NCBI RefSeq assembly: GCF_009827405.1
Contig: NZ_WTYY01000002.1
Coordinates: 558,001 to 622,000 of the forward strand
Reading direction: 5' to 3'
Source of the DNA: Alteraurantiacibacter aestuarii
GTDB lineage: Bacteria > Pseudomonadota > Alphaproteobacteria > Sphingomonadales > Sphingomonadaceae
DNA length: 64,000 nucleotides
Shown piece after piece: positions 1-64,000 of the stretch; positions within the stretch are counted from its first letter, which is position 1; every line of letters begins with the position of its first letter. Below the pieces are notes generated by a model. It searched no databases. It had not been told where the DNA came from and was given only the letters and a program-made list of their open reading frames with translations. Both the position numbers and the translations under genes were made by a program.

Positions 1-2138
1 TTGGCGCGGGCGATGAGGAAGGCATGGATGTCGGCGGCGTCTTCCTCGCTCAGAATGTCGGAGAAGCCCGCCATTCCGCGATCGATGAACAGGCCGTGCA
101 GCACGATGTCGTTGAACTGCGCGCGGGTTTCCTGTGTCATCCAGCGCAGGTCCTTCACCCCGCCCACGGCATTCTCACCGTGGCAGCGCACGCATGTGTC
201 ACCGTAAAGCTGGCGGCCATGCGATACCTGCGCCTCATTGGCGGACAGGTATGGCGGACGCGGCAGGCTGGTTGGTGGCGGCGGAGGCGGCAGGGTTACG
301 CCTGTCGCGCCCAGACGGAACACCAGCAGCTTTGCGGTCGATGTCTGGAATGGGCCAAGGTTATAGACGGGCGAGCCTCCCCAGCCGGCGTTGATGGCGA
401 TATATTGGACCCCGTCCACCATATAGGTGATGGGTCCGGCCACCGGAGCCTGGTCAATATCCATCTCCCACAACTTGGCGCCAGTGTCGGCGCGGTAGAT
501 GGCCAGCGTCTTGTCGATCGTGCCCTGCACCAGCAGATTGCCCGCCGTGGCCAGCACGCCGCCAGAGCCGGGGTGCGCATAGGGCACGCGCCACGCCTCG
601 CTCTGCGTCACCGGGTCCCAGGCGAGCAGATAGCCCTTTTCCTTCTCATTCGCCTCGGCCTGAAGCGCGGCCCGCAGTTCGGGCATATTGCCGCGCGACT
701 GGCCGCTGTTGGACCGGTGATGGACGAAGTTGAAGCCGCCATCCTCGGCGCGGGCATAGGTGGAGGGCTGCTCCTGCGCGCTGAGATAGACCAGCCCGGT
801 GTCAGGGCTGAACGCCATCGGATGCCAGCTGTGCGCCGCCAGCCAGCTGGGACTCATCAGATGCGGCGTGGTGGTGTTATGTGCGCCGGGCTGAAGCACC
901 GGACGGCCTGTTTCCAGATCGATGCGGCTGGCCCAGGTGTTTTCAGAGACATAGGTTTCCGCGCTGATCAGTTCCCCGCTGGCGCCGTCAATCACATAGA
1001 AAAAGCCGTTCTTGGGTGCCTGCATGATGACCTGGCGTTCACGCCCGCCGATCTCCAGATCGGTCAGGATCATCGGCTGGGTGCAGGTGTAATCCCACTC
1101 CTCCTCGGGCACCATCTGATAGTGCCACTTGTACTCGCCCGTATCGGCATCGACCGCGACGATGGAGCACAGGAACAGGTTGTCCCCCTCATCATTGCTG
1201 CGGAAATACCACATGTGCGGGCTGCCATTGCCGGTGCCGATATAGACCAGGTTCAGTTCAGGATCGTAGGCGAAGCTGTCCCACGCCGTGCCGCCGCCGC
1301 CATAGCGCCACCATTCGCCCGCCCATGTGGGCAAGGCGATGTCCATGGCGCTGTCCGACGCTTCACCGTCAGGGCCATCCGCCGGATTGCCGGGCACGGT
1401 GTAGAACTTCCACAATTGCTCGCCCGTCTCGGCATCATAGGCGACCACGAAGCCGCGCACGCCGTAATCCGCGCCGCCATTGCCGATCACCACCTTGCCA
1501 TCATAGACGCGCGGCGCACCGGTGATGGAATAGGCGTTCAACTCGCCTTCGGTTTCGAATGTCTGGGCAGACCACACTTCTGATCCTGTGGCCGCATCCA
1601 CAGCGATCAGCCGGCCATCGAGCGCGCCGATATAGAGCTTGCCGTTCCACGCCGCGATCCCGCGCGAGGAAGGCCCGCAGCATGCCAGCCGCGCCCATTC
1701 GGGGCCGACTTCGGGATCATAGGTCCACAATTTCTCACCCGTCGCCGCATTATAGGCGGTGACGATGTTGTAGATGCTCTCATTGTAAAGCACGCCATCG
1801 ACCACCAGCGGGGTCGCCTGCACGCCGCGCATGGTCGCAAGGTCATCGAACCATGCCAGGCCCAGCTGGCTGACATTGCCATCGTTGATCTGGGTGAGTG
1901 GGCTGAACCGGTCCTCTGACCAGCCGCGCCCGTGGCTCATCCAGTCGCCGATATTGGCCGGGGCATTGATATTGCGCAGAGACTGGCCGTTCACCACGGT
2001 TGGCCCGTCGACGGCGGTTGACGCGCCCACCATGCCCGCGGTGCTGCCAACCGGCGCATCCGCCGCCACGCAGCCCAGCAAAGCCAGACAAGCCGCAAGC
2101 ACCCCGATTCCAGGCACTGAGCGTTTAGACCACTGCAT
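1..2138 (-). CDS. PQQ-dependent quinohemoprotein alcohol dehydrogenase, 3' end outside the window
   Basis: About 712 codons are inside the window and the C-terminus runs off the left edge. The chosen ATG gives a lipoprotein-type signal (LALLGC) and is preceded by a GGGGGGATG purine stretch. The body is an eight-bladed PQQ propeller: the segments AWDSFAYDPELNLVYIGTGN and WHYQMVPEEEWDYT are typical of the family and hold the Asp/PQQ pocket. A heme c motif CVRCH lies at about residues 649-653 (bases 180-194), so the protein is a propeller fused to a cytochrome c domain, as in periplasmic type II quinohemoprotein dehydrogenases that oxidise alcohols and pass electrons to the respiratory chain. 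It diverges from the gluconolactonase-like gene at 2273. The substrate cannot be read from the sequence. Confidence 0.93.
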   Translation of the reverse strand, partial: MQWSKRSVPGIGVLAACLALLGCVAADAPVGSTAGMVGASTAVDGPTVVNGQSLRNINAPANIGDWMSHGRGWSEDRFSPLTQINDGNVSQLGLAWFDDLATMRGVQATPLVVDGVLYNESIYNIVTAYNAATGEKLWTYDPEVGPEWARLACCGPSSRGIAAWNGKLYIGALDGRLIAVDAATGSEVWSAQTFETEGELNAYSITGAPRVYDGKVVIGNGGADYGVRGFVVAYDAETGEQLWKFYTVPGNPADGPDGEASDSAMDIALPTWAGEWWRYGGGGTAWDSFAYDPELNLVYIGTGNGSPHMWYFRSNDEGDNLFLCSIVAVDADTGEYKWHYQMVPEEEWDYTCTQPMILTDLEIGGRERQVIMQAPKNGFFYVIDGASGELISAETYVSENTWASRIDLETGRPVLQPGAHNTTTPHLMSPSWLAAHSWHPMAFSPDTGLVYLSAQEQPSTYARAEDGGFNFVHHRSNSGQSRGNMPELRAALQAEANEKEKGYLLAWDPVTQSEAWRVPYAHPGSGGVLATAGNLLVQGTIDKTLAIYRADTGAKLWEMDIDQAPVAGPITYMVDGVQYIAINAGWGGSPVYNLGPFQTSTAKLLVFRLGATGVTLPPPPPPTSLPRPPYLSANEAQVSHGRQLYGDTCVRCHGENAVGGVKDLRWMTQETRAQFNDIVLHGLFIDRGMAGFSDILSEEDAADIHAFLIARA

Positions 2139-2272
2139 CCCGACTTCATCCCCCCGAATGTTCTTGCACCACCCTATCGCCCAGCGCGGCGGCAATGTGA
2201 AGGGGACATGTGCGCTCTTTCAAAGAGGTGCGGGACGTCTATGATCCGCAGGCAAATCACTGGGAGGGATGA

Positions 2273-3238
2273 ATGAAGCGCTTTCTTGCGGGCACGATAC
2301 TGGCATCAATTGCACTGGGCGGATGCGTTGGCGTGGCCAGTTCTTCATCGACAGAAACCCCGGCCAGGATTCTTATCGCCGGGACCGAGATTTACCCCGA
2401 AAGCCTCACCTCCGATGTGCGCGGCAACATCTATGTCGGCAGCAATGGCGGAACGATTTACCGCGCTGTGCCGGGCGCATCGCAGGCGGCGGCGTGGATC
2501 GTCCCTGACGCACACAACGGCCTGCAATCGCTGTTCGGCGTGCTGGCAGACGATGTGCATGATCTGCTCTGGACCTGCTCCAACCCGGCCTTTGGCGGCC
2601 CGCCAGACCCCAATGCCGCGCCCGCCGCGGTCAAGGCCTTCAGCCTGTCGTCGGGTGAACTGTTCGGCAGCTGGGACTTCCCGTCGGGCAAGCCCGCCAC
2701 CTGCAATGACATCGCCATCGCCGCCGACGGAACCGCGTTCGCAACCGAGATCACCTCTGGCCGGCTGTTCAGACTGACGTGGGGCAGCGATGCGCTGGAG
2801 TTGTTCGCCGAGGGAGAAGACCTTGTCGGCGTGGACGGCATCGCCTTTGCCGATGACGGCACGATGTACATCAACAACGTGCGCCAGAATCTGGTCCAGC
2901 GGGTCAATCGCCGAGCTGATGGCAGCTATGCCGGGCTGACCACGCTGGAGCTGTCACAGCCGGTTGCCGGACCCGATGGCTTGCGCCCGATTGGCGGGCA
3001 TCGCTTCCTCCAGGCTGAAGGCGGATCGGGCCGCATAGCCCTGATCGCAATCGACGGTGACCGGGCGCAGGTGACCACCATCACCGATCAGTTCGATTCG
3101 GTTGCGGCCGTCACATCGGTCGGCTCCACCGGCTATTCCGCCGAAGGAAAGATCAGCTATCGCTTCGATCCGGCCCTGCAGGGGCAAGACCCCGGCGAAT
3201 TCTATATCGAAGGCTTTCCGCTTCCGCCGCTGGACTGA
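2273..3238 (+). CDS. SMP-30/gluconolactonase-like beta-propeller lipoprotein
   Basis: 321 residues. The N-terminus MKRFLAGTILASIALGGC is a lipoprotein signal with lipobox LGGC, so export and outer- or inner-membrane anchoring are expected. The mature part has NHL/SMP-30-type repeats (ESLTSDVRGNIYVGSNGGTI, DGIAFADDGTMYINNV), consistent with a six-bladed propeller of the gluconolactonase or strictosidine-synthase-like group. A strong GGGAGGG ribosome-binding site lies at 2262-2268; an alternative ATG four bases upstream at 2269 is in another frame. It diverges from the PQQ dehydrogenase, and a functional link (hydrolysis of a lactone made by the dehydrogenase) is possible but only an inference. 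Confidence 0.8.
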   Translation: MKRFLAGTILASIALGGCVGVASSSSTETPARILIAGTEIYPESLTSDVRGNIYVGSNGGTIYRAVPGASQAAAWIVPDAHNGLQSLFGVLADDVHDLLWTCSNPAFGGPPDPNAAPAAVKAFSLSSGELFGSWDFPSGKPATCNDIAIAADGTAFATEITSGRLFRLTWGSDALELFAEGEDLVGVDGIAFADDGTMYINNVRQNLVQRVNRRADGSYAGLTTLELSQPVAGPDGLRPIGGHRFLQAEGGSGRIALIAIDGDRAQVTTITDQFDSVAAVTSVGSTGYSAEGKISYRFDPALQGQDPGEFYIEGFPLPPLD

Positions 3239-3242
3239 TGCG

Positions 3243-3281
3243 GCGGCTCCCGGCGGTTGCTGCTGCACCGCCGGGAGCCGC
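3243..3281. terminator. perfect 14-bp stem-loop between convergent genes
   Basis: GCGGCTCCCGGCGG at 3243-3256 pairs without mismatch with 3268-3281 across an 11-base loop. It lies between the stop of the gluconolactonase-like gene and the stop of the convergent aldehyde dehydrogenase gene. There is no long U-tract on either side, so it may be a bidirectional terminator or an mRNA-stabilising hairpin. Confidence 0.65.
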
Positions 3282-3289
3282 GCGGAGCA

Positions 3290-4693
3290 TCAGATCGGGT
3301 AGTGACCCGGCTCGGTCTCGAAGGTGACCCAGCGCAGTTCGGTGAAGGCGTCGATCCCGGCCTTGCCGCCGAACCGGCCATAGCCGGAGGCCTTCATCCC
3401 GCCGAACGGCATTTGCGGTTCGTCCGACACGGTCGAGGCGTTGACGTGGCAGATGCCCGCCTGGATCTGCCGGGCGACCTTCAGGCCGCGCGCGGTATCG
3501 CGGGTGAACACGGCGGAAGACAGGCCATATTCGGTGTCATTCGCCAGCTCGATCGCATGCGCCTCATCGCGGGCGCGGGCGATGCCCACAACCGGGCCAA
3601 AGCTCTCATCGCGGAACAGCTTCATGTCCGGCGTCACCTTGTCCACCAGGTGCGCGGGCATCAGCACGTTGTGCGTCGTCTCTCCGCCCGTCAGCAGCTG
3701 TGCGCCCTTGCCCAACGCATCCTCGATCAGCGCATAGCAGTGATCCACCGTCTTGCGATCGACCACAGCGCCAAGCGGCGTCTTGCCCTCGGCAGGATCG
3801 CCAACGGGCATGGTGTTCACCTTGGCGGTAAACTTCTGCGCAAACGCATCGGCCACGCTGTCCACCACGATAATGCGCTCGGTCGACATGCAGATCTGGC
3901 CCTGGTTCATGAACGCGCCAAAGGCCGCGGCCTTCACCGCCTCATCCAGATCGGCATCTTCCAGCACGATCATCGGCGCCTTGCCGCCCAGTTCCAGCAG
4001 GCAGGGCTTCAAGTGCTGAGCGGCGCGCATGGCGATGATCTTGCCCACGCCGGTGGAGCCGGTGAAGTTGATCCGCTTGACCTGCGGCGCATCGATCAGC
4101 GCGCCAACTACCTCCGCTGCATCCTCGGGCGCATTGGTGACGACGTTGACCACGCCATCGGGGAAGCCCGCTTCGGCAAAGGCCTCGATAATCAGCGCAT
4201 GGGTGCGCGGGCAGTTCTCGCTCGCCTTCAGGATCACCGAATTGCCGCAGGCCAGCGGCACCGCAATCGCGCGCACGCCAAGGATGATCGGCGCGTTCCA
4301 CGGGGCAATGCCAAGCATCACGCCCACCGGCTCACGCAGGGCCATGGCGATTGTGCCTTCATGATCGGACGGAATGACCTCGCCCGCAATCTGCGTGGTG
4401 ATGGCAGCCGCTTCGCGCACCATTCCGGCGGCCAGGCCAAGGTTGAACATCGCCCAGCCGGCAGTTGCGCCGATCTCGCCCATCATGGCGGCGACGAAAT
4501 CGTCCTTCTTGCCCATCAGCGCATCGGCCGCCTTCATCAGCACCGCGCGCCGCGCATTGGGACCCATCTTCGACCAGACAGCAAAGCCAGCCTGCGCGCG
4601 CTCGGCAATCGCAGGAATGTCAGATGCCTGCATCGCCTCCGCACTGGAGGCAACCGCGCCGGTCACCGGGTTCAATCGGGAAAATTGGGTCAT
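3290..4693 (-). CDS. NAD(P)-dependent aldehyde dehydrogenase (vanillin/salicylaldehyde dehydrogenase-like)
   Basis: 467 residues, complete ALDH superfamily enzyme that oxidises an aldehyde to the acid. Visible active-site elements are PWNAP (Asn133), the cofactor-site Lys156, LELGGKAP with Glu234, and GQICMSTERI with nucleophile Cys268. The end GYGRFGGKAGIDAFTELRW resembles vanillin and salicylaldehyde dehydrogenases, so an aromatic aldehyde is the likeliest substrate. It is transcribed as a single gene between a hairpin and the efflux operon; 121 bases separate its start from the end of that operon. Confidence 0.85.
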   Translation of the reverse strand: MTQFSRLNPVTGAVASSAEAMQASDIPAIAERAQAGFAVWSKMGPNARRAVLMKAADALMGKKDDFVAAMMGEIGATAGWAMFNLGLAAGMVREAAAITTQIAGEVIPSDHEGTIAMALREPVGVMLGIAPWNAPIILGVRAIAVPLACGNSVILKASENCPRTHALIIEAFAEAGFPDGVVNVVTNAPEDAAEVVGALIDAPQVKRINFTGSTGVGKIIAMRAAQHLKPCLLELGGKAPMIVLEDADLDEAVKAAAFGAFMNQGQICMSTERIIVVDSVADAFAQKFTAKVNTMPVGDPAEGKTPLGAVVDRKTVDHCYALIEDALGKGAQLLTGGETTHNVLMPAHLVDKVTPDMKLFRDESFGPVVGIARARDEAHAIELANDTEYGLSSAVFTRDTARGLKVARQIQAGICHVNASTVSDEPQMPFGGMKASGYGRFGGKAGIDAFTELRWVTFETEPGHYPI

Positions 4694-4814
4694 GTGTTCG
4701 CGTTCCTCTCAATGCCGCGCAATTACTGGTGGCTATGCAGTTTGCACCGGCGAATGAAAAGCCTCGAACTGTCTGGATGGCAGCAAATACCGGCTGCTGC
4801 GCGTGCGACCCGGC

Positions 4815-6038
4815 CTAATCCGACAGCCACAGCGCATGGCTGTCGATCCGCAGTTTGGTGATCGCCCGGCCAGCCGCCGCCCGGGCTGCGCCCTCGGCGC
4901 GGAAGGCATCGTGGACCATGCGTTCGCCCAGCAAAAGTTCGGCAAGGTCGATCTCGCCAAGTTCATGACCGCGCCGCAACCTGACCAGTGCCGAGACCTG
5001 CGAATCCAGCCCTGCGCGCGCCCGTTGCCAGGCATCGATGCGAAACTGCGCTTCGGTCAGGTCGGCATCGGCGGTTTCCTGCACATCGAAGCGGGCGAGC
5101 CGGGCCTCCGACAAGGCAGCGCTGGCTTCCGCCTGCGCCTGATCTGCCAGGGCGGCACGGTGGCCACCGCCAAGCGGAATGGAAAACACCACGCCCGCGC
5201 CGCGTTCTGCGCCGCTGCGTTCAGAGAACAGGCGCACGCCGATGGTCGGGTCCGCTATCCGGTCCAGCCGTGTACGCTCGGCATAGGCGGAGACGCTGCG
5301 GGCCTGCGCATCGGCGGCGGCGATTTCATGGCTGTTGGACAGCACCAGATCGTGCAGGTCCATCAGCATATCGGGGGCGATTTCCGGCTGCGGTATCTCC
5401 GGAGCGTCCACCGGCAGGGCCAGAGCGGGAAACTGCGCCGCCAGACGCACGCGCGCAAGCCGCGCTTCGCCCGCGGACTGATCCGCCAATATCCGCGCCG
5501 CGCCCAGCGCAGCTTCAGCCTGATCAAGCTCCAGCAGCGAGGCATCGCCCAGTTCCATCCGCCGTCTCACGCCGTTGCGGGCCGTTTCCAGATTGGTCAC
5601 CGCGCGCGCATCCACGGTAGATTGCGCCGCCGCGCCCAGCCAGTCCCACCAATAGCCGGCCAGCATGAGGGCGGCCTGATGGCGCACATCTTCGGCCATG
5701 TTCTGCGCAGCATCGACCTGATGCGTCCCGATCTCACGATCCAGCCGCGCCTTGCCGGGCAGGCGAATGGCCCTGCTCAGCTGGGTATCGAATTCGTCAA
5801 ACGAGCCTTCGCGGTCAATCCGGCGCTGGGTATAGCTGCCGGAAAACGTCAGCTCATGCGGGCCGATTGCGCGCGCATCGGCGCCTGCACGCGCTGCGGT
5901 CACGCGCTCATTCGCGGCGATGACGGAGGGATGATCGTCCAGCGCGCTGAGCACGGATGCCTCATCCGGCAGGCCCGGCTCTGCGTGGAGCGGGGCCGCG
6001 ATCACCAGCGCCGGAAGAAGGAATACCAGCCGTTTCAT
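4815..6038 (-). CDS. outer membrane efflux protein, TolC/CzcC-like
   Basis: 407 residues. I place the start at the ATG giving MKRLVFLLPALVIAAPLHA, a clear signal peptide, rather than further upstream inside the pump gene; this leaves one base after the pump's stop. The rest is helical and Ala/Arg/Glu rich, with long heptad-like stretches (ARAVTNLETARNGVRRRMEL, LDQAEAALGAARILADQSAG) as in the periplasmic barrel of TolC-family proteins. It is the last gene of the RND operon and should form the outer membrane channel of the tripartite metal exporter. Confidence 0.85.
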   Translation of the reverse strand: MKRLVFLLPALVIAAPLHAEPGLPDEASVLSALDDHPSVIAANERVTAARAGADARAIGPHELTFSGSYTQRRIDREGSFDEFDTQLSRAIRLPGKARLDREIGTHQVDAAQNMAEDVRHQAALMLAGYWWDWLGAAAQSTVDARAVTNLETARNGVRRRMELGDASLLELDQAEAALGAARILADQSAGEARLARVRLAAQFPALALPVDAPEIPQPEIAPDMLMDLHDLVLSNSHEIAAADAQARSVSAYAERTRLDRIADPTIGVRLFSERSGAERGAGVVFSIPLGGGHRAALADQAQAEASAALSEARLARFDVQETADADLTEAQFRIDAWQRARAGLDSQVSALVRLRRGHELGEIDLAELLLGERMVHDAFRAEGAARAAAGRAITKLRIDSHALWLSD

Positions 6039-6039
6039 C

Positions 6040-9000
6040 TCAGCCCTCCCCGCCTGCGGCATTGGGAACCTCGTCCAGCCTGTCGGCCGCACCCTCGCCA
6101 AAACGCTCGTACAGCATGGGCAGCAGGAACAAGGTCAGCATGGTCGCCGATACCAGTCCGCCCACCACCACGATGGCCAGCGGCTTCTGGATTTCCGAAC
6201 CGGGGCCGGTGGCATAAAGCAGGGGCACAAGCCCGAACGCGGCGATGGCAGCGGTCATCAGCACCGGACGCAGCCGCCGTTCCGCACCGCGCCGCACGGC
6301 CTCTGCCAGCGAATGGCCTTCGGCGCGCAGCTGGCGGAAATAGCTGACCATCACCAGCCCGTTGAGCACGGCAATGCCGAACAATGCGATGAAGCCAACC
6401 GACGCCGGGACAGACAGATACTCCCCGGACAGCGCCAGCGCGATCATCCCGCCTACCATGGCAAAGGGAATGTTGAGCAGGATCAGGATCGACGCGCGCA
6501 GCGAATTGAGCGTGAAGAACAGGATGCCAAAGATCATCAGCACCGAGATCGGCAGGACGATGGCAAGCCGGGCGCTGGCACGCTGCTGGTTTTCGAACTG
6601 GCCGCCCCAGACAAGGCGGTATCCGGGCGGCAGGGGCACGTTCTGGGCGATATCCGCGCGCGCTTCCTCGACATAGCCGACCAGATCGCGGCCCGAGACG
6701 AAGGCCTGAACCATGGCGAAGCGCGAGCCGTTTTCATGCTCCAGCTTGACCGGACCCTCTGTCCTTTCGACGCTGGCAACATCGCTGGCGCGGACCAGCT
6801 GTCCGGTGGGGGAGCGGTACAGCTGGTCCGCGAAGGCCTGGGGCGAATCTGCGTTCGCTGTACCGGCCTTTATCACGATGGGCACGCGGCGATTTTCCTG
6901 CGCCACCACGCCCGCGCGCATGCCTTCGACCTGTGCGCGCATCATGTCCTGCAAATCGGTCACCGGCATGCCCAGGCGGCCTGCGGCAACGCGGTCAATG
7001 TCGATCTGGAGGTAATCGACCTCGTCATTGGCAACGGTCATCGCCTCGCTGGTACCTTCAATGGTTTCCAGCCGGGCCTGAATCTCACCCGACAGGCGCG
7101 AAAGCTCCGCCAGATCGGGGCCGAACAGTTTGAGCGCCAGATCGCCGCGCGCGCCGGTCAGCATTTCGGATGTGCGCATGTCGATAGGCTGGGTGAAGCT
7201 GGGTTCGATACCGGGGAAACGGTCCAGCACGGCGCGCAGCTGGTCCACCAGCCATTCCTTGTCCTGCACGCGCCATTCCTCGCGCGGGTGCAGTTGCAGG
7301 AAGGCATCGCTTTCGTTCAGGCCCATGGGATCGAGCCCGATCTCGTCCGATCCGACGCGGGCGATGATCGCTTCAACCTCGGGCACTTCTTCCATGATCG
7401 CCCGCTCGATCGCCAGATCGCCCGCCAGCGAATGTTCCAGCGAGACGGACGGCAGCTTGGCCAGCTGCATCACCACCGATCCTTCATCCATGATCGGCAG
7501 GAAGGTCTTGCCGGTAACGGAATAGGCAATGCCGGTGAGCACCAGCGAAATGCCCGCTATGCCGAACACCAGCTTCTTGCGGGCAAAGGAGCCATTGAGC
7601 ATGCGCGAATAGACCGGCGAGATCTTGCGCATCAGCCACGGCTCATGCCCGCCGGTCTTCAGCTTCAGCAGGAAATAGGACAGCACCGGTATCAGCGTGA
7701 GCGACAGCACCAGCGCCGATGCCAGCGACAGCACGATGGTCAGCGCCACGGGTGAGAACAGTTTGCCTTCCAGCCCTTCCAGCGTCAGCAGCGGCAGGAA
7801 CACGATGGCAATGATCGCAAGGCCCGAAACCACGGGTTTGGCGACTTCCGCGGTGGCGACAAAGATGTTGTGCAGCTTGCTGCTGGAGGCGTGGCGCGGG
7901 TCGGTAAGCCGCTCGACGACATTTTCCACCACCACCACGGCGCCATCCACCAGCATGCCGACGGCAATTGCCAGCCCGCCAAGGCTCATCAGATTGGCCG
8001 TGAGGCCGATGGAACGCATGAAGATGAATGTCAGCAGGGCAGCCATCGGCAAGGCCAGCGCCACAATCACCGAAGCGCGCAGATCGCCAAGGAACAGCAG
8101 CAGCAGGATGACCACCAGTATGGTCGCTTCAAGCAGCGCCTTTTCCACCGTGCCGACAGCGCGATTGATCAGGTTGGAACGGTCGTAGAAGACCTCCACG
8201 CTCATGCCCTCGGGCAGGCTTGCGGTCACTTCGGCCAGACGTTCCTCAATCCCGCTGACAACCATGGAGGCATCGGCGCCGCGCAGCCCGATCACCAGTC
8301 CCTCGACCGCCTCGCCCGTGCCGTTGCGCGTGACCGCGCCATAGCGGGTGAGACTGCCGGTACGGATATCGGCCACATCGCCAAGCCGGATCACCGCCCC
8401 GCCATCGGCGCGCACCACGGTGCTGGCAAGATCGTCCAGCGTCTGGATTGCACCGGTTGCGCGCACGATCAGCGCCTCTTCCCCGGTAACCAGCCGTCCG
8501 GCACCATCGTTGCGATTGCCTGCCTCAATGGCGGCCGCAATATCGGCGGTGCTGAGGCCGGCGGCGGCGAGTGCCAGATTGTCAGGCGCGACTTCGAAGG
8601 TTTCGACAAAGCCGCCCAGCGCATTGACGTCCGCCACACCGGGCACGGTGCGCAGTGCCGGGCGGATGATCCAGTCCAGCACGCGGCGCTTTTCGGACAG
8701 GCTCTGGGGGCCTTCCAGCGTGAACATGTACATGTCCGACAGCGGCGTGGAGATCGGCGCCATGCCGCCATCCACCGTATCGGGCAGGTCGCCCATGGCC
8801 GCGTTCAGCCGCTCTGCCACCTGGCTGCGGGCCCAGTAGATGTCGGTCCCGTCCTCAAAATCGATGGTGATGTCGGCAATGGCATATTTGGCCACTGAGC
8901 GGAGCACGGCCTGATCGGGAATGCCGAGCATTTCCATCTCGATCGGCGTGATCACCCGGCTTTCAACCTCTTCGGGGGTCATCCCCGGCGCGCGCAGGAT

Positions 9001-9147
9001 GATCTTCACCTGGGTGGAGCTGATGTCAGGGAAGGCGTCGATCGGCAGGTTGGCAAAGGACCACCCGCCAATACCCGCCAGCAGGACAGCCAGGCCAAGC
9101 ACGGCAAAGCGTAGCTTGAGCGCTTGTTCGATCAGATGACGCAACAT
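6040..9147 (-). CDS. czcA: heavy-metal efflux RND pump, CzcA/CusA type
   Basis: 1035 residues, the normal length for an inner-membrane HME-RND transporter. The N-terminus reads as one transmembrane helix followed by the conserved FANLPIDAFPDISSTQVKI. TM4 carries GGLAIAVGMLVDGAVVVVEN with the proton-relay Asp typical of the heavy-metal subclass, and there are two sets of membrane helices around two periplasmic loops. It should exchange protons for divalent or monovalent metal ions (Zn/Co/Cd or Cu/Ag; not decidable by eye). It is tightly packed in an operon: five bases after the adaptor stop and one base before the outer membrane gene start. Confidence 0.92.
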   Translation of the reverse strand: MLRHLIEQALKLRFAVLGLAVLLAGIGGWSFANLPIDAFPDISSTQVKIILRAPGMTPEEVESRVITPIEMEMLGIPDQAVLRSVAKYAIADITIDFEDGTDIYWARSQVAERLNAAMGDLPDTVDGGMAPISTPLSDMYMFTLEGPQSLSEKRRVLDWIIRPALRTVPGVADVNALGGFVETFEVAPDNLALAAAGLSTADIAAAIEAGNRNDGAGRLVTGEEALIVRATGAIQTLDDLASTVVRADGGAVIRLGDVADIRTGSLTRYGAVTRNGTGEAVEGLVIGLRGADASMVVSGIEERLAEVTASLPEGMSVEVFYDRSNLINRAVGTVEKALLEATILVVILLLLFLGDLRASVIVALALPMAALLTFIFMRSIGLTANLMSLGGLAIAVGMLVDGAVVVVENVVERLTDPRHASSSKLHNIFVATAEVAKPVVSGLAIIAIVFLPLLTLEGLEGKLFSPVALTIVLSLASALVLSLTLIPVLSYFLLKLKTGGHEPWLMRKISPVYSRMLNGSFARKKLVFGIAGISLVLTGIAYSVTGKTFLPIMDEGSVVMQLAKLPSVSLEHSLAGDLAIERAIMEEVPEVEAIIARVGSDEIGLDPMGLNESDAFLQLHPREEWRVQDKEWLVDQLRAVLDRFPGIEPSFTQPIDMRTSEMLTGARGDLALKLFGPDLAELSRLSGEIQARLETIEGTSEAMTVANDEVDYLQIDIDRVAAGRLGMPVTDLQDMMRAQVEGMRAGVVAQENRRVPIVIKAGTANADSPQAFADQLYRSPTGQLVRASDVASVERTEGPVKLEHENGSRFAMVQAFVSGRDLVGYVEEARADIAQNVPLPPGYRLVWGGQFENQQRASARLAIVLPISVLMIFGILFFTLNSLRASILILLNIPFAMVGGMIALALSGEYLSVPASVGFIALFGIAVLNGLVMVSYFRQLRAEGHSLAEAVRRGAERRLRPVLMTAAIAAFGLVPLLYATGPGSEIQKPLAIVVVGGLVSATMLTLFLLPMLYERFGEGAADRLDEVPNAAGGEG

Positions 9148-9152
9148 GACCG

Positions 9153-10247
9153 CTATTCCGCCGCAGCGGCTTTGAGTTCGGTAATGCCGCTGGTGGCGAC
9201 AGTCTCACCCGGCTCAAGCCCGGCAGAGATGATCGCTTCCCCGCCAACGGCGGAGACCAGCGTGACCGGGCGCGGCACAAAACCATCGCCTGTGCGCACG
9301 AAGACATGCTCCGTCCCGCCGATCCGCGTGACTGCCGATGATGGAATGGCAACGCCCTCGCCATCGCCCGAACCGGTGATCACCACCATCACATTGCCGC
9401 CCGGCACCAGTCCCGGCGCCGCGCCAATGCTGGCCTTGGCCATCACCGAGCGCGTGACCGGATCGATCGACGGCGCGACCGACAGGATTCTTCCGCCGAC
9501 CTGCATCGTCTGCCCGTCACCGGCCGGCAATTGCAGCTCCACGCCCATTCCGGGCCGAACCTGACCGGCCAGCCGTTCGGGCAGTTGCAGGTCTATCTGA
9601 TAGGAGCCGGACGCCTCGATCACGAACGGCGCCACCATGCCATCGACCGGACCGCCGGTTTCAACGCCGACATGCGCCACACGCCCCGAAATGGGCGAGC
9701 GCAGGGTCATCATCCCGTCAGGACCCACGCCGGAATAGGAATTGAGCCGCTGGGTTTCGACCACGGTCGTGCGCGCCTGCGCCAGACGGGCCGCAGCCTC
9801 GTCCGCGCGGGCCTGGGCAATGATGCCCTCGCTCGCCAGCTGCTCCAGCCGGGCGGATTGCGCTTCGGCCAGCGCTGCCTCGGACCGGGCGCGGGCCAGA
9901 TCGGCGGAAATGCTGACCGGCTCTGCCGCCCTGACAATCGCCAGCGGCGCACCGCGCGCCACGGCCTGACCTTCGATCACGTATACGCGCACAGCAGCGC
10001 CGGGGAACGGCGATGTCACCGCCACCCGCGCTTCTGGCGGCAGGGTGATCTGGCCCGGAACCGTGCCCAGCGGCACATTCGTTGCCAGACGGGCCTTGGC
10101 CGTGGAGATCGCCTCCGACGGTGCAGGAGCTGCATCTGCCTGCTGGGCTGTGGTGGCGGACTGCTCATCCGCCTCACCGCCGGAGCAAGCTCCCAGCGAT
10201 GCAAGCATCAGACAGCATGCGAGTGAAGGGAGAGTGGGCCTGGTCAT
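9153..10247 (-). CDS. RND efflux periplasmic adaptor (membrane fusion protein), lipoprotein
   Basis: 364 residues from the ATG giving MTRPTLPSLACCLMLASLGAC, a lipoprotein signal with lipobox SLGAC; an upstream in-frame ATG would add 32 residues without a signal and is less likely. Segments typical of HlyD/CzcB adaptors follow: a lipoyl-like half (AVTSPFPGAAVRVYVIEGQAV), an alpha-helical hairpin (ARARSEAALAEAQSARLEQL) and a second beta-barrel region (LRSPISGRVAHVGVE). It links the CzcA-type pump to the outer membrane channel. First gene of the operon, divergent from the response regulator at 10369. Confidence 0.87.
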   Translation of the reverse strand: MTRPTLPSLACCLMLASLGACSGGEADEQSATTAQQADAAPAPSEAISTAKARLATNVPLGTVPGQITLPPEARVAVTSPFPGAAVRVYVIEGQAVARGAPLAIVRAAEPVSISADLARARSEAALAEAQSARLEQLASEGIIAQARADEAAARLAQARTTVVETQRLNSYSGVGPDGMMTLRSPISGRVAHVGVETGGPVDGMVAPFVIEASGSYQIDLQLPERLAGQVRPGMGVELQLPAGDGQTMQVGGRILSVAPSIDPVTRSVMAKASIGAAPGLVPGGNVMVVITGSGDGEGVAIPSSAVTRIGGTEHVFVRTGDGFVPRPVTLVSAVGGEAIISAGLEPGETVATSGITELKAAAAE

Positions 10248-10270
10248 GAAGGCGACCTTGCCGCGCCAAA

Positions 10271-10307
10271 CTGACAACAACTTGTCAGATTGGCAGCTTT
10301 TTGTCAG
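10271..10307. promoter_or_regulatory. repeated TTGTCAG boxes in the efflux/two-component divergent region
   Basis: CTGACAA (10271-10277) and TTGTCAG (10282-10288) form an inverted repeat with a four-base centre. TTGGCAG (10290-10296) and TTGTCAG (10301-10307) are direct repeats with an 11-base period, the one-turn spacing used by OmpR/PhoB-type regulators. The cluster lies between the efflux operon and its neighbouring response-regulator gene, so binding by that regulator is the simplest reading. Confidence 0.5.
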
Positions 10308-10368
10308 TTTCAGTGCGCATAAGGCGTAAGGATAAGCATTCACAGGCGTAAGGCCGGAAAGGGAGAGA

Positions 10369-11040
10369 ATGCGCCTGCTGCTGGTTGAAGACGATCCCGA
10401 GCTGGGCCGCAGGCTGGGGGAACGGCTGCGCGGTGCGGACTATGCGGTCGACCTGGCGCCAACAGCGGACCTGGCCGAAGACTGGCCCGATCTGGACAAG
10501 ATGGCAGCCATCATCCTCGATCTGGGATTGCCCGATGGCGACGGGGTGGACCTGCTCAGGCACTGGCGCGCGGCGGGTGTTGCCTGCCCGATCCTGATCC
10601 TGACGGCGCGCGGCAGCTGGCAGGACAAGGTCGAGGGGCTGAACGCAGGCGCCGACGATTTCGTGGTCAAACCCGTTCGTTTCGAGGAATTGCAGGCACG
10701 GCTCAACGCCCTGTTCCGCCGCCACATGGGCAAGCGCGAAAGCACCATCTCCATTGGCGGCCTGACGCTCGATCCGCTGACCCATATGGTGGAGGACAAT
10801 GGTGAGCCACTCTCGCTCAGCCGCCGGGAATTCTCCCTGCTCCACCTCTTCATGCGCCACGCCGGACAGATCTTGCCGCAATCCGACATCCTCGATCATC
10901 TGTATGAACTGGCGGACGAGCGGGAGCTCAACACCATCGAAGTCCTCATCGCCCGCCTGAGGCGCAAGATCGGGCGCGATCGGATCACCACACTGCGCGG
11001 CATGGGCTATCGCTTCGAGAAGAACGGGACCGCAGCATGA
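10369..11040 (+). CDS. OmpR/PhoB-family response regulator
   Basis: 223 residues. A receiver domain comes first: acidic pair EDD at 7-9, phosphoacceptor Asp51 in IILDLGLPDGDG, Thr79 and Lys101. A winged-helix DNA-binding domain follows (SLSRREFSLLHLF, then IEVLIARLRRKIGRDRI and LRGMGYRF). The start follows GGGAGAGA. The stop overlaps the kinase start by four bases (ATGA). Its position divergent from the CzcA-type operon suggests that it senses metal through the partner kinase and activates efflux. Confidence 0.92.
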   Translation: MRLLLVEDDPELGRRLGERLRGADYAVDLAPTADLAEDWPDLDKMAAIILDLGLPDGDGVDLLRHWRAAGVACPILILTARGSWQDKVEGLNAGADDFVVKPVRFEELQARLNALFRRHMGKRESTISIGGLTLDPLTHMVEDNGEPLSLSRREFSLLHLFMRHAGQILPQSDILDHLYELADERELNTIEVLIARLRRKIGRDRITTLRGMGYRFEKNGTAA

Positions 11041-12407
11041 AGCTGAGCCAGTTGTCGTTCGGGAGCTTGCGGCTGCGCTTCCTGCTGGCGATCCTGCTGT
11101 GGGTCAGCCTGGGCATATTCGGTATCTGGTTCACCGCCACGCAGGTATTTTCCCGCCATATCGAACAGAGCTATCATGAGGAACTGGAAGTCCATGTTCG
11201 CGAGCTGGGTCGGCTGGTACAGATCGGCGCCGACGGCATGCCCGAACTGTCACGCCCGCTGTCCGATCCGCGTTATGAAGTGCCGCTGTCCGGCTTTTAC
11301 TGGCAGGTGAGCATCCCGCACCAGACCATGCTGCGATCCGAATCCATGACCCGTGGTCAGCTGGACCAGAGAGTGGCCCATTCGCCCAACATCATGCACC
11401 GCATTCTGGATGGGCCGACCGGGCCGGCGATCACCTATGGCATGATCGTTCCTGGTCCCGGCGGTGAGGAAATCCATGTGGTGATCGCCACCGACCAGAG
11501 CGAGCTGGACGACGCGATCAATTCCTTCACCGTGGAGCTGACCGTCTGGCTGGCCAGCCTTGGCGCATTGCTGCTGGCAACGGGCGTCGCCATCATCAGC
11601 TTTGGCCTTCGCCCGATGAGCCGCCTGGGCAAAGCGATCACGCGGCTGCGCGAGGGCAAATCCGCCAGTCTGGAAGGGCGCTATCCCACCGAAATTGCGC
11701 CGCTGGTGCAGGATCTGAACGAGTATATCCGGCAGAATTCGGAGATGGTCAGCCGCGCCCGCGTGCAGGCCGGCAATCTTGCCCATTCGCTGCGCACGCC
11801 GCTGGCGGTGCTGACCGATGAGGCCGAACAGCTCGCCCTGCGCGAGGAATGCGCCGCCTCGGCGCAGGTCCTGCTGACGCATACGGAGATGATGCAGCAG
11901 CAGATCGATTACCAGCTTGCCCGCGCGCGGCTGACCGTCGCCTCAAGGCTCCCCGCCACCCGTGCCAGACTGCCGCAATTGCTCGTTCCCATCCTCAACG
12001 CGATGACCCGGCTGCATCCTGGCAAGCGCTTTGACCTCGAGCCGCCGGATCAGGAGATTTCGCTGCCGGTCGATCCCGTCAATCTTTCGGAAGTTCTGTC
12101 CATCCTGCTCGACAATGCCGGCAAGTGGGCGCGCGACAAGATCGCCATCACCATCGCGCGCGCGCAGGACGGGACCGTGATCGTCACCATTCGCGATGAT
12201 GGTCCTGGCATGAATGAGGGGGAGATCGCGCGCGCCTTCGATATTGGCTCTCGCTTCGATGCGCAGATGCCGGGGTCGGGTCTGGGGCTGGCGATGGCAA
12301 GCGAGTTTGCCCAAAGCATGAATGGCGAGATTGTGCTGGAAGCCGGATCACCGGGCCTGATCGCCCGCCTGCGCCTGAAGCCCGGTCCGGCAGGCGAGCT
12401 GCCGTAA
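11037..12407 (+). CDS. membrane sensor histidine kinase partner of the response regulator
   Basis: 456 residues. A first membrane helix (about 13-35) and a second (about 168-190) enclose a roughly 130-residue periplasmic sensor region. A HAMP-like linker follows, then the H-box GNLAHSLRTPLAVL with phosphoacceptor His250, and a HATPase domain (N-box LSILLDNAGKWA, G1 DDGPGM, G2 GSGLGLAMA). The HSLRTPL form of the H-box is that of the PhoQ-like kinase group. It overlaps the regulator gene by four bases. The ligand is unknown; a metal ion is suggested by the neighbouring efflux operon. Confidence 0.9.
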   Translation: MKLSQLSFGSLRLRFLLAILLWVSLGIFGIWFTATQVFSRHIEQSYHEELEVHVRELGRLVQIGADGMPELSRPLSDPRYEVPLSGFYWQVSIPHQTMLRSESMTRGQLDQRVAHSPNIMHRILDGPTGPAITYGMIVPGPGGEEIHVVIATDQSELDDAINSFTVELTVWLASLGALLLATGVAIISFGLRPMSRLGKAITRLREGKSASLEGRYPTEIAPLVQDLNEYIRQNSEMVSRARVQAGNLAHSLRTPLAVLTDEAEQLALREECAASAQVLLTHTEMMQQQIDYQLARARLTVASRLPATRARLPQLLVPILNAMTRLHPGKRFDLEPPDQEISLPVDPVNLSEVLSILLDNAGKWARDKIAITIARAQDGTVIVTIRDDGPGMNEGEIARAFDIGSRFDAQMPGSGLGLAMASEFAQSMNGEIVLEAGSPGLIARLRLKPGPAGELP

Positions 12408-12414
12408 GCTCAGG

Positions 12415-12432
12415 GAGCAGCTTGCCCTGCTC
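12415..12432. terminator. weak stem-loop between the kinase gene and glgX
   Basis: GAGCAG at 12415-12420 pairs with CTGCTC at 12427-12432 over a six-base loop. It lies in the 37-base gap between two convergent genes. The short stem and lack of a U-tract make this a tentative call. Confidence 0.25.
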
Positions 12433-12444
12433 TCTTGCCCTGTT

Positions 12445-14256
12445 CTAGACCTTCCAGCTGACCGCGCGCCGTTCCCGGTCAACGCAGATGTCCAGCACAT
12501 CGCCGCCTTCGCCCAGTGTAAAGATGAAGCCCGGGGAAGCGGGCGAATTCCAGTCCTGCGGGTGTAGTTCGCCGCCATCGACAGAGCGCCAGTGGCCATC
12601 TTCGGGAAACCGCCGGAACAGGGCGATCCGCTCCGCCCGCATGCGCGAAAGGCCCGCGGTGAATTCCTCCAGCTCCCGGTCACGCCCTTCCCAGTCAATC
12701 CAGCTGATCGCATTGTCCTGCGCATAGGCGTTGTTGTTGCCTTGCTGGCTGCGACCCATCTCGTCCCCGGCGGTCAGCATGATCGTGCCGGTCGATGCGA
12801 ACAGCGTGCCCAGCAAGGCGCGCAGATCGCGGGCACGGTGCGCGCAAATGGCGGGATCGACGCTGGCGCCTTCCACGCCGTTGTTCCAGCTGAAATTCTC
12901 GCCATGACCGTCGCGGTTGCCCTCGCCATTGGCGAGGTTGTGGCGCTGCTCGAAGGCGACCGTATCGGCCAGCGTGAAGCCATCATGCGCGGCAAGGAAA
13001 TTGACGCTGCGGCAGGTTTGGCCGGGAGGGGGCTGGCCGAAAATATCCGCCGATCCCGCCAGCCGGGTCGCCAGTTCGCCAATCGGCGCATCGCCGCGCC
13101 AGAACCGGCGCACGTCATCGCGGTAGCGGTCATTCCATTCCAGCCAGTCGGCGGGGAAATGCCCCAGTTGATATCCGCCGGGGCCAATGTCCCACGGCTC
13201 GGCAATCATGATCCGGTCCGCCAGCAGCGGGTCGGCGGCAATCTGCGCGAATATGGGCGCGTGCGGATCGAACCCCGGCCCGCGCGCCATGATCGGCGCG
13301 AGATCGAAGCGGAATCCATCCACGCCGCAGTGGCGCACAAAGTGGCGCAGCGTATCGATGGCCAGCTGGCGGACATGCGGCCGGGCGAAATCCAGCGTGT
13401 TGCCGCAGCCGGTATCGTTGATCAATTGTCCGTCGGGCCGCTTGGCATAGGCACTGTCGTCCAGCCCCCGCAGCGATATGACCCCGCCGAAAATATCGCT
13501 CTCGCCGGTATGGTTGAGCACCAGATCGAGGATGACACCTATGCCCGCTTCGTGCAGCTGCTCCACGGTCTGGCGCAGTTCTGCAATGCCGCCGGGGCAC
13601 AGGCCCGGGTCCAGCGCCATCATGGCAACCGGATTATAACCCCATGCGTTGGACAGCCCGAGCGGCGGCAGGTGCCTCTCATCGATCCAGGCCGTGATCG
13701 GCATCAGTTCCACGGCGGTTACATGGAGCTTTTGCAGATGGGCAATCACCAGCGGATGGGCGAGCGCTGCCACCGTGCCGCGCAGTGCATCGGGAATGCC
13801 GGGATGCAGCTTGCTGAAGCCCCTGACGTTGACCTCGTAAATCAGGCCCCCGGCGGTGAAGCGCGGTGGCGTTTGGGCAACTTCAGGCAGCGGGCCGGTC
13901 ACCACGGCGCGCGGCACGATGGCGCCGGTATCCGCGCCCAGTTGCGCCAGAGAGGGATGCTGGGTGAAGCGCCGGTCAAGCTCCAGCGCATAGGGATCGA
14001 CCAGCATCTTGGCCGGATCGAACCAGTGCCCATGCCCGGGCGCCCACTCGCCATGTGCGCGGTAGCCATAGAGATCACCGGTGCAATCCCGCGCCATATT
14101 GGCAACCCACAGATCGCCCTCACGCGTCATGGGGATGAGCGTTTCGTCCTGCCCGGATGGCCCCGCAAGGCAAAGCGTGAGGCCGGTAGCCAGTGGGGAG
14201 CGAACGACGAATTGTGTGCCCGATGGGGTCAGCGTAACCCCCTCTTTCAGGCCCAC
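12445..14256 (-). CDS. glgX: glycogen debranching enzyme GlgX (isoamylase-type GH13)
   Basis: 603 residues from a GTG start at 14256, chosen because GGAGG lies seven bases upstream and the protein then begins at the N-terminal CBM48-like region. This start lies inside the end of glgA (10-base overlap). GH13 motifs are present: DLVLNHTGE, GVDGFRFDLAPI with the nucleophile Asp, an AEPWDIG segment with the acid/base Glu, and LAAHDGFT. The enzyme hydrolyses alpha-1,6 branches of phosphorylase-limited glycogen. It is somewhat shorter than typical GlgX, mainly at the C-terminus. Last gene of the glg operon. Confidence 0.9.
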   Translation of the reverse strand: MGLKEGVTLTPSGTQFVVRSPLATGLTLCLAGPSGQDETLIPMTREGDLWVANMARDCTGDLYGYRAHGEWAPGHGHWFDPAKMLVDPYALELDRRFTQHPSLAQLGADTGAIVPRAVVTGPLPEVAQTPPRFTAGGLIYEVNVRGFSKLHPGIPDALRGTVAALAHPLVIAHLQKLHVTAVELMPITAWIDERHLPPLGLSNAWGYNPVAMMALDPGLCPGGIAELRQTVEQLHEAGIGVILDLVLNHTGESDIFGGVISLRGLDDSAYAKRPDGQLINDTGCGNTLDFARPHVRQLAIDTLRHFVRHCGVDGFRFDLAPIMARGPGFDPHAPIFAQIAADPLLADRIMIAEPWDIGPGGYQLGHFPADWLEWNDRYRDDVRRFWRGDAPIGELATRLAGSADIFGQPPPGQTCRSVNFLAAHDGFTLADTVAFEQRHNLANGEGNRDGHGENFSWNNGVEGASVDPAICAHRARDLRALLGTLFASTGTIMLTAGDEMGRSQQGNNNAYAQDNAISWIDWEGRDRELEEFTAGLSRMRAERIALFRRFPEDGHWRSVDGGELHPQDWNSPASPGFIFTLGEGGDVLDICVDRERRAVSWKV

Positions 14257-15701
14257 TTGGCAGCCTCCACCAGCCGCCGATACAGGCCTGCATATTGCGC
14301 CGCGCTGGCGCTCCAGCCAAAATCGGCGCGCATGGCGCAGCGTTGCAGGCGGCGCCATGCAGGGGGATCGTCGAACAGGCGGATGGTGCGGCTGATGGCC
14401 AGCGCCAGCTCGTCATAGCTGGCTTGCGCAAACACCACACCGGTTGCGCTTTTCTCCGCCATGGCCGCAGGATTGGCATCAATCACCGTGTCAGCCAGCC
14501 CACCCGTGCGCGCCACCACGGGGATGCAGCCATAGGCCAGACCGTACAGCTGCGTCAGCCCGCAAGGCTCAAAGCGGGAAGGCACCAGAATGGCATCGCC
14601 GCCGCCCTGCATCAGATGCGAAAGCGGTTCGTCATAGGCGAATTTCAGCCCGACTTTTCCCGGATGGCGCTCTGCCGCTTCCTTCAGCCCCTGTTCCAGC
14701 TCCGGCTCACCCGATCCCAGCAACGCCAGGCGACCGCCCAGCCCGACAAGGTGATCGATCACCTCCAGCAGCACATCGATGCCCTTTTGCCAGGTCAGCC
14801 GGCTGACGACGATGAACAGCGGTCCATCGCCGGTTTCCAGACCAAACGCCTTCTCGACCGCGCTCTTGTTGGCCTTGCGCTTGCCCAGTTTCTGCGGACT
14901 GAAGTGCGCGGCCAGGTGCTGGTCAGTCTCAGGGTTCCATTCGGCCGTGTCGATGCCGTTCAATATGCCTTGAACCAGGTTTGTGCGCGCCCTGATCACG
15001 CCGTCCAGCCCCATGCCGAAGGCGGGCGTGTGAATTTCGCGGGCATAGGTGGGGCTGACGGTGGTGATGGCATCGGCGCAGACCATGCCACCTTTGAGCA
15101 TGCCCACACCGCCGTGAAATTCCACCCCCTGCATCGTCCATGCGCTGTCCGGCAGGCCCAGGCGGGGGAATACCTCCGCCCCGAAATAGCCCTGGAAGGC
15201 CATGTTGTGGATGGTCAGCACGCTGGGGACCGGATGACCGCCAAAGCGCAGGTAGACAGGCGCCATCGCGGCCTGCCAGTCGTGCGCGTGGACAAGATCG
15301 AACTTGCCCTTCTTGCCGCCGACGCCCGCCAGCCGCGCCGCCGCATTGCCCAGCGCGGCAAAGCGCCGCCAGTTGTCATTCCAGTCCGCGCCCGAACCAT
15401 CGCCGTAAGGACCGCCTTCGCGGGTGAAATAGGCTGGCGCGTCGAGCACCAGCAGCTTGCGCCCGTCATCCAGTCTGGCCGATACCACGCGCGCCGGCTC
15501 TCCCAGCAGGCTCTCGAACTCGGCAATCTTGCGGCCCTTGCGAATGGATTTCATCACCGCCGGGAAACCGGGCAGCAGAGTGGTCACTTCCACATCATGG
15601 CTGGCCAGGGCCGCAGGCAGGGCGCCGACCACATCGGCCAGCCCGCCGGTCTTGACCAGCGGCACGGCTTCGGACGCGACGGACAGGACTTTGAGCGTCA
15701 A
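14247..15701 (-). CDS. glgA: glycogen synthase (ADP-glucose type, GT5)
   Basis: 484 residues. I place the start at a TTG at 15701 that overlaps the glgC stop as TTGA; translation then gives (M)[19 protein letters not shown], the classic GlgA N-terminus with the KTGGL ADP-glucose-binding loop. A longer ATG start 12 codons upstream lies inside glgC. The C-terminal GT-B half shows [15 protein letters not shown] and [17 protein letters not shown]. It transfers glucose from ADP-glucose to alpha-1,4-glucan ends in the cytoplasm, using the product of the overlapping glgC. Confidence 0.93.
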
Positions 15702-16957
15702 CCCAGCCTCGCGATCATGTCCTTGGTGATCAGGCATACGCCCTTGTCGCTGCGGCGGAAGCGCTTGGCATCCAGCACCGGATCCTCACCCACCACCAGC
15801 CCTTCAGGAATGCGCACGCCTGAATCGAGCACCACATTCTTGAGCTGCGCGTTCCGGCCGATGTTGCAATAGGGCAGGATCACCGCCCGTTCCACGCTGG
15901 AAAAACTGCCCATCTTGACGCCGGTGTACAACAGACTCTGCCGTGCCAGCGCGCCCGAGACGATGCAGTCCTGCGAGATCAGCGAGGAAATAGCCATGCC
16001 GCGCCGGCCTTCCTCATCATGCACGAACTTGGCCGGGGCGGCGACGATCTGATCGGTCCAGATTGGCCATTCCCTGTCATAGAGATTGAGCTTGGGCACC
16101 ACGTCGGTGAGGTCGAGATTGGCCTCGAAATAGGCGTCCAGCGTGCCCACGTCGCGCCAGTATTCCTCAATCTCGTCCGCCGCGCGGATACAGGAGGTGG
16201 TGAAGCGATGCGCCACCGCCTTGCCGTGCTTGACGATGTGCGGGATGATGTCGCCGCCAAAGTCGCGGCCCGATCCCGGATCGGCGGCATCGCGGCGCAG
16301 TTCGTCGAACAGGAATTCGGTATCGAAGACATAGATGCCCATGCTTGCCAGCGCCATGTCCGGCTCCCCCGGAATGCCGGGAGGATCGGCGGGCTTTTCG
16401 ACAAAGGCGGTGATGTTGTCCTGCTTGTCCACGTGCATCACGCCAAAGCCGGTCGCCTCCATGCGCGGCACCACCAGGCAGCCGACGGTGACGTTGGCAC
16501 CGCTTTCCACATGCTGGCGCAGCATCATTTCGTAATCCATCTTGTAGACGTGATCGCCTGCCAGGATGACCATGTATTTGGGCGCGTGGGCGGCGATGAT
16601 ATCGATGTTCTGGAACACCGCATCGGCCGTGCCTTCATACCACTGGCTTTCGGACACACGCTGCGAGGCGGGCAGGATATCGAAACTCTCATTGCGCTCT
16701 GGCCGCATGAAGTTCCACGCACGCTGCATGTGGCGGATCAGCGAATGCGCCTTGTACTGGGTAGCCACGCCGATGCGGCGAATGCCCGAATTGATCGCAT
16801 TGGAGAGCGCAAAGTCGATGATCCGCGAGACACCGCCAAAATAGACCGCAGGCTTGGCCCGGTTGTCGGTCAGTTCCACCAAACGGCTGCCACGGCCACC
16901 GGCCAGCACATAGGCCATGGCGTCACGCGCCAGAGGTTGCCCGGATAGATCTCGCAT
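15698..16957 (-). CDS. glgC: glucose-1-phosphate adenylyltransferase
   Basis: 419 residues. It has the nucleotide-binding start [20 protein letters not shown], the conserved YFGG and RIIDFALSN, and the sugar-phosphate-site segment [14 protein letters not shown], followed by a C-terminal left-handed beta-helix with hexapeptide-like repeats. It makes ADP-glucose from ATP and glucose-1-phosphate, the committed and normally allosterically controlled step of bacterial glycogen synthesis. The start is 17 bases after the glgB stop, and its end overlaps glgA by four bases. Confidence 0.95.
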
Positions 16958-16974
16958 CGCACTTCCCCGTTCTG

Positions 16975-19140
16975 TTATTCTGTAAATTCCAGCATGATCG
17001 TAGCCAATGGCGGAAGTGTGACATGCGCCCCGCCATTCTGCGCGTTCACCTCTCCAAGATTGCCTTGTCCGCCGCCGCCATAGGCCAGCGCATCGCTGTT
17101 CAGCACTTCGCGCCAGCTGCCATCATGCGGCAACGGCAGGTGGTAGCCGGTGAGCAGCTGCGGCGTCATATTGCTGATGATGGCGATGGGCGGCTGGCCG
17201 GGACATTTCCGCAGCCAGGCGAACACCGAGTTCTCACTATCGTCGGAGATCAGCCATTCGAAGCCCTCACCCTCGCAATCGCGGGCGTGCAGGGCCGGCT
17301 TGCCGCGATACAGATGGTTGAGATCGCGCAGCAAAGCGCGCACGCCCGCATGCGTCGGCGCATCCAGCAGGTCCCAGTCGAGCGCGCGGTCCTCTGCCCA
17401 TTCGCGCCGCTGGGCAAATTCCTGCCCCATGAACAGCAGCTTCTTGCCGGGATAGGCCCACATCATCGCGTAATAAGCGCGCAGATTGGCGAATTTCTGC
17501 CAGTCGTCACCGCTCATCTTGGTCAACAGCGAACCCTTGCCGTGGACCACCTCGTCATGGCTCAGCGGAAGGACGAAATTCTCCGAAAACGCATAGACCA
17601 GCCCGAAGGTGATTTCCGCATGATGGTGGCGGCGGTGGACCGGATCGCGCGCCATATATTGCAGCGTATCGTGCATGAAGCCCATGTTCCATTTGAAGCC
17701 GAATCCCAGATTTTCCCTGGGACCCTCTTCATAGGCCGGCTGCGAAACGCCGGGCCATGCGGTACTTTCCTCAGCCACGGTCAGGAAACCCGGGTGGCTG
17801 CCATAGACCGCGCGGTTCATGGCGCGCAGGAAATCAACCGCCTCCCAGTTCTCACGGCCACCTTCGGCATTAGGAATCCATTCCCCCGCCTCGCGCGAAT
17901 AATCGCGGTAAAGCATCGATGCGACCGCATCCACGCGCAGCCCGTCGACATGATATTGCTCGGCCCAGAACAGCGCATTGTTGACGAGGAAGGATGACAC
18001 TTCGCGCCGCCCAAAGTTGTAGATCGCGGTGTTCCAGTCCGGGTGGAAGCCCAGCTTCGGGTCCTCATGCTCATACAGCGCAGTGCCATCAAAATGCGCC
18101 AGCCCGTGTTCGTCGGTGGGGAAATGCGCCGGCACCCAGTCAATCAGCACGGAAATTCCCGCCCGGTGTGCGCCGTCGACAAAACGGGCAAATCCGTCCG
18201 GTGCGCCGAACCGTGCACTGGGCGCGAACAGTCCGGTGGTCTGATACCCCCAGCTGGGATCATAAGGGTGTTCGGAAACGGGCATGAATTCGATGTGGGT
18301 AAAGCCCATGTCCGCCACATAGGGGATCAGCGTTTCGGCCATCTCGTCCCAGGTCTGGAACCAGCCGTCGGCGTTTCTCTGCCATGATCCGGGGTGGACT
18401 TCGTAGATGGAAATCGCCTCGCGGCGCGGGTCGACACTGGCCCAGTGGGCCCGGTGCGCGGCGTCGCCCCAGTCGGGCTTTGCCGGGCGCGCGGTGAGCG
18501 ATGCGGTCTTGGGCCGCAGTTCGGAGGCAAAGGCAAACGGATCTGCCTTGAGCGGCAACACCGTGCCATCGGGGCCGGTGATGCGGTATTTATAGGCGCT
18601 CCATTCGCCGATATCGGGAATGAAGGTTTCCCACACGCCGATATCCAGCCGCCGCCGCATCTGATGGCGCGCCGGGTCCCAATCGTTGAAATCGCCGACC
18701 ACGCTGACATGGCGCGCATTGGGGGCCCAGACAGCGAAATGAACGCCTGCTGCACCTTCATGCTCGATCAGGTGGGAACCCATCTTGTCGAACAGGCGAA
18801 AATGCGCGCCCTGGGCAATCAGCAAATCGTCGAGCGGCCCCAGCACCGGCCCAAAGCTGTAGGGGTCGCTGACCCACCAATTGTGCCCGCCTGCCTTGCA
18901 GCGATATTTGACCGGCTGCGGCTTGCCCTTCAGCCTGCCTTCGAACAGCCCGCGATCATCAACCTTCGCCATCTTGCCCAGGAACCCGCCCCGCAACGAG
19001 AAGGCATTGGCCTCCTGCGCGCCGGGCAGCATGACCCGTGCAAAGGTTCCCTCAGGTCCGGAATGCGTTCCCAACAGCGAAAAGGGATCGGCATGAGTGC
19101 CAGAAAAGAGCGCCTCTATTGCCGATTCAGGTGGCTTCAC
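16975..19140 (-). CDS. glgB: 1,4-alpha-glucan branching enzyme
   Basis: 721 residues from a GTG at 19140 that overlaps the glgP stop (GTGA). An upstream ATG would extend the protein 46 residues into glgP coding sequence and is rejected. Domain order is an N-terminal carbohydrate-binding region ([32 protein letters not shown]), then the GH13 barrel with [15 protein letters not shown] (nucleophile), [12 protein letters not shown] (acid/base) and [12 protein letters not shown], and an all-beta C-terminus. It creates alpha-1,6 branches in glycogen. Confidence 0.95.
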
Positions 19141-21551
19141 ATGACTCCCCAGATCTCTCGCGCATATTCCGAAATCGTCCGGTCGGAGGAGAACCAGCCG
19201 ACATTGGCGATATTGTGTATCGCCTTCTTGCGCCAGCTTGCCTGATCGGTCCACAACTGATCGACAGCGCGCTGGCACCCGGCATAGGCATCGAAGTCAG
19301 CCGCCACCATGAACCAGTCATGGTCATACAGGCCATCCATCAGTTCACGATATCGCTCCGGCTCCCCGGGGGAGAAGACACCGTTGGAAATGGCATCGAC
19401 CGCCTGCAACAATTCGCTGGAGTTCTCGATCACGTCGCGCGGATTGTAGCTGTCCAGCCTGCGTGCAGCCACTTCATCCGCAGTCAGGCCGAAGATGAAG
19501 ATATTGTCGTCCCCGACCTTGTCCTTGATCTCGATATTGGCGCCGTCGAGCGTACCGATGGTGAGCGCACCGTTGAGCGCGAACTTCATGTTGCCCGTGC
19601 CCGATGCCTCCATCCCGGCGGTTGAAATCTGTTCGGACAGATCGGCAGCCGGGATGATCCGTTCGGCCAGCGTGACATTGTAGTTGGGAATGAAGACGAC
19701 CTTCAGCAGCCCGCCGACAGAAGGATCGCTGTTGATCCTGCGGGCGATGTCATTGGCCAGCTTTATGATCAGCTTGGCATTGTGATATGTGGGCGCTGCC
19801 TTGCCGCCGAAGATCTTGACCCGCGGCACCCAGTCCTTTTCCGGGTGGCTGCGGATCTGGTCATACAAGGCCACCGTCTCGATCAGGTTGAGCAGCTGGC
19901 GCTTGTATTCATGGATGCGCTTGATCTGCACATCGAACAAAGCATCGGGATCGACACGGACCCCGGTCAAAGCCTTGATATGGTCTGCCAGCACCAGCTT
20001 GTTGCTGCGCTTGACCTCAGCAATCCGTTCACCCAGCTGGGCATCGCCTGCCAGAGCGTTGAGGTCCTGCAGCTTCTCCGTATCGTCAAGAAATGCATCA
20101 CCGATGGCATCCTTGATCACACCCGTCAGGCCCGGATTGCACTGCATCAGCCAGCGCCGGGGGGTCACGCCATTGGTCTTGTTGTTGATCTTGCCAGGAT
20201 AGAGCTTGTGCAGATCGCTGAAGACGGTTTCCTTCATCAATTCCGTGTGCAGCGCGGCCACGCCATTGACGCTGTGCGCCCCGGCAAAGGCCAGGTTGGC
20301 CATCCGCACGCGGCGTTCCCCGCCCTCGTCGATCAGTGAAATGGCGGAGATCGCCAGATCGTCCAGCCCCGCCTTGCGGGCATCGCGCAACACGCGTGAA
20401 TTGATCGCATAGATGATCTGCATGTGGCGCGGCAGCAACCGTTCAAACAGGGGCAGCGGCCAGCTTTCCAGAGCCTCCGGCAAAAGCGTGTGATTGGTGT
20501 AGGCGACTGTCCTTGAAGTGACGTCCCACGCCTCGTCAAATTCGAGGCCGTAGTCATCCACCAGCAGCCGCATCAGTTCCGCAACGGCCACCGCGGGGTG
20601 GGTATCGTTAAGCTGGATCGCGGCCTTGTCCGGCAGTGTGCGGATGTTCTTTTCATACTGGATATGGCGGCGCACGATGTCCTGGATCGATGCGGAGGAG
20701 AAGAAATACTCCTGCCGCAGCCGCAATTCCTGCCCCGCCGGTGTCGAATCCGCAGGATAGAGCACGCGCACCAGACTGTCCGCCCTGGCATCGCTTTCCA
20801 GCGCGGCCACATGGTCTCCGGCGTTGAAAGCATCGAGCCTGATCGGATCGAGCGCATGGGCGGTCCACAGGCGCAGGGTGTTCACCCGCTTGCCGCGCCA
20901 GCCGACCACGGGCGTATCCACCGCGCTTGCCTCAATCACTTCATCGGGATGCCATTTGACCCCGCCATTGGCCTCCACCACTTCGCCGCCAAAGCCGATA
21001 TGATAGGCGCTTTCGCGGCGGTCGAATTCCCAGGGGTTACCGTGGCTGAGCCATGTTTCGGGCAATTCCACCTGCCAGCCGTCGTCAATACGCTGGCGGA
21101 ACATGCCGTTCACATAGCGAATGCCATAGCCGTATGCCGGGATATCCAGACTGGCGAGGCTTTCCATAAAGCATGCGGCCAGTCGCCCCAGCCCGCCATT
21201 GCCCAGCGCGGCATCGGGCTCCAGATCCTCCAGCACGGCCAGGTCCAGCCCGTGCTGTTTCAGCGCCTGTGCCATTTCATGCGTCAGGTCCAGATTGCTC
21301 AGCGCATCGCGCAGCAGCCGTCCGATAAGGAATTCCAGACTGAGGTAATAGACCCGCTTGCCGCCATCGGCATAGGTGCGGCGGGTCGATTCCATCCAGC
21401 TGTCGATGATCTTGTCACGCAGCGACAGAACCGTGGCGGTATACCAGTCATGCGGCTTGGCCGCGCGTTCGTCCTTGCCTACGCGGTGACGCAGCACATC
21501 GATGATGAGATCCTGAATTTCAGGGCTAAGCGATACGGGACTGGTGGACAT
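19137..21551 (-). CDS. glgP: glycogen/maltodextrin phosphorylase
   Basis: 804 residues, GT35 family. Visible signatures are RVYYLSLEFLIGRLLRDALS, LGNGGLGRLAACFMES, and EASGTGNMKFALNGALTIGT, whose Lys holds pyridoxal phosphate. It cleaves terminal alpha-1,4 bonds with phosphate to release glucose-1-phosphate, the substrate of GlgC, so the operon can run glycogen in both directions. First gene of the five-gene glg operon. Confidence 0.95.
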   Translation of the reverse strand: MSTSPVSLSPEIQDLIIDVLRHRVGKDERAAKPHDWYTATVLSLRDKIIDSWMESTRRTYADGGKRVYYLSLEFLIGRLLRDALSNLDLTHEMAQALKQHGLDLAVLEDLEPDAALGNGGLGRLAACFMESLASLDIPAYGYGIRYVNGMFRQRIDDGWQVELPETWLSHGNPWEFDRRESAYHIGFGGEVVEANGGVKWHPDEVIEASAVDTPVVGWRGKRVNTLRLWTAHALDPIRLDAFNAGDHVAALESDARADSLVRVLYPADSTPAGQELRLRQEYFFSSASIQDIVRRHIQYEKNIRTLPDKAAIQLNDTHPAVAVAELMRLLVDDYGLEFDEAWDVTSRTVAYTNHTLLPEALESWPLPLFERLLPRHMQIIYAINSRVLRDARKAGLDDLAISAISLIDEGGERRVRMANLAFAGAHSVNGVAALHTELMKETVFSDLHKLYPGKINNKTNGVTPRRWLMQCNPGLTGVIKDAIGDAFLDDTEKLQDLNALAGDAQLGERIAEVKRSNKLVLADHIKALTGVRVDPDALFDVQIKRIHEYKRQLLNLIETVALYDQIRSHPEKDWVPRVKIFGGKAAPTYHNAKLIIKLANDIARRINSDPSVGGLLKVVFIPNYNVTLAERIIPAADLSEQISTAGMEASGTGNMKFALNGALTIGTLDGANIEIKDKVGDDNIFIFGLTADEVAARRLDSYNPRDVIENSSELLQAVDAISNGVFSPGEPERYRELMDGLYDHDWFMVAADFDAYAGCQRAVDQLWTDQASWRKKAIHNIANVGWFSSDRTISEYAREIWGVM

Positions 21552-21819
21552 TCGCCACGCTCCTAAAAATGCCCGGGGCGCGTGTCCCGTGCAGGTTGCA
21601 GTCCTCTCCGCTCTATTCCCGGCTTGTTGCTGAACTGATTATACAACCGGCCCGCGCCGCACCTGCCGGATGGTGCGACCATCATCTGGTAAGGCCGGAT
21701 TCGCAAAACGACAAGCGCTGCTGACGCCGTTCAATACGCAAATTGTGCATTGCAGCAAAACACTGTTCACAGCGGAATTTCGTGATATTGATTGCTGCCC
21801 TGATCCAAAGGAGGCGCGA
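21552..21819. promoter_or_regulatory. divergent promoter region between glgP and the GH13 gene
   Basis: 268 bases without a gene. On the minus strand a perfect TATAAT lies at 21643-21638, about 90 bases before glgP; no good -35 is visible at the normal distance. Just before the plus-strand gene there is AAAGGAGG with a spacing of about six bases to the ATG. I see no convincing operator dyad. Confidence 0.35.
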
Positions 21820-23436
21820 ATGGCGTCACTGCGCGAAAAGTCGGCTCCTCCATGGTGGCGCGGAGCCTCGATCTACCAGATTTATCCACGCAGCTTTCAG
21901 GACAGCGATGGCGACGGCGTGGGCGATCTGCCCGGCATTGCCGGCAGGCTGGACCACATCGCCAGGCTGGGTGTGGATGCCATCTGGATTTCGCCCTTCT
22001 TCACCTCGCCAATGAAGGATTTCGGATATGATATTTCCGATTTCCGCGGTGTCGATCCGATCTTCGGCAGGATTGAGGATTTCGATGCGCTGGTGGCAAA
22101 GGCGCATGCGCTGGACCTGAAAGTGATCATCGATCAGGTCTATGCGCATAGTTCGGACCAGCATCGCTGGTTCGCCGAAAGCCGCAGTTCTCCCCAGAGC
22201 GACAAGGCTGACTGGTATGTGTGGGCCGATCCCAAACCCGACGGGACTCCGCCCAACAACTGGCAATCGGTGTTCGGCGGACCGGCCTGGACCTGGGATG
22301 CACGCCGCGGCCAGTATTACATGCACACATTCCTGAAGGAGCAGCCGCAGCTGAACCTGCACAATGTGGAGGTTCAGGATGCCCTGCTGGAAGTGGCGCG
22401 GTTCTGGCTTGAACGCGGGGTTGACGGGTTTCGCCTCGATGCGCTGAACCATGCGATGCATGACCCCTTGCTGCGCGACAATCCGCCAGTGCCGGAAGAA
22501 CCCGGCGTACGGCGCAGCCGGCCGTTTGATTTCCAGATCAAGCTGCACAGTCAGTCGCAGCCAGAAATGGTCTATTTCGCCGAGCGGATTCGCGGACTGG
22601 CCAATGAATATGGCGCCATTTTCACCATGGCCGAAATCGGCGGGGACAAGGCGCTGGAAGAAATGAAGGCGTTCACCACCGGCGATCACCGGCTGAACAG
22701 CGCCTATGGCTTTGACTTCCTCTACTCCCCCGAACTCACCCCAAAGCGCGTGGCGGAAGCCATGGCGGGATGGCCCGGCGATCGCGGCGAAGGCTGGCCA
22801 AGCTGGGCGTTCGAAAACCACGATGCGCCGCGCGCTGTCTCGCGCTGGTGCAAGACGGAACAGCCGGAGGATTTCGCCCGCGTCAAGATGGCCCTGCTGC
22901 TTTGCCTGCGCGGCGACCCGATCATCTATCAGGGCGAGGAACTGGGGCTGGAGCAGGACGAGGTCCCCTTCGAACTGTTGCAGGACCCGGAGGCCATCGC
23001 CAACTGGCCGCTGACCCTTTCGCGCGATGGCGCGCGCACGCCTTTTCCGTGGACGGACGAGCCGGGCGGAGGATTCTCTGATGCCGTGCCCTGGCTGCCA
23101 CTGGGCGACGCCAATCGCGCGCGCGCCGCCAGCGTGCAGGTGGGCGAGCCGCAATCGATGCTGGAAACCACCCGCCGGCTGCTGGCCATCAGGCGCGATA
23201 CGCCGGAGCTGCGGCTGGGCAGTTTCGACCTTGTCCGGGCGACCAAGCACGTGCTGGTTTTCCACCGCGAACTGGCGGGGAGACGCGTTGTGTGCGGCTT
23301 TAACCTGGGTACAGCCGATGTTGATCTGACACTGCCCGGCGGCCCATTCTCCACCCTCGCCTCAATCAACGGCGGCACCTCCACCATGCTGCCGACGATG
23401 TCCGCCTATATCGCAAAGTCAGCTGGATATTCCTGA
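21820..23436 (+). CDS. alpha-glucosidase, GH13 family
   Basis: 538 residues. The ATG at 21820 is chosen because AAAGGAGG precedes it and the protein then starts at the conserved PPWWRGASIYQIYPRSFQDS; the frame stays open 50 codons upstream without a ribosome site. GH13 catalytic residues are Asp207 (DGFRLDALN), Glu272 (MAEIGG) and Asp335 (FENHDAPR). The DGVGDLPGI loop is usual for oligo-1,6- and alpha-1,4-glucosidases. No signal peptide is visible, so it acts in the cytoplasm on short maltooligosaccharides such as those released by GlgX. It diverges from glgP. Confidence 0.92.
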   Translation: MASLREKSAPPWWRGASIYQIYPRSFQDSDGDGVGDLPGIAGRLDHIARLGVDAIWISPFFTSPMKDFGYDISDFRGVDPIFGRIEDFDALVAKAHALDLKVIIDQVYAHSSDQHRWFAESRSSPQSDKADWYVWADPKPDGTPPNNWQSVFGGPAWTWDARRGQYYMHTFLKEQPQLNLHNVEVQDALLEVARFWLERGVDGFRLDALNHAMHDPLLRDNPPVPEEPGVRRSRPFDFQIKLHSQSQPEMVYFAERIRGLANEYGAIFTMAEIGGDKALEEMKAFTTGDHRLNSAYGFDFLYSPELTPKRVAEAMAGWPGDRGEGWPSWAFENHDAPRAVSRWCKTEQPEDFARVKMALLLCLRGDPIIYQGEELGLEQDEVPFELLQDPEAIANWPLTLSRDGARTPFPWTDEPGGGFSDAVPWLPLGDANRARAASVQVGEPQSMLETTRRLLAIRRDTPELRLGSFDLVRATKHVLVFHRELAGRRVVCGFNLGTADVDLTLPGGPFSTLASINGGTSTMLPTMSAYIAKSAGYS

Positions 23437-23977
23437 ACCGGGCACGCCCGCCCCAGGGGGAACGAGTGCCGACAACCTAAAGGCAACGTAAAGGCATAGA
23501 GCGCACCGGGCCCGTTTGCATGCAGCCACCTCCAGCATGTTCGCTGGTCCATATCTGCGGTGGCGGGTCGCCTGCTCAGGACCATATATCGCGCGCCCGT
23601 GTCAGCGTTTTCGTCGACTTTCAGCAGCACCACCGTCTCGCCATCGGCGCAGGTGGCCTCCCGCTCCTGCGTTCAGTGCCCGGTCAAAGCTCTTTAGGCG
23701 AGATTGTCGAATTCGGCCTGGATCTGCTCGGTACCGAAGGCGAATTTCATCAGCCTGCCATGCGCATCCAACACGGTGATCCGGACCGCCCCTATACCTG
23801 CATGCCTCGCCCCTCTTCCGGGAGCATGCCGACGGGCGGATACAGGACCTGTTACAATCAATTACAAAAACCCTCGAAACACAGCTGATAGGGACCTTGG
23901 CAAACAGACCTATCTGTTGCAGGATCGCCTGAATAAAAAGAGCGGGACACATAGTCCCGACCGAGGGGATAATCGTC
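23437..23977. other. 541-base region without a convincing gene; possible decayed coding remnant
   Basis: No intact gene is apparent. On the minus strand two stretches translate into protein-like sequence in different frames: one ending VLDAHGRLMKFAFGTEQI and so on at a stop near 23697, and one reading ETVVLLKVDENADTGARYMV near 23580-23640. The frame change between them suggests a broken gene rather than a functional one, but no family was recognised. GAGGGGAT at 23961-23968 is the ribosome site of the next gene. Confidence 0.3.
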
Positions 23978-26578
23978 ATGGCCAAGCAGTCTCGCCTGCT
24001 CCTTTTTTCGTCGCTTCTTCCTGTGTCACTTGCGCTGGGCGCAGGCTCCGGAGTTGCTGCCCAGGAGAACCACGCCCACGCCGCCATGGAAGAGCCAGCG
24101 GCTCCTTCAGCAGTCAGGTCCTTGCGCTGGTCCGATCCCGCCACCTGGCCGGACGGCAAGGTGCCGGGCGCAGGCGATGCCGTCACGATTGCCCGCGACA
24201 TGGACGTTCTGCTCGACGTCAATCCGCCCGCGCTGCGCAGCCTGACGGTAAATGGCAAGCTCCGCTTCTCGGACGATCTCGACATCAGCCTTGAAACCGA
24301 GTGGATTTACGTACCCGGCGGCGAACTTGAGATTGGCACCGAAGCCAGGCCGCACACGCGCAATGCCACGATCACGCTGACCGACAATGTCCCCGGCGAA
24401 GACATCAACACCATGGGCGATCGCGGGATCATGCTCATGCGCGGGACGCTGAACCTGCACGGCAACCGTGAAAACAGCTGGAGCAAGCTCGCCCGCACTG
24501 CCGAGGCCGGCAGCAGCGAAATCGAGGTGCTCGACGCCAGTGGCTGGCGTGCAGGCGACGAGATCGTCCTTGCCTCAACCGACTTCAATCCCCGCCAGGC
24601 CGAGAGGCGCCACATTGCAGCCATCAGCGGCAACAGGCTGACGCTGGATCAGCCTCTCGAATACATGCACTTCGGTGAGATCACCTTCGGCGTGGACGAG
24701 CGCGGCGAAGTGGGCCTGCTGACGCGCAACATCCGCATTCAGGCATCGGAGGATTCCGAGAGCAATTACTTCGGCGGGCACATCATGGCGATGGTCGGGT
24801 CCGAGATGTACGTCGATGGGGTCGAGCTGACGCGCATGGGCCAGCACATGAACCTGGCGCGCTACCCGATCCACTGGCATCTGATCGGAGAGGGTCAGGG
24901 GCAATATGTCCGCAACGCGGCGATCCACGACACCTTCAGCCGCTGCGTGACGGTGCACGGCACCAACAATGTGCAGGTTGAAAACAACGTGACCTTCAAC
25001 ACCGTGGGTCACTGCTTCTTTCTGGAAGACGGGATCGAAACGGGCAACCAGTTCGTCCGCAACCTCGGCATCCAGACCAAGTGTCACCCGACACTGCCGT
25101 GCCAGCCGACAAACCTTGTCCTGGCGCATCAGTCCACCGAAGGGCAATCTGCCGAGCATATCCTGATCCCTTCGGACAATACCGTGTCCACTTTCTGGAT
25201 CACCAATCCTGACAACATCTACCGCGACAACGTGGCCGCGGGGTCGGACCAGATCGGCTTCTGGATGGCCTTTCCCACACATCCGACCGGCCAGTTCGAA
25301 GGCACGGAGATCAGCGCCAACACCTGGCCCGGACGGACAAAGGTGCGCGAGTTCAGCGGCAATGTCGCCCACTCCAATTTCGATGGATTCCTGCTCGACC
25401 GCGGCCCCGGGCCAGACGGCAGGTTCGGTATCGCCGGACCCAACCTTACCAGCTACGCCGATCCAACCGATACGAACAGCGGGCTGGTGGTTTCGGTGTT
25501 CGACAATTTCACCGGCTACAAGAACCGCAACGGCGCCATCTGGGGGCGCGGCGAGTACCACTTGTACACCAATCTGAAACTGGCCGACAACGCCATCGGC
25601 TTCACCCATGCGTCCGGTATTCCGGGTATTGCCCCGTTCACCTCACGGGTAGTCGACTCGCTGTTCGTGGGAGAGAGCGCCAATATCGGAAACCCAAGCA
25701 CGCCCGAGGAAGTGGCCTATGGCCGCAGCCTGCCGGCCGCATCGGCGGACTTCCCGATCCGCGGCTATGAATATTACGATTTCCACCACGAAGTGGTGAA
25801 CACAACCTTCGTGAACTACGTATCCAACGACCTGCGCGATGCAGGTGCGCTTTCCTACCTGCTGTTCACCAGCTTCGGCATGAGCACCGATAACTCGGTC
25901 GAGGGCCTGACATTCGTCAACGCCCAGCCGGTCAGCTTCCCCCCGATCCAGCGCCGCTGGGCGTCCGACTATGGCCGCAGTGCGGCCTACCGAAGCGCGG
26001 CGTTCCGTGATCTGGATGGCTCGATCGGCGGCATTCCCGGTGCCTACATCGTTATCGACAACGGCATCGCGTCGGATGAGGAAACTTGCGAAATCAAGGC
26101 GAGCTGGAATGCCGCCATCTGCGATGCGGACATCGGCCGGTTCAGCATCGCCGGCAATTTCAGCGGGTTCGAGAGTGGCCCGATTACCGAACCGATCATC
26201 CTGCAGCGCAGGGGCAAGCGGTTCGAATATACCGGGGAAACCACGATCGGCTCTGACGCCGAAGTACGGGTCGAGACGTCGCGGGATGCGCTGTCCCTGA
26301 CCCTGACCGAAATGGATGACGGCTCGTCGGTGATTTTCGAGTTTCCCGGGTTCAACGCCGCCACCGGGGGCGTGGAAAAGCCCAGCCTGGCGGCGCTGCG
26401 GGAGGCCAGCGAAACCTCCTGGTTCAAGGATGGCGACACGCTGTGGGCCAAGCTCGTAGTCGACAACGATGCCGGCCTGACGGCTGCAAGCGGGGGCAAT
26501 GCTCCCCCCGGCTTCGGCGCCCGGGCTCTTCCCGTGGGTGCCCGCCTCGATGTCGGCAAGGAAGGCCTCGGCGGCTGA
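23978..26578 (+). CDS. secreted G8-domain, right-handed beta-helix protein
   Basis: 866 residues with a signal peptide (cut near AAA/QEN, about residue 29). After a His-rich linker comes a G8-type module (LRWSDPATWPDGKVPGAGDA, VNGKLRF, IYVPGGELEIGTEARP), then a long parallel beta-helix (GSEMYVDGVELTRMGQH, RYPIHWHLIGEGQGQYVRNA, NVQVENNVTFNTVGHCFFLE). The same pairing and the RYPIHWH-type motif occur in the CEMIP/TMEM2/fibrocystin family, some animal members of which depolymerise hyaluronan. A periplasmic or extracellular polysaccharide-active role is therefore plausible, but no catalytic residues can be assigned. It stands alone; the next gene starts 236 bases downstream. Confidence 0.78.
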   Translation: MAKQSRLLLFSSLLPVSLALGAGSGVAAQENHAHAAMEEPAAPSAVRSLRWSDPATWPDGKVPGAGDAVTIARDMDVLLDVNPPALRSLTVNGKLRFSDDLDISLETEWIYVPGGELEIGTEARPHTRNATITLTDNVPGEDINTMGDRGIMLMRGTLNLHGNRENSWSKLARTAEAGSSEIEVLDASGWRAGDEIVLASTDFNPRQAERRHIAAISGNRLTLDQPLEYMHFGEITFGVDERGEVGLLTRNIRIQASEDSESNYFGGHIMAMVGSEMYVDGVELTRMGQHMNLARYPIHWHLIGEGQGQYVRNAAIHDTFSRCVTVHGTNNVQVENNVTFNTVGHCFFLEDGIETGNQFVRNLGIQTKCHPTLPCQPTNLVLAHQSTEGQSAEHILIPSDNTVSTFWITNPDNIYRDNVAAGSDQIGFWMAFPTHPTGQFEGTEISANTWPGRTKVREFSGNVAHSNFDGFLLDRGPGPDGRFGIAGPNLTSYADPTDTNSGLVVSVFDNFTGYKNRNGAIWGRGEYHLYTNLKLADNAIGFTHASGIPGIAPFTSRVVDSLFVGESANIGNPSTPEEVAYGRSLPAASADFPIRGYEYYDFHHEVVNTTFVNYVSNDLRDAGALSYLLFTSFGMSTDNSVEGLTFVNAQPVSFPPIQRRWASDYGRSAAYRSAAFRDLDGSIGGIPGAYIVIDNGIASDEETCEIKASWNAAICDADIGRFSIAGNFSGFESGPITEPIILQRRGKRFEYTGETTIGSDAEVRVETSRDALSLTLTEMDDGSSVIFEFPGFNAATGGVEKPSLAALREASETSWFKDGDTLWAKLVVDNDAGLTAASGGNAPPGFGARALPVGARLDVGKEGLGG

Positions 26579-26690
26579 AGGAACCAGAGCCCCTGCGCAA
26601 GCCGGGGGGATGGGGTGACAGGGTGGCAGGAGCACCGGGCGACGGTTTGTGAAAATTCGCCCAGAAATCCGCGTGCCATGCCCGCTGCCG

Positions 26691-26720
26691 AATATTACGC
26701 TTGACCAATTTAGTGTTATC
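26691..26720 (+). promoter_or_regulatory. dyad site e (regulon motif) upstream of the 26.8-kb gene
   Basis: Left arm AATATTAC, 14-base spacer containing TTGACC, right arm GTGTTATC. The geometry and the position of the TTGAC box match the four other sites described at 33.3, 36.8, 39.6 and 47.0 kb; the right arm is the least conserved of the set. A TAGCTT hexamer lies 16 bases after the TTGACC as a possible -10. Confidence 0.45.
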
Positions 26721-26814
26721 TGTAGCTTCGTCTCCAGGTTCTGGAGAACCATATCAATGGGAGAGTGTCAGCAAATAGCGCGCCTGTTTCAGGCGCGTTG
26801 TGAGGAGACTCTCG

Positions 26815-27273
26815 ATGCAGCGCAGTGCAATCTACCGATCCCTTCTCTCGCAAACCCTTCAGCATATGCCCAAAGCGGCGCGAAGCCCTATTCTCCGCAA
26901 GCATGGGATAGTGCTGGCTGGCGCGGTCGCGATCTGCAGTGCCGCATCACCCGCATTGGCAGAACGTGAACCCAGCACGAAACTGGTGCGCTGCGGTGAA
27001 GAGAGCTGCCTGCAGATTTCCGGTTATCGCGATGATCCGGCATCGATCGTAAGGCTCAACGGCGAAGTCGTGACCGCCGATGGCGGGCAGGACTGGCAAG
27101 TTCGCCTGCCGATCGAAACAGTGCGGCAATGGTCCGCCCCCAATGCGCGAACGATCGAAGTCTCCCTGCTTGACCCGGAGACGGCGCAAGTCACCTCTGC
27201 CAGCACCAGCCTTCCGATCGGCCTTCTGGGCGATATCTCCAGCCTCGCTTTCCTGGAAGTCAGGTCTCCGTAA
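26815..27273 (+). CDS. small secreted protein of unknown function
   Basis: 152 residues from the ATG preceded by GAGGAG; an upstream ATG five codons earlier lacks a ribosome site. The N-terminus is long and basic, followed by a hydrophobic stretch (IVLAGAVAICSAASPALA), so a signal peptide ending at ALA is likely. The mature part has two cysteines close together (LVRCGEESCLQISGY) and short beta-type segments. No family was recognised. It is preceded by the dyad motif at 26691, which suggests co-regulation with the guanidine cluster. Confidence 0.65.
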   Translation: MQRSAIYRSLLSQTLQHMPKAARSPILRKHGIVLAGAVAICSAASPALAEREPSTKLVRCGEESCLQISGYRDDPASIVRLNGEVVTADGGQDWQVRLPIETVRQWSAPNARTIEVSLLDPETAQVTSASTSLPIGLLGDISSLAFLEVRSP

Positions 27274-27377
27274 GCCCTTTTCTCCTGTAGTTGATCCTTG
27301 TCAGCCGACTGGCGCGTGCATATGTGATCCATAGCCGCCGCAGAGCGGTAATAAGTAAAACGCAGGAGAAAACGACG

Positions 27378-27704
27378 ATGAAAGCAGGTCTTTTGGCCTT
27401 GGCTGCGTTCGCGATTGCGGCGCCGGCCATGGCAAATACTACGCAAGATCCCTTTGTTCAGGAAAGCGCGATGCTTCGGCTCGACGGGCTCGACCTCGCG
27501 ACACAAGCGGGGCAACGCAGCCTCGCCATCCGTATGGACGCAGCCGCCCGTGCGGTTTGCGGCGATCGGCTCGAGAATGTGCACCTTTCCCTGGCCGCGA
27601 GCGCGCGCCAGTGCCGTGCAGAGGTTCTCGCAGACATCCGCGACCAGATCGAAACCCGGATGGCAGCGAACACCGCGCACGAACAGTTCGCCTCCAACCG
27701 CTGA
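27378..27704 (+). CDS. UrcA-family secreted protein
   Basis: 108 residues, start after CAGGAGAA. A clean signal peptide ends at AMA (about residue 19). The mature region matches the UrcA pattern: LRLDGLDLATQAGQRSLAIR, then AARAVCGD and a second Cys in SARQCRAEV. UrcA proteins are small, two-cysteine periplasmic proteins common in sphingomonads and of unknown function. Transcribed in the same direction as its neighbours but separated by about 100 bases upstream. Confidence 0.8.
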   Translation: MKAGLLALAAFAIAAPAMANTTQDPFVQESAMLRLDGLDLATQAGQRSLAIRMDAAARAVCGDRLENVHLSLAASARQCRAEVLADIRDQIETRMAANTAHEQFASNR

Positions 27705-27981
27705 GACCTTCGGCCGGGCAAATGCCCGATTGCAGGTTTGAGCGAGGTTGAAAACTGGCTCTTCAAACTTCCATGGTCCGGCGCAACCCCGCCGGACTAT
27801 GGACGGTTTTGCCGCTCGCCGCCCGCCATCATAAGCGGGTCCGCGCGGGATATTGCGTTGCCTAACCGGCAAGGCGCAAATATGCTGGGCGAATGGAGCC
27901 ATTCGCAGCCAGAACGCGGTCGCTGGACCAAGATCACACCCTGAAAATTCACCATCTGCGCAGCTTGCTGGCAAGTGCCTC

Positions 27982-29547
27982 GTGACGCTTGAAGCGCGAG
28001 CGAGGGCTGCACTTGGGCGAGGCGATTTTTCACTGGCAGCGGATACCGCCAAGTCTTTGATTCTTCAGGACAAGGATCAACCAGAGGGCTATTTCCTGTT
28101 GGGAATTGCGACTGCCGAGACCGGCCAGATTGGCAAAGCGGTGCCGCTTGTCCAGGCGGCGGCCGTGCGTGGGCCGAAGGCGGAATATCTGGCCCAGCTG
28201 GCCAGGCTGCTGATCCTTTTGCGGCGCGATGGCGAAGCCGCCGATGCTGCACGCGAGGCAATGGCGCTGGCGCCCGGCGATGCGCGGACTTTCGATACGA
28301 TCGGCTGCGTTCTCACCCGGCTTGGTGACCATGAGGGTGCGATCAAGCCCTTTCAATGCGCGGTGGCGGCAGAGCCGGACAACCTCGATTATCGATATAA
28401 TCTGGCGGCAGCGAGCAGCTATACCGGCCGGGTGGCCGAAGCCGGTGCGCAATATGAGGCCATTCTCGCCGCGGATCCCGGCAATGCGCGGGCGCATTAT
28501 GCTGTCGCCATTCTGTCTCGCCAGACAGCAGATGCGAACCACGTAACAAGGCTCAAGACCGCCCTTGCCGAGGCCCGCGAACCTGGCGAGGCACTGCGCA
28601 TCCGCTATGCGCTGGCAAAGGAACTGGAGGACATCGGTGACCCCGAGGCGTTCGGGCACCTGTCTGCCGCCAACAGCGCACACAAGCTCTCGCTCCGATA
28701 CGATTTTGCCCAGGACGCCGCGATTTTCGACGCGATCGAGACCGTTTTTGCGCAGCGCAACAGTGCTTTGCATCAAGGCGGGGGCAATCCCGATGACGCG
28801 CCAATATTCGTGATCGGCATGCCCCGAACAGGCACGACGCTCGTCGACCGGATCCTCTCATCTCACCGCGATGTGGTGTCGGCGGGAGAGTTGCAGGCCA
28901 TGCCGATTGCCGTGAAGAAGCTGGCGGGAACGCCATCGCGCACTGTCATCGACAGGGAGACGATCATGGCAAGCGCGGCCATCGACCCGGCCGCTATCGG
29001 TGACGCCTATCTCGCGCAGGCCCACCATCACCGGCCCCGGGGCACCGCACGCTTTACCGACAAGTTGCCGGCCAATTTCCTGTACGCAGGACACATCGCG
29101 CGGGCGCTGCCCAATGCCCGCATCGTATGCCTGCGCCGCAATCCGATGGACACGGTGTGGAGCAACTACAAGAACCTCTTCGCCAGCCGGTCCGCCTATT
29201 ACGCCTATTCCTATGACCTCATGGATACGGCCCGATATTATGCGCGCTTTAGCCGCCTGATGGGCATGTGGGAGAGGCTGTTTCCAGGCCGCGTGCTGCA
29301 GCTGTCCTACGAACAATTGGTGGCCGATCAGGAAGTGCAGACCCGGCGCCTGATCGAACATTGCGGCCTTGGATGGGACGCGGCCTGCCTCGCATTTCAT
29401 GAGAACGCCGCTGCGGTTGCGACACCCAGCGCCGCGCAGGTCCGCCGCCCGCTGAATGCCGATGGCGTGGGCAAGTGGCGTATCCACGAGGAGGCGCTGG
29501 CGCCGATCCGGGACTGGTTTACAGAGCAGGGCATCGCGCTGGACTAG
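27982..29547 (+). CDS. tetratricopeptide-repeat sulfotransferase family protein
   Basis: About 521 residues if the GTG at 27982 is used; the frame is open upstream and no clear ribosome site decides the start. The N-terminal 200 residues are TPR-like helices (RGDFSLAADTAKSLILQDKD, DHEGAIKPFQCAVAAEPDN). The C-terminal half is a PAPS-dependent sulfotransferase: IFVIGMPRTGTT at about 275-286 is the 5'-phosphosulfate loop, and ARIVCLRRNPMDTVWS is the 3'-phosphate loop. Such fusions are common in sphingomonads and resemble tyrosyl-protein sulfotransferases, but the acceptor is unknown. Confidence 0.85.
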   Translation: MTLEARARAALGRGDFSLAADTAKSLILQDKDQPEGYFLLGIATAETGQIGKAVPLVQAAAVRGPKAEYLAQLARLLILLRRDGEAADAAREAMALAPGDARTFDTIGCVLTRLGDHEGAIKPFQCAVAAEPDNLDYRYNLAAASSYTGRVAEAGAQYEAILAADPGNARAHYAVAILSRQTADANHVTRLKTALAEAREPGEALRIRYALAKELEDIGDPEAFGHLSAANSAHKLSLRYDFAQDAAIFDAIETVFAQRNSALHQGGGNPDDAPIFVIGMPRTGTTLVDRILSSHRDVVSAGELQAMPIAVKKLAGTPSRTVIDRETIMASAAIDPAAIGDAYLAQAHHHRPRGTARFTDKLPANFLYAGHIARALPNARIVCLRRNPMDTVWSNYKNLFASRSAYYAYSYDLMDTARYYARFSRLMGMWERLFPGRVLQLSYEQLVADQEVQTRRLIEHCGLGWDAACLAFHENAAAVATPSAAQVRRPLNADGVGKWRIHEEALAPIRDWFTEQGIALD

Positions 29548-29590
29548 CCGCTGTTTGCGCCGCTGTTTGCACCAATTTTGCACATGAAAT

Positions 29591-29621
29591 GGGGCGCCTG
29601 CCGATGTCCGGCAAGCGCCCC
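29591..29621. terminator. stem-loop between convergent genes
   Basis: GGGGCGC and GCGCCCC form a seven-base outer stem, and TGCCG/CGGCA an inner stem separated by single-base bulges. It lies between the stops of the sulfotransferase and the convergent TonB receptor. The U-tract is poor. Confidence 0.6.
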
Positions 29622-29648
29622 GTTCCTGCTCAATGGGTAGTCAGCCTG

Positions 29649-32051
29649 TCAGAACCTCACGCGCCCTTCGATGCCAACGGTACGCGGAGTAAGCACCGCC
29701 TGCCGATAGTAGCGCACCGCCACCCCATCATTCACGCCGATCCGCGACCGGTCATTGGCGACCGACACGACCGCATATTTGTCGAAGATGTTGTTGGCGA
29801 ACAGGCTGATACTGTAGTCATCCATGTCATAGGTGAGCGATGCGCGGTGGGTGACATAGCTGGGCAGCAGGTCGCCATAGGCACGGTCCCAGCCGATCCG
29901 TGAAACCACACTGCCGCGGTAGGTTGTGGTCCAGTTTGCGATCAGGTCGCCATCGGCAAGCGGTGTCATATAGGTCACGCCCAGACTGCCGGAATTCTTG
30001 GCAGAGCCCGGCAGGCGGTCACCTGACAAGGCATCAAGCTGGCTGAAGCGGTTGTCGTAATTATTGGGCGTCGTGCGAATGGTGATGATGCCCGGCACGT
30101 CCTCGGTCAGGATGGCGTCCGTGTAGGAATAGGTGCCCTGGATCGTCAGCTCGGGCGTGGGGCGCAGCTGGAAAGACGTCTCGAAGCCCTTCGACCTGGC
30201 CGAACCGCCATTCACCGTGATGCCCGTGGCACCGTAGAGCGTGGAGGAGTCGACCTGGATGCCCTGCCAGTCGATGTGGAACACGTTGAAGCTGAATGAC
30301 AGCAGCCGGTCGAACAACTGTCCGCGAATACCCAGTTCGATGTTCTTGGTCGTGTCCGGGCCATACTGCAATTCATCCGGCAGAGCGCAAATGATCTGCT
30401 GGCCGGGCGTGATGTCGGCCGGACACGGAGCAACGCGGTTCGGGCCGCCGATGCGATAGCCCTTGCTGTACGTGCCATAGACCATCAGATCCGGTGAGAA
30501 TTCATATGAGGTGTTGAGCTTCCACACCCAGCCATCCTTCGCCGCATCGCCACCGTTGGCAGGCAGGTCGTACGGGCTGAGCGGGTCACCCAGAACCGGC
30601 AGCGCAGCCGCCCCGGCAATGGTCGAGGTGTATTTGAAATAGCGCGCACCGGCAGTGACCTGCCATTCCGGCGTGACCTCCAGCGTGCTTTCACCGAAGA
30701 TCGCCTTCTCGGTCACCTTGGAAGTGATGTAGCTCACATATTCCAGAGCTTCCGGGTTGGTCGTGGGATCGACCCAGGGATGGTTCGGGATGCGTTCGGC
30801 GTAGTCGCTCTGATACTTGTTCTCGTTGTAAAAGCCGCCGAGAACCCAGCTGACCGGCCCGCCATGCGCCGATACGAGGCGCATTTCGGCATTGTTCTGG
30901 TCCCGGTTTCTCTGGGAGTCGGTGTAGCCGGCGAAAGCCGGGAACAGCTCATAATCGTAATCAAGATCAAGCAGCAGATCGGTCACGTCGGCGCTGTCGT
31001 GGAACTTGACCTTGGTATGGGCGACGGTGGCCACCACATCGAAGATGTCGGCGACATTGGCATTGAGTTCGGCGCTGAAGAGATGCGCGCTGCGCTCCAC
31101 CGGCTCGATAAAGCGGCTGGCGTTTTCATATCGTCCGGTTCCCAGAACGCCCGCACTGTTCGACTGCGCGCCATCGGTGGTAGTCCGCTGATAGGCATAG
31201 GTAAGCAGCAGTTGCAGGTCTTCGGTGGTCTGGAGCAGCATCTGGTTGCGCGAGGTGAAGGTGTGTTCGAAGTTCACATCATCTTCGCGGTGCAGGTTCG
31301 CTGCGTAACCGGCATCCGAAATGCTGGTGGGGCCGTCCGGCTGGGGCAGCGATACGCCCGGTTCATTGACCAGCAGCGGATAATCGATGAACCCCGCATT
31401 GGAATAATAGCCGGTGGCGGTTCGAAAGGCGATGTGATCGCGCACGATCGGCAGGTTGAGCATGCCGTCAGCCTGAAAGCCGATGTCACCGCTATGTGAC
31501 ATGAAATAGGTGCGGCCATGCGCAGCACCTTCGATATAGTCGGTGTTCGGACGGTTGGGGATATAGCGGATCGCGCCGGCCAGCGTACCCAGGCCATAGA
31601 GCGTACCCTGCGGCCCCAGCAGTGTCTCAACGCGAGCGATGTCGATCAGCTTGAAATCGTAATAGAGCGGAACTTCGCCAAGGTAGATGCCCAGCGCGTC
31701 ATCGTAAATCGCTCCGCCGTCGCCTGTGTCGGATGCGTTCAGGCCGCGCATCACCACTGTGCCGGTCGATCCCGCGCCGGTGTCCGACACCGTCAGGCCG
31801 GGGGTGAAGTCGGCAATGTCGCGCAGGTCATCGATGCGCTGGCGATCCATCTCTTCTGAACCGAGCGCGGAAATGTTGATCGGCGTGTCCATCAGCGTCG
31901 TGGTGCGCCTTGTGGCCGTGACGAAGATGGCATCATCGGTCACGGCTTCGGTCGTCGCCAGTTCCTGGGCAAAGGCGGGAATGGCGGTGATGGCGCTGGT
32001 GAACATAGTCGCCGAGAGCATCCCGAGTCTTAGTTTTGCGCAATTTCTCAT
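29649..32051 (-). CDS. TonB-dependent outer membrane receptor
   Basis: 800 residues with a signal peptide ending AFA/QEL. The TonB-box-like segment (DDAIFVTATRR) precedes a plug domain (DTPINISALGSEEMDRQRID, RGLNASDTG, RVETLLGPQGTLYGLGTLAG) and a beta-barrel ending in the aromatic terminus GRVRF. It should import a specific nutrient with TonB energy. Its end converges with the sulfotransferase; 189 bases upstream lies the end of the first hydroxylase gene in the same orientation, and that gap lacks the dyad motif. The substrate may be the compound handled by the neighbouring cluster. Confidence 0.9.
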   Translation of the reverse strand: MRNCAKLRLGMLSATMFTSAITAIPAFAQELATTEAVTDDAIFVTATRRTTTLMDTPINISALGSEEMDRQRIDDLRDIADFTPGLTVSDTGAGSTGTVVMRGLNASDTGDGGAIYDDALGIYLGEVPLYYDFKLIDIARVETLLGPQGTLYGLGTLAGAIRYIPNRPNTDYIEGAAHGRTYFMSHSGDIGFQADGMLNLPIVRDHIAFRTATGYYSNAGFIDYPLLVNEPGVSLPQPDGPTSISDAGYAANLHREDDVNFEHTFTSRNQMLLQTTEDLQLLLTYAYQRTTTDGAQSNSAGVLGTGRYENASRFIEPVERSAHLFSAELNANVADIFDVVATVAHTKVKFHDSADVTDLLLDLDYDYELFPAFAGYTDSQRNRDQNNAEMRLVSAHGGPVSWVLGGFYNENKYQSDYAERIPNHPWVDPTTNPEALEYVSYITSKVTEKAIFGESTLEVTPEWQVTAGARYFKYTSTIAGAAALPVLGDPLSPYDLPANGGDAAKDGWVWKLNTSYEFSPDLMVYGTYSKGYRIGGPNRVAPCPADITPGQQIICALPDELQYGPDTTKNIELGIRGQLFDRLLSFSFNVFHIDWQGIQVDSSTLYGATGITVNGGSARSKGFETSFQLRPTPELTIQGTYSYTDAILTEDVPGIITIRTTPNNYDNRFSQLDALSGDRLPGSAKNSGSLGVTYMTPLADGDLIANWTTTYRGSVVSRIGWDRAYGDLLPSYVTHRASLTYDMDDYSISLFANNIFDKYAVVSVANDRSRIGVNDGVAVRYYRQAVLTPRTVGIEGRVRF

Positions 32052-32240
32052 TGTCGTTAGTCCCTCATTTAGGTTGAATTCCCCCGCACCTCGGCACGCA
32101 TGCCGAAGTCTGACGAATTCTATTTGTGGATGCTTTGAGCTGCCCGCTTACCGTTATTCGGGAATTACGCTCTCGTTTATGTATCTGTTGACGCGATCCC
32201 GTCTGATTATTTTAATTTGCACTCCTATGGCTGGCACTTC

Positions 32241-33251
32241 TCAAGTATCGGCCGATGCCGACTTGCTCCTTTTTGCATTGTATTTCTGGATCAGCGGCTG
32301 AAACGGGAACAGGAACTGCTCGTAGATTGTCAGCCGCCTGCGCTCATCCTGGCCCACAATCTCGGACTCACCTTCACGATAGGTGCCGAAGATCCGGTCG
32401 AGCAGGATCAGCGAGTTACCGTAGTTGCAACGCGTGTCCTCATAGCTCAGCGCCGTGTGATGCAGGCTGTGATGCCGGATCGTGGTGAAGACGTATGAGT
32501 AAAACACTGGCGGGTCCGAGCGGACATTGGCGTGCGCGAAGACGGAAATCACGCTGAGCACGTTGATGCCGCAGAACAAGGCGACCGTATCGAAATCGAA
32601 CAGCGCAATAACGCTCAGGCTGATCAGGAAGAGTTCGATGGGATTGCCCACCGCCCCCTTCATCGCATTGAGCTGGGTAATGTGGTGGTGCGGCGCGTGG
32701 GTCAGCCAGGCCGGATACCAGTCGTGCATCAGCCGGTGCATCCAGTACTGACCGAACTCAATCAGGAAGACCACCAGGGCGACCTGCAACAGGAACGGCA
32801 TGGCCAAAACCCAGGGCGTGGCAATGCCGAGCGATTCCTTGAGCGAGACAAGCGGCTGATCGGCGAAGGTCTGCGCCGCCCACGAGATCGCGGTGGCCAT
32901 CAGAATGACGTAGAAAAGGTCGGTGGCGAATTCCTTGCGGTTCAGGCGCCAGCTCTTGTGGCGTTCGAGAACCTGCTCCAGGCCCAGCACGAAGAAGGTG
33001 ATGGCTGCGCTGGCGACGACGAGCGACCATTCGCTTTCGGTTATCGACCTGGGAAGAAGCATCCAGCTCAAGACGACAAACACAAGCGTCGCAGGTGGCA
33101 CCAGATTGATGAGGGTCCGCTTTAACGGACTTTCCCTGGCCTTGTCGGCCATGAGTTCGCTGGCTGAATTCTCGATGGAAGCCGACACAACCTCAGCAGC
33201 GCAGGCATCCTCAGGGGACGTATAGCTGGCCGACGGTCGATCCATAGACAA
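32241..33251 (-). CDS. membrane di-iron hydroxylase, sterol desaturase/fatty acid hydroxylase superfamily (copy 1)
   Basis: 336 residues with four or five hydrophobic segments and the superfamily's three His boxes: HRLMH at 172-176, HAPHHH at 185-190 and HHSLHH at 260-265, which bind two irons for O2-dependent hydroxylation at the inner membrane. A stretch FGQYWMHRxMHxWYPxWxTH and the tail EDTRCNYGNSLILLDRIFGT are shared with the second copy at 47.3 kb, so the two are paralogues. The dyad motif lies 90 bases upstream (33341-33370). The substrate is unknown. Confidence 0.85.
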   Translation of the reverse strand: MSMDRPSASYTSPEDACAAEVVSASIENSASELMADKARESPLKRTLINLVPPATLVFVVLSWMLLPRSITESEWSLVVASAAITFFVLGLEQVLERHKSWRLNRKEFATDLFYVILMATAISWAAQTFADQPLVSLKESLGIATPWVLAMPFLLQVALVVFLIEFGQYWMHRLMHDWYPAWLTHAPHHHITQLNAMKGAVGNPIELFLISLSVIALFDFDTVALFCGINVLSVISVFAHANVRSDPPVFYSYVFTTIRHHSLHHTALSYEDTRCNYGNSLILLDRIFGTYREGESEIVGQDERRRLTIYEQFLFPFQPLIQKYNAKRSKSASADT

Positions 33252-33340
33252 TCTCCATATTAGGCCGAAAGCCGGCCCAATCCTGCAGATCCTCTTCCCC
33301 TGTTTCTGTCGTTCTCTGTGGCGACAAGGGAAAATGTATA

Positions 33341-33370
33341 GATATTACGGAATGCGTCAAGAGTATTAAT
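33341..33370 (-). promoter_or_regulatory. dyad site a (regulon motif) upstream of hydroxylase copy 1
   Basis: On the plus strand: GATATTAC, 14 bases, GTATTAAT. On the gene's own strand the spacer holds TTGACG, followed 16 bases later by TACATT as a possible -10. The 26-base core TCTTGACG...TAATATCxATA differs at only four positions from site d in front of the paralogous hydroxylase. Confidence 0.65.
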
Positions 33371-33578
33371 CAGGCTTTTTGCTGCAACTGCGAATAAGCT
33401 TCGCAAGTGCGGGAATCATTGAATTTTTGGTCCTCTTTGGCGCTTCTTTGGCGCTGCATTCCGGCCATTCCGACATCCCCGTCATGCTCCCGCGTCATCC
33501 AGATGCAACAAGTGCAGGCGATGATTGTCGAATCATGCCCGGGGCCAGGAGACGCTGTCAGCTGGCCCCGGGGGTGCA

Positions 33579-34505
33579 TCATTTCCTGGTCCACCAGGTC
33601 AGTGTTTGAACATCATGCGCGCTGGTCCAGATGCCGTCCGGCGTGTAGCGCAGCGCGCCGCTGCCCTCGGCGGCGCCGACACGCGCGAGGATTTCCATCG
33701 TCTCCGCATCGATCTCCACGAATGTCTGGTCATCGGTCGTGCGCAGCCAGACCTTGCCGCCGCCAGTATCGATATCGCCCCATTTAAGGTTTTCGCCGAC
33801 GGTCACGCGATCGGTCACTGCGCGAGTGGCCGGATCGATCCGGGCAACCGTGCCTGCACCCTGCTCCTGCACCCAGACCGCGCCCTCGCCTGCGGCAAGG
33901 AAGCCGGGCATCTCGCCCAGCGATATCGTATCTGTCACGGTATTGGTTGCCGGATCGATCCGCTGAAGTGACTGCCCCTCTCCGCTAACGGCCCACACAA
34001 CATCGAAGCCAAATGCGAGATAGGTTGTACCGGGTGCGACATCGATTGAGGCGACCACCGTATTGGTTGCGGGATCGATCCGCGAGATCTTGCCCGCCGC
34101 CTGATCCGGAGCCCAGACGGATCCCGCGCCAGCGACGACGTTCTGCTCCCCGCTCGGCCCGATGCCGGCGGGAATGGTTGCGACCACCTGCGCCGTGACC
34201 GGATCGATCCGGTAGACTTCGCCACCTTCACAATTGCCGACCCACAGCGAGCCTTCGGCCATCGCCATCGTGCCGCAGGGGCGGGCAATCTCCACCGCGG
34301 CCAGCTTGCCGTCGGTGGACCATTGTTCAATGCGGCCATCGTTGGTGGTCCACACCGTATCCCCGTCAACCAGCAGGAAATCGGCAAAGCCGGGCACCGC
34401 CATGGCGTTTTCGGTGAAGGGAAGCGGGGTGGCTTCCGGCACCTCCGGCGTTTCCGAAGAGCACGCTGCCGTACACAGCAAGGCGAGAGCAACGATCTGT
34501 TTCAT
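33579..34505 (-). CDS. YVTN/NHL-type beta-propeller lipoprotein
   Basis: 308 residues from the ATG preceded by AGGAGAAC; the signal ends in lipobox TAAC. Five blades contain the repeat RIDPATNTVV or close variants at about 40-residue intervals, which also produces GGATCGATCC repeats every 120 bases in the DNA. Such propellers act as ligand-binding or scaffold proteins, or as lactonase-like enzymes. It is the last gene of a minus-strand operon after the two MBL-fold genes (31-base gap), so a periplasmic binding role for the same compound is inferred. Confidence 0.75.
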   Translation of the reverse strand: MKQIVALALLCTAACSSETPEVPEATPLPFTENAMAVPGFADFLLVDGDTVWTTNDGRIEQWSTDGKLAAVEIARPCGTMAMAEGSLWVGNCEGGEVYRIDPVTAQVVATIPAGIGPSGEQNVVAGAGSVWAPDQAAGKISRIDPATNTVVASIDVAPGTTYLAFGFDVVWAVSGEGQSLQRIDPATNTVTDTISLGEMPGFLAAGEGAVWVQEQGAGTVARIDPATRAVTDRVTVGENLKWGDIDTGGGKVWLRTTDDQTFVEIDAETMEILARVGAAEGSGALRYTPDGIWTSAHDVQTLTWWTRK

Positions 34506-34536
34506 TAAGGTTCTCCTGCGGCGAGCCTGCCTTGGC

Positions 34537-35550
34537 TCAACTGTAACGGTATGGATTGACATCGATGGTGGTCATGCTGCGCGTCTGATTGCAGAGGAAC
34601 ACGGTGCCGGTGAAATAGATGCCCGGCTCGGTAATCGTCTTGGCATAGTCATATGCCTCGCGAAGTTGCTGCAAGGTCATTTGCACCGGCGCCTCGTCGG
34701 GCTGATAGGTGACCCCGTAGGGGTAGTCCTCGCCGTCTTTGCTGATCTCCACATGGCAACCCATGACATGGGTCACGGGATGGGTATCAACAAACTCGAT
34801 CAGCCGCGTCATGCTGTCGAACCACGGTTCCCAGAAGCTGATGTAGCAGCGCCCGCGATAGAACATGTCGCCGGTGTAGAGGATCTGGGTGTAGCTGTCG
34901 TAATAGGCGAATTCCGAGACCACGTGGCCGGGCGAACCCCAGATAAGAATCTCGCGCCCGCCCAGGTCGAGCGTCACACGCTCCTCCGGAAAATTGGTCA
35001 TGCCCCAGAAGCCGACCATCTCCTCATGGGTCAGGCCCATATAGCGCGTGCGGGGACGGTCCGCGAACTGGTTGGTGGCGGCATAGTGGTCTGCGTGAAG
35101 GTGGCTGAAGGCGACCAGCAGTTCCATGCTGGCAGGGTCGCGGCCATTTCGCGCGCACCACTCGTCGATACATTCGTCGACGACGCCGCGCAGATCCCAG
35201 TCGTTGCGCAGCTGGGTAAAGCCTTCGTCGAGCAGGAGTACCCGGTCATTGCCGAAATAGAGCGGTGCGAACGGCGCTTCGTAGCTGTAGGCCTTGTTCT
35301 GCCTCAGAATGGCGGTGTGCGCATTGTACCAATGGACGTGAACGGGCGGATCGGTGTTGTCCATGCAGGACGACGAACCGCATATCCACCGGTCGGGGAA
35401 GCTTCCGGGTGCGGGCAGATTGCTCTTGAAATCGATGTCCTGGGCGCGCGTGGCGGCCATTGCTGCTTCGCTTCGGGTCGTCAGCGCTACGCCTGCCACC
35501 TGAGTGACGGCGATCGCCGCGTTGTATGAAATGAAGGCACGACGGTCCAT
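34537..35550 (-). CDS. MBL-fold metallohydrolase (intact metal site), probably exported
   Basis: 337 residues. The start MDRRAFISYNAAIAVTQVAG resembles a Tat-type signal. Metallo-beta-lactamase-fold ligands are present: SHLHADH with His150, His152, Asp154, His155; His209 in WGSPGHV; Asp228 in YTGDMF; His266 in GCH. The family hydrolyses esters, lactones, sulfates or amides. The neighbour upstream (17 bases) is a paralogue lacking the first motif; both share EAPFxxLxFGNDxxLLxDxG. The pair with a propeller lipoprotein forms an operon divergent from the guanidine/urea importer. Confidence 0.85.
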   Translation of the reverse strand: MDRRAFISYNAAIAVTQVAGVALTTRSEAAMAATRAQDIDFKSNLPAPGSFPDRWICGSSSCMDNTDPPVHVHWYNAHTAILRQNKAYSYEAPFAPLYFGNDRVLLLDEGFTQLRNDWDLRGVVDECIDEWCARNGRDPASMELLVAFSHLHADHYAATNQFADRPRTRYMGLTHEEMVGFWGMTNFPEERVTLDLGGREILIWGSPGHVVSEFAYYDSYTQILYTGDMFYRGRCYISFWEPWFDSMTRLIEFVDTHPVTHVMGCHVEISKDGEDYPYGVTYQPDEAPVQMTLQQLREAYDYAKTITEPGIYFTGTVFLCNQTRSMTTIDVNPYRYS

Positions 35551-35567
35551 GATGGTCCTTTCAGTCG

Positions 35568-36662
35568 TCAGAAGGGTCGGGGCGCTTCAATATTGGGCAC
35601 ACCCTCGGGCCAAACCTGCGACCTCTGATCGGGGCTGACACCATTGAAGAGCACGAAATCGGGCCGGATCAGCATCGTCTCTTTCCCGGCGATCTCACGC
35701 GCGTGGTGCAGTGCCTCTCCAATCAGGTCGGGCGTCATTTCCAGCACCCGCTCATAGGGTTTGAAGTTCCTGAAGCGCGGGTAGTACTTGCCCGGCAAGA
35801 ACATCATGTCGATATGACCGCCGAGCAGCCATTTGACCGGATTGCGCGCGGCAAAGGCAGTCAGCCGTTCCAGCGACGCCACAAAGTCGCGATCATTGCT
35901 GATGTTGATCCGGCCCGGAAACAGCAGGTCGCCGGTGAACAGGAAATCACAATAGGGATCGTAGAAGCTCACCCCGTCCTTGTGCGAGCCGGGTGTGGGG
36001 ATCACTTCGATCACGCGGTCGCCCAGATCGATATGGCCACTGCCCGAAGGCCAGCTGGCGCTGACGCCATAATGCAGCTTCATAAGCTCCAGCGGCTTGG
36101 GAACGATCATGGTGTCCGGCCGACCGGCAAACTGCACCAGCCCCTGGTTCTGCGCGATATCCTCGGCCGATGTCAGCGCAACAGTCAACGGCACGCTTGT
36201 GCGTCCGCGTGCCTGACCCCAGCGGGTGACGATCGCATCCACCGTCTCACGCAGCGGATAATGGCTGGCATTCGCGGTCGCGCCGGTATCGATCAGCAGG
36301 GCGCCATCGTTGCCGAACAGCAGATAGGTGAAAGGCGCTTCCCAATGCACGCAGACGTTCTGCCGCATGACGAAAGTGTCCTCATTATATTGCACCACCT
36401 GCACCCGCGGATCGCGATTTGTGGCCGCGACGTTGGAGCCATATGTCCAGCGAAAGGAGAGACTGCCCGCCGCCGCCTCTTCGCAGGCATAGTCATGCAC
36501 CACAGGCCCGGCGCCATGCAGCGGCACGGCGGAATCGGTGTTGCGTGCGCCGACCGGGTTATATCCCAGAACCGGATTGCCATTGGGATAGCTGCGCGAT
36601 GTCGCGGATTGCGAGTTACCGGACAGGGCCGGATTGTAGCTGGATGTGGGCGACTGAGGCAT
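35568..36662 (-). CDS. MBL-fold paralogue without the HxHxDH motif
   Basis: 364 residues from the ATG preceded by CGGAG; an earlier ATG would add 29 residues with no ribosome site. It matches the downstream MBL protein over its length (VHWEAPFTYLLFGNDGALLI, FTGDLLFPGRI), and later ligands are kept (His227 in TPGSH, Asp245 in FTGD, His283 in GGH). The segment where SHLHADH should be reads ALTSAEDIAQNQ, with no His. It therefore probably cannot bind the first zinc and may be a regulatory or structural partner. No signal peptide is visible. First gene of the operon. Confidence 0.75.
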   Translation of the reverse strand: MPQSPTSSYNPALSGNSQSATSRSYPNGNPVLGYNPVGARNTDSAVPLHGAGPVVHDYACEEAAAGSLSFRWTYGSNVAATNRDPRVQVVQYNEDTFVMRQNVCVHWEAPFTYLLFGNDGALLIDTGATANASHYPLRETVDAIVTRWGQARGRTSVPLTVALTSAEDIAQNQGLVQFAGRPDTMIVPKPLELMKLHYGVSASWPSGSGHIDLGDRVIEVIPTPGSHKDGVSFYDPYCDFLFTGDLLFPGRINISNDRDFVASLERLTAFAARNPVKWLLGGHIDMMFLPGKYYPRFRNFKPYERVLEMTPDLIGEALHHAREIAGKETMLIRPDFVLFNGVSPDQRSQVWPEGVPNIEAPRPF

Positions 36663-36784
36663 CGAATACTCCGAGCAAGGCCACCAGATCGGCGGCGCGC
36701 GTAAGCCTTCTATGCAAGCCCTCCCAGGCGATTCGTGGTGCTGGCGCAACTGCTGCCGCCCACGCGAACAACTGCCTTCATATG

Positions 36785-36814
36785 GATATTACGAAAAATA
36801 ACAATGGTAATACA
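36785..36814. promoter_or_regulatory. dyad site b (regulon motif) in the MBL operon/importer divergent region
   Basis: GATATTAC, 14 bases, GTAATACA. It lies 60 bases before the importer gene at 36874 and 123 bases before the MBL operon start, so one site could control both directions. On the minus strand the register that holds TTGAC elsewhere reads TTGTTA, followed 16 bases later by TATGAA. Confidence 0.65.
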
Positions 36815-36873
36815 TTTCCGATGGACAATGCGTTGGTTTGCGGCAATGCTGCAAGTGCGAAAGGAAACCAACC

Positions 36874-37959
36874 ATGCTCAACAAGATCCGTCGCGCGGGG
36901 GCAGTAGCGATACTGGCATGCGCCTTCGTCATAGCGTCTTGCTCACCAACAGCCGAGGAAACAGCAGCACCACGAACCGAGTTCAGCATCGGCTGGTCGA
37001 TCTATGCCGGCTGGATGCCCTGGGCCTATGCCGATCAGGCCGGCATCGTGAAGAAGTGGGCCGACAAATACGGCATTGAGATCAACATTGTGCAGGTCAA
37101 TGACTACGTCGAGTCGGTGAACCAGTATACCGCCGGTCAGCTTGACGGCGTGACCGTTGCGAACATGGACGCCCTCACCATCCCCGCAGCGGGCGGGAAG
37201 GACACCAGCGCAATTATCGTCGGCGACTATTCCAACGGCAATGACGGTATTCTCCTGAAGGGCTCCGACAGCCTCAGCGCAATCATGGGGCGACAGGTCT
37301 ATCTGGTCGAGCTTTCGGTATCCCACTATCTGCTCGCCCGCGGGCTCGAATCGGTCGGCATGTCCATGACTGATGTCAGGACCGTCAACACCTCGGACGC
37401 GGATATCGCCAGCGCCTTCACCTCGCCCGACGTGACCGCCGCAGTCGCCTGGAACCCGCAGCTCTCGACGATGAGGCAGACACCCGGCGCGAACGAAGTG
37501 TTCAGTTCCGCTGATATCCCGGGCGAGATTCTTGACCTTCTGGTCGTCGACACGGCGACGCTCCAGGCCAATCCCAACCTCGGCAAGGCCCTGGCTGGCA
37601 TCTGGTACGAGACGACCGCATTGATGCAAAGGCAGGACGAGCAGGGCAGAGCGGCACGTGCGGCGATGGCCGAGCTTGCCGGTACAACGCTCGAGAATTT
37701 CGAGGGCCAGCTTGCAACCACTTATCTCTACACAGAGCCGCAGGCGGCAGTCGCGGCCACTTCGGACGCGGCGCTGATCGAGACGATGACGCGTGTGCGC
37801 GACTTCAGCTTCTCGCAGGGACTGTTCGGCCAGGGGGCAAGTTCTGCCGATGCGATCGGCATGGCGTTTCCGGGAGGCAAGACCCTGGGCGATCCGGATC
37901 ACATCACCCTGCGTTTCGACGAAACCTACATGCAAATGGCCGCAGATGGGGCCTTGTGA
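36874..37959 (+). CDS. ABC transporter substrate-binding lipoprotein, urea-carboxylase-associated type
   Basis: 361 residues; the chosen ATG gives a signal with lipobox IASC. The body is a type II periplasmic binding fold of the taurine/nitrate group (FSIGWSIYAGWMPWAYADQA, VQVNDYVESVNQYTAGQLDG, AAVAWNPQLSTM) and matches the family found next to urea carboxylase genes. It should deliver guanidine, urea or a related small cation to the permease encoded downstream. First gene of the plus-strand operon, controlled from the region holding dyad site b. Confidence 0.85.
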   Translation: MLNKIRRAGAVAILACAFVIASCSPTAEETAAPRTEFSIGWSIYAGWMPWAYADQAGIVKKWADKYGIEINIVQVNDYVESVNQYTAGQLDGVTVANMDALTIPAAGGKDTSAIIVGDYSNGNDGILLKGSDSLSAIMGRQVYLVELSVSHYLLARGLESVGMSMTDVRTVNTSDADIASAFTSPDVTAAVAWNPQLSTMRQTPGANEVFSSADIPGEILDLLVVDTATLQANPNLGKALAGIWYETTALMQRQDEQGRAARAAMAELAGTTLENFEGQLATTYLYTEPQAAVAATSDAALIETMTRVRDFSFSQGLFGQGASSADAIGMAFPGGKTLGDPDHITLRFDETYMQMAADGAL

Positions 37960-38001
37960 CCTGCTGAAACTGGCTGACAGCAAGATCCTGATCGGAATGT
38001 T

Positions 38002-38817
38002 ATGCGCTGGGTGAACCGTAACATAGGGCGCCGCAACAGCCTGCTCCTCGGCGCCATTCCGATCCTGGTCCTGTTGATGGTTTATCTGGTGGTCTCTGCT
38101 GATCGCCACGCGATCAATCCCAGCGACAAGATTTTGCCCATTCCCGGCGCCATGGTGCAGGCCATGTGGGGGCTGGTGTTTGAACCGGATCGCCTGTCTG
38201 GCAGGCTCCTGTTCTGGGCAGACACGTTCGCCAGTCTGCAGCGTCTTGGCCTGGGGATAGCCATCTCCACGCTGGCCGCTCTGATCGTGGGGATATTGCT
38301 GGGCATACTGCCACCTGTCCGCGCGACCTTTTCCACGCTGGTGACCGGCATCGCAGTTATCCCGCCAATCGCATTGCTGCCGATACTGTTCATTGCCTTC
38401 GGACTTGGGGAGACCGCCAAGGTGGCGCTGATCGTCATCGGCGTGGCGCCCTTCATGATCCGCGACATTGCTGCCCATATGGCCGCCTTGCCCAGAGAGC
38501 AGATCGTCAAGGCGCAGACACTGGGCGCAAGCACCTGGCAACTGATCCTGCGGGTCGCCCTGCCCCAGGCCATGCCGCGGCTGATCCAGGCAGTGCGCCT
38601 GTCGCTTGGTCCGGCGTGGGTCTTCCTGATCTCGGCAGAGGCGATCGCCTCCGATATCGGGCTTGGATATCGCATCTTCCTGGTCCGCCGCTATCTGGCG
38701 ATGGACGTGATCCTGCCTTACGTGGCGTGGATAGCGCTGCTCGCCGCGACGACGGACATTCTTCTGAACTGGTCCAGTCGCCGCCTGTTCCGCTGGGCTC
38801 ATGGAGCAAACCATTGA
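38002..38817 (+). CDS. ABC transporter permease, urea-carboxylase-associated type
   Basis: 271 residues with about six membrane helices and the permease EAA-like loop AAHMAALPREQIVKAQTLGA, which docks the ATPase. The sequence is of the taurine/nitrate/sulfonate (SsuC-like) importer group. It starts 42 bases after the binding protein gene, with only a weak GGA ribosome site, and its stop overlaps the ATPase start by four bases. Confidence 0.88.
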   Translation: MRWVNRNIGRRNSLLLGAIPILVLLMVYLVVSADRHAINPSDKILPIPGAMVQAMWGLVFEPDRLSGRLLFWADTFASLQRLGLGIAISTLAALIVGILLGILPPVRATFSTLVTGIAVIPPIALLPILFIAFGLGETAKVALIVIGVAPFMIRDIAAHMAALPREQIVKAQTLGASTWQLILRVALPQAMPRLIQAVRLSLGPAWVFLISAEAIASDIGLGYRIFLVRRYLAMDVILPYVAWIALLAATTDILLNWSSRRLFRWAHGANH

Positions 38818-39632
38818 ACGCGCTGCTCAGCCTCCAGAACGTTTGGGTCGAATATGGCGACAAGGTGGTCCTGGAGCGGATCAACCTCAATATCGAGGCG
38901 GGCTCCTTTGTCTCGATCATTGGCCCGTCAGGAGCAGGCAAGAGCAGTCTGCTGCGCGTGCTGCTGGGGCAGGAAGCGCCGACCAAGGGGACCATCCTGC
39001 TCAACGATGAGCCGCTCAAACCCCAATGTGAGCCTGACCGCGGCGTGGTGTTCCAGCGGTATTCGGTGTTTTCCCACCTGACGGTTCTGGGCAACACCGT
39101 GTTCGGTCTCGAATGCGCGCAGGCTCCGCTGACTGCACGATTGTTCGGCGCGCGCCGCCGGGCTGCCGAAGCAGAGGCGGAAGAGATGCTGGCGGCTGTT
39201 GGCCTGAGCGACAACCTGCATCTTTACCCGGCCCAGATGTCTGGCGGTATGCAACAGCGTCTGGCAATTGCCCAAGCGCTGATCAAGCGGCCCAGACTCC
39301 TGCTGCTGGACGAGCCGTTTGGCGCGCTTGATCCCGGCATCAGGGCCGACATGCACGCGCTGATAACGCGCTTGTGGAGCGATTATTCGCTGACCGTCGT
39401 GATGGTAACCCACGATATCGGCGAGGCATTCTCGCTCGGCACGCGCGTTTTGACACTGGACAAGGCGCGCCATGATCCGCACGCTCCGCACCGTTACGGT
39501 GCCACCGTCGTTTACGACCTTCCGCTCAAGAAGCAGGCCACCGTCGAGGCCGGAACTTGCGTTGACAATGGCGCTGAGAACGGCCCGGAAGTCAACTGCA
39601 TTATTACAGTTGACGAAACTCGTAATAATTGA
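38814..39632 (+). CDS. ABC transporter ATPase, urea-carboxylase-associated type
   Basis: 272 residues from a TTG at 38814 that overlaps the permease stop (TTGA) and has GGAG seven bases upstream; translation then begins (M)NALLSLQNVWVEYGDKVVLE. It shows Walker A GPSGAGKSS, Q-loop VFQRYS, signature MSGGMQQRLAIAQAL, Walker B LLLLDEPFGALD and H-loop THD. The last 11 codons overlap dyad site c, so the promoter of the regulator lies inside this gene. Confidence 0.9.
   Translation: MNALLSLQNVWVEYGDKVVLERINLNIEAGSFVSIIGPSGAGKSSLLRVLLGQEAPTKGTILLNDEPLKPQCEPDRGVVFQRYSVFSHLTVLGNTVFGLECAQAPLTARLFGARRRAAEAEAEEMLAAVGLSDNLHLYPAQMSGGMQQRLAIAQALIKRPRLLLLDEPFGALDPGIRADMHALITRLWSDYSLTVVMVTHDIGEAFSLGTRVLTLDKARHDPHAPHRYGATVVYDLPLKKQATVEAGTCVDNGAENGPEVNCIITVDETRNN
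39600..39629 (+). promoter_or_regulatory. dyad site c (regulon motif) upstream of the NikR-like regulator
   Basis: ATTATTAC and GTAATAAT form a perfect eight-base inverted repeat separated by 14 bases containing TTGACG. It ends 16 bases before the regulator's ATG and overlaps the end of the ATPase gene. It is the most symmetrical of the five sites, as expected for an autoregulatory operator. Confidence 0.7.
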
Positions 39633-39645
39633 GAGGAGGAACAAT

Positions 39646-40155
39646 ATGGCTACCGAACCCACCAGTCTCGCCAGGCTCAGCATGAGTCTTCCGGCAGAGC
39701 TTTCCCGACAGCTTGACGTGATGGTTGAAGAGCGCGGCCTGCCGTCCCGTTCGCAGCTGATCGCCGAGCTGATCCGTCATGCGCTGGCGGACCATGAGGC
39801 ACTGACCCGCCCCAAAGGCACGCTGGCCGGGACCATTACGCTGGTTTATCGCGGAGACCGCGCAGGCGTGCGGCAGCAACTCGCCACAACCCAGCTTCAC
39901 TATCTGAAGGAAGTCATCTCCTCGCAGCACGTGTTTCTCGAGGACGACCAGTCACTCGAAGTTCTGCTGGTACAGGGTCCGGCTGTCCGGCTGGAGGCTC
40001 TGTGCGATGCCTTGCGCGGAATTCGCGGCGTCCATCAGCTGCAACTCGTCACCACGACCGCCCTGCTGCCGCCGCTGCACGAGCAGGATCAGGCAACCGG
40101 CAAGGATGACGAGGCCCCGGGCAGGGACCGATCCCGCAAGGGCATGGCTGCGTGA
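39646..40155 (+). CDS. NikR-like ribbon-helix-helix transcriptional regulator lacking the nickel ligands
   Basis: 169 residues after a GAGGAGG ribosome site. Residues 8-50 form a ribbon-helix-helix domain (RLSMSLPAELSRQLDVMVEE, RSQLIAELIRHAL); residues 60-137 align by eye with the ACT-like sensor domain of NikR. Where E. coli NikR has nickel ligands His76, His87, His89 and Cys95, this protein has Leu84, His95, Phe97 and Ser103, so a NikR-type nickel site is not possible. It probably senses another ligand such as guanidine, and probably binds the dyad sites. It overlaps the next gene by four bases (GTGA). Confidence 0.8.
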   Translation: MATEPTSLARLSMSLPAELSRQLDVMVEERGLPSRSQLIAELIRHALADHEALTRPKGTLAGTITLVYRGDRAGVRQQLATTQLHYLKEVISSQHVFLEDDQSLEVLLVQGPAVRLEALCDALRGIRGVHQLQLVTTTALLPPLHEQDQATGKDDEAPGRDRSRKGMAA

Positions 40156-40973
40156 CAGCACTCGCCGATCCCAAAGCGGCACGCGATCATGCCCGCGCGA
40201 TGGGGGGCACGGTCGTCGAAGCCATGCCCGCGCTGCCCCCCGTGGCCGACGACCTTCCCGCCGATGTCGATTGCGATGATCTGCTGTGGGAAGAGACTGT
40301 CGCGGCAGGCGGTTATGCCACGCGCAGGCTGGCGCGCGGCACCCGGCTGCGGATGATCGACCTGGCAGGCGATGCATGCGCCTCGCTGCTGGTCTTCAAC
40401 GCCGAAATGCCGAGTGAGCGCCTGAATGTCGCGGATACGGTCAAGGTCCAGTGGAATGCCTATCTCGGCGCGGGCAAGCTGTTACTGTCCGACATGGGCC
40501 GCGTGTTGCTGAGCATCGTGGAAGACGACGCACAAACCCACGACACTTTTTGCGGCACCTCCAACGCTGCGACCAACGCAGCCAAATATGGCGAAGGCAG
40601 TAACAGCGGCGCCTGCCCCAACGGCCGCGACCGCCTGCTGCTCGGGTCCGCCAAGCACGGGCTGCAACGGCGCGATGTCCACCCTTGCGTCAACCTGTTC
40701 AAAGGCACGCGGATCGAAGCGGACGGGACCATCGTTCCGCTTGTCGGCCCCTTCGCTGCCGGGCGCACCGTGCTGCTGCGCGCCGAAATGGACGTGATTA
40801 TCGTGATCGCCAATTGCCCGCACGTCCTGGATCCGCGCGAGGCGTGGACCGTCACGCCCCTGCGCCTTTCTGCCTGGCGCGGCGCCGTGACAGGCGAAGA
40901 CGATCCCATTCGCACCGCAACGCCGGAGGGGTTGCGTGCCTTCCAGAACGTTGAAGACTATTTCCGCCGCTAA
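40152..40973 (+). CDS. DUF1989 protein, larger subunit of a carboxyguanidine deiminase-type pair
   Basis: 273 residues from a GTG overlapping the regulator stop. It belongs to the urea-carboxylase-associated DUF1989 family: GYATRRLARGTRLRMIDLAG, ASLLVFNAE, HDTFCGTSNA with a conserved Cys, and ACPNGRDR. Two such proteins form carboxyguanidine deiminase in characterised guanidine-degrading bacteria, converting carboxyguanidine to allophanate and ammonia. The neighbouring smaller paralogue would complete the heteromer. Confidence 0.85.
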   Translation: MTALADPKAARDHARAMGGTVVEAMPALPPVADDLPADVDCDDLLWEETVAAGGYATRRLARGTRLRMIDLAGDACASLLVFNAEMPSERLNVADTVKVQWNAYLGAGKLLLSDMGRVLLSIVEDDAQTHDTFCGTSNAATNAAKYGEGSNSGACPNGRDRLLLGSAKHGLQRRDVHPCVNLFKGTRIEADGTIVPLVGPFAAGRTVLLRAEMDVIIVIANCPHVLDPREAWTVTPLRLSAWRGAVTGEDDPIRTATPEGLRAFQNVEDYFRR

Positions 40974-40993
40974 GTAGGAAGACTGACCCAGAA

Positions 40994-41629
40994 ATGACTG
41001 CCGCACCGGGATTACAAGGGCTTTCAGACACTGTTATTCATGACGAGGTCGTGCCCGCCCGGGCACCTTGGCTTTATCATATCGCCGCCGGTCAATCCCT
41101 CCGCATTGTCGATCTGGAAGGCAATCAGGCGGTCGACTTCCTGCTCTATTGCGCCGCCGACGATGCCGAACGCTACAGCGCGCAGGACACCGTTGCGATG
41201 CAGGGCAATCTGTTCCTGCGCAAGGGATCGGTGCTGCGGTCGAACGAAGGGCGCGCGATGATGACCATCACCGCCACTTCGGTCGAGTATCACGACACAA
41301 TTGGCGGGGCTTGCTCCTGCGAATCCAATATGCTGCGCTACGGCCATCACACCAAGTCGCAACATGCCTGCGTCGAGAACTTCCTCGAAGCCAACCTGAC
41401 TGAGGGGCGCAGCAAGCGGGACATTGTCTCCAACATCAATTTCTTCATGAATGTGCCGGTCATGGAAGACGGTTCGCTGGGGATCGTCGATGGCATTTCG
41501 GCCCCGGGGCTTACGGTCGATCTGCGCGCCGATATGGATGTGATCGTCGTGGTGTCGAATTGCCCGCAGATCAACAATCCCTGCAACGCCTTCAATCCAA
41601 CCAAAGTGCGGATGATCGTCACGGCATGA
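40994..41629 (+). CDS. DUF1989 protein, smaller subunit of a carboxyguanidine deiminase-type pair
   Basis: 211 residues, 20 bases after its larger paralogue. Family signatures are QSLRIVDLEGNQAVDFLLYC, GSVLRSNEGRAMMTI and GGACSCESNMLRYG, with a cysteine cluster that may bind metal, and VVVSNCPQINNPCNAFNP. It is expected to act with the preceding protein on carboxyguanidine. Its stop overlaps the carboxylase start by four bases (ATGA), so the enzymes are probably made in fixed proportion. Confidence 0.87.
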   Translation: MTAAPGLQGLSDTVIHDEVVPARAPWLYHIAAGQSLRIVDLEGNQAVDFLLYCAADDAERYSAQDTVAMQGNLFLRKGSVLRSNEGRAMMTITATSVEYHDTIGGACSCESNMLRYGHHTKSQHACVENFLEANLTEGRSKRDIVSNINFFMNVPVMEDGSLGIVDGISAPGLTVDLRADMDVIVVVSNCPQINNPCNAFNPTKVRMIVTA

Positions 41630-44600
41630 GTATAACGACGGTACTGGTCGCAAACCGGGGGGCAATCGCCACCCGGATTATCCGCACTCTGCGCAGCATG
41701 GGCCTGCGTTCGGTGGCCGTTTATTCCGAGGCCGATGCCGGTTCGCTGCATGTGTCGCAGGCGGATGTGGCCGTTTGCATCGGTCCCGCACCGGCGACAG
41801 AGAGCTATCTTGATGTCGCTGCGATCATCAATGCGGCGAGGGAAACCGGCGCCGGCTTCATCCACCCCGGCTATGGCTTTCTGGCCGAGAATGCCGAATT
41901 TGCCGAGGCCTGCGAAGCCGCCGGCATCGTGTTCGTTGGCCCCACGCCCGAGAACATGCGCACCTTTGGCCTCAAGCACAGCGCCCGCGCGCTGGCGGCT
42001 GAACACGGCGTGGCACTCGCACCCGGCACGGGACTGTTGACCGATGCCGACAACGCCGCACAGGCAGCCAATGAAATCGGCTATCCGGTAATCCTGAAAG
42101 CCACCGCTGGCGGCGGCGGCATCGGCATGCGGATCTGCGAGGACGAAGCCGCCGTGCGCGAAGGCTTCGCCGGTGTCGCGCGTCTCGGCGCCGGAAATTT
42201 CGGCGATGCAGGCGTGTTCCTCGAACGGTATATTTCCCGCGCGCGCCATATCGAAGTGCAGATTTTCGGCGACGGGGATGGCCGCATAATGCCGCTTGGC
42301 GAACGCGATTGCTCATTGCAGCGACGCAATCAGAAGGTGGTCGAGGAAGCCCCCGCCCCGCAACTCTCCCCGGCAGTGCGCGAAGAGCTGATCGCTGCGG
42401 CTGTCCGCCTTGGCGAGGCTGCCCGGTATCGCTCTGCAGGCACTGTCGAGTTCCTGTTCGATGCCGAACGTCAGGAATTCTTCTTTCTCGAAATGAACAC
42501 ACGGCTTCAGGTCGAGCACGGCGTCACTGAGGAAGTGATGCGCATCGATCTGGTCGAGTGGATGGTCCGCGGGGCGACGGGTGACTATTCGTTCCTGAAT
42601 GGCGAACCGCCGGAGCCGCGCGGGCACTCTATGCAGGTTCGCCTGTATGCCGAAGATCCTGCACTCGACTATCGCCCGACCACCGGCACGCTCGTCGCAC
42701 TCCATTTCCCCGAATCCATCCGTGCGGAGACCTGGTGCGAGGCCGGCAGTGCGATCAGCGCATGGTACGATCCGATGATCGCCAAGCTGATCGTTCACGG
42801 CGAAACGCGGGACGCAGCCAAATTGGCGATGCAGGCGGCGCTCGACGAAAGTCACCTGGACGGTATCGAGACCAACCTGCGCTGGCTGCGCGACGTTGTG
42901 CGCAATGAGGATTTCGCGTCAGGGCAGGTTTCCACCAAGCTGCTCGAGACGATCGAATATAATCCCCGCAGCGTCCGGGTGGTCTCCGGCGGCACTGCCA
43001 CCACCGTGCAGGACTGGCCCGGCCGGCAGGGCCTGTGGGCGATCGGCGTGCCCCCCTCCGGTCCGATGGATGATCGCTCCTTCCGGATCGGCAATCAGCG
43101 GCTCGGCAATCCGGAGGATGCCGCCGGGCTGGAGGTTACCTTCACCGGACCGACCCTGTATTTCAACGCGCCAGCACGGATATGCCTTGCCGGCGCCGAT
43201 TTCGGTGCCCGACTGGACGGCGAGCCAGTTGAACGGGGCATCCCTGTTGACATCGGCGCGGGTCAGACACTCTCGCTCGGGCGCGTTTCTGGCGGCGGCA
43301 TGCGTGGTTATATCCTGTTTGCAGGCGGGCTTGAGGTTCCGCCCTATCTCGGCAGCCGCAGCACCTTCGAGCTCGGCCAGTTCGGCGGCCATGCGGCGCG
43401 GCGACTGCTCGCCGGTGACACGCTTCACCTGGCGGCAAACGACATTGGCACGCCCGCACCCGTGGAAGCGGCGCCGGACTTCGGCAATCGCTGGACGCTG
43501 CGAGTCCTCTACGGCCCGCACGGCGCGCCGGACTTCTTCACTGAGGAGGATATAGACGCGATCCTCAAGGCAGAATGGCAGGTGCACTACAACAGCAACC
43601 GCACCGGTGTGCGGCTGGTCGGGCCAAAGCCGCAATGGGCGCGCACCGACGGCGGCGAAGCTGGCCTGCATCCGTCGAACATCCACGACAATCCATACGC
43701 CATCGGCGCGGTCGACTTCACCGGCGACATGCCGATCATCCTTGGCCCGGACGGCCCGTCGCTCGGCGGTTTCGTCTGTCCCTTCGTGGTGATCGCGGCG
43801 GACCGCTGGAAGATCGGGCAGCTCGCCCCCGGCAACCGCCTGCGTTTCGTACCCGTCACATATGATGATGCCATTGCGGCCGACCGCGCACCGTTGACGC
43901 AGATTACGCAGGAGCCTGCCGCCGCTGCGCCGGAACGCGCGATCGCCGCGCTTTCGCCGATCCTTGCCGACACACCGGCGCAGGGACTGCGTCCGCGGAC
44001 CGTCTATCGCCAGCAGGGCGACCGCAATATCCTGGTTGAATACGGGCCCATCGTGCTCGACATCGAACTGCGCATCCGCGTGCATGCGCTGATGACCGTG
44101 CTGGAAAGCAAGGCCCTGCCGGGAGTGATCGACATCGTGCCCGGCATACGCTCGCTGCAACTCCATTTCGACGATGACGCGCTCGACCAGCGGGGCGCAC
44201 TTGCCGCGCTGATGGAGGCCGAGAACGAGCTTGGCGATCTGGAGGATTTCACCATCCCGTCGCGGATCGTCCATCTTCCACTCAGCTGGCGCGATCCGGC
44301 CACCATCGAGACGATAGAGAAGTACATGGCGGCGGTGCGTGATGACGCGCCGTGGTGTCCGGATAATATCGAGTTCATCCGCCGCATAAACGGCCTGACA
44401 GACGCCGATGCGGTGGAGGATGTGATCTTCGATGCCAGCTATCTGGTGATGGGCCTGGGTGACGTTTATCTGGGCGCGCCGGTGGCCACTCCGGTCGATC
44501 CACGTCACCGGCTGGTCACCACCAAGTACAATCCCGCCCGCACCTGGACCCCGCCCAATGTCGTGGGGATCGGCGGCGCATACATGTGTATCTACGGCAT

Positions 44601-45225
44601 GGAAGGCCCCGGCGGTTACCAGCTGTTCGGTCGCACCATCCAGGTGTGGAACACCTATCGCCAGACCGACGCCTTCGTGGAGGGCAAGCCGTGGCTGCTG
44701 CGCTTCTTCGACCAGATCCGTTTTTTCAAGGTGAGCGCGGAAGAGCTGGTCGAATGGCGCAGGGACTTTCCCAATGGCCGCCGGTCGATAGAGGTCGAGC
44801 ACTCGGAATTCCGCCTGGCGGACTATCGCGCCTTCCTGGCCGAAAACGCCGATTCAATCTCGGCCTTCCAGAAACAGCGTCAGGCCGCTTTCGATGATGA
44901 ACGCGCGGAATGGCAGCGCAACGGCGAATTTGATCGCATTTCGGAACTCGCCGATGATCCGGCAGCAGGCACTCTTGCCGCCCCCACGATCGAGGTGCCC
45001 GAAGGTGCCGACGTGATCGAAGCGCCCTTCGGGGGAAGCGTCTGGAAGTTGCTGGTTGCCGAAGGTGACGAGGTCCAGGCGGGCCAGATCATCGCAGTAA
45101 TTGAGGCAATGAAGATGGAATGCCCACTGGAAAGCCCCGGCAGCGGGACAATTTCCGCGCTCTACATCAGTGAACGCCAATCGATAGAACCGGGCGCTCC
45201 GCTGCTGGCGCTGACGCGCTCATGA
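41626..45225 (+). CDS. biotin-dependent urea/guanidine carboxylase
   Basis: 1199 residues. Residues 1-450 are a biotin carboxylase (VLVANRGAIATRIIRTLRSM, ATP-grasp loop KATAGGGGIGMR, FLEMNTRLQVEHGVTE). About 460-1050 are the KipA/KipI-type carboxyltransferase halves (SGPMDDRSFRIGNQRLGNPE, GIGGAYMCIYGMEGPGGYQL). The C-terminal biotinyl domain has AMKM with Lys1163. It carboxylates urea to allophanate or guanidine to carboxyguanidine. The adjacent DUF1989 pair favours guanidine, but the residue separating the two classes cannot be assigned without an alignment. It overlaps both neighbours by four bases. Confidence 0.93.
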   Translation: MSITTVLVANRGAIATRIIRTLRSMGLRSVAVYSEADAGSLHVSQADVAVCIGPAPATESYLDVAAIINAARETGAGFIHPGYGFLAENAEFAEACEAAGIVFVGPTPENMRTFGLKHSARALAAEHGVALAPGTGLLTDADNAAQAANEIGYPVILKATAGGGGIGMRICEDEAAVREGFAGVARLGAGNFGDAGVFLERYISRARHIEVQIFGDGDGRIMPLGERDCSLQRRNQKVVEEAPAPQLSPAVREELIAAAVRLGEAARYRSAGTVEFLFDAERQEFFFLEMNTRLQVEHGVTEEVMRIDLVEWMVRGATGDYSFLNGEPPEPRGHSMQVRLYAEDPALDYRPTTGTLVALHFPESIRAETWCEAGSAISAWYDPMIAKLIVHGETRDAAKLAMQAALDESHLDGIETNLRWLRDVVRNEDFASGQVSTKLLETIEYNPRSVRVVSGGTATTVQDWPGRQGLWAIGVPPSGPMDDRSFRIGNQRLGNPEDAAGLEVTFTGPTLYFNAPARICLAGADFGARLDGEPVERGIPVDIGAGQTLSLGRVSGGGMRGYILFAGGLEVPPYLGSRSTFELGQFGGHAARRLLAGDTLHLAANDIGTPAPVEAAPDFGNRWTLRVLYGPHGAPDFFTEEDIDAILKAEWQVHYNSNRTGVRLVGPKPQWARTDGGEAGLHPSNIHDNPYAIGAVDFTGDMPIILGPDGPSLGGFVCPFVVIAADRWKIGQLAPGNRLRFVPVTYDDAIAADRAPLTQITQEPAAAAPERAIAALSPILADTPAQGLRPRTVYRQQGDRNILVEYGPIVLDIELRIRVHALMTVLESKALPGVIDIVPGIRSLQLHFDDDALDQRGALAALMEAENELGDLEDFTIPSRIVHLPLSWRDPATIETIEKYMAAVRDDAPWCPDNIEFIRRINGLTDADAVEDVIFDASYLVMGLGDVYLGAPVATPVDPRHRLVTTKYNPARTWTPPNVVGIGGAYMCIYGMEGPGGYQLFGRTIQVWNTYRQTDAFVEGKPWLLRFFDQIRFFKVSAEELVEWRRDFPNGRRSIEVEHSEFRLADYRAFLAENADSISAFQKQRQAAFDDERAEWQRNGEFDRISELADDPAAGTLAAPTIEVPEGADVIEAPFGGSVWKLLVAEGDEVQAGQIIAVIEAMKMECPLESPGSGTISALYISERQSIEPGAPLLALTRS

Positions 45226-46988
45226 CGGCACTGGACCGGCAAAGCGCAGGCGCGATCGCGGCACAGGTAAATGGCGGCAAGACCACTGCGCTCGCCGTGG
45301 CGGAAGAAGTTCTTGCCCGCCTTTGCGCCTATGATGCGGTGCAGCCGCGGATCTGGATCAGCCGCGCCGCGCCAGAGGACATTCTCGCCGCCGCGCGCGC
45401 CGTGGACGCGCGTATTGCGCTGAAAGAACACCTCCCGCTTGCGGGCGTGCCCTTTGCCATCAAGGACAATATCGACGCGGAAGGGTTCGAGACGACTGCA
45501 GCCTGCCCGGCCTTCGCCTATACGCCAGCCGCATCTGCCAGCGTGGTCCACAAGCTGGTGGAAGCTGGCGCGATCTGCATTGGCAAGACCAATCTGGACC
45601 AGTTTGCCACCGGACTTGTCGGCGTGCGCAGCCCATATGGCATTCCGCGCAATGCCTATAACCTCGCTTATGTCAGCGGCGGATCAAGCTCGGGTTCGGC
45701 GGTCGCCGTCGCGGCGGGCCTCGTCGCATTCTCGCTGGGAACCGATACGGCGGGATCGGGCCGGGTGCCTGCTGCCTTCAACCACCTGGTCGGACTGAAG
45801 CCGAGCAAGGGGCGGTGGAGCACGCGCGGCCTGGTCCCCGCCTGCCGGACGCTGGATTGCATCACCGTATTTGCCGACAGCGTGGCAGACGCGCGCCTGG
45901 TGGACAATGTAATCGCCGGTTTCGATCCGGCGGATCCCTTCTCGAAGCCGCTATCCGACCGCCCGCTCCAGCCCCGGCGCATCGGCGTGCCGCGCCGCGA
46001 TCAGCGCGCATGGTTTGGCGACAGCCAGTCCGAATATCTCTACGATGCGGCGCTCACCCGGCTGGGCAAAGATGCGCAGATCGTCGAGCTGGATATCGCG
46101 CCGCTGGATGAGGCGGCGAGCCTGCTGTACAGCGGCCCGTGGGTGGCCGAGCGAACCGCAGCCATCGCAGAGCTGCTGGGCAGCGACCCGGATGCCATCG
46201 ATGAAACTGTCCGCCGCGTGGTTGCGCCCGGAGCAGACATCACGGCGGTGGAATTGTTCAACGGCATCTACCGTCTCGCCGAACTGCAGCGCCATGCGGA
46301 TGAGATGTGGCAGCAGGTCGACATGCTGGCCTTTCCCACCACCGGTACCACGTACCGGGTGGCGGAATTGCTGGCCAGCCCGATCGCGCTGAACAGCAAT
46401 CTTGGGCGCTATACAAATTTCGTCAACCTGCTCGACATGGCCGCAATTGCCGTGCCGACCGGCGTCCGCAGCAACGGCACCGGCTTTGGCATAACGCTGA
46501 TCGGCCCGGCCAGTACCGACATCGGCCTGATGTCGGCAGCCGAAACCTACCTTGCGGCGGCGGACCTGCCCGCTCCGCCCCCACTCGATTTGGAGGGAAG
46601 AATGGAAAGCGTGAAACTTGCTGTCGTTGGCGCGCACCTGAAGGACATGCCGCTGCACTGGCAGCTGACTTCGCGCGATGCACGCTTCATCGGTGCGTTC
46701 CAGACCGCGCCCACCTACCGCCTTTACGCCATGGCCGACAGCGTGCCGGCCAAACCGGCGCTTGTCCACAGCGAGGACGGGTCCGGTATCGCAGTCGAAG
46801 TCTATGAGCTCGACGTTGCCGCCTTCGGAAGTTTCGTTGCCGAGGTTCCTGCGCCACTGGCCATTGGAACGGTCACGCTGGCCGATGGCAGCAGCGTGAA
46901 AGGCTTCGTCGCGGAGCCTCGCGCGACGGTTGGTGCAGAGGATATCACCGATCTTGGCGGGTGGCGGGCCTACATTGACAGGGGCTGA
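45222..46988 (+). CDS. atzF: allophanate hydrolase, amidase signature family
   Basis: 588 residues. The N-terminal amidase domain has a Ser-cisSer-Lys triad: Lys81 in FAIKDNID, Ser155 in VSGGSSSGSA, Ser179 in GTDTAGSGR. The C-terminal domain (about 465-588; VKLAVVGAHLKDMPLHWQLT, GAFQTAPTYRLYAM) is specific to allophanate hydrolases with the decarboxylating extension. It converts allophanate to two ammonia and two CO2, the last step of the pathway. Last gene of the operon. Confidence 0.94.
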   Translation: MTALDRQSAGAIAAQVNGGKTTALAVAEEVLARLCAYDAVQPRIWISRAAPEDILAAARAVDARIALKEHLPLAGVPFAIKDNIDAEGFETTAACPAFAYTPAASASVVHKLVEAGAICIGKTNLDQFATGLVGVRSPYGIPRNAYNLAYVSGGSSSGSAVAVAAGLVAFSLGTDTAGSGRVPAAFNHLVGLKPSKGRWSTRGLVPACRTLDCITVFADSVADARLVDNVIAGFDPADPFSKPLSDRPLQPRRIGVPRRDQRAWFGDSQSEYLYDAALTRLGKDAQIVELDIAPLDEAASLLYSGPWVAERTAAIAELLGSDPDAIDETVRRVVAPGADITAVELFNGIYRLAELQRHADEMWQQVDMLAFPTTGTTYRVAELLASPIALNSNLGRYTNFVNLLDMAAIAVPTGVRSNGTGFGITLIGPASTDIGLMSAAETYLAAADLPAPPPLDLEGRMESVKLAVVGAHLKDMPLHWQLTSRDARFIGAFQTAPTYRLYAMADSVPAKPALVHSEDGSGIAVEVYELDVAAFGSFVAEVPAPLAIGTVTLADGSSVKGFVAEPRATVGAEDITDLGGWRAYIDRG

Positions 46989-47033
46989 GGCCGTGCCTGA
47001 CGCTGCCGGGCGCAATTTTGGCACTTTAAGTTC

Positions 47034-47063
47034 GTTATTACTCTTGACGCGTTCGTTAATATC
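47034..47063 (+). promoter_or_regulatory. dyad site d (regulon motif) upstream of hydroxylase copy 2
   Basis: GTTATTAC, 14 bases including TTGACG, then TTAATATC. A TAGCCT lies 16 bases after the TTGACG. Its core is nearly identical to site a of the paralogous hydroxylase on the other side of the cluster. The gene start is about 200 bases downstream, leaving a long leader with no other visible element. Confidence 0.6.
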
Positions 47064-47266
47064 GATAGCCTGACCAGCAACAGAAACATAAGAACACGTT
47101 TGCCGGGAGAGATTCTTTAGGAGACCGGGCCGATTGTCGGTCTGGCCATACGGAGTCCGCCGATGAATTACGCACGGAACGACGACACGAGGCTCGCAAA
47201 TTGTCAGCCCCCCGTCCTGCGTGCGACGGTTCGGATCTCCAGACTCTCGAAAGCGGGGTAAGGACG

Positions 47267-48259
47267 ATGGACGGTGTTCTGGTAGGCAAAAGGATCATCG
47301 GGGCACAGGCTCCGGTAACCATTGGCTGGGAAAACATTCCGCGCGTTGAAGGCGGTCCGGTGAAGCGCTTTATCTTCACCTATTTCCAGCCGGTCATGTT
47401 CTTCGCGGCAATCCTGTTCTGGTATTACGCGCCCAATTCCATCGCCGTGGCATCAACAGCGATCGGCATTGGCATCGCCTTCAGGGTGCTGTTGCTGGCG
47501 CTCGAATGGGTCAACCCCCGCCACAAGAGCTGGACCCTGACCTGGAAGGAACTGATTACCGACCTCTTCTATGTCGGCCTCGGCTACACCGTCCTGCGCA
47601 TGGTCGATGCCTACATTGGCGATGGCGTGATTATCGATGCAATCCTGAGCTCCTATGACTGGAGCAAGCTGGACTGGTTCACCAGCATGCCGCTGCTGCT
47701 GCAGGCGATCCTGATCTCTTTCATGTTCGATTTCGGCCAGTACTGGATGCATCGCGGCATGCACAACTGGTATCCGCTGTGGGCGACCCATGCCCCCCAT
47801 CACTACATTACCCAGTTGAACATCAACAAAGGCGCAGTCGGCAATCCGATAGAGCTGTTCCTGATCGGTTTGGGCATCGGCGGATTCTTCGATTTCCTGC
47901 CGCGGGCCGTACTGCTTGCAGGCGCATTTGGCATGACTGTCAGCATTTACCAGCACATCAACGTGCGGTTCAACACACCGGCCTGGTGGCGCTTCCTGTT
48001 CAACACGACCGAGCACCACAGCGTGCATCACTCGCAGGACTATGAAGCGACGCGCAGCAATTATTCCGGCACCTGGATCATAATCGATCGCATGTTCGGC
48101 ACCTGCATCGATGGCGAGGCGGAGCTGCTGGGGATGGAAGGTGGCCGGCGCATGCCAGTCCACGAGACGATGCTTTACACCCCCAGGGAATGGTACCGGG
48201 CCGGTCGCAAGTGGCTGCGCAAGCGCTTGCCCCAGCCCACTGCCGTTCCTGCCGAATAG
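47267..48259 (+). CDS. membrane di-iron hydroxylase, sterol desaturase/fatty acid hydroxylase superfamily (copy 2)
   Basis: 330 residues from the ATG following GTAAGGACG; an ATG 22 codons upstream gives a hydrophilic extension and is less likely. His boxes are HRGMH at 162-166, HAPHH at 175-179 and HHSVHH at 250-255, with hydrophobic segments before and between them. It is a paralogue of the 32.2-kb gene and shares the same promoter dyad, which implies joint expression. It should hydroxylate or desaturate a lipid-like or alkyl substrate at the inner membrane. Confidence 0.86.
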   Translation: MDGVLVGKRIIGAQAPVTIGWENIPRVEGGPVKRFIFTYFQPVMFFAAILFWYYAPNSIAVASTAIGIGIAFRVLLLALEWVNPRHKSWTLTWKELITDLFYVGLGYTVLRMVDAYIGDGVIIDAILSSYDWSKLDWFTSMPLLLQAILISFMFDFGQYWMHRGMHNWYPLWATHAPHHYITQLNINKGAVGNPIELFLIGLGIGGFFDFLPRAVLLAGAFGMTVSIYQHINVRFNTPAWWRFLFNTTEHHSVHHSQDYEATRSNYSGTWIIIDRMFGTCIDGEAELLGMEGGRRMPVHETMLYTPREWYRAGRKWLRKRLPQPTAVPAE

Positions 48260-48344
48260 GCCCAGGCCGCACCTCGACCAAGCCCCTGTAACGCGTTTGC
48301 CAGCCGCTTTTCCCGCTCCCTGAGCGCGGAAAGCAGGCTGACGC

Positions 48345-49043
48345 ATGCCCGGTAACCTGCTGGAGAATGTCCAAGTGAAACTACCCCTGATCGAACGGAT
48401 CTGGCATGTGGACGGCTCGCTGGAGCTTGATCCGCCCCGGTCTGCGGCAGATGCGTTCGACAGGCTCAGCCCGCTGCTGGAGGCGAGCGGCACGACCTTT
48501 GAGATCGACGGCGATACGCTGACATACACCAAGGAAAATCCCGCAGCGCAGGACAAGCTGGCGACCTTCACCCGCGGTACGCTGCAGCTTGTCGAGCAAT
48601 CCGGCAGATCAAAGCTGTTCTACAAGCTGTCCAGCCCGGCATTGCTGATGTGCTTTCTGGCCCCGTTGCTGTTCCTCGGCTTTGCCCAGGCCATGATCCT
48701 GATCAACGATCTGGAGAAGCCTGCAACCGAAGCCAGGGCGGATGCCGCCGAAGAGGATGAGCAAGAGGACGAAGTAAAGCCACTACACCCGCTCGATGTG
48801 TTCCTTGGCGCGCCCGCGCCCGAGAAACCTGAAGACAAGAAGGAGGAGGAAGAGGACGAAGACAAAGGCCATTCGCCCACTCCTGCCTATGTCTTCGCCG
48901 CGCTTTTTGCCGCACTTTACGTGGTAGGCCGCATTCTCGAGCCGTGGCTTGTGCGGCGGCATTTCAGCAAGGCATTGTCCGGCAATCCCGAATTCAGCGA
49001 TGCGAAGAACACCCAGCATACCGGGGCGCAACACCCCAGTTGA
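48345..49043 (+). CDS. two-helix membrane protein with an acidic loop, unknown function
   Basis: 232 residues. A cytoplasmic-looking N-terminal region of about 85 residues (WHVDGSLELDPP, FEIDGDTLTYTKENPAAQDK) is followed by a membrane helix (ALLMCFLAPLLFLGFAQAMI), a highly acidic and lysine-rich loop (EEDEQEDEVK, EDKKEEEEDEDKG), and a second helix (YVFAALFAALYVVGRIL). The ATG at 48345 has only AGG upstream; a GTG at 48375 preceded by GGAG is an equally good start. No family was recognised. Confidence 0.6.
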   Translation: MPGNLLENVQVKLPLIERIWHVDGSLELDPPRSAADAFDRLSPLLEASGTTFEIDGDTLTYTKENPAAQDKLATFTRGTLQLVEQSGRSKLFYKLSSPALLMCFLAPLLFLGFAQAMILINDLEKPATEARADAAEEDEQEDEVKPLHPLDVFLGAPAPEKPEDKKEEEEDEDKGHSPTPAYVFAALFAALYVVGRILEPWLVRRHFSKALSGNPEFSDAKNTQHTGAQHPS

Positions 49044-49131
49044 TCCACCCCTTCCACCCATCACGAAAACCGCGGACCCGGATCCGCCCCAATTGCAGCG
49101 CGGCCAGTGCCAGCTGAACGGAGACTATCAA

Positions 49132-49449
49132 ATGATCACCCTGCACATCGAAGACCTCAAGGGCGAAACGCGAGCCATCACAGTATCGCCGGAAGGATCG
49201 CTGATGGAGGCCATCCGCGACAACGGCTTTGAGGACTTGCTGGCTGCGTGCGGAGGCTGCTGCTCTTGCGCCACCTGCCATGTGGTGATCGATCCCGCGT
49301 CCGTTCTTCCATTGCCCGCCATGGCCGCCGACGAGGACAGCCTGCTAGATGGATCGGATCATCGGCAGGAAAGCTCCCGCCTGTCATGCCAGATCCCGTT
49401 GAGCAGTGAGCTTGACGGACTGAAGTTGCGCATCGCGGAAGCGGATTGA
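49132..49449 (+). CDS. [2Fe-2S] ferredoxin, adrenodoxin/putidaredoxin type
   Basis: 105 residues after GGAG. Cluster ligands follow C-x5-C-x2-C...C: Cys40, Cys46, Cys49 and Cys86. Two extra cysteines (43 and 44) sit inside the loop, where most relatives have Ser or Gly. Proteins of this type deliver electrons to bacterial P450s, and a CYP199-like P450 lies 3.5 kb away on the other strand. No ferredoxin reductase gene is present in the window. Confidence 0.9.
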   Translation: MITLHIEDLKGETRAITVSPEGSLMEAIRDNGFEDLLAACGGCCSCATCHVVIDPASVLPLPAMAADEDSLLDGSDHRQESSRLSCQIPLSSELDGLKLRIAEAD

Positions 49450-49648
49450 GCGGCGCGAGGCATTCCGCCCACGCGACCTTCACAGCCGGGATTGGCATGC
49501 AAGAAATCCCCCTGTCGCCCCGTCAGGAGTTCGTGTGCCTGATCGCGAGATTCGATTACATTTACTTATCAGCAACTTAAATGGTGGAGCTGTCAGTCTA
49601 ATCGCAAATCGTCTCCGATCGGCGCAGCTATCGCTAGGGCGTCAGACC

Positions 49649-49820
49649 TCAGGCCATGAGGTTCTGCCACTCGGCCAGGGCGAGCGAGTGGCAGGTCTTG
49701 CAAGTTCGTCGGTCGACGAGGTGGCGTTGCGGGCTGGTGGGTTTGCGAGTTCTGGGCATGACAACTGCCCTGCCCTCGTCCGCTCACTTTTCAATCAGGT
49801 GCGTTTGGTCTGACAGCGCC
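49649..49820 (-). mobile_element. IS6-family end remnant
   Basis: Read on the minus strand, 49820 onward gives GCGCTGTCAGACCAAACGCA, then after about 40 bases the transposase start MPRTRKP (ATG at 49759). This layout and sequence match the IS6-type ends at 62.9 and 63.9 kb. The frame continues only 36 codons to a stop at 49649 and loses similarity after the first ten, so only the element's tip remains. It overlaps the end of the gene at 49784. Confidence 0.6.
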
Positions 49821-50632
49821 GGCACCAGCCTTGCTTGCCCGCTGCCGTCTCCTCCTCCGGATGACATTACCCTCGTGACCGGTCCAAAGTCCTCCAATGG
49901 CAGCGAGGCAAGTGCGTTTACGATCGGATATTGGGTAGGCATCTGTTCCCAGCTTGCACCGCGGAATTCAAACTTCCCTTCACCTCTCTCTACCGACCGG
50001 ATTTCCGTATCCGGGCCATCGGATGCTGTAATCGTGAGGTAATGTGCATCCGATGCCTGGGGATCACCCGTGGTGGGAACATATTTTTCAAACACCATTG
50101 GCATTGGCGATGGTGCCGAGGCTGCCTCTTCGAAGGCGGCAGCCTGGAAATCGAAGAAGCGGTGGCCATCCCAGGATGCCGTGCATCGCCATTGCTCATC
50201 GCGTTCGGCAGATACCGAAATATCGGCAAATATCTTTGACCAACCCAGCTCTTCGCGCCCCGTGATGATCGGGTCAGCCATGTTCTCCCACACCACGGGG
50301 ACGAAGTAACCTGACTGCTGTTTCTGACGCTGCATCCAGCGTGCTGGTATCCGCACCATCAGGATGTCATATCCACGCCCCGCAAGCCATCCGATGTTGT
50401 GGAAGCTCATGACGCAAACTTCGAGGCGGGCTTCTTCGCCGAGCACCAGACCTTCAGGCAGGAATTGCGCCAGTTGATCCGGATCGGTCCGAGCGGACAT
50501 GGTGCAGGCCGCAATCTCCTTTTCGTAGCGGCGGTGGCGCTGGTGAACAGGAAGGTTGCGAGGGCCGGGAGCATACCCGAAGCATCGCGGCATGCGATAT
50601 TTCGGGTCAAGGCCTTCATCCTGTTTCGGCAT
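49784..50632 (-). CDS. acetoacetate decarboxylase-like enzyme
   Basis: 282 residues. The segment NMADPIITGREELGWSKIFA corresponds to the acetoacetate decarboxylase core; Lys133 is in the place of the Schiff-base lysine. Other members of the superfamily act as hydratases or aldolases on oxo-acids, so the reaction is uncertain. It is the last gene of the large catabolic operon, 22 bases after the FAH-family gene. The last nine codons and the stop come from the IS6-like end, so the C-terminus is probably not the original one. Confidence 0.78.
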   Translation of the reverse strand: MPKQDEGLDPKYRMPRCFGYAPGPRNLPVHQRHRRYEKEIAACTMSARTDPDQLAQFLPEGLVLGEEARLEVCVMSFHNIGWLAGRGYDILMVRIPARWMQRQKQQSGYFVPVVWENMADPIITGREELGWSKIFADISVSAERDEQWRCTASWDGHRFFDFQAAAFEEAASAPSPMPMVFEKYVPTTGDPQASDAHYLTITASDGPDTEIRSVERGEGKFEFRGASWEQMPTQYPIVNALASLPLEDFGPVTRVMSSGGGDGSGQARLVPALSDQTHLIEK

Positions 50633-50654
50633 CAGTGCTCAACCCTGTTTGGCC

Positions 50655-51614
50655 TCAAGACTTCTTGCTCGATATTGCGACCACCTGCTGATCGATTGCG
50701 CCAAATGGCGCTGCACCAGAGGTTGCGCGCGCTTCCATCCGCACCTTGTCACCAAAGCGCATGAAGCCGGTCTTGGCCTTTCCATCTGCGATCATCTCGA
50801 TTGCGCGAACTTCGGAAATGCAGCTTGACCCGACTTCGGCATAGTTGACGTTGGACACTGTTCCAGATCCGATGATCGTGCCTGCCACCAGATCGCGGGT
50901 CAGGGCAGCATGGGCAACAAGCTCGTGAAAGCCGAATTGCATCGCCCTGCCGTTGGCGTGACCGAATGCCTTGCCATTCCATTCTATGTGCAAATCCAGC
51001 CCCACCCGCCCGTCTTGCCAGGCTGAACCCAGCACTTCAGGCGTGACCGCAAAGGGCGCCATCGAACACGCGGGCTTGGCCTGTACCCAGCCAAAACCTG
51101 TCTTCATCTCGACCGGGGCGATCGCGCGCAAGGACCAGTCGTTGATCTGAACGATCAGCTTGATGTGCTTCAGCGCATCGTCTGCACTGGTTCCCATCGG
51201 GACATGGTCCACAATCACGCCGAACTCGCCTTCGAAATCGATGCCATCATCCTCGCTTGGGAGGGGCACGTCGTCGGTCGGGCCATAGAAGCGATCGGAC
51301 ATGCCCTGATACATCAGGGGCCGATCGGATTCGATCGGATCGTGGCCAAGAGCGATCTGCATCAGGTCGGCATGGGTCGGGAAAACGGAACCATCGAGCC
51401 ATTGCCATGCCCGCGGCAACGGTGCGGTAAGCGATGCCGGATCGAGCAGCTGAGGAAAGTCACTGACTCCGGCGGCGGCCTCTACGAAAGCCGGCCAGTC
51501 CTCAATAGCTTGCTGCAGGGTTGGCAGAGGTGCGGCAGCAAAGCGATCATATGCGGGAGACACCAGAACAAGGCGCCCGTCCCGCGTCCCGTCGTGCAAT
51601 GTAGCAAGGATCAT
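50655..51614 (-). CDS. fumarylacetoacetate hydrolase-family protein
   Basis: 319 residues. The FAH fold's metal and active-site segments are visible: DFEGEFGVIVD with Glu128/Glu130, VQINDWSLRAI, TGFGWVQAKPACSMAPFAVT and IIGSGTVSNVN. Family members hydrolyse C-C bonds of 3,5-diketo acids such as fumarylpyruvate, or act as hydratases in ring-cleavage pathways. It starts two bases before the cupin stop position, so it is part of the same transcript. This supports an aromatic ring-cleavage role for the cluster. Confidence 0.88.
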   Translation of the reverse strand: MILATLHDGTRDGRLVLVSPAYDRFAAAPLPTLQQAIEDWPAFVEAAAGVSDFPQLLDPASLTAPLPRAWQWLDGSVFPTHADLMQIALGHDPIESDRPLMYQGMSDRFYGPTDDVPLPSEDDGIDFEGEFGVIVDHVPMGTSADDALKHIKLIVQINDWSLRAIAPVEMKTGFGWVQAKPACSMAPFAVTPEVLGSAWQDGRVGLDLHIEWNGKAFGHANGRAMQFGFHELVAHAALTRDLVAGTIIGSGTVSNVNYAEVGSSCISEVRAIEMIADGKAKTGFMRFGDKVRMEARATSGAAPFGAIDQQVVAISSKKS

Positions 51615-51616
51615 CG

Positions 51617-52186
51617 TCAGCCTTTCAGCGCGGGATCGAATTCACCATCGATCAGGATGAAGGCGATGCGGCAATTCTTGTCAGAGCGATTGGCCCAGCC
51701 ATGGTTGGTGCCGCGCTGGATCACGATGTCACCCGGACGAACGGTGGTTTCGCCCTCGTCCATGATCAACACGACTTCGCCTTCCAGAACGATGCCGTAA
51801 TCGATCGTCTCCGTACGATGCATATGGGCATGGCGAGATTCCTTGCCGGTGAAGGATGATGCATCGGCCGCACCAATCTCCGCAAAATGCGCCTTGGCTT
51901 CCTCGGGCGTCATATCCTTGAAGCTGTCATCGTCCGGCGGAATATCCAGCACACGAATGCGCGTGCCGTTTTTTGGCGCGGCGAGCAGGATGCCGTCTTC
52001 GTCTGGCTCTCCCGATGAAGCGTCTATCGGAGCAGGCGTGGCGCGTGTGTTCCATACCTCATGGAACACCGGCCCGGTTGCACCGCCAACCTGTTTGTAA
52101 CGCGGAACCGGGCCATCCTCCTGGATGATCGCTTGCCCGCTGGCGTCATGGCCGGTGACAATGCGCCGGGTTGGTCCTGTCATCAT
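51617..52186 (-). CDS. cupin-domain protein
   Basis: 189 residues from the first of two adjacent ATGs, after GAGAGGA. A single C-terminal cupin barrel has metal-binding candidates His121, His123 and His162 (HAHMHRTETIDYGIVLEGEV, PGDIVIQRGTNHGWANR). Its length is about half that of gentisate dioxygenase, so a small-cupin isomerase, thiolesterase-like or auxiliary function is more likely. It sits between the glutathione transferase and FAH genes. Confidence 0.8.
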   Translation of the reverse strand: MMTGPTRRIVTGHDASGQAIIQEDGPVPRYKQVGGATGPVFHEVWNTRATPAPIDASSGEPDEDGILLAAPKNGTRIRVLDIPPDDDSFKDMTPEEAKAHFAEIGAADASSFTGKESRHAHMHRTETIDYGIVLEGEVVLIMDEGETTVRPGDIVIQRGTNHGWANRSDKNCRIAFILIDGEFDPALKG

Positions 52187-52226
52187 GGTTTCATCCTCTC
52201 GATGTGCTTTTACCGCGCAAGCGGCT

Positions 52227-52925
52227 TCATGTCTTGGGTGCGGGCGGCGGCGTGAAGAGGAGACCGCGCGCTTTGAGTTCTGCCTGCGCCTCTTCCTCGC
52301 GCGCCAAGGCGGCCTGGGCGCAGGGCCTTTGCGAGGCGCATACATAATGTTGCTGCAGCGCCGGATAATCATCTGCTTCGAAACCTGCACCGGTTATACG
52401 GAACCATATCCACCCAAGATATGCGTCAAGGATCGACCATTCCTCCCCCAGCATCCATGGCTGGCCAGCCAATCGCTGCTCCAGCGGAGCAAGCTGCATT
52501 GTCAGACCCTCTTCCGCTTTCGCCCGGATGCGCGGAGCATCTGCAGGGTCAGTCGATATCATCGGCGACATCACGAAGCGGGTGACCAGCGGGTGCAGAT
52601 CGCTGGAGCAACGGAAAAGTTCGGTAAGTATGCCTGCTCGTCCGGCGGCATCATCTGGCTGGGGCAACAGACCAGCATCGGGATAAGTCTGCGCCAGATA
52701 GCTGAGGATCGCGCCATTTTGCACGATCACGCCATGCTGGGTTTCCAGCGCAGGAACCTTGCCCGAAGGGTTCACTGCCAGAAATTCCGGCTTGCGGTGT
52801 TCGCCCGCCATGAAAGCGATGAGGCGGGTTTCGAACGGCAAGCCGATCTCCTCCAGCGCGGTCAATGTCACGCGGGCGCAGGTTTGCGGCGCGAAGTGGA
52901 GGATGGGCGAAGCGCTCACAGTCAT
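52227..52925 (-). CDS. glutathione S-transferase
   Basis: 232 residues from an ATG that overlaps the P450 stop (ATGA). The N-terminal thioredoxin-like domain has APQTCARVTLTALEEIGLPF (active-site Thr/Cys region) and NPSGKVPALETQHGVIVQNG with the cis-Pro and the glutathione Glu/Asn site. The C-terminal helical domain follows. In a ring-cleavage cluster it may isomerise maleyl-type intermediates or remove a substituent by thiol attack; the sequence does not decide. Confidence 0.87.
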   Translation of the reverse strand: MTVSASPILHFAPQTCARVTLTALEEIGLPFETRLIAFMAGEHRKPEFLAVNPSGKVPALETQHGVIVQNGAILSYLAQTYPDAGLLPQPDDAAGRAGILTELFRCSSDLHPLVTRFVMSPMISTDPADAPRIRAKAEEGLTMQLAPLEQRLAGQPWMLGEEWSILDAYLGWIWFRITGAGFEADDYPALQQHYVCASQRPCAQAALAREEEAQAELKARGLLFTPPPAPKT

Positions 52926-54121
52926 TTCCCAGCCACTTCTACCGGCAGGCTGGAAATCGCCCACAGCGTGTTGTTTAGCCGCCTGACCGGCTCTCCTGCA
53001 ATCCGAATGGAACTGGCTTGCCGGGCAAATTCGGCCGCTATCAGCTCACCCTCCAGCCGGGCGACCATCTGGCCCAGGCACTGGTGGATGCCGAAACCAA
53101 AGCCGACATGCCCGCCTGCGGGTCGCTCGATCCGGAATTCATCGGGACCGTCCCATTTGCGGGGATCGCGATTGGCGGAGGCGAGGAAAAGCAAGACCTT
53201 GGCACCTTCGGGAATAGTCGTGCCAGCAACGTCCACATCGCGGGTTGCGGTGCGGAAGAAAGTCTGCACGGTCGAATCCCAGCGCAGGCTTTCCTCAAAG
53301 GCGCGCGTCGCCAGCTTCGGATCGGCGCACAGCTTGGAAAATTCTTGCGGATACTTGCCCAGCGCCAGCATGAGGTGGCTAATACCGTTCACCGTCGTAT
53401 CGACGCCTGCGCTGAGGAAGGAGCGGACCAGACGAGGCGCATAATCCGGCGGCAAGCCAGCCTCGGTAACGGCGTCATACACCGCCATGCCCCAACCACC
53501 CGGCTTCAGATTCTCGCGCTTGCAGGCCTCTTCCACCCAGGCGATGGAATCTTCCTTGCCGATCAGGCTCTGCTCGAAAACACGGTTGCGCGGTCCGAAC
53601 CCGTTGAACACGATGGTGGCATATTCGATCAGTTTTTCGCGGCCTTCATCCATCAATCCGATCGTGTCGGGAAACACCTGCATGGGGAATACTTCGCCCA
53701 GGTCGGTTGCCGCATCGAAGCGGCCCCTTTCCACCAGGCTTGCCACCAGCGCCTGCGCCTTTTCCTGCCATAGCGGCCGCAACTCCTTGAGCGCTTTGAG
53801 CGAAACGATCCTGCTCATCAGCTTGCGTGTCTGGCTATGCAGCGGCGGATCGGTTTCCAGCAGTAGCGAGGGCGCGCGGAAAGGCTCTTCCTTGGCAAAG
53901 TCGGCAAGACCCACTCCGCGCGCTGAGCAGAATGTCTCATGGTCGCGCAGCGCCGCCTGCACCTCTTCAAAGCGCGCCATGGCATAGACCTGGTATTTCT
54001 CGAGCCACACCACGGGGCCGGCATCACGCAACCTGCCGTGATGAGCGAAGGGATCTGCCAGAAACTCTTCGTCGAAGGGGTCGACTGTGAGGTGCGGAAC
54101 GGAGGCTTCGAACAATCCCAT
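52922..54121 (-). CDS. cytochrome P450, CYP199-like
   Basis: 399 residues. Heme-binding Cys348 in FGFGIHQCLGQ, I-helix SAGVDTTVNGI and ExxR in EESLRWDS are all present. The stretch VWLEKYQVYAMARFEEVQAA, FCSARGVGLADF and VQTFFRTATRDVDVAGTTI resemble the CYP199A family, known for para-substituted benzoate oxidation and O-demethylation. A para-substituted aromatic acid is therefore the best substrate guess. It needs a ferredoxin such as that at 49132. It overlaps the glutathione transferase by four bases and follows the membrane protein by three. Confidence 0.92.
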   Translation of the reverse strand: MGLFEASVPHLTVDPFDEEFLADPFAHHGRLRDAGPVVWLEKYQVYAMARFEEVQAALRDHETFCSARGVGLADFAKEEPFRAPSLLLETDPPLHSQTRKLMSRIVSLKALKELRPLWQEKAQALVASLVERGRFDAATDLGEVFPMQVFPDTIGLMDEGREKLIEYATIVFNGFGPRNRVFEQSLIGKEDSIAWVEEACKRENLKPGGWGMAVYDAVTEAGLPPDYAPRLVRSFLSAGVDTTVNGISHLMLALGKYPQEFSKLCADPKLATRAFEESLRWDSTVQTFFRTATRDVDVAGTTIPEGAKVLLFLASANRDPRKWDGPDEFRIERPAGGHVGFGFGIHQCLGQMVARLEGELIAAEFARQASSIRIAGEPVRRLNNTLWAISSLPVEVAGK

Positions 54122-54124
54122 TGC

Positions 54125-54589
54125 TTAACCCAACATCGCTTGGATGCGGCTGCGGGTCACCAATGCGCCAAGCACGCCGCCATACAGCACCTTGAGGACA
54201 AATGCAGGAACGGGGGCAAGGATTTGTATACCACTCAGCCACAATATCGCGGCCCATATGCCCGCACCGAGGACCATTATGATCAAGCCTAGCAGGATGG
54301 CGCGGGTAAGCAGGCTGCCGGTGCTGGCAACATGTCCCAATGCAGAAGTGACCTTTCCTGCAAGGATCGCCTTTTTCGTCAGAAGTGCAGGCACCAGGCT
54401 GGCAAAGAGAGCAACAGCGAAGCTCTGCGGCAGGAAGTCGAAGGCATAATTACCGATACCCCAGACTGGCACGGCAGCCCCAAAGCCGAACACGCCAAGG
54501 AAGAAGGCGGCACTGATGGCTGCATTAATGGCTGCGCTGATGACCGTTTCACGCGCGATATAGAGGCTTGGTGAACCCACGGCCGTCAC
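54125..54589 (-). CDS. small integral membrane protein of the catabolic operon
   Basis: 154 residues from a GTG overlapping the hydrolase stop (GTGA). Four hydrophobic helices are visible (SAAINAAISAAFFLGVFGFG, FAVALFASLVPALL, ILLGLIIMVLGAGIWAAILW, VLKVLYGGVLGALV). No family was recognised. Its tight packing between the C-C hydrolase-like gene and the P450 suggests a role in substrate passage or membrane tethering. Confidence 0.75.
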   Translation of the reverse strand: MTAVGSPSLYIARETVISAAINAAISAAFFLGVFGFGAAVPVWGIGNYAFDFLPQSFAVALFASLVPALLTKKAILAGKVTSALGHVASTGSLLTRAILLGLIIMVLGAGIWAAILWLSGIQILAPVPAFVLKVLYGGVLGALVTRSRIQAMLG

Positions 54590-55743
54590 GAGGTGTGAGT
54601 GTCCAAAGTCTCGGCAAACCAGTCAGAGATCAGGTCGCGCCCATAACTCATATTATCCGCACCGACATGCTCCACCCCGCCTTCGCGCGCGGTGAAAATC
54701 ACCTTCTCCCGGCGCGGCGAATTGGTCAGCTGGTCATAGAGATCATCTGCATAGGACGGGCTGATCTGCCGATCATTTGCGCCGTGCGTGACCAGAAACG
54801 GCACGGTAATGCGGTCCATGTGGCCGTTCAGGTTCATGCCCGAAGACTTTTCGAGGAAGTCGTCCATATCCTCGGCCCCGAACGCCCAGAACACATGCGC
54901 CCAGTAATGCGGCACGGGATTCTCTCCCTCGCGATCCCGGCGCTTGTCCTGAACTTCGCGCCAATTGTGGTTCGCGCCCCACACAGCCCCGCTGGCAAAA
55001 CGCGGTTCATAGGCGACAGCGCGAGGAGCGAAATGGCCGCCAAGGGAGATACCGGTCATCCCGATCCTGGCGCTGTCTACTTCTGGTCTGGTTTCCAGCC
55101 AATCGACCGCCTTGGAAGCCCAGCTCTCTGAATGCGGATCAACCGGCAGGCCCTGAAGCCGCAAAGCTTCGCCAGTGCCCGGCTGGTCTACACATAGCGT
55201 GGAAATCCCGCGCCGCGCCAGCTCTTCGGGAAGCCGCGTCCAGTAGAGCATCTCCTTGTTGCTATCGAGGCCATTGCAGAACACCACGGCAGGCTTTGCG
55301 CCTCCGCCCGGTGCCCGCGTCCACAAGGCTGGCATCGTGCCGTTCACAAGGGGGATTTCGACCCGCTCGCGATTGAGCTTGCCCAGTTCGGTTGAGCGAT
55401 CGAATGCACCCCGTGCGCGAGCGAAGGTTTCCGCGCGGCCGGGATGGCCATGGCCCTGCATGCGCTCGCCCACGAACATGTAGAGCGATGCACGCTCAAG
55501 CTTGTTTGAAGCGGAAAAATTGCGGCCCTTCGCCTCATCCTCATTTGCTAGTTCGATCAGCTTTTCGGCCATGGCGACCCATTGCTTCATGAACTGCGGC
55601 GTGCCTGCATCGGCGCCGCTGTCAGCAGCATCCTTGATCGGCTGGCACATATCGACGATTTCACCGATCTGCCCGCCGCTCTCCAGCGCGATGGCGACCG
55701 AGAGGTTCCAGATGTAGTTGGGGAAGTATTCAAACAGGGCCAT
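54586..55743 (-). CDS. alpha/beta hydrolase of the FrsA/2,6-dihydropseudooxynicotine hydrolase type
   Basis: 385 residues. A helical N-terminal domain of about 125 residues precedes an alpha/beta hydrolase with nucleophile Ser233 (GMTGISLGGH), Asp324 (HGANDRQ) and His359 (GVEHVG). This two-part plan is that of enzymes that cleave C-C or ester bonds of bulky ketones, such as the pseudooxynicotine hydrolases. It begins four bases after the dioxygenase stop. Hydrolysis of a ring-cleavage product is the likely role. Confidence 0.83.
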   Translation of the reverse strand: MALFEYFPNYIWNLSVAIALESGGQIGEIVDMCQPIKDAADSGADAGTPQFMKQWVAMAEKLIELANEDEAKGRNFSASNKLERASLYMFVGERMQGHGHPGRAETFARARGAFDRSTELGKLNRERVEIPLVNGTMPALWTRAPGGGAKPAVVFCNGLDSNKEMLYWTRLPEELARRGISTLCVDQPGTGEALRLQGLPVDPHSESWASKAVDWLETRPEVDSARIGMTGISLGGHFAPRAVAYEPRFASGAVWGANHNWREVQDKRRDREGENPVPHYWAHVFWAFGAEDMDDFLEKSSGMNLNGHMDRITVPFLVTHGANDRQISPSYADDLYDQLTNSPRREKVIFTAREGGVEHVGADNMSYGRDLISDWFAETLDTHTS

Positions 55744-55747
55744 GCGT

Positions 55748-56650
55748 TCAAACCTCTGCCGGCTTGAACAGGCATGGATCGGGCGCGGGTTTGGGCATGG
55801 TCTGCGGACCGCCCTGGCCAATGCCCCACTGATCCATGACCATCGGTGCAGGCTCATGCACGATGCCCTGATGGCTTTCGAAATCGACGTTTTCCAGTTC
55901 GGAAGTGTACTCCACTGCAAATCCGGCGGGCGTAGTGAAGTATGTGAAAGTGTTGTTGCCCGCCGTGTGGCGCCCGGGTCCCCAGCGCAGATCAGTGCCG
56001 CGCTTTTTGAGGCGGCTAGCACCGCGCATCATGTCATCCAAGCTCAGCATGTCATAGGCGACATGGTTGAGGCATGGAGGACCGGGCAGGATTGCCAGCC
56101 GGTGATGCGCCTCATTACAGCGCAGGAAGCACATGAAATCACCCAGCCAGTCGCTGACCTTGAAGCCCAACACATCGGTGAAAAACTTTACCATCGCCTG
56201 ATGATCGGGCGAATGCAGCACGATATGGCTGATCTTCACCGGCATGCCTTCCCAGCGCTCCATGGCACGCTTTTCCAGCTTCTTCACATCGGCCGAAATT
56301 TCGAACGGCAAGCCGTCAGGCGAAAAGAAGCGGAAGCCATAGCCGCCGCCGGGAGCGTCCAGGTCGCGCGGGGCGTGAATGATCTTGCAGCCTGCATTTG
56401 CCACCTTGCGATGCAGATCCTCCACATCAGCGCGGCTAGCCGCTGCCAGCGCGATCACTTCTACGCAGTCGGTGGATGACTTGTGCAGGCGAACAACGTG
56501 GTGCTCGTCGTGGCCATGGGTCTTGAACCAGGCCATATCATCTTCGCTGGCGACTTCGACAAGTCCCCAGTCATCAGCATAGAACTTACGCTCGGCATCG
56601 AAGTCCTCGACACCGTACCCGACATAACGAATTTCGCTGACGCGGCTCAT
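55748..56650 (-). CDS. extradiol ring-cleavage dioxygenase, two-domain VOC type
   Basis: 300 residues, two VOC repeats. The iron ligands of the C-terminal half are His142 (ISHIVLHSPD), His196 (LNHVAYDM) and Glu247 (FAVEYTSE), the arrangement of type I extradiol dioxygenases such as 2,3-dihydroxybiphenyl dioxygenase. It should open a catechol-like ring next to its hydroxyl groups. The neighbours (FAD monooxygenase upstream, C-C-type hydrolase downstream) fit a hydroxylate-cleave-hydrolyse sequence. Confidence 0.92.
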   Translation of the reverse strand: MSRVSEIRYVGYGVEDFDAERKFYADDWGLVEVASEDDMAWFKTHGHDEHHVVRLHKSSTDCVEVIALAAASRADVEDLHRKVANAGCKIIHAPRDLDAPGGGYGFRFFSPDGLPFEISADVKKLEKRAMERWEGMPVKISHIVLHSPDHQAMVKFFTDVLGFKVSDWLGDFMCFLRCNEAHHRLAILPGPPCLNHVAYDMLSLDDMMRGASRLKKRGTDLRWGPGRHTAGNNTFTYFTTPAGFAVEYTSELENVDFESHQGIVHEPAPMVMDQWGIGQGGPQTMPKPAPDPCLFKPAEV

Positions 56651-56668
56651 AGCTTATTCCTTGTATCT

Positions 56669-57787
56669 TCAGATGGGTTCGGCGGTGACTGCGAACATTT
56701 CCGCAGTGGCCTTGGCATTGTCGACCGGCGGCCCCTTGCCCAGCTGCCCGTGGCAGATGGCAAGCGAGCTTTCGACGATGTACTTGCAGCGTTCGAAACG
56801 GCGATCACGATAGGCCATGAAAGCATCTTCGGGCGTGTCGTGCGCGGCAATTTCCTCGGCCAGCACGATGCTGTCCTCGATCGCCATGCCAGCGCCTTGC
56901 CCCAGATGAGGCGTGGTTGCGTGGACAGCATCGCCCAGCAGGACCACGCGGCCCGAATGCCAGGCGCCGTAGAGCATCATCGCCTCAAGCGGGCGGTAGA
57001 CCACGCCGTCATTGTCGGTGATCTGTGCCGCCAGTTCGCGGATTTGCGGTGCCGTATGACCGATAACCTTCTCGCGCATGCTCTGCGCAAGCTTATCGTT
57101 GTCATAGCGCGGTTTATCCGGCTCCGGCGTGGTCACGTACATATACATCAGGTCTTCATTGATCGGCACCAGACCGGCACCTATCGGACCATTATAGGCA
57201 TGCAGCGCGTCGAGATCGGCAGGCCGCGGGAAGTTGTAACGCCATACGGCCTGTCCGGTAAATTCAGGGCGCGGCGCATCGGGCATGATCTGCCCTCTCG
57301 TGTCGGAATAGACGCCGTCAGCGCCGATCACGAGGTCGTAGCTGTCTTCGCTATCGTCGGAGAAGCGGACCCGCACCTGATCGTCGCGATCGTCGATCTC
57401 TTTCGCAGTGATCCCCAGCCGGACCTCGGCACCATCAGCAACGGTGCGTTCGCCCAGGATCTTGTGCAGAGCCGGACGGCCGATGCCCATGCTGGCAGGG
57501 TATCCCTCGACCAGCGGCGGTATCGGAATAACCGCCACCTGCGTACCATCCGGCATATGCACGGCCACCTTGTCGAAAGGCACGCCGGACGCGACATAGT
57601 CCTCCAGCAGATCGAGCTGCTTCATCGCTCGGATCACATTGGCCTGCTGGATGATACCGACGCCGTAGACGGCCCAGTCGGGGTCCTTTTCGATGACCGT
57701 CACATCGTGCCCGTCACGCCGCAGCGCGATGGCCGATGTCAGGCCCCCGATGCCTCCGCCGATGATGAGGATTTTCAGCTTCTTCAT
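56669..57787 (-). CDS. FAD-dependent aromatic monooxygenase
   Basis: 372 residues, class A flavoprotein monooxygenase. FAD motifs are GGGIGG at 10-15, DG in YDLVIGADGVYSDTR and GD in VVLLGDAVHATTPHLGQGAG. It belongs with salicylate and 3-hydroxybenzoate 6-hydroxylases by overall look. It should hydroxylate an aromatic acid with NAD(P)H and O2 to make the diol for the dioxygenase. Three bases separate it from the preceding MBL gene. Confidence 0.9.
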   Translation of the reverse strand: MKKLKILIIGGGIGGLTSAIALRRDGHDVTVIEKDPDWAVYGVGIIQQANVIRAMKQLDLLEDYVASGVPFDKVAVHMPDGTQVAVIPIPPLVEGYPASMGIGRPALHKILGERTVADGAEVRLGITAKEIDDRDDQVRVRFSDDSEDSYDLVIGADGVYSDTRGQIMPDAPRPEFTGQAVWRYNFPRPADLDALHAYNGPIGAGLVPINEDLMYMYVTTPEPDKPRYDNDKLAQSMREKVIGHTAPQIRELAAQITDNDGVVYRPLEAMMLYGAWHSGRVVLLGDAVHATTPHLGQGAGMAIEDSIVLAEEIAAHDTPEDAFMAYRDRRFERCKYIVESSLAICHGQLGKGPPVDNAKATAEMFAVTAEPI

Positions 57788-57790
57788 GGC

Positions 57791-58789
57791 TCAGAACGTG
57801 TCCAGATCGTTGGCGATAACCACCGGACCGTCAAAATTCTCGGCAATCTGACGCAGATATTCGAAGTGCACCGGATCACCGCGTTCGCGGCCGGAAAAAT
57901 GGGTCACAACAACTGCCCCGACACCCGCTCTGCCGGCCATTTCCCCGACATCACGTGGCAGCAGGTGATGGTCGCGCAGATGACTCTCCATTCCCATCAA
58001 GACCGGTTCCGGCATATTGGGCGCATCACGCCGTAGAAGCCTGATCGTCTCGTCGACATCCATCATTTCGGCGACGAGCAAATCAGCGCCCTGGGCCAAT
58101 TCTTCCACCGCTGTGCTGGGGCCGGTATCCCCAGTGTAGACAATGGAACGCCCAGGCAGGTCAAAGCGGTAGGAAAGCGACTCAAAACGCTCGGCCAGTC
58201 CGCTATCGGGCGCAAAGCTGTAATGGGTATTGTTGCGGGCGCTTATGGTCATGCCGGCATATTGAAGACTTGCGTGATCGCGCAGTTCGACGACCTCGAC
58301 CATGCCCGCAAGGTCCCGCGTAGCTGCTCCCGCTACGCCATAGCCAGCGGTATTGCCGGGGACCATGGAGGCAAGCAGCCCGTCAACCAGATCAGCGGTC
58401 CCAGGGGGGCCGTAAACAAGCAGCCCGTCCGGCGCATTCGTCTGGAGGCGAAGACCAAGAATACCAGCCAGACCGGCGGTATGGTCAAAATGCAGGTGAG
58501 TGATGAAAACGGCATCCAGCCTGTTCGTTGGAAGGCCCACTTTGATCAGTTGGCCGGCACTGCCATCACCCACATCAACAAGGATGTTCTTGCCGCCGGC
58601 AATCAGCAGATTGGCAGGCTGAGAGCGGGTGGAACTGGGCACCGGGCCGGCTCTTGTACCCAAAGTGATCCAGCGGCCGGCATCGGCAACCACTGCCTCG
58701 TCTGCAGCCGCTTCGCCATGATGTTCAGCGTGGAGGGGCATACTGGCCAGCGCGAGTGCGCTGGCCAGTGCGAGATTACGAATATGCAT
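57791..58789 (-). CDS. periplasmic MBL-fold hydrolase, RNase Z/lactonase-like
   Basis: 332 residues with a signal peptide ending LHA. Metal ligands HLHFDH at 98-103 and YTGDTGPS with the bridging Asp are intact; HFSG near the end supplies the last His. The fold resembles arylsulfatase/RNase Z-type hydrolases. Being exported, it may remove an ester, lactone or sulfate group from the substrate before uptake. Twelve bases downstream of the TonB receptor stop. Confidence 0.87.
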   Translation of the reverse strand: MHIRNLALASALALASMPLHAEHHGEAAADEAVVADAGRWITLGTRAGPVPSSTRSQPANLLIAGGKNILVDVGDGSAGQLIKVGLPTNRLDAVFITHLHFDHTAGLAGILGLRLQTNAPDGLLVYGPPGTADLVDGLLASMVPGNTAGYGVAGAATRDLAGMVEVVELRDHASLQYAGMTISARNNTHYSFAPDSGLAERFESLSYRFDLPGRSIVYTGDTGPSTAVEELAQGADLLVAEMMDVDETIRLLRRDAPNMPEPVLMGMESHLRDHHLLPRDVGEMAGRAGVGAVVVTHFSGRERGDPVHFEYLRQIAENFDGPVVIANDLDTF

Positions 58790-58801
58790 AATTCATTCCG
58801 A

Positions 58802-61342
58802 TCAGAAAGTTACGCGGGCCCGCAGACCATATGTTCTGGGCGGTTGATAGACACTGGCCACAACATTACCCGCACCGGTCTGCACGAGTGACGTAATCAC
58901 TTCATCAGTCAAATTGCGAATGTAGGCGGTTAGCGACCACGTCTCGTCAATGTCAGAGAATGTCAGTGCCGCATCCATCGAGAAATCACCGCCAACCCTG
59001 CTTGCAGGAATATAGTTGAAGCCGACTTCCCTGCTGCCACGATAGCGCCCGTCAACGGTGCCGATCAGCAGGAAATCGCCGATCTCAACGGTCTGGTTGA
59101 TACCGAAATTCGCTGACCATTTGGGCGAATTAAGCGCCTGCTTGCCCGAACAATCAATATCGAAAGAACGGTTCGGGTCTGTTGGTCCGGTGGCAATCTG
59201 GGTTGAAGTACAGCCCGTTACCGGACGCAGGAAGTTGAGCGGATCTTCTTCAGGGTCTGAAAGGTCGACCTGATTATACAGGAAGCTGTCATAGGTTGCG
59301 TCCAGGTACTGGACACCGCCATGGAAAAGCGTGGTCTCCGTTGCCAGGAACTGGAAATCAATATCCACGCCCTTGATTGTCGATTTGCCGACATTGCGGG
59401 TGTAAAACGCGTTGTTGCCATCGCTGTCCAGACCCAGCGCAGCAAGCTGCTGACCATCATATTTCCAGTAGAACAGCTCGACATTGAGTTCGAGCCGGTC
59501 ATCGAAGAAGCGGTTCTTCGAACCAATCGTGAAGGCGTCGATAAACTCGGGGTCATAGGTTTCCTGACCACGAGCAATGTTGAAGCCACCGGCGCGGAAA
59601 CCGTTCTCAAAGCTGGCATACAGAAGACTGTCTGGCGTGATGTCATACTCAACGGCCGCCCTAAAGGTAACCTGACTGTCGCCGTCCGATGCATTGATCG
59701 TGTTGGGGGTGATGATCAGCAGTGCGCCCGGTGTAAAGGGTGCGACCAGCGGACCGTAAGGGAAGACCTGGCCCACGCCGTCAGGGCCATCGGGATTGAA
59801 TGCGGCAATCGGCTTGAGCGGGAATAGTGACGGATCGAGCTGGCTCAGGGTATCTTGCAGCGTCAGGCCAACAGGCAGGGTCGGAACCTGTGGGCAGAAA
59901 GGTGCCCTGCCCACCGGCTCTTCCAGGCAAATACCTGCTGTGGCGGTCGCCGATGCATCGAGTGAGCGGCTTTCATCCGTATAGCGGATGCCGCCCACAA
60001 GTCGCAGGCTGTCGGTCAGGTGAAAGGTCGTGCGCCCGAACAGCGCGAGCGATTCAGTCTGGGAATCAAACGAGTTGTGCGAGACCGTGGCGAACTGGTT
60101 GAACGAGTTTACACCCACCACCTGTTCATCGAAGTAGAACATACCGGCGATCCAGTCGACCGGACCAGCTGAACCAGACAGCCGCGCTTCGATGCTATAT
60201 TGCTCGGCCTTGTCCTTGTTGATCGCAGCCTTGAAAGGCGGTCCGTTGAACTGGTTATCAAGTTCCGATCGGCGATAGGCAGGTATGACCACCAGATCCA
60301 CTGCGCCAAGATCAAAATTCATCTCGGCATTGACGCCGAAATAGCTGTCATCGCGTGAGGGATAGGCATAGCCAACGAACGGTGAATGGAGCGGCGCGCC
60401 AGCGACACTGCTGGCGAAGGCCAGAGTTTGCGGCGCATGCAGGCCGGTAAAAGGGGCGGACACATCCGCCGGGGCAGCAATGAAATTCCAGCCCGGAACA
60501 GGAAGGTCATTCCTTCCCGGCTGGAATGGCGATGCGAACCCGTAATTGCCAAGAACCGTCGTACCAGGACCAATGCCCTTCTGGGTGGAATAGTCCACCG
60601 CCAGGCGTACATCGACACTGTCACTCAGTTCCGCAAAGATCTGACCTCGCATGGCCACATCCTGCGCATCATTGGTCCCGTCCGAATAATAGCCATCACG
60701 GTCGCTGATCGTGCCAGCCATACGAACGGCCACATTATCAGTGAGCGAAGCGTTCAATATGCCGGTGAGTTCGAACGCATTATAATTGCCATATCCAGCC
60801 GAGATGGAACCGCTGTTTTCACCAAGCCGGGGCTTGTTTGGAATGACGTTGATTGCACCGCCGGTCGCGTTGCGCCCATAAAGCGTGCCCTGAGGGCCTT
60901 TCAGGATTTCCACGACACCCACATCGAGGAACGATGCAATCGTCGACGACGGGCGACCGATATATACGCCGTCAATATTGAAGGCGACAGCGGGATTGGT
61001 GTAGCCATTGTTAGTGAAGTTACCCACGCCGCGCACGAAATAGCCGGCATTGGCGCCGCCACCCGATGTAACGTAAAGTGCAGGAGCAACCTTGCCCAGC
61101 GCTGTGGCATCTGCAACGCCCAGCCTTTCAAGCTCGGTTCCCGTGGCTGCATTGATGGCGATGGCAGCATCCTGCAGCGATTCTTCACGCCGCTGCGCCG
61201 TCACGGTGATGGTGTCCAGACCGCCAGACTTTGGCTGTTCGGAGTTCTCGGCTTCGGTATCGCTTGCGCTGTCCTGCGCCAGCGCAGGCTGGGCAAACAT
61301 GACCAGGGCGACCGCTGATCCGACCAGAAGTTGGGTTTTCAT
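58802..61342 (-). CDS. TonB-dependent outer membrane receptor of the catabolic operon
   Basis: 846 residues from the ATG after GGGAGAGGA. A signal peptide ends ALA/QDS, followed by TonB box-like DTITVTAQRREES, plug (GPQGTLYGRNATGGAINVI) and barrel ending LRARVTF. It is the first gene of the minus-strand operon, so it probably imports the aromatic compound that the enzymes degrade. Different from the receptor at 29.6 kb in length and plug sequence. Confidence 0.92.
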   Translation of the reverse strand: MKTQLLVGSAVALVMFAQPALAQDSASDTEAENSEQPKSGGLDTITVTAQRREESLQDAAIAINAATGTELERLGVADATALGKVAPALYVTSGGGANAGYFVRGVGNFTNNGYTNPAVAFNIDGVYIGRPSSTIASFLDVGVVEILKGPQGTLYGRNATGGAINVIPNKPRLGENSGSISAGYGNYNAFELTGILNASLTDNVAVRMAGTISDRDGYYSDGTNDAQDVAMRGQIFAELSDSVDVRLAVDYSTQKGIGPGTTVLGNYGFASPFQPGRNDLPVPGWNFIAAPADVSAPFTGLHAPQTLAFASSVAGAPLHSPFVGYAYPSRDDSYFGVNAEMNFDLGAVDLVVIPAYRRSELDNQFNGPPFKAAINKDKAEQYSIEARLSGSAGPVDWIAGMFYFDEQVVGVNSFNQFATVSHNSFDSQTESLALFGRTTFHLTDSLRLVGGIRYTDESRSLDASATATAGICLEEPVGRAPFCPQVPTLPVGLTLQDTLSQLDPSLFPLKPIAAFNPDGPDGVGQVFPYGPLVAPFTPGALLIITPNTINASDGDSQVTFRAAVEYDITPDSLLYASFENGFRAGGFNIARGQETYDPEFIDAFTIGSKNRFFDDRLELNVELFYWKYDGQQLAALGLDSDGNNAFYTRNVGKSTIKGVDIDFQFLATETTLFHGGVQYLDATYDSFLYNQVDLSDPEEDPLNFLRPVTGCTSTQIATGPTDPNRSFDIDCSGKQALNSPKWSANFGINQTVEIGDFLLIGTVDGRYRGSREVGFNYIPASRVGGDFSMDAALTFSDIDETWSLTAYIRNLTDEVITSLVQTGAGNVVASVYQPPRTYGLRARVTF

Positions 61343-61422
61343 TAATCCTCTCCCATTTTTTGATTGCCCACTTATGAGCACAATCGGGAGTATCTGAATA
61401 ATGAATTGATTGAATTGATCCT

Positions 61423-61437
61423 ATTTGAAATACAAAT
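61423..61437. promoter_or_regulatory. LysR-type box upstream of the TonB receptor
   Basis: ATTTG-AAATA-CAAAT is a perfect five-base inverted repeat with a five-base centre, the T-N11-A-like arrangement of LysR-family sites. It lies about 80 bases before the operon's first gene and downstream of the LysR gene. Confidence 0.45.
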
Positions 61438-61486
61438 TCGATAAGGTGGAGCATGGTTTCTCGCCCTGGAATCGACTGGCCTTTTC

Positions 61487-62404
61487 CTACCTATCCGCCT
61501 CACTCATCTCAGCCGCTTCTTCGCGCAGAAGGCCAAGCAACCAGGCGATCCCCCCATCGTTGCGGCGCAATTGATGCCATTGCGCGAATTCGCTGATCCC
61601 CGGCCCCGGAACAGGCAATGGATGGCACGATAGGGGATAGCGACGCTGACAAAACTTCGCGTGCCGCCTGTGCATCAGGGCGATCCTGTCCGTGCCGATC
61701 ACCGCACCAGGCAATGCAGAGAAGCTTGGCACCTCAATCGCAGTCTTGAGATCAAAATTTCGTTCGCGAAAGTACAGATCGACAGTGGCCGGCCGGCGCT
61801 CCTCTCCAAAAACAGCCTTTGCAAAATCCGCCTCGAGGAAACCCTTCTCGTCGATAGTGTCCCTGAAACGCCCCTCCGACCAACAAACTACGGAATCCAC
61901 GTCTTCAAAAAGTATCTCGGAAGGGTGATCCGGGGCCAAATATTGTGGAACGGTAATCATCAGGTCAATCTCGCCTTTCTGAAACAAACGGCCACCAGTT
62001 GGGCCGGTCAGCGAAATTTCGAAGCGAAGATCAGGTGCGATCCTTGCCGCCTTCGCAAGAGCAGAAGCCAGGAGGACATCGAAAACGTAATCCGATGCCA
62101 ATATCTTGAAGCATCGGTGCGACGAGGCCGGATCGAACCCTTCGCCCTGAATGATCCGAAATCTTGCAACGTTGAGAAGTTCCGTCACTGCTGGCGCAAG
62201 CTCTTCGCCAAGAGCCGTGGGCACCATCTCGCGCCCGACATTCATCAGCAGATCATCTTCGAAATAATCGCGCAGCCGGCCAAGCGCAGCGCTGATTGTG
62301 GGCTGGCTCAGGTTCAACCGCCGCGCCGTTTCTGTAGTGCTGCGGCATTCGAGCAGGACCTCCAGCGCGGCAAGCAAATTCAGATCAAGCCCCTCAAAGC
62401 GCAT
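61487..62404 (-). CDS. LysR-family transcriptional regulator, NodD/NahR-like
   Basis: 305 residues after GGAGGAGG. The start RFEGLDLNLLAALEVLLECR and helix-turn-helix TETARRLNLSQPTISAALGR are those of the NodD/NahR group that responds to aromatic inducers; the effector domain follows (DLRFEISLTGP, GEIDLMITVPQ). It lies upstream of and in line with the catabolic operon and divergent from the truncated VOC gene, so it probably controls both. Confidence 0.9.
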   Translation of the reverse strand: MRFEGLDLNLLAALEVLLECRSTTETARRLNLSQPTISAALGRLRDYFEDDLLMNVGREMVPTALGEELAPAVTELLNVARFRIIQGEGFDPASSHRCFKILASDYVFDVLLASALAKAARIAPDLRFEISLTGPTGGRLFQKGEIDLMITVPQYLAPDHPSEILFEDVDSVVCWSEGRFRDTIDEKGFLEADFAKAVFGEERRPATVDLYFRERNFDLKTAIEVPSFSALPGAVIGTDRIALMHRRHAKFCQRRYPLSCHPLPVPGPGISEFAQWHQLRRNDGGIAWLLGLLREEAAEMSEADR

Positions 62405-62555
62405 TCGTCATTCCTCCTCCGCTCCTTCATCAGTCTATTACAAAATATTATATTAAATATTTAATCAATTCATTTTTCGAATTTGTTAGCGCGAAATATT
62501 CTTCGGGTCCGGAGGCAAGATACCTCGGCGGACCAACGGAGAGGGACAAGGGCCA
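62405..62555. promoter_or_regulatory. AT-rich divergent control region, LysR gene/VOC gene
   Basis: A perfect 14-base palindrome ATTAAATATTTAAT lies at 62452-62465, and AATTC...GAATT flanks a seven-base centre near 62468-62484. The region is far more AT-rich than the surroundings. GGAGAGGGACAAGG before 62556 is the ribosome site of the VOC gene. Confidence 0.45.
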
Positions 62556-62728
62556 ATGCAAATCGACGCCATCCATCATCTGAAATTCGCCGTCGCCGAT
62601 CTGGATCGGCAGGCAGTTTTTGCGCACGACTTTGGCCTGATTACGGCAGAGCGGACAGACGAACGGCTGGTTTTGCGGACGCGTGGCGGCCCACAACAGG
62701 ATCGGGCTCGGCACGATAGCACCAATCG
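62556..62728 (+). pseudogene. VOC-family dioxygenase/glyoxalase gene truncated by a mobile element
   Basis: The first 57 codons remain (QIDAIHHLKFAVADLDRQAV, FGLITAERTDERLVLRTRGG), matching the first VOC repeat of an extradiol dioxygenase-like protein. The frame then runs into the 152-bp element and its product would end in unrelated sequence. The rest of the gene is not found to the right within the window. Its divergent position from the LysR gene suggests it was once part of the same pathway. Confidence 0.75.
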
Positions 62729-62880
62729 GGTGCTGTCAAAGCAAATGCACTTGAAGGCAAATGGGTGTCGTTTGGCCATGTGCCAACTTTTGAAATTGGC
62801 GCAAGACTGCGATTCTGAACCTGGTGTCAGCAGGTCAATGAGGCTCAAATCGGGTTGGGTGCATTTGCTTTGACAGCACC
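62729..62880. repeat. MITE-like element, copy 1 (152 bp)
   Basis: Perfect 22-base terminal inverted repeats begin GGTGCTGTCAAAGCAAAT and end at the matching complement. There is no transposase gene inside. The internal sequence is nearly identical to copy 2 at 63512, with only a few differences around the TTTGGCCATG segment. The ends match those of the adjacent IS6-family remnant at 20 of 22 positions, so IS6-type transposase probably mobilises it. No target duplication is visible. Confidence 0.8.
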
Positions 62881-62968
62881 GGCCGGCCGGTTTGCGAGGT
62901 CTGGGCATCACCCTGCCCTACCCGATCACGCGCATTTCGCTAGCCGGTGCATTTGCTCTGACAGGACC
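62881..62968 (-). mobile_element. IS6-family end with first transposase codons
   Basis: The terminal repeat (GGTCCTGTCAGAGCAAATGC on the minus strand) starts at 62968; the transposase ATG is at 62908 (MPRPRKPAG) and the frame is cut after about nine codons by MITE copy 1. Confidence 0.75.
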
Positions 62969-63020
62969 GGCGTTGGGGAAGGCAGGAGGCCGGACGGTAT
63001 GCGCCTTTAATTCCGATCAA

Positions 63021-63506
63021 CTAAAGGACATGCTCGCGTAGAAATTCAATAGGAGAAGTATTTAACCTTGTCGAATTTCTGATCGTTAAATAAGAAATTC
63101 TGAGCTGACAGTTTTGAGAATGATCGAGGTTAGCCGAACCTTCGACAGAATAGACACCGATGATTTGCTCAATCGATGGTAGCGGAGAGATTTGGTTGGG
63201 CAGAAGCTTGCCGGTGATTCCCAAGCTTTCTAGCTCCTCACCATCCTTGCTGGGCGAAAAAGAAACCACGAAGGTCGGCGGTTGGCCGATTTCGAAGTCC
63301 TTTGGTTTGCACCTCTTGGAAATTAAATCGAAAGTGTATTCCCCATTACCTAGATCGTAGACAGCTACATAAGCAGCGAATTGCTCTTCGCTAATCCAGC
63401 ATTTGCTCGGCTCGCCATACGAGCGATAGGAATAAGAATTCCCCGATCCCGAACAGGCTAAGAGCATAGCGGAGAGGCCAAGCGCGAAAGTGTATCCGTA
63501 TCGCAT
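63021..63506 (-). CDS. small lipoprotein of unknown function, between two mobile elements
   Basis: 161 residues with a lipoprotein signal (lipobox LLAC) and a Ser/Tyr-rich start to the mature part. Composition is visibly lower in GC than the rest of the window, with Lys, Ile and Asn more frequent, which suggests recent transfer. Four further cysteines are seen, but no family was recognised. It lies between an IS6 end and MITE copy 2, so it may be a passenger of a compound element. Confidence 0.6.
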   Translation of the reverse strand: MRYGYTFALGLSAMLLACSGSGNSYSYRSYGEPSKCWISEEQFAAYVAVYDLGNGEYTFDLISKRCKPKDFEIGQPPTFVVSFSPSKDGEELESLGITGKLLPNQISPLPSIEQIIGVYSVEGSANLDHSQNCQLRISYLTIRNSTRLNTSPIEFLREHVL

Positions 63507-63511
63507 CAGAA

Positions 63512-63663
63512 GGTGCTGTCAAAGCAAATGCACTTGAAGGCAAATGGGTGTCGTTCGGCTAGGTACCAACTTTTGAAATTGGCGCAAGACTGCGATTCTG
63601 AACCTGGTGTCAGCAGGTCAATGAGGCTCAAATCGGGTTGGGTGCATTTGCTTTGACAGCACC
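63512..63663. repeat. MITE-like element, copy 2 (152 bp)
   Basis: Same 22-base perfect terminal repeats and interior as copy 1 and in the same orientation. It begins six bases after the lipoprotein start codon and adjoins an IS6-family transposase fragment. Because of that position it separates the lipoprotein gene from any upstream promoter. Confidence 0.8.
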
Positions 63664-63950
63664 GGCTTGCCCGCTGGCGCTGCACATCGGCTGCGAACAG
63701 CGGACCGAACCGGTTCCACCAGTGACGCACGGCCTCATGGCAGATGTCGATACCCCGCTCGAACAGCAGGTCTTCCACGTTCCGCAAGCTCAGCGGAAAG
63801 CGCACGTACATCATCACGACCAGGCGGATCACCTCAGGTGAAGAGTTGAAATAGCGAAACGGACTGGCTGCTTTCTTGGGTCTGGGCATCACCCAGCCCT
63901 ACCCGATCACGCGCATTTCGCTAGCCGGTGCATTTGCTCTGACAGGACCA
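63664..63950 (-). mobile_element. IS6-family transposase 5' fragment
   Basis: Terminal repeat at 63950-63928; transposase from the ATG at 63890, 75 codons long (ASPFRYFNSSPEVIRLVVMM, FPLSLRNVEDLLFERGIDIC, HWWNRFGPLFAADVQRQR), then cut by MITE copy 2 before the catalytic DDE region. To the right, CCCTGT (63957) and ACAGGG (63976) form an inverted repeat outside the element; I see no gene in the last 50 bases. Confidence 0.85.
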
Positions 63951-64000
63951 TTTTTCCCTGTAAATTCCCATAAAACAGGGACACTCAACCGATGGCGATT

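Follow-up and report, generated by a model that had tools for sequence, protein, structure and literature searches.

We found that a guanidine catabolic gene cluster carries copies of the dyad TATTAC-N14-GTAATA within the window, by which we mean the whole 64-kb stretch of DNA that was analysed. We consider it probable, at roughly 0.7, that these dyads are the operators of REG, a relative of NikR without its nickel site that serves guanidine catabolism as a repressor released by its ligand; there are no binding or expression data for this reading. What comparison establishes, at the level of sequence, is that the operators form a set linked to REG, how they are placed relative to the promoter, and that nickel ligands have been lost. 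To our knowledge, the known sensors of the guanidine pathway are RNA switches; REG is a candidate protein controller of this pathway and looks like a metal sensor turned metabolite sensor with its operator geometry kept. A preliminary description of this DNA knew of no account of the regulon, and we likewise found no description of NikR-like control of guanidine or urea carboxylase genes in openly licensed PMC papers, the only literature covered.

Dyads and genes of the cluster

Allowing up to two mismatches, the window contains exactly five copies of the dyad:

26693..26718, plus strand: site a, dyad with two mismatches; −35 TTGACC at 26701-26706 and −10 TAGCTT at 26723-26728, promoter layout as in sites b and e
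33343..33368, minus strand: site b, dyad with one mismatch, facing FAH1; −35 TTGACG at 33360-33355 and −10 TACATT at 33338-33333
36787..36812, no strand: site c, perfect dyad in the gap between the MBL operon and the divergently oriented importer operon
39602..39627, plus strand: site d, perfect dyad in front of REG, in overlap with the 3′ end of the ATPase gene
47036..47061, plus strand: site e, dyad with one mismatch, facing FAH2; −35 TTGACG at 47044-47049 and −10 TAGCCT at 47066-47071

All five dyads with a 14-base spacer that the preliminary description had reported exist, although each starts two bases to the right of the position given there. Four sites were correctly said to hold TTGAC at the same offset, pointing at the downstream gene, and the fifth, at 36787, to hold TTGTTA on the minus strand. 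The two hydroxylase sites (33343 on the minus strand and 47036) are indeed identical at 22 of 26 positions, but the letters a, c and d that had been attached to the sites do not fit that description's own coordinate list. The perfect copy noted before the NikR-like regulator is present at 39602, where it shares sequence with the final codons of the ATPase gene, whose stop lies at 39632, but it is not the only one, as a second perfect copy lies at 36787.

One hundred dinucleotide shuffles of the window yielded a mean of 0.08 and a maximum of one dyad with up to two mismatches. In the loci of the best 80 of 261 REG relatives (1.29 Mb, all but one from Sphingomonadales), exact arms were counted 139 times with the 14-base spacer, and none of the 18 other spacer lengths between 6 and 24 gave a single case. 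On these two results we ruled out chance dyads as an explanation. The window's own assembly (2.24 Mb, 69.7% complete) has both of its exact dyads and four of its five dyads with at most one mismatch inside the window. At up to two mismatches the window holds only five of 13, so that site 26693 cannot be separated from background by mismatch count alone.

The genes of the cluster are:

26815..27273, plus strand: ORF for a small secreted protein downstream of site a; start uncertain, no Pfam match
29649..32051, minus strand: TonB-dependent receptor behind hydroxylase 1; Pfam PF00593, PF07715
32241..33245, minus strand: hydroxylase 1 (FAH1), FA_hydroxylase family; Pfam PF04116
33579..34562, minus strand: lipoprotein-like beta-propeller ORF (NHL); Pfam DUF6923, DUF5074
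34537..35550, minus strand: MBL2, metallo-beta-lactamase-fold protein 2; Pfam PF00753
35568..36749, minus strand: MBL1, metallo-beta-lactamase-fold protein 1; Pfam PF00753, start not settled
36874..37959, plus strand: ABC substrate-binding protein (SBP); TIGR03427 family, NCBIfam above cut-off
38002..38817, plus strand: ABC permease
38790..39632, plus strand: ABC ATPase; Pfam PF00005, start not settled
39646..40155, plus strand: REG, NikR-like ribbon-helix-helix regulator without full nickel site; Pfam NikR_C and RHH_1, ligand columns LHFS
40152..40973, plus strand: UAAP1, carboxyguanidine deiminase subunit by family; TIGR03425
40994..41629, plus strand: UAAP2, carboxyguanidine deiminase subunit by family; TIGR03424
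41626..45225, plus strand: guanidine carboxylase, annotated as urea carboxylase family; TIGR02712, D at the K. lactis 1330 and 1584 equivalents
45222..46988, plus strand: allophanate hydrolase; TIGR02713
47267..48259, plus strand: hydroxylase 2 (FAH2), FA_hydroxylase family; Pfam PF04116

REG is the first gene of a row that continues with UAAP1, UAAP2, the carboxylase and allophanate hydrolase.

Co-occurrence with REG, placement and promoter layout

Orthologues of REG, called at E < 1e-60, were searched in 396 genomes of the order, 313 of them from the host's family, and were present in 45 of these 313. The exact dyad occurs in all 45 REG-bearing family genomes as opposed to five of the 268 without REG (Fisher p 3.5e-49 for the family genomes, kinship ignored). 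These five are G394, G071, G136, G152 and G241, and in G394 the surroundings of the dyad (about 1 kb) gave no match to any of the 19 window proteins. The exact dyad is absent from the five family genomes that have only a distant NikR-like protein. Outside the family it was found in 12 of 83 genomes, among which a reversed control pattern is also frequent; G054, likewise outside the family, has two REG copies (58% and 56%), both preceded by TGTTAC-N14-GTAACA, and no exact TATTAC dyad.

According to the preliminary description, confinement of the motif to this gene set would support the regulon and commonness near unrelated genes would refute it. Confinement was borne out in 20 complete relatives bearing REG, where all 36 exact dyads and 57 of the 71 dyads with at most one mismatch lie in the cluster (membership assigned by reading the site list); the reversed control pattern gave 37 sites over the same relatives. 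Five of the 51 UAAP2-bearing genomes of the order lack REG, and in the 19.9 kb inspected around UAAP2 in each of these five we detected neither a dyad with at most one mismatch nor a guanidine riboswitch. The REG-less G239 keeps the importer, deiminase, carboxylase, allophanate hydrolase, MBL1 and receptor genes, and its sole dyad match, with two mismatches, lies at the 3′ end of MBL1.

Upstream sites, defined as dyads with at most one mismatch within 450 bp of a gene start, were counted in the best 80 of 261 loci. All 80 importer genes and all 43 hydroxylase 1 genes are preceded by such a site, as are 32 of 45 MBL1 genes, 14 of 27 hydroxylase 2 genes and 79 of the 99 REG copies (two copies occur in 19 loci, and 20 copies have no such site); the figures are modest for the receptor (21 of 65) and the propeller gene (12 of 58). 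In the same loci no upstream site was found before the carboxylase (0/79), UAAP1 (0/80), UAAP2 (0/79), permease (0/80), ATPase (0/80), allophanate hydrolase (0/56) or MBL2 (0/52), and random windows contained a site in 312 of 4,000 draws. Since the counts are high before operon starts and zero before internal genes, the sites stand at operon heads. Site a is the weakest member, and its putative status as a conserved operator is not supported: none of the 10 relatives with the secreted-ORF gene has an upstream site at up to three mismatches. A different site with two mismatches precedes ORF27381 in five of 11 matches. The single operator set proposed earlier for the importer, MBL operon, regulator, both hydroxylases and secreted protein is thus supported by site placement and by the 45 of 45 co-occurrence with REG, in the absence of binding data, but not for the secreted protein.

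TTGAC stands at offset 8 in 145 of 241 sites (five in the window and 236 in the best 80 of 261 loci). Sites at the ATPase/REG junction (60) were split from all others (83) by sequence, using the ATPase stop codon, and not by gene model. Among the 83 unique non-junction TTGAC sites, 78 have TANNNT exactly 16 bases past the hexamer, as opposed to 0 or 1 at the other spacings from 12 to 21, and window sites a, b and e fit this TTGAC-N16-TANNNT layout with TAGCTT, TACATT and TAGCCT, respectively. Because the −35 box lies within the dyad and the −10 box follows four bases after its end, bound REG should block RNA polymerase. Junction-type sites have a −10 box in 0 of 60 cases, and conservation of the dyad there may be partly coding because it overlaps the end of the ATPase gene. 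Purely coding conservation is argued against by the dyads upstream of REG in Asticcacaulis, Acinetobacter and G675, which have no ATPase gene in front.

REG as a relative of NikR

Both domains of REG, NikR_C (PF08753, E 4.7e-20) and RHH_1 (PF01402, E 2.7e-6), score above cut-off, placing it in the broad family of NikR_C-domain ribbon-helix-helix regulators together with the NikRs of E. coli, H. pylori and P. horikoshii, the last of which is its closest solved relative (E 1.1e-21). REG remains below the curated NikR equivalog cut-offs of NCBIfam (91.4 versus 105, 53.8 versus 175.45 and 59.3 versus 83 bits). A single-sequence structure prediction had a mean pLDDT of 57.4 and was not used. In the four columns that hold the nickel ligands of E. 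coli NikR (PMC7055735, available in part), ordinary NikRs read HHHC in 13 of 13 cases and the REG of the window reads LHFS, so that the His-His-His-Cys site is not met and three of the four ligands are replaced; REG should therefore not hold nickel in the known way. The columns read xHFS in 80 of 80 relatives (best 80 of 261), QHQV in Acinetobacter, RHHT in G675 and G1093 and YHHT in G1084. Ligand loss alone is not diagnostic of REG, since incomplete ligand sets also occur, with no dyad within 3 kb, in five further NikR-like proteins from the family (L118-L122).

The E. coli NikR operator, GTATGA-N16-TCATAC in the accessible part of PMC7055735, has the same geometry as the TATTA-N16-TAATA of REG. 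The NikR signal predicted for delta-proteobacteria, GTGTTAC-N13/14-GTAACAC, has the TTAC…GTAA core and the spacing in common with the REG dyad but, as far as the available portion of PMC545781 goes, targets nickel transporters; the targets of REG are guanidine catabolic genes, not nickel genes.

REG and the dyad were also found together beyond the family. A class-level search of 385 genomes returned three matches, namely the genome of the window, G019 and G675. The G675 protein is 44% identical to REG, and the only dyad in its 20-kb stretch (N14, one mismatch) lies between REG and a divergent importer. In Asticcacaulis excentricus, REG belongs to a complete carboxylase cluster, and an exact dyad lies 45 bp upstream of it. 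In Acinetobacter sp. NCu2D-2, a plasmid-borne REG with 35% identity adjoins allophanate hydrolase on the downstream side of the carboxylase gene. A one-mismatch dyad precedes REG and an exact dyad precedes the ABC permease; the SMR gene of this locus is not claimed as a guanidine exporter, since Qac models match it best, SugE lower and none above cut-off. At phylum level, 44 of 398 genomes had a match at E ≤ 1e-15, five of them from the family, four from elsewhere with E < 1e-48 (G1047, G675, G1084 and G1093) and 35 at E ≥ 2.4e-25. G1047 has the full cluster with an exact dyad before REG, G1084 an exact dyad before a row of importer, creatininase-family, type III glutamine synthetase and REG genes, and G1093, as its best dyad, TATGAC-N14-GTCATA between REG and a creatininase-family gene. 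No dyad with at most one mismatch was found within up to 20 kb around each of 13 ordinary NikRs taken from the 35. Because the linked enzymes in G1084 and G1093 are creatininase-family proteins and type III glutamine synthetase rather than the carboxylase, the REG clade need not sense guanidine everywhere.

An ordinary nickel-responsive NikR heading a nickel regulon would be compatible with the NikR_C domain, with the NCBIfam NikR models, which match REG although all stay below their cut-offs, and with the NikR-like operator geometry. Ordinary nickel control was ruled out on the ligand columns, and neither a nickel transporter nor a nickel enzyme was recognised with Pfam or NCBIfam among the genes at the dyad sites; we consider it extremely improbable. 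It could also be that REG merely travels in the cluster and an unidentified regulator binds the dyad, as co-occurrence of linked genes alone cannot prove contact. However, dyad and REG stay together although gene order differs among Asticcacaulis, G675, G1084 and Acinetobacter; G239, where the cluster persists without REG, lacks the dyad; and the geometry of the dyad is that of a NikR operator. REG variants with other recognition residues moreover have other arms: G054 combines the recognition strand RLGVS with TGTTAC, like the predicted delta-proteobacterial signal (PMC545781, seen in part), and G1093 combines RITIS with TATGAC, like the E. coli GTATGA, an apparent covariation that is suggestive only, with one lineage each. 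A different regulator thus appears very unlikely, and direct binding of the dyad by REG is inferred with high confidence.

Signal and mode of action

The cluster had been taken for a guanidine/urea operon, a reading that the carboxylase sequence makes more specific. As described in the part of a 2024 paper that is available (PMC11410670), aspartate at the equivalents of K. lactis positions 1330 and 1584 marks a guanidine rather than a urea carboxylase. The carboxylase of the window has aspartate at both, and the first position is D in 78, N in none and not found in two of the best 80 of 261 relatives' loci, so that the assignment narrows to guanidine. As the guanidine carboxylase pathway requires, both UAAP/CgdAB subunits and allophanate hydrolase adjoin the carboxylase.

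No Rfam family reached its gathering score in the 64-kb window, and no guanidine riboswitch matched even at E ≤ 5 in 32000-48500; riboswitch control of this cluster was not detected at the sensitivity of Rfam. Of 17 REG-bearing loci that were scanned, G675 alone gave a guanidine riboswitch, of the guanidine-II type and upstream of UAAP1, and the scan detected none in the other 16. The carboxylase operons under guanidine-I/II riboswitches in the available text of PMC12186494 share their importer, deiminase, carboxylase and allophanate hydrolase genes with this cluster; REG loci in contrast show a protein operator set, with a riboswitch in one of 17 scanned.

Whether REG represses or activates its targets is a matter of inference. 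Site c, between two divergent operons and without an identified importer promoter, would be compatible with activation. In 78 of 83 sites, however, the dyad spans the −35 box and stops short of the −10 box, where binding should exclude polymerase, and PMC7055735, to the extent available, presents E. coli Ni-NikR as an inhibitor of the genes for nickel import. Activation is therefore unlikely, and we are fairly confident that REG is a repressor. The signal is less certain. REG might bind the dyads and respond to urea, an alkylguanidine, a pathway intermediate such as carboxyguanidine or allophanate, a larger guanidino compound entering via the TonB receptor, or nitrogen status. Free guanidine alone would need neither the co-regulated receptor nor the two hydroxylases nor the periplasmic MBL proteins, and the same clade stands beside creatininase-family genes in G1084 and G1093. 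Against such a signal, the core conserved target is the importer together with the guanidine carboxylase pathway, and G675 has its guanidine-II riboswitch there too. A signal other than guanidine thus remains a serious possibility without being our preferred one. Judged from the genes, an inducer that is guanidine or a close relative is somewhat favoured; guanidine itself is the preferred ligand, and an alkylguanidine or pathway intermediate the main alternative. The receptor, hydroxylases and MBL proteins suggest, by inference, a larger guanidino substrate that is processed to guanidine.

Under repression by REG with release by its ligand, the protein would probably grip both half-sites as NikR does and, bound at the intergenic promoters, would block RNA polymerase; it would also occupy the site in front of its own gene and the one that separates the divergent MBL and importer operons. 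If guanidine or a close derivative were present, it would bind the altered NikR_C domain and REG would leave the DNA, whereupon the cell would jointly produce the importer, the guanidine carboxylase together with carboxyguanidine deiminase and allophanate hydrolase, the two membrane hydroxylases, the TonB receptor and the MBL proteins. More tentatively, and with slightly less than even confidence, REG may be a guanidine-sensing transcription factor of an undescribed kind, in which the nickel pocket of NikR was rebuilt for guanidinium or an alkylguanidine, and which Alpha- and Gammaproteobacteria use in place of guanidine riboswitches (in one genome beside one), with relatives in the clade serving other small amidine-like compounds.

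The Vreelandella boliviensis methylguanidine operon is likewise a guanidine carboxylase operon with an added oxygenase, which there frees guanidine; in what is available of PMC12508155 this oxygenase is 2-oxoglutarate dependent and riboswitch controlled, and the window instead has two membrane proteins of the FA_hydroxylase family whose substrate is unknown. Through the regulon, two membrane hydroxylases, a TonB receptor and MBL-fold proteins of unknown substrate become linked to guanidine catabolism, and exact operators are present in cultured species.

Regulator copies and cluster neighbours

Two copies of the NikR-like ribbon-helix-helix regulator (REG), lying about 3 kb apart, occur in 19 of the 80 named loci (the best 80 of 261 REG relatives), for example L142, L143, L145 and L146, and likewise in L077, L078, L082 and L110. 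This doubling is found mostly in Novosphingobium, with the importer close to the second copy and dyads (TATTAC-N14-GTAATA, the proposed REG operator) near each copy. The TPR-sulfotransferase gene (window 27853-29547) is a constant neighbour of the cluster in relatives; a dyad upstream of it is rare there (1/8). One REG, 84% identical to that of the window, lies on a contig titled Candidatus Poribacteria (L179), most likely a mis-binned sphingomonad contig.

Variant sites and possible mixed control

A recurrent dyad with two mismatches, AATAAC-N14-GTAATA, lies about 200 bp upstream of the small ORF27381 homologue and is possibly a degenerate operator:
L081, 13338
L083, 6479
L084, 6363
L085, 13464
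L086, 13388

At two loci, a REG-clade gene adjoins creatininase-family and type III glutamine synthetase genes in place of the guanidine carboxylase, which might represent a second regulon type:
L244 (G1084), 4372-10056, with an exact dyad
L245 (G1093), 9804-12579, with TATGAC-N14-GTCATA

A guanidine-II riboswitch precedes UAAP1, a carboxyguanidine deiminase subunit by family, at L207:16530-16579. The same genome also has a NikR-like regulator and a dyad at the importer, suggesting RNA control and putative protein control within a single cluster.

Deiminase loci without REG and distant NikR-like proteins

At L114, L115, L116 and L117, genes for carboxyguanidine deiminase have a TonB receptor gene close by; REG is absent, and the stretches around UAAP2, the other subunit, revealed no dyad or known guanidine riboswitch. 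Five distant NikR-like proteins of the host's family (L118-L122), near whose genes no dyad was found, lack the full nickel site and could form another repurposed NikR group. Their nickel-ligand columns read HQIL, HHIS, HTVS, HNAS and HART.
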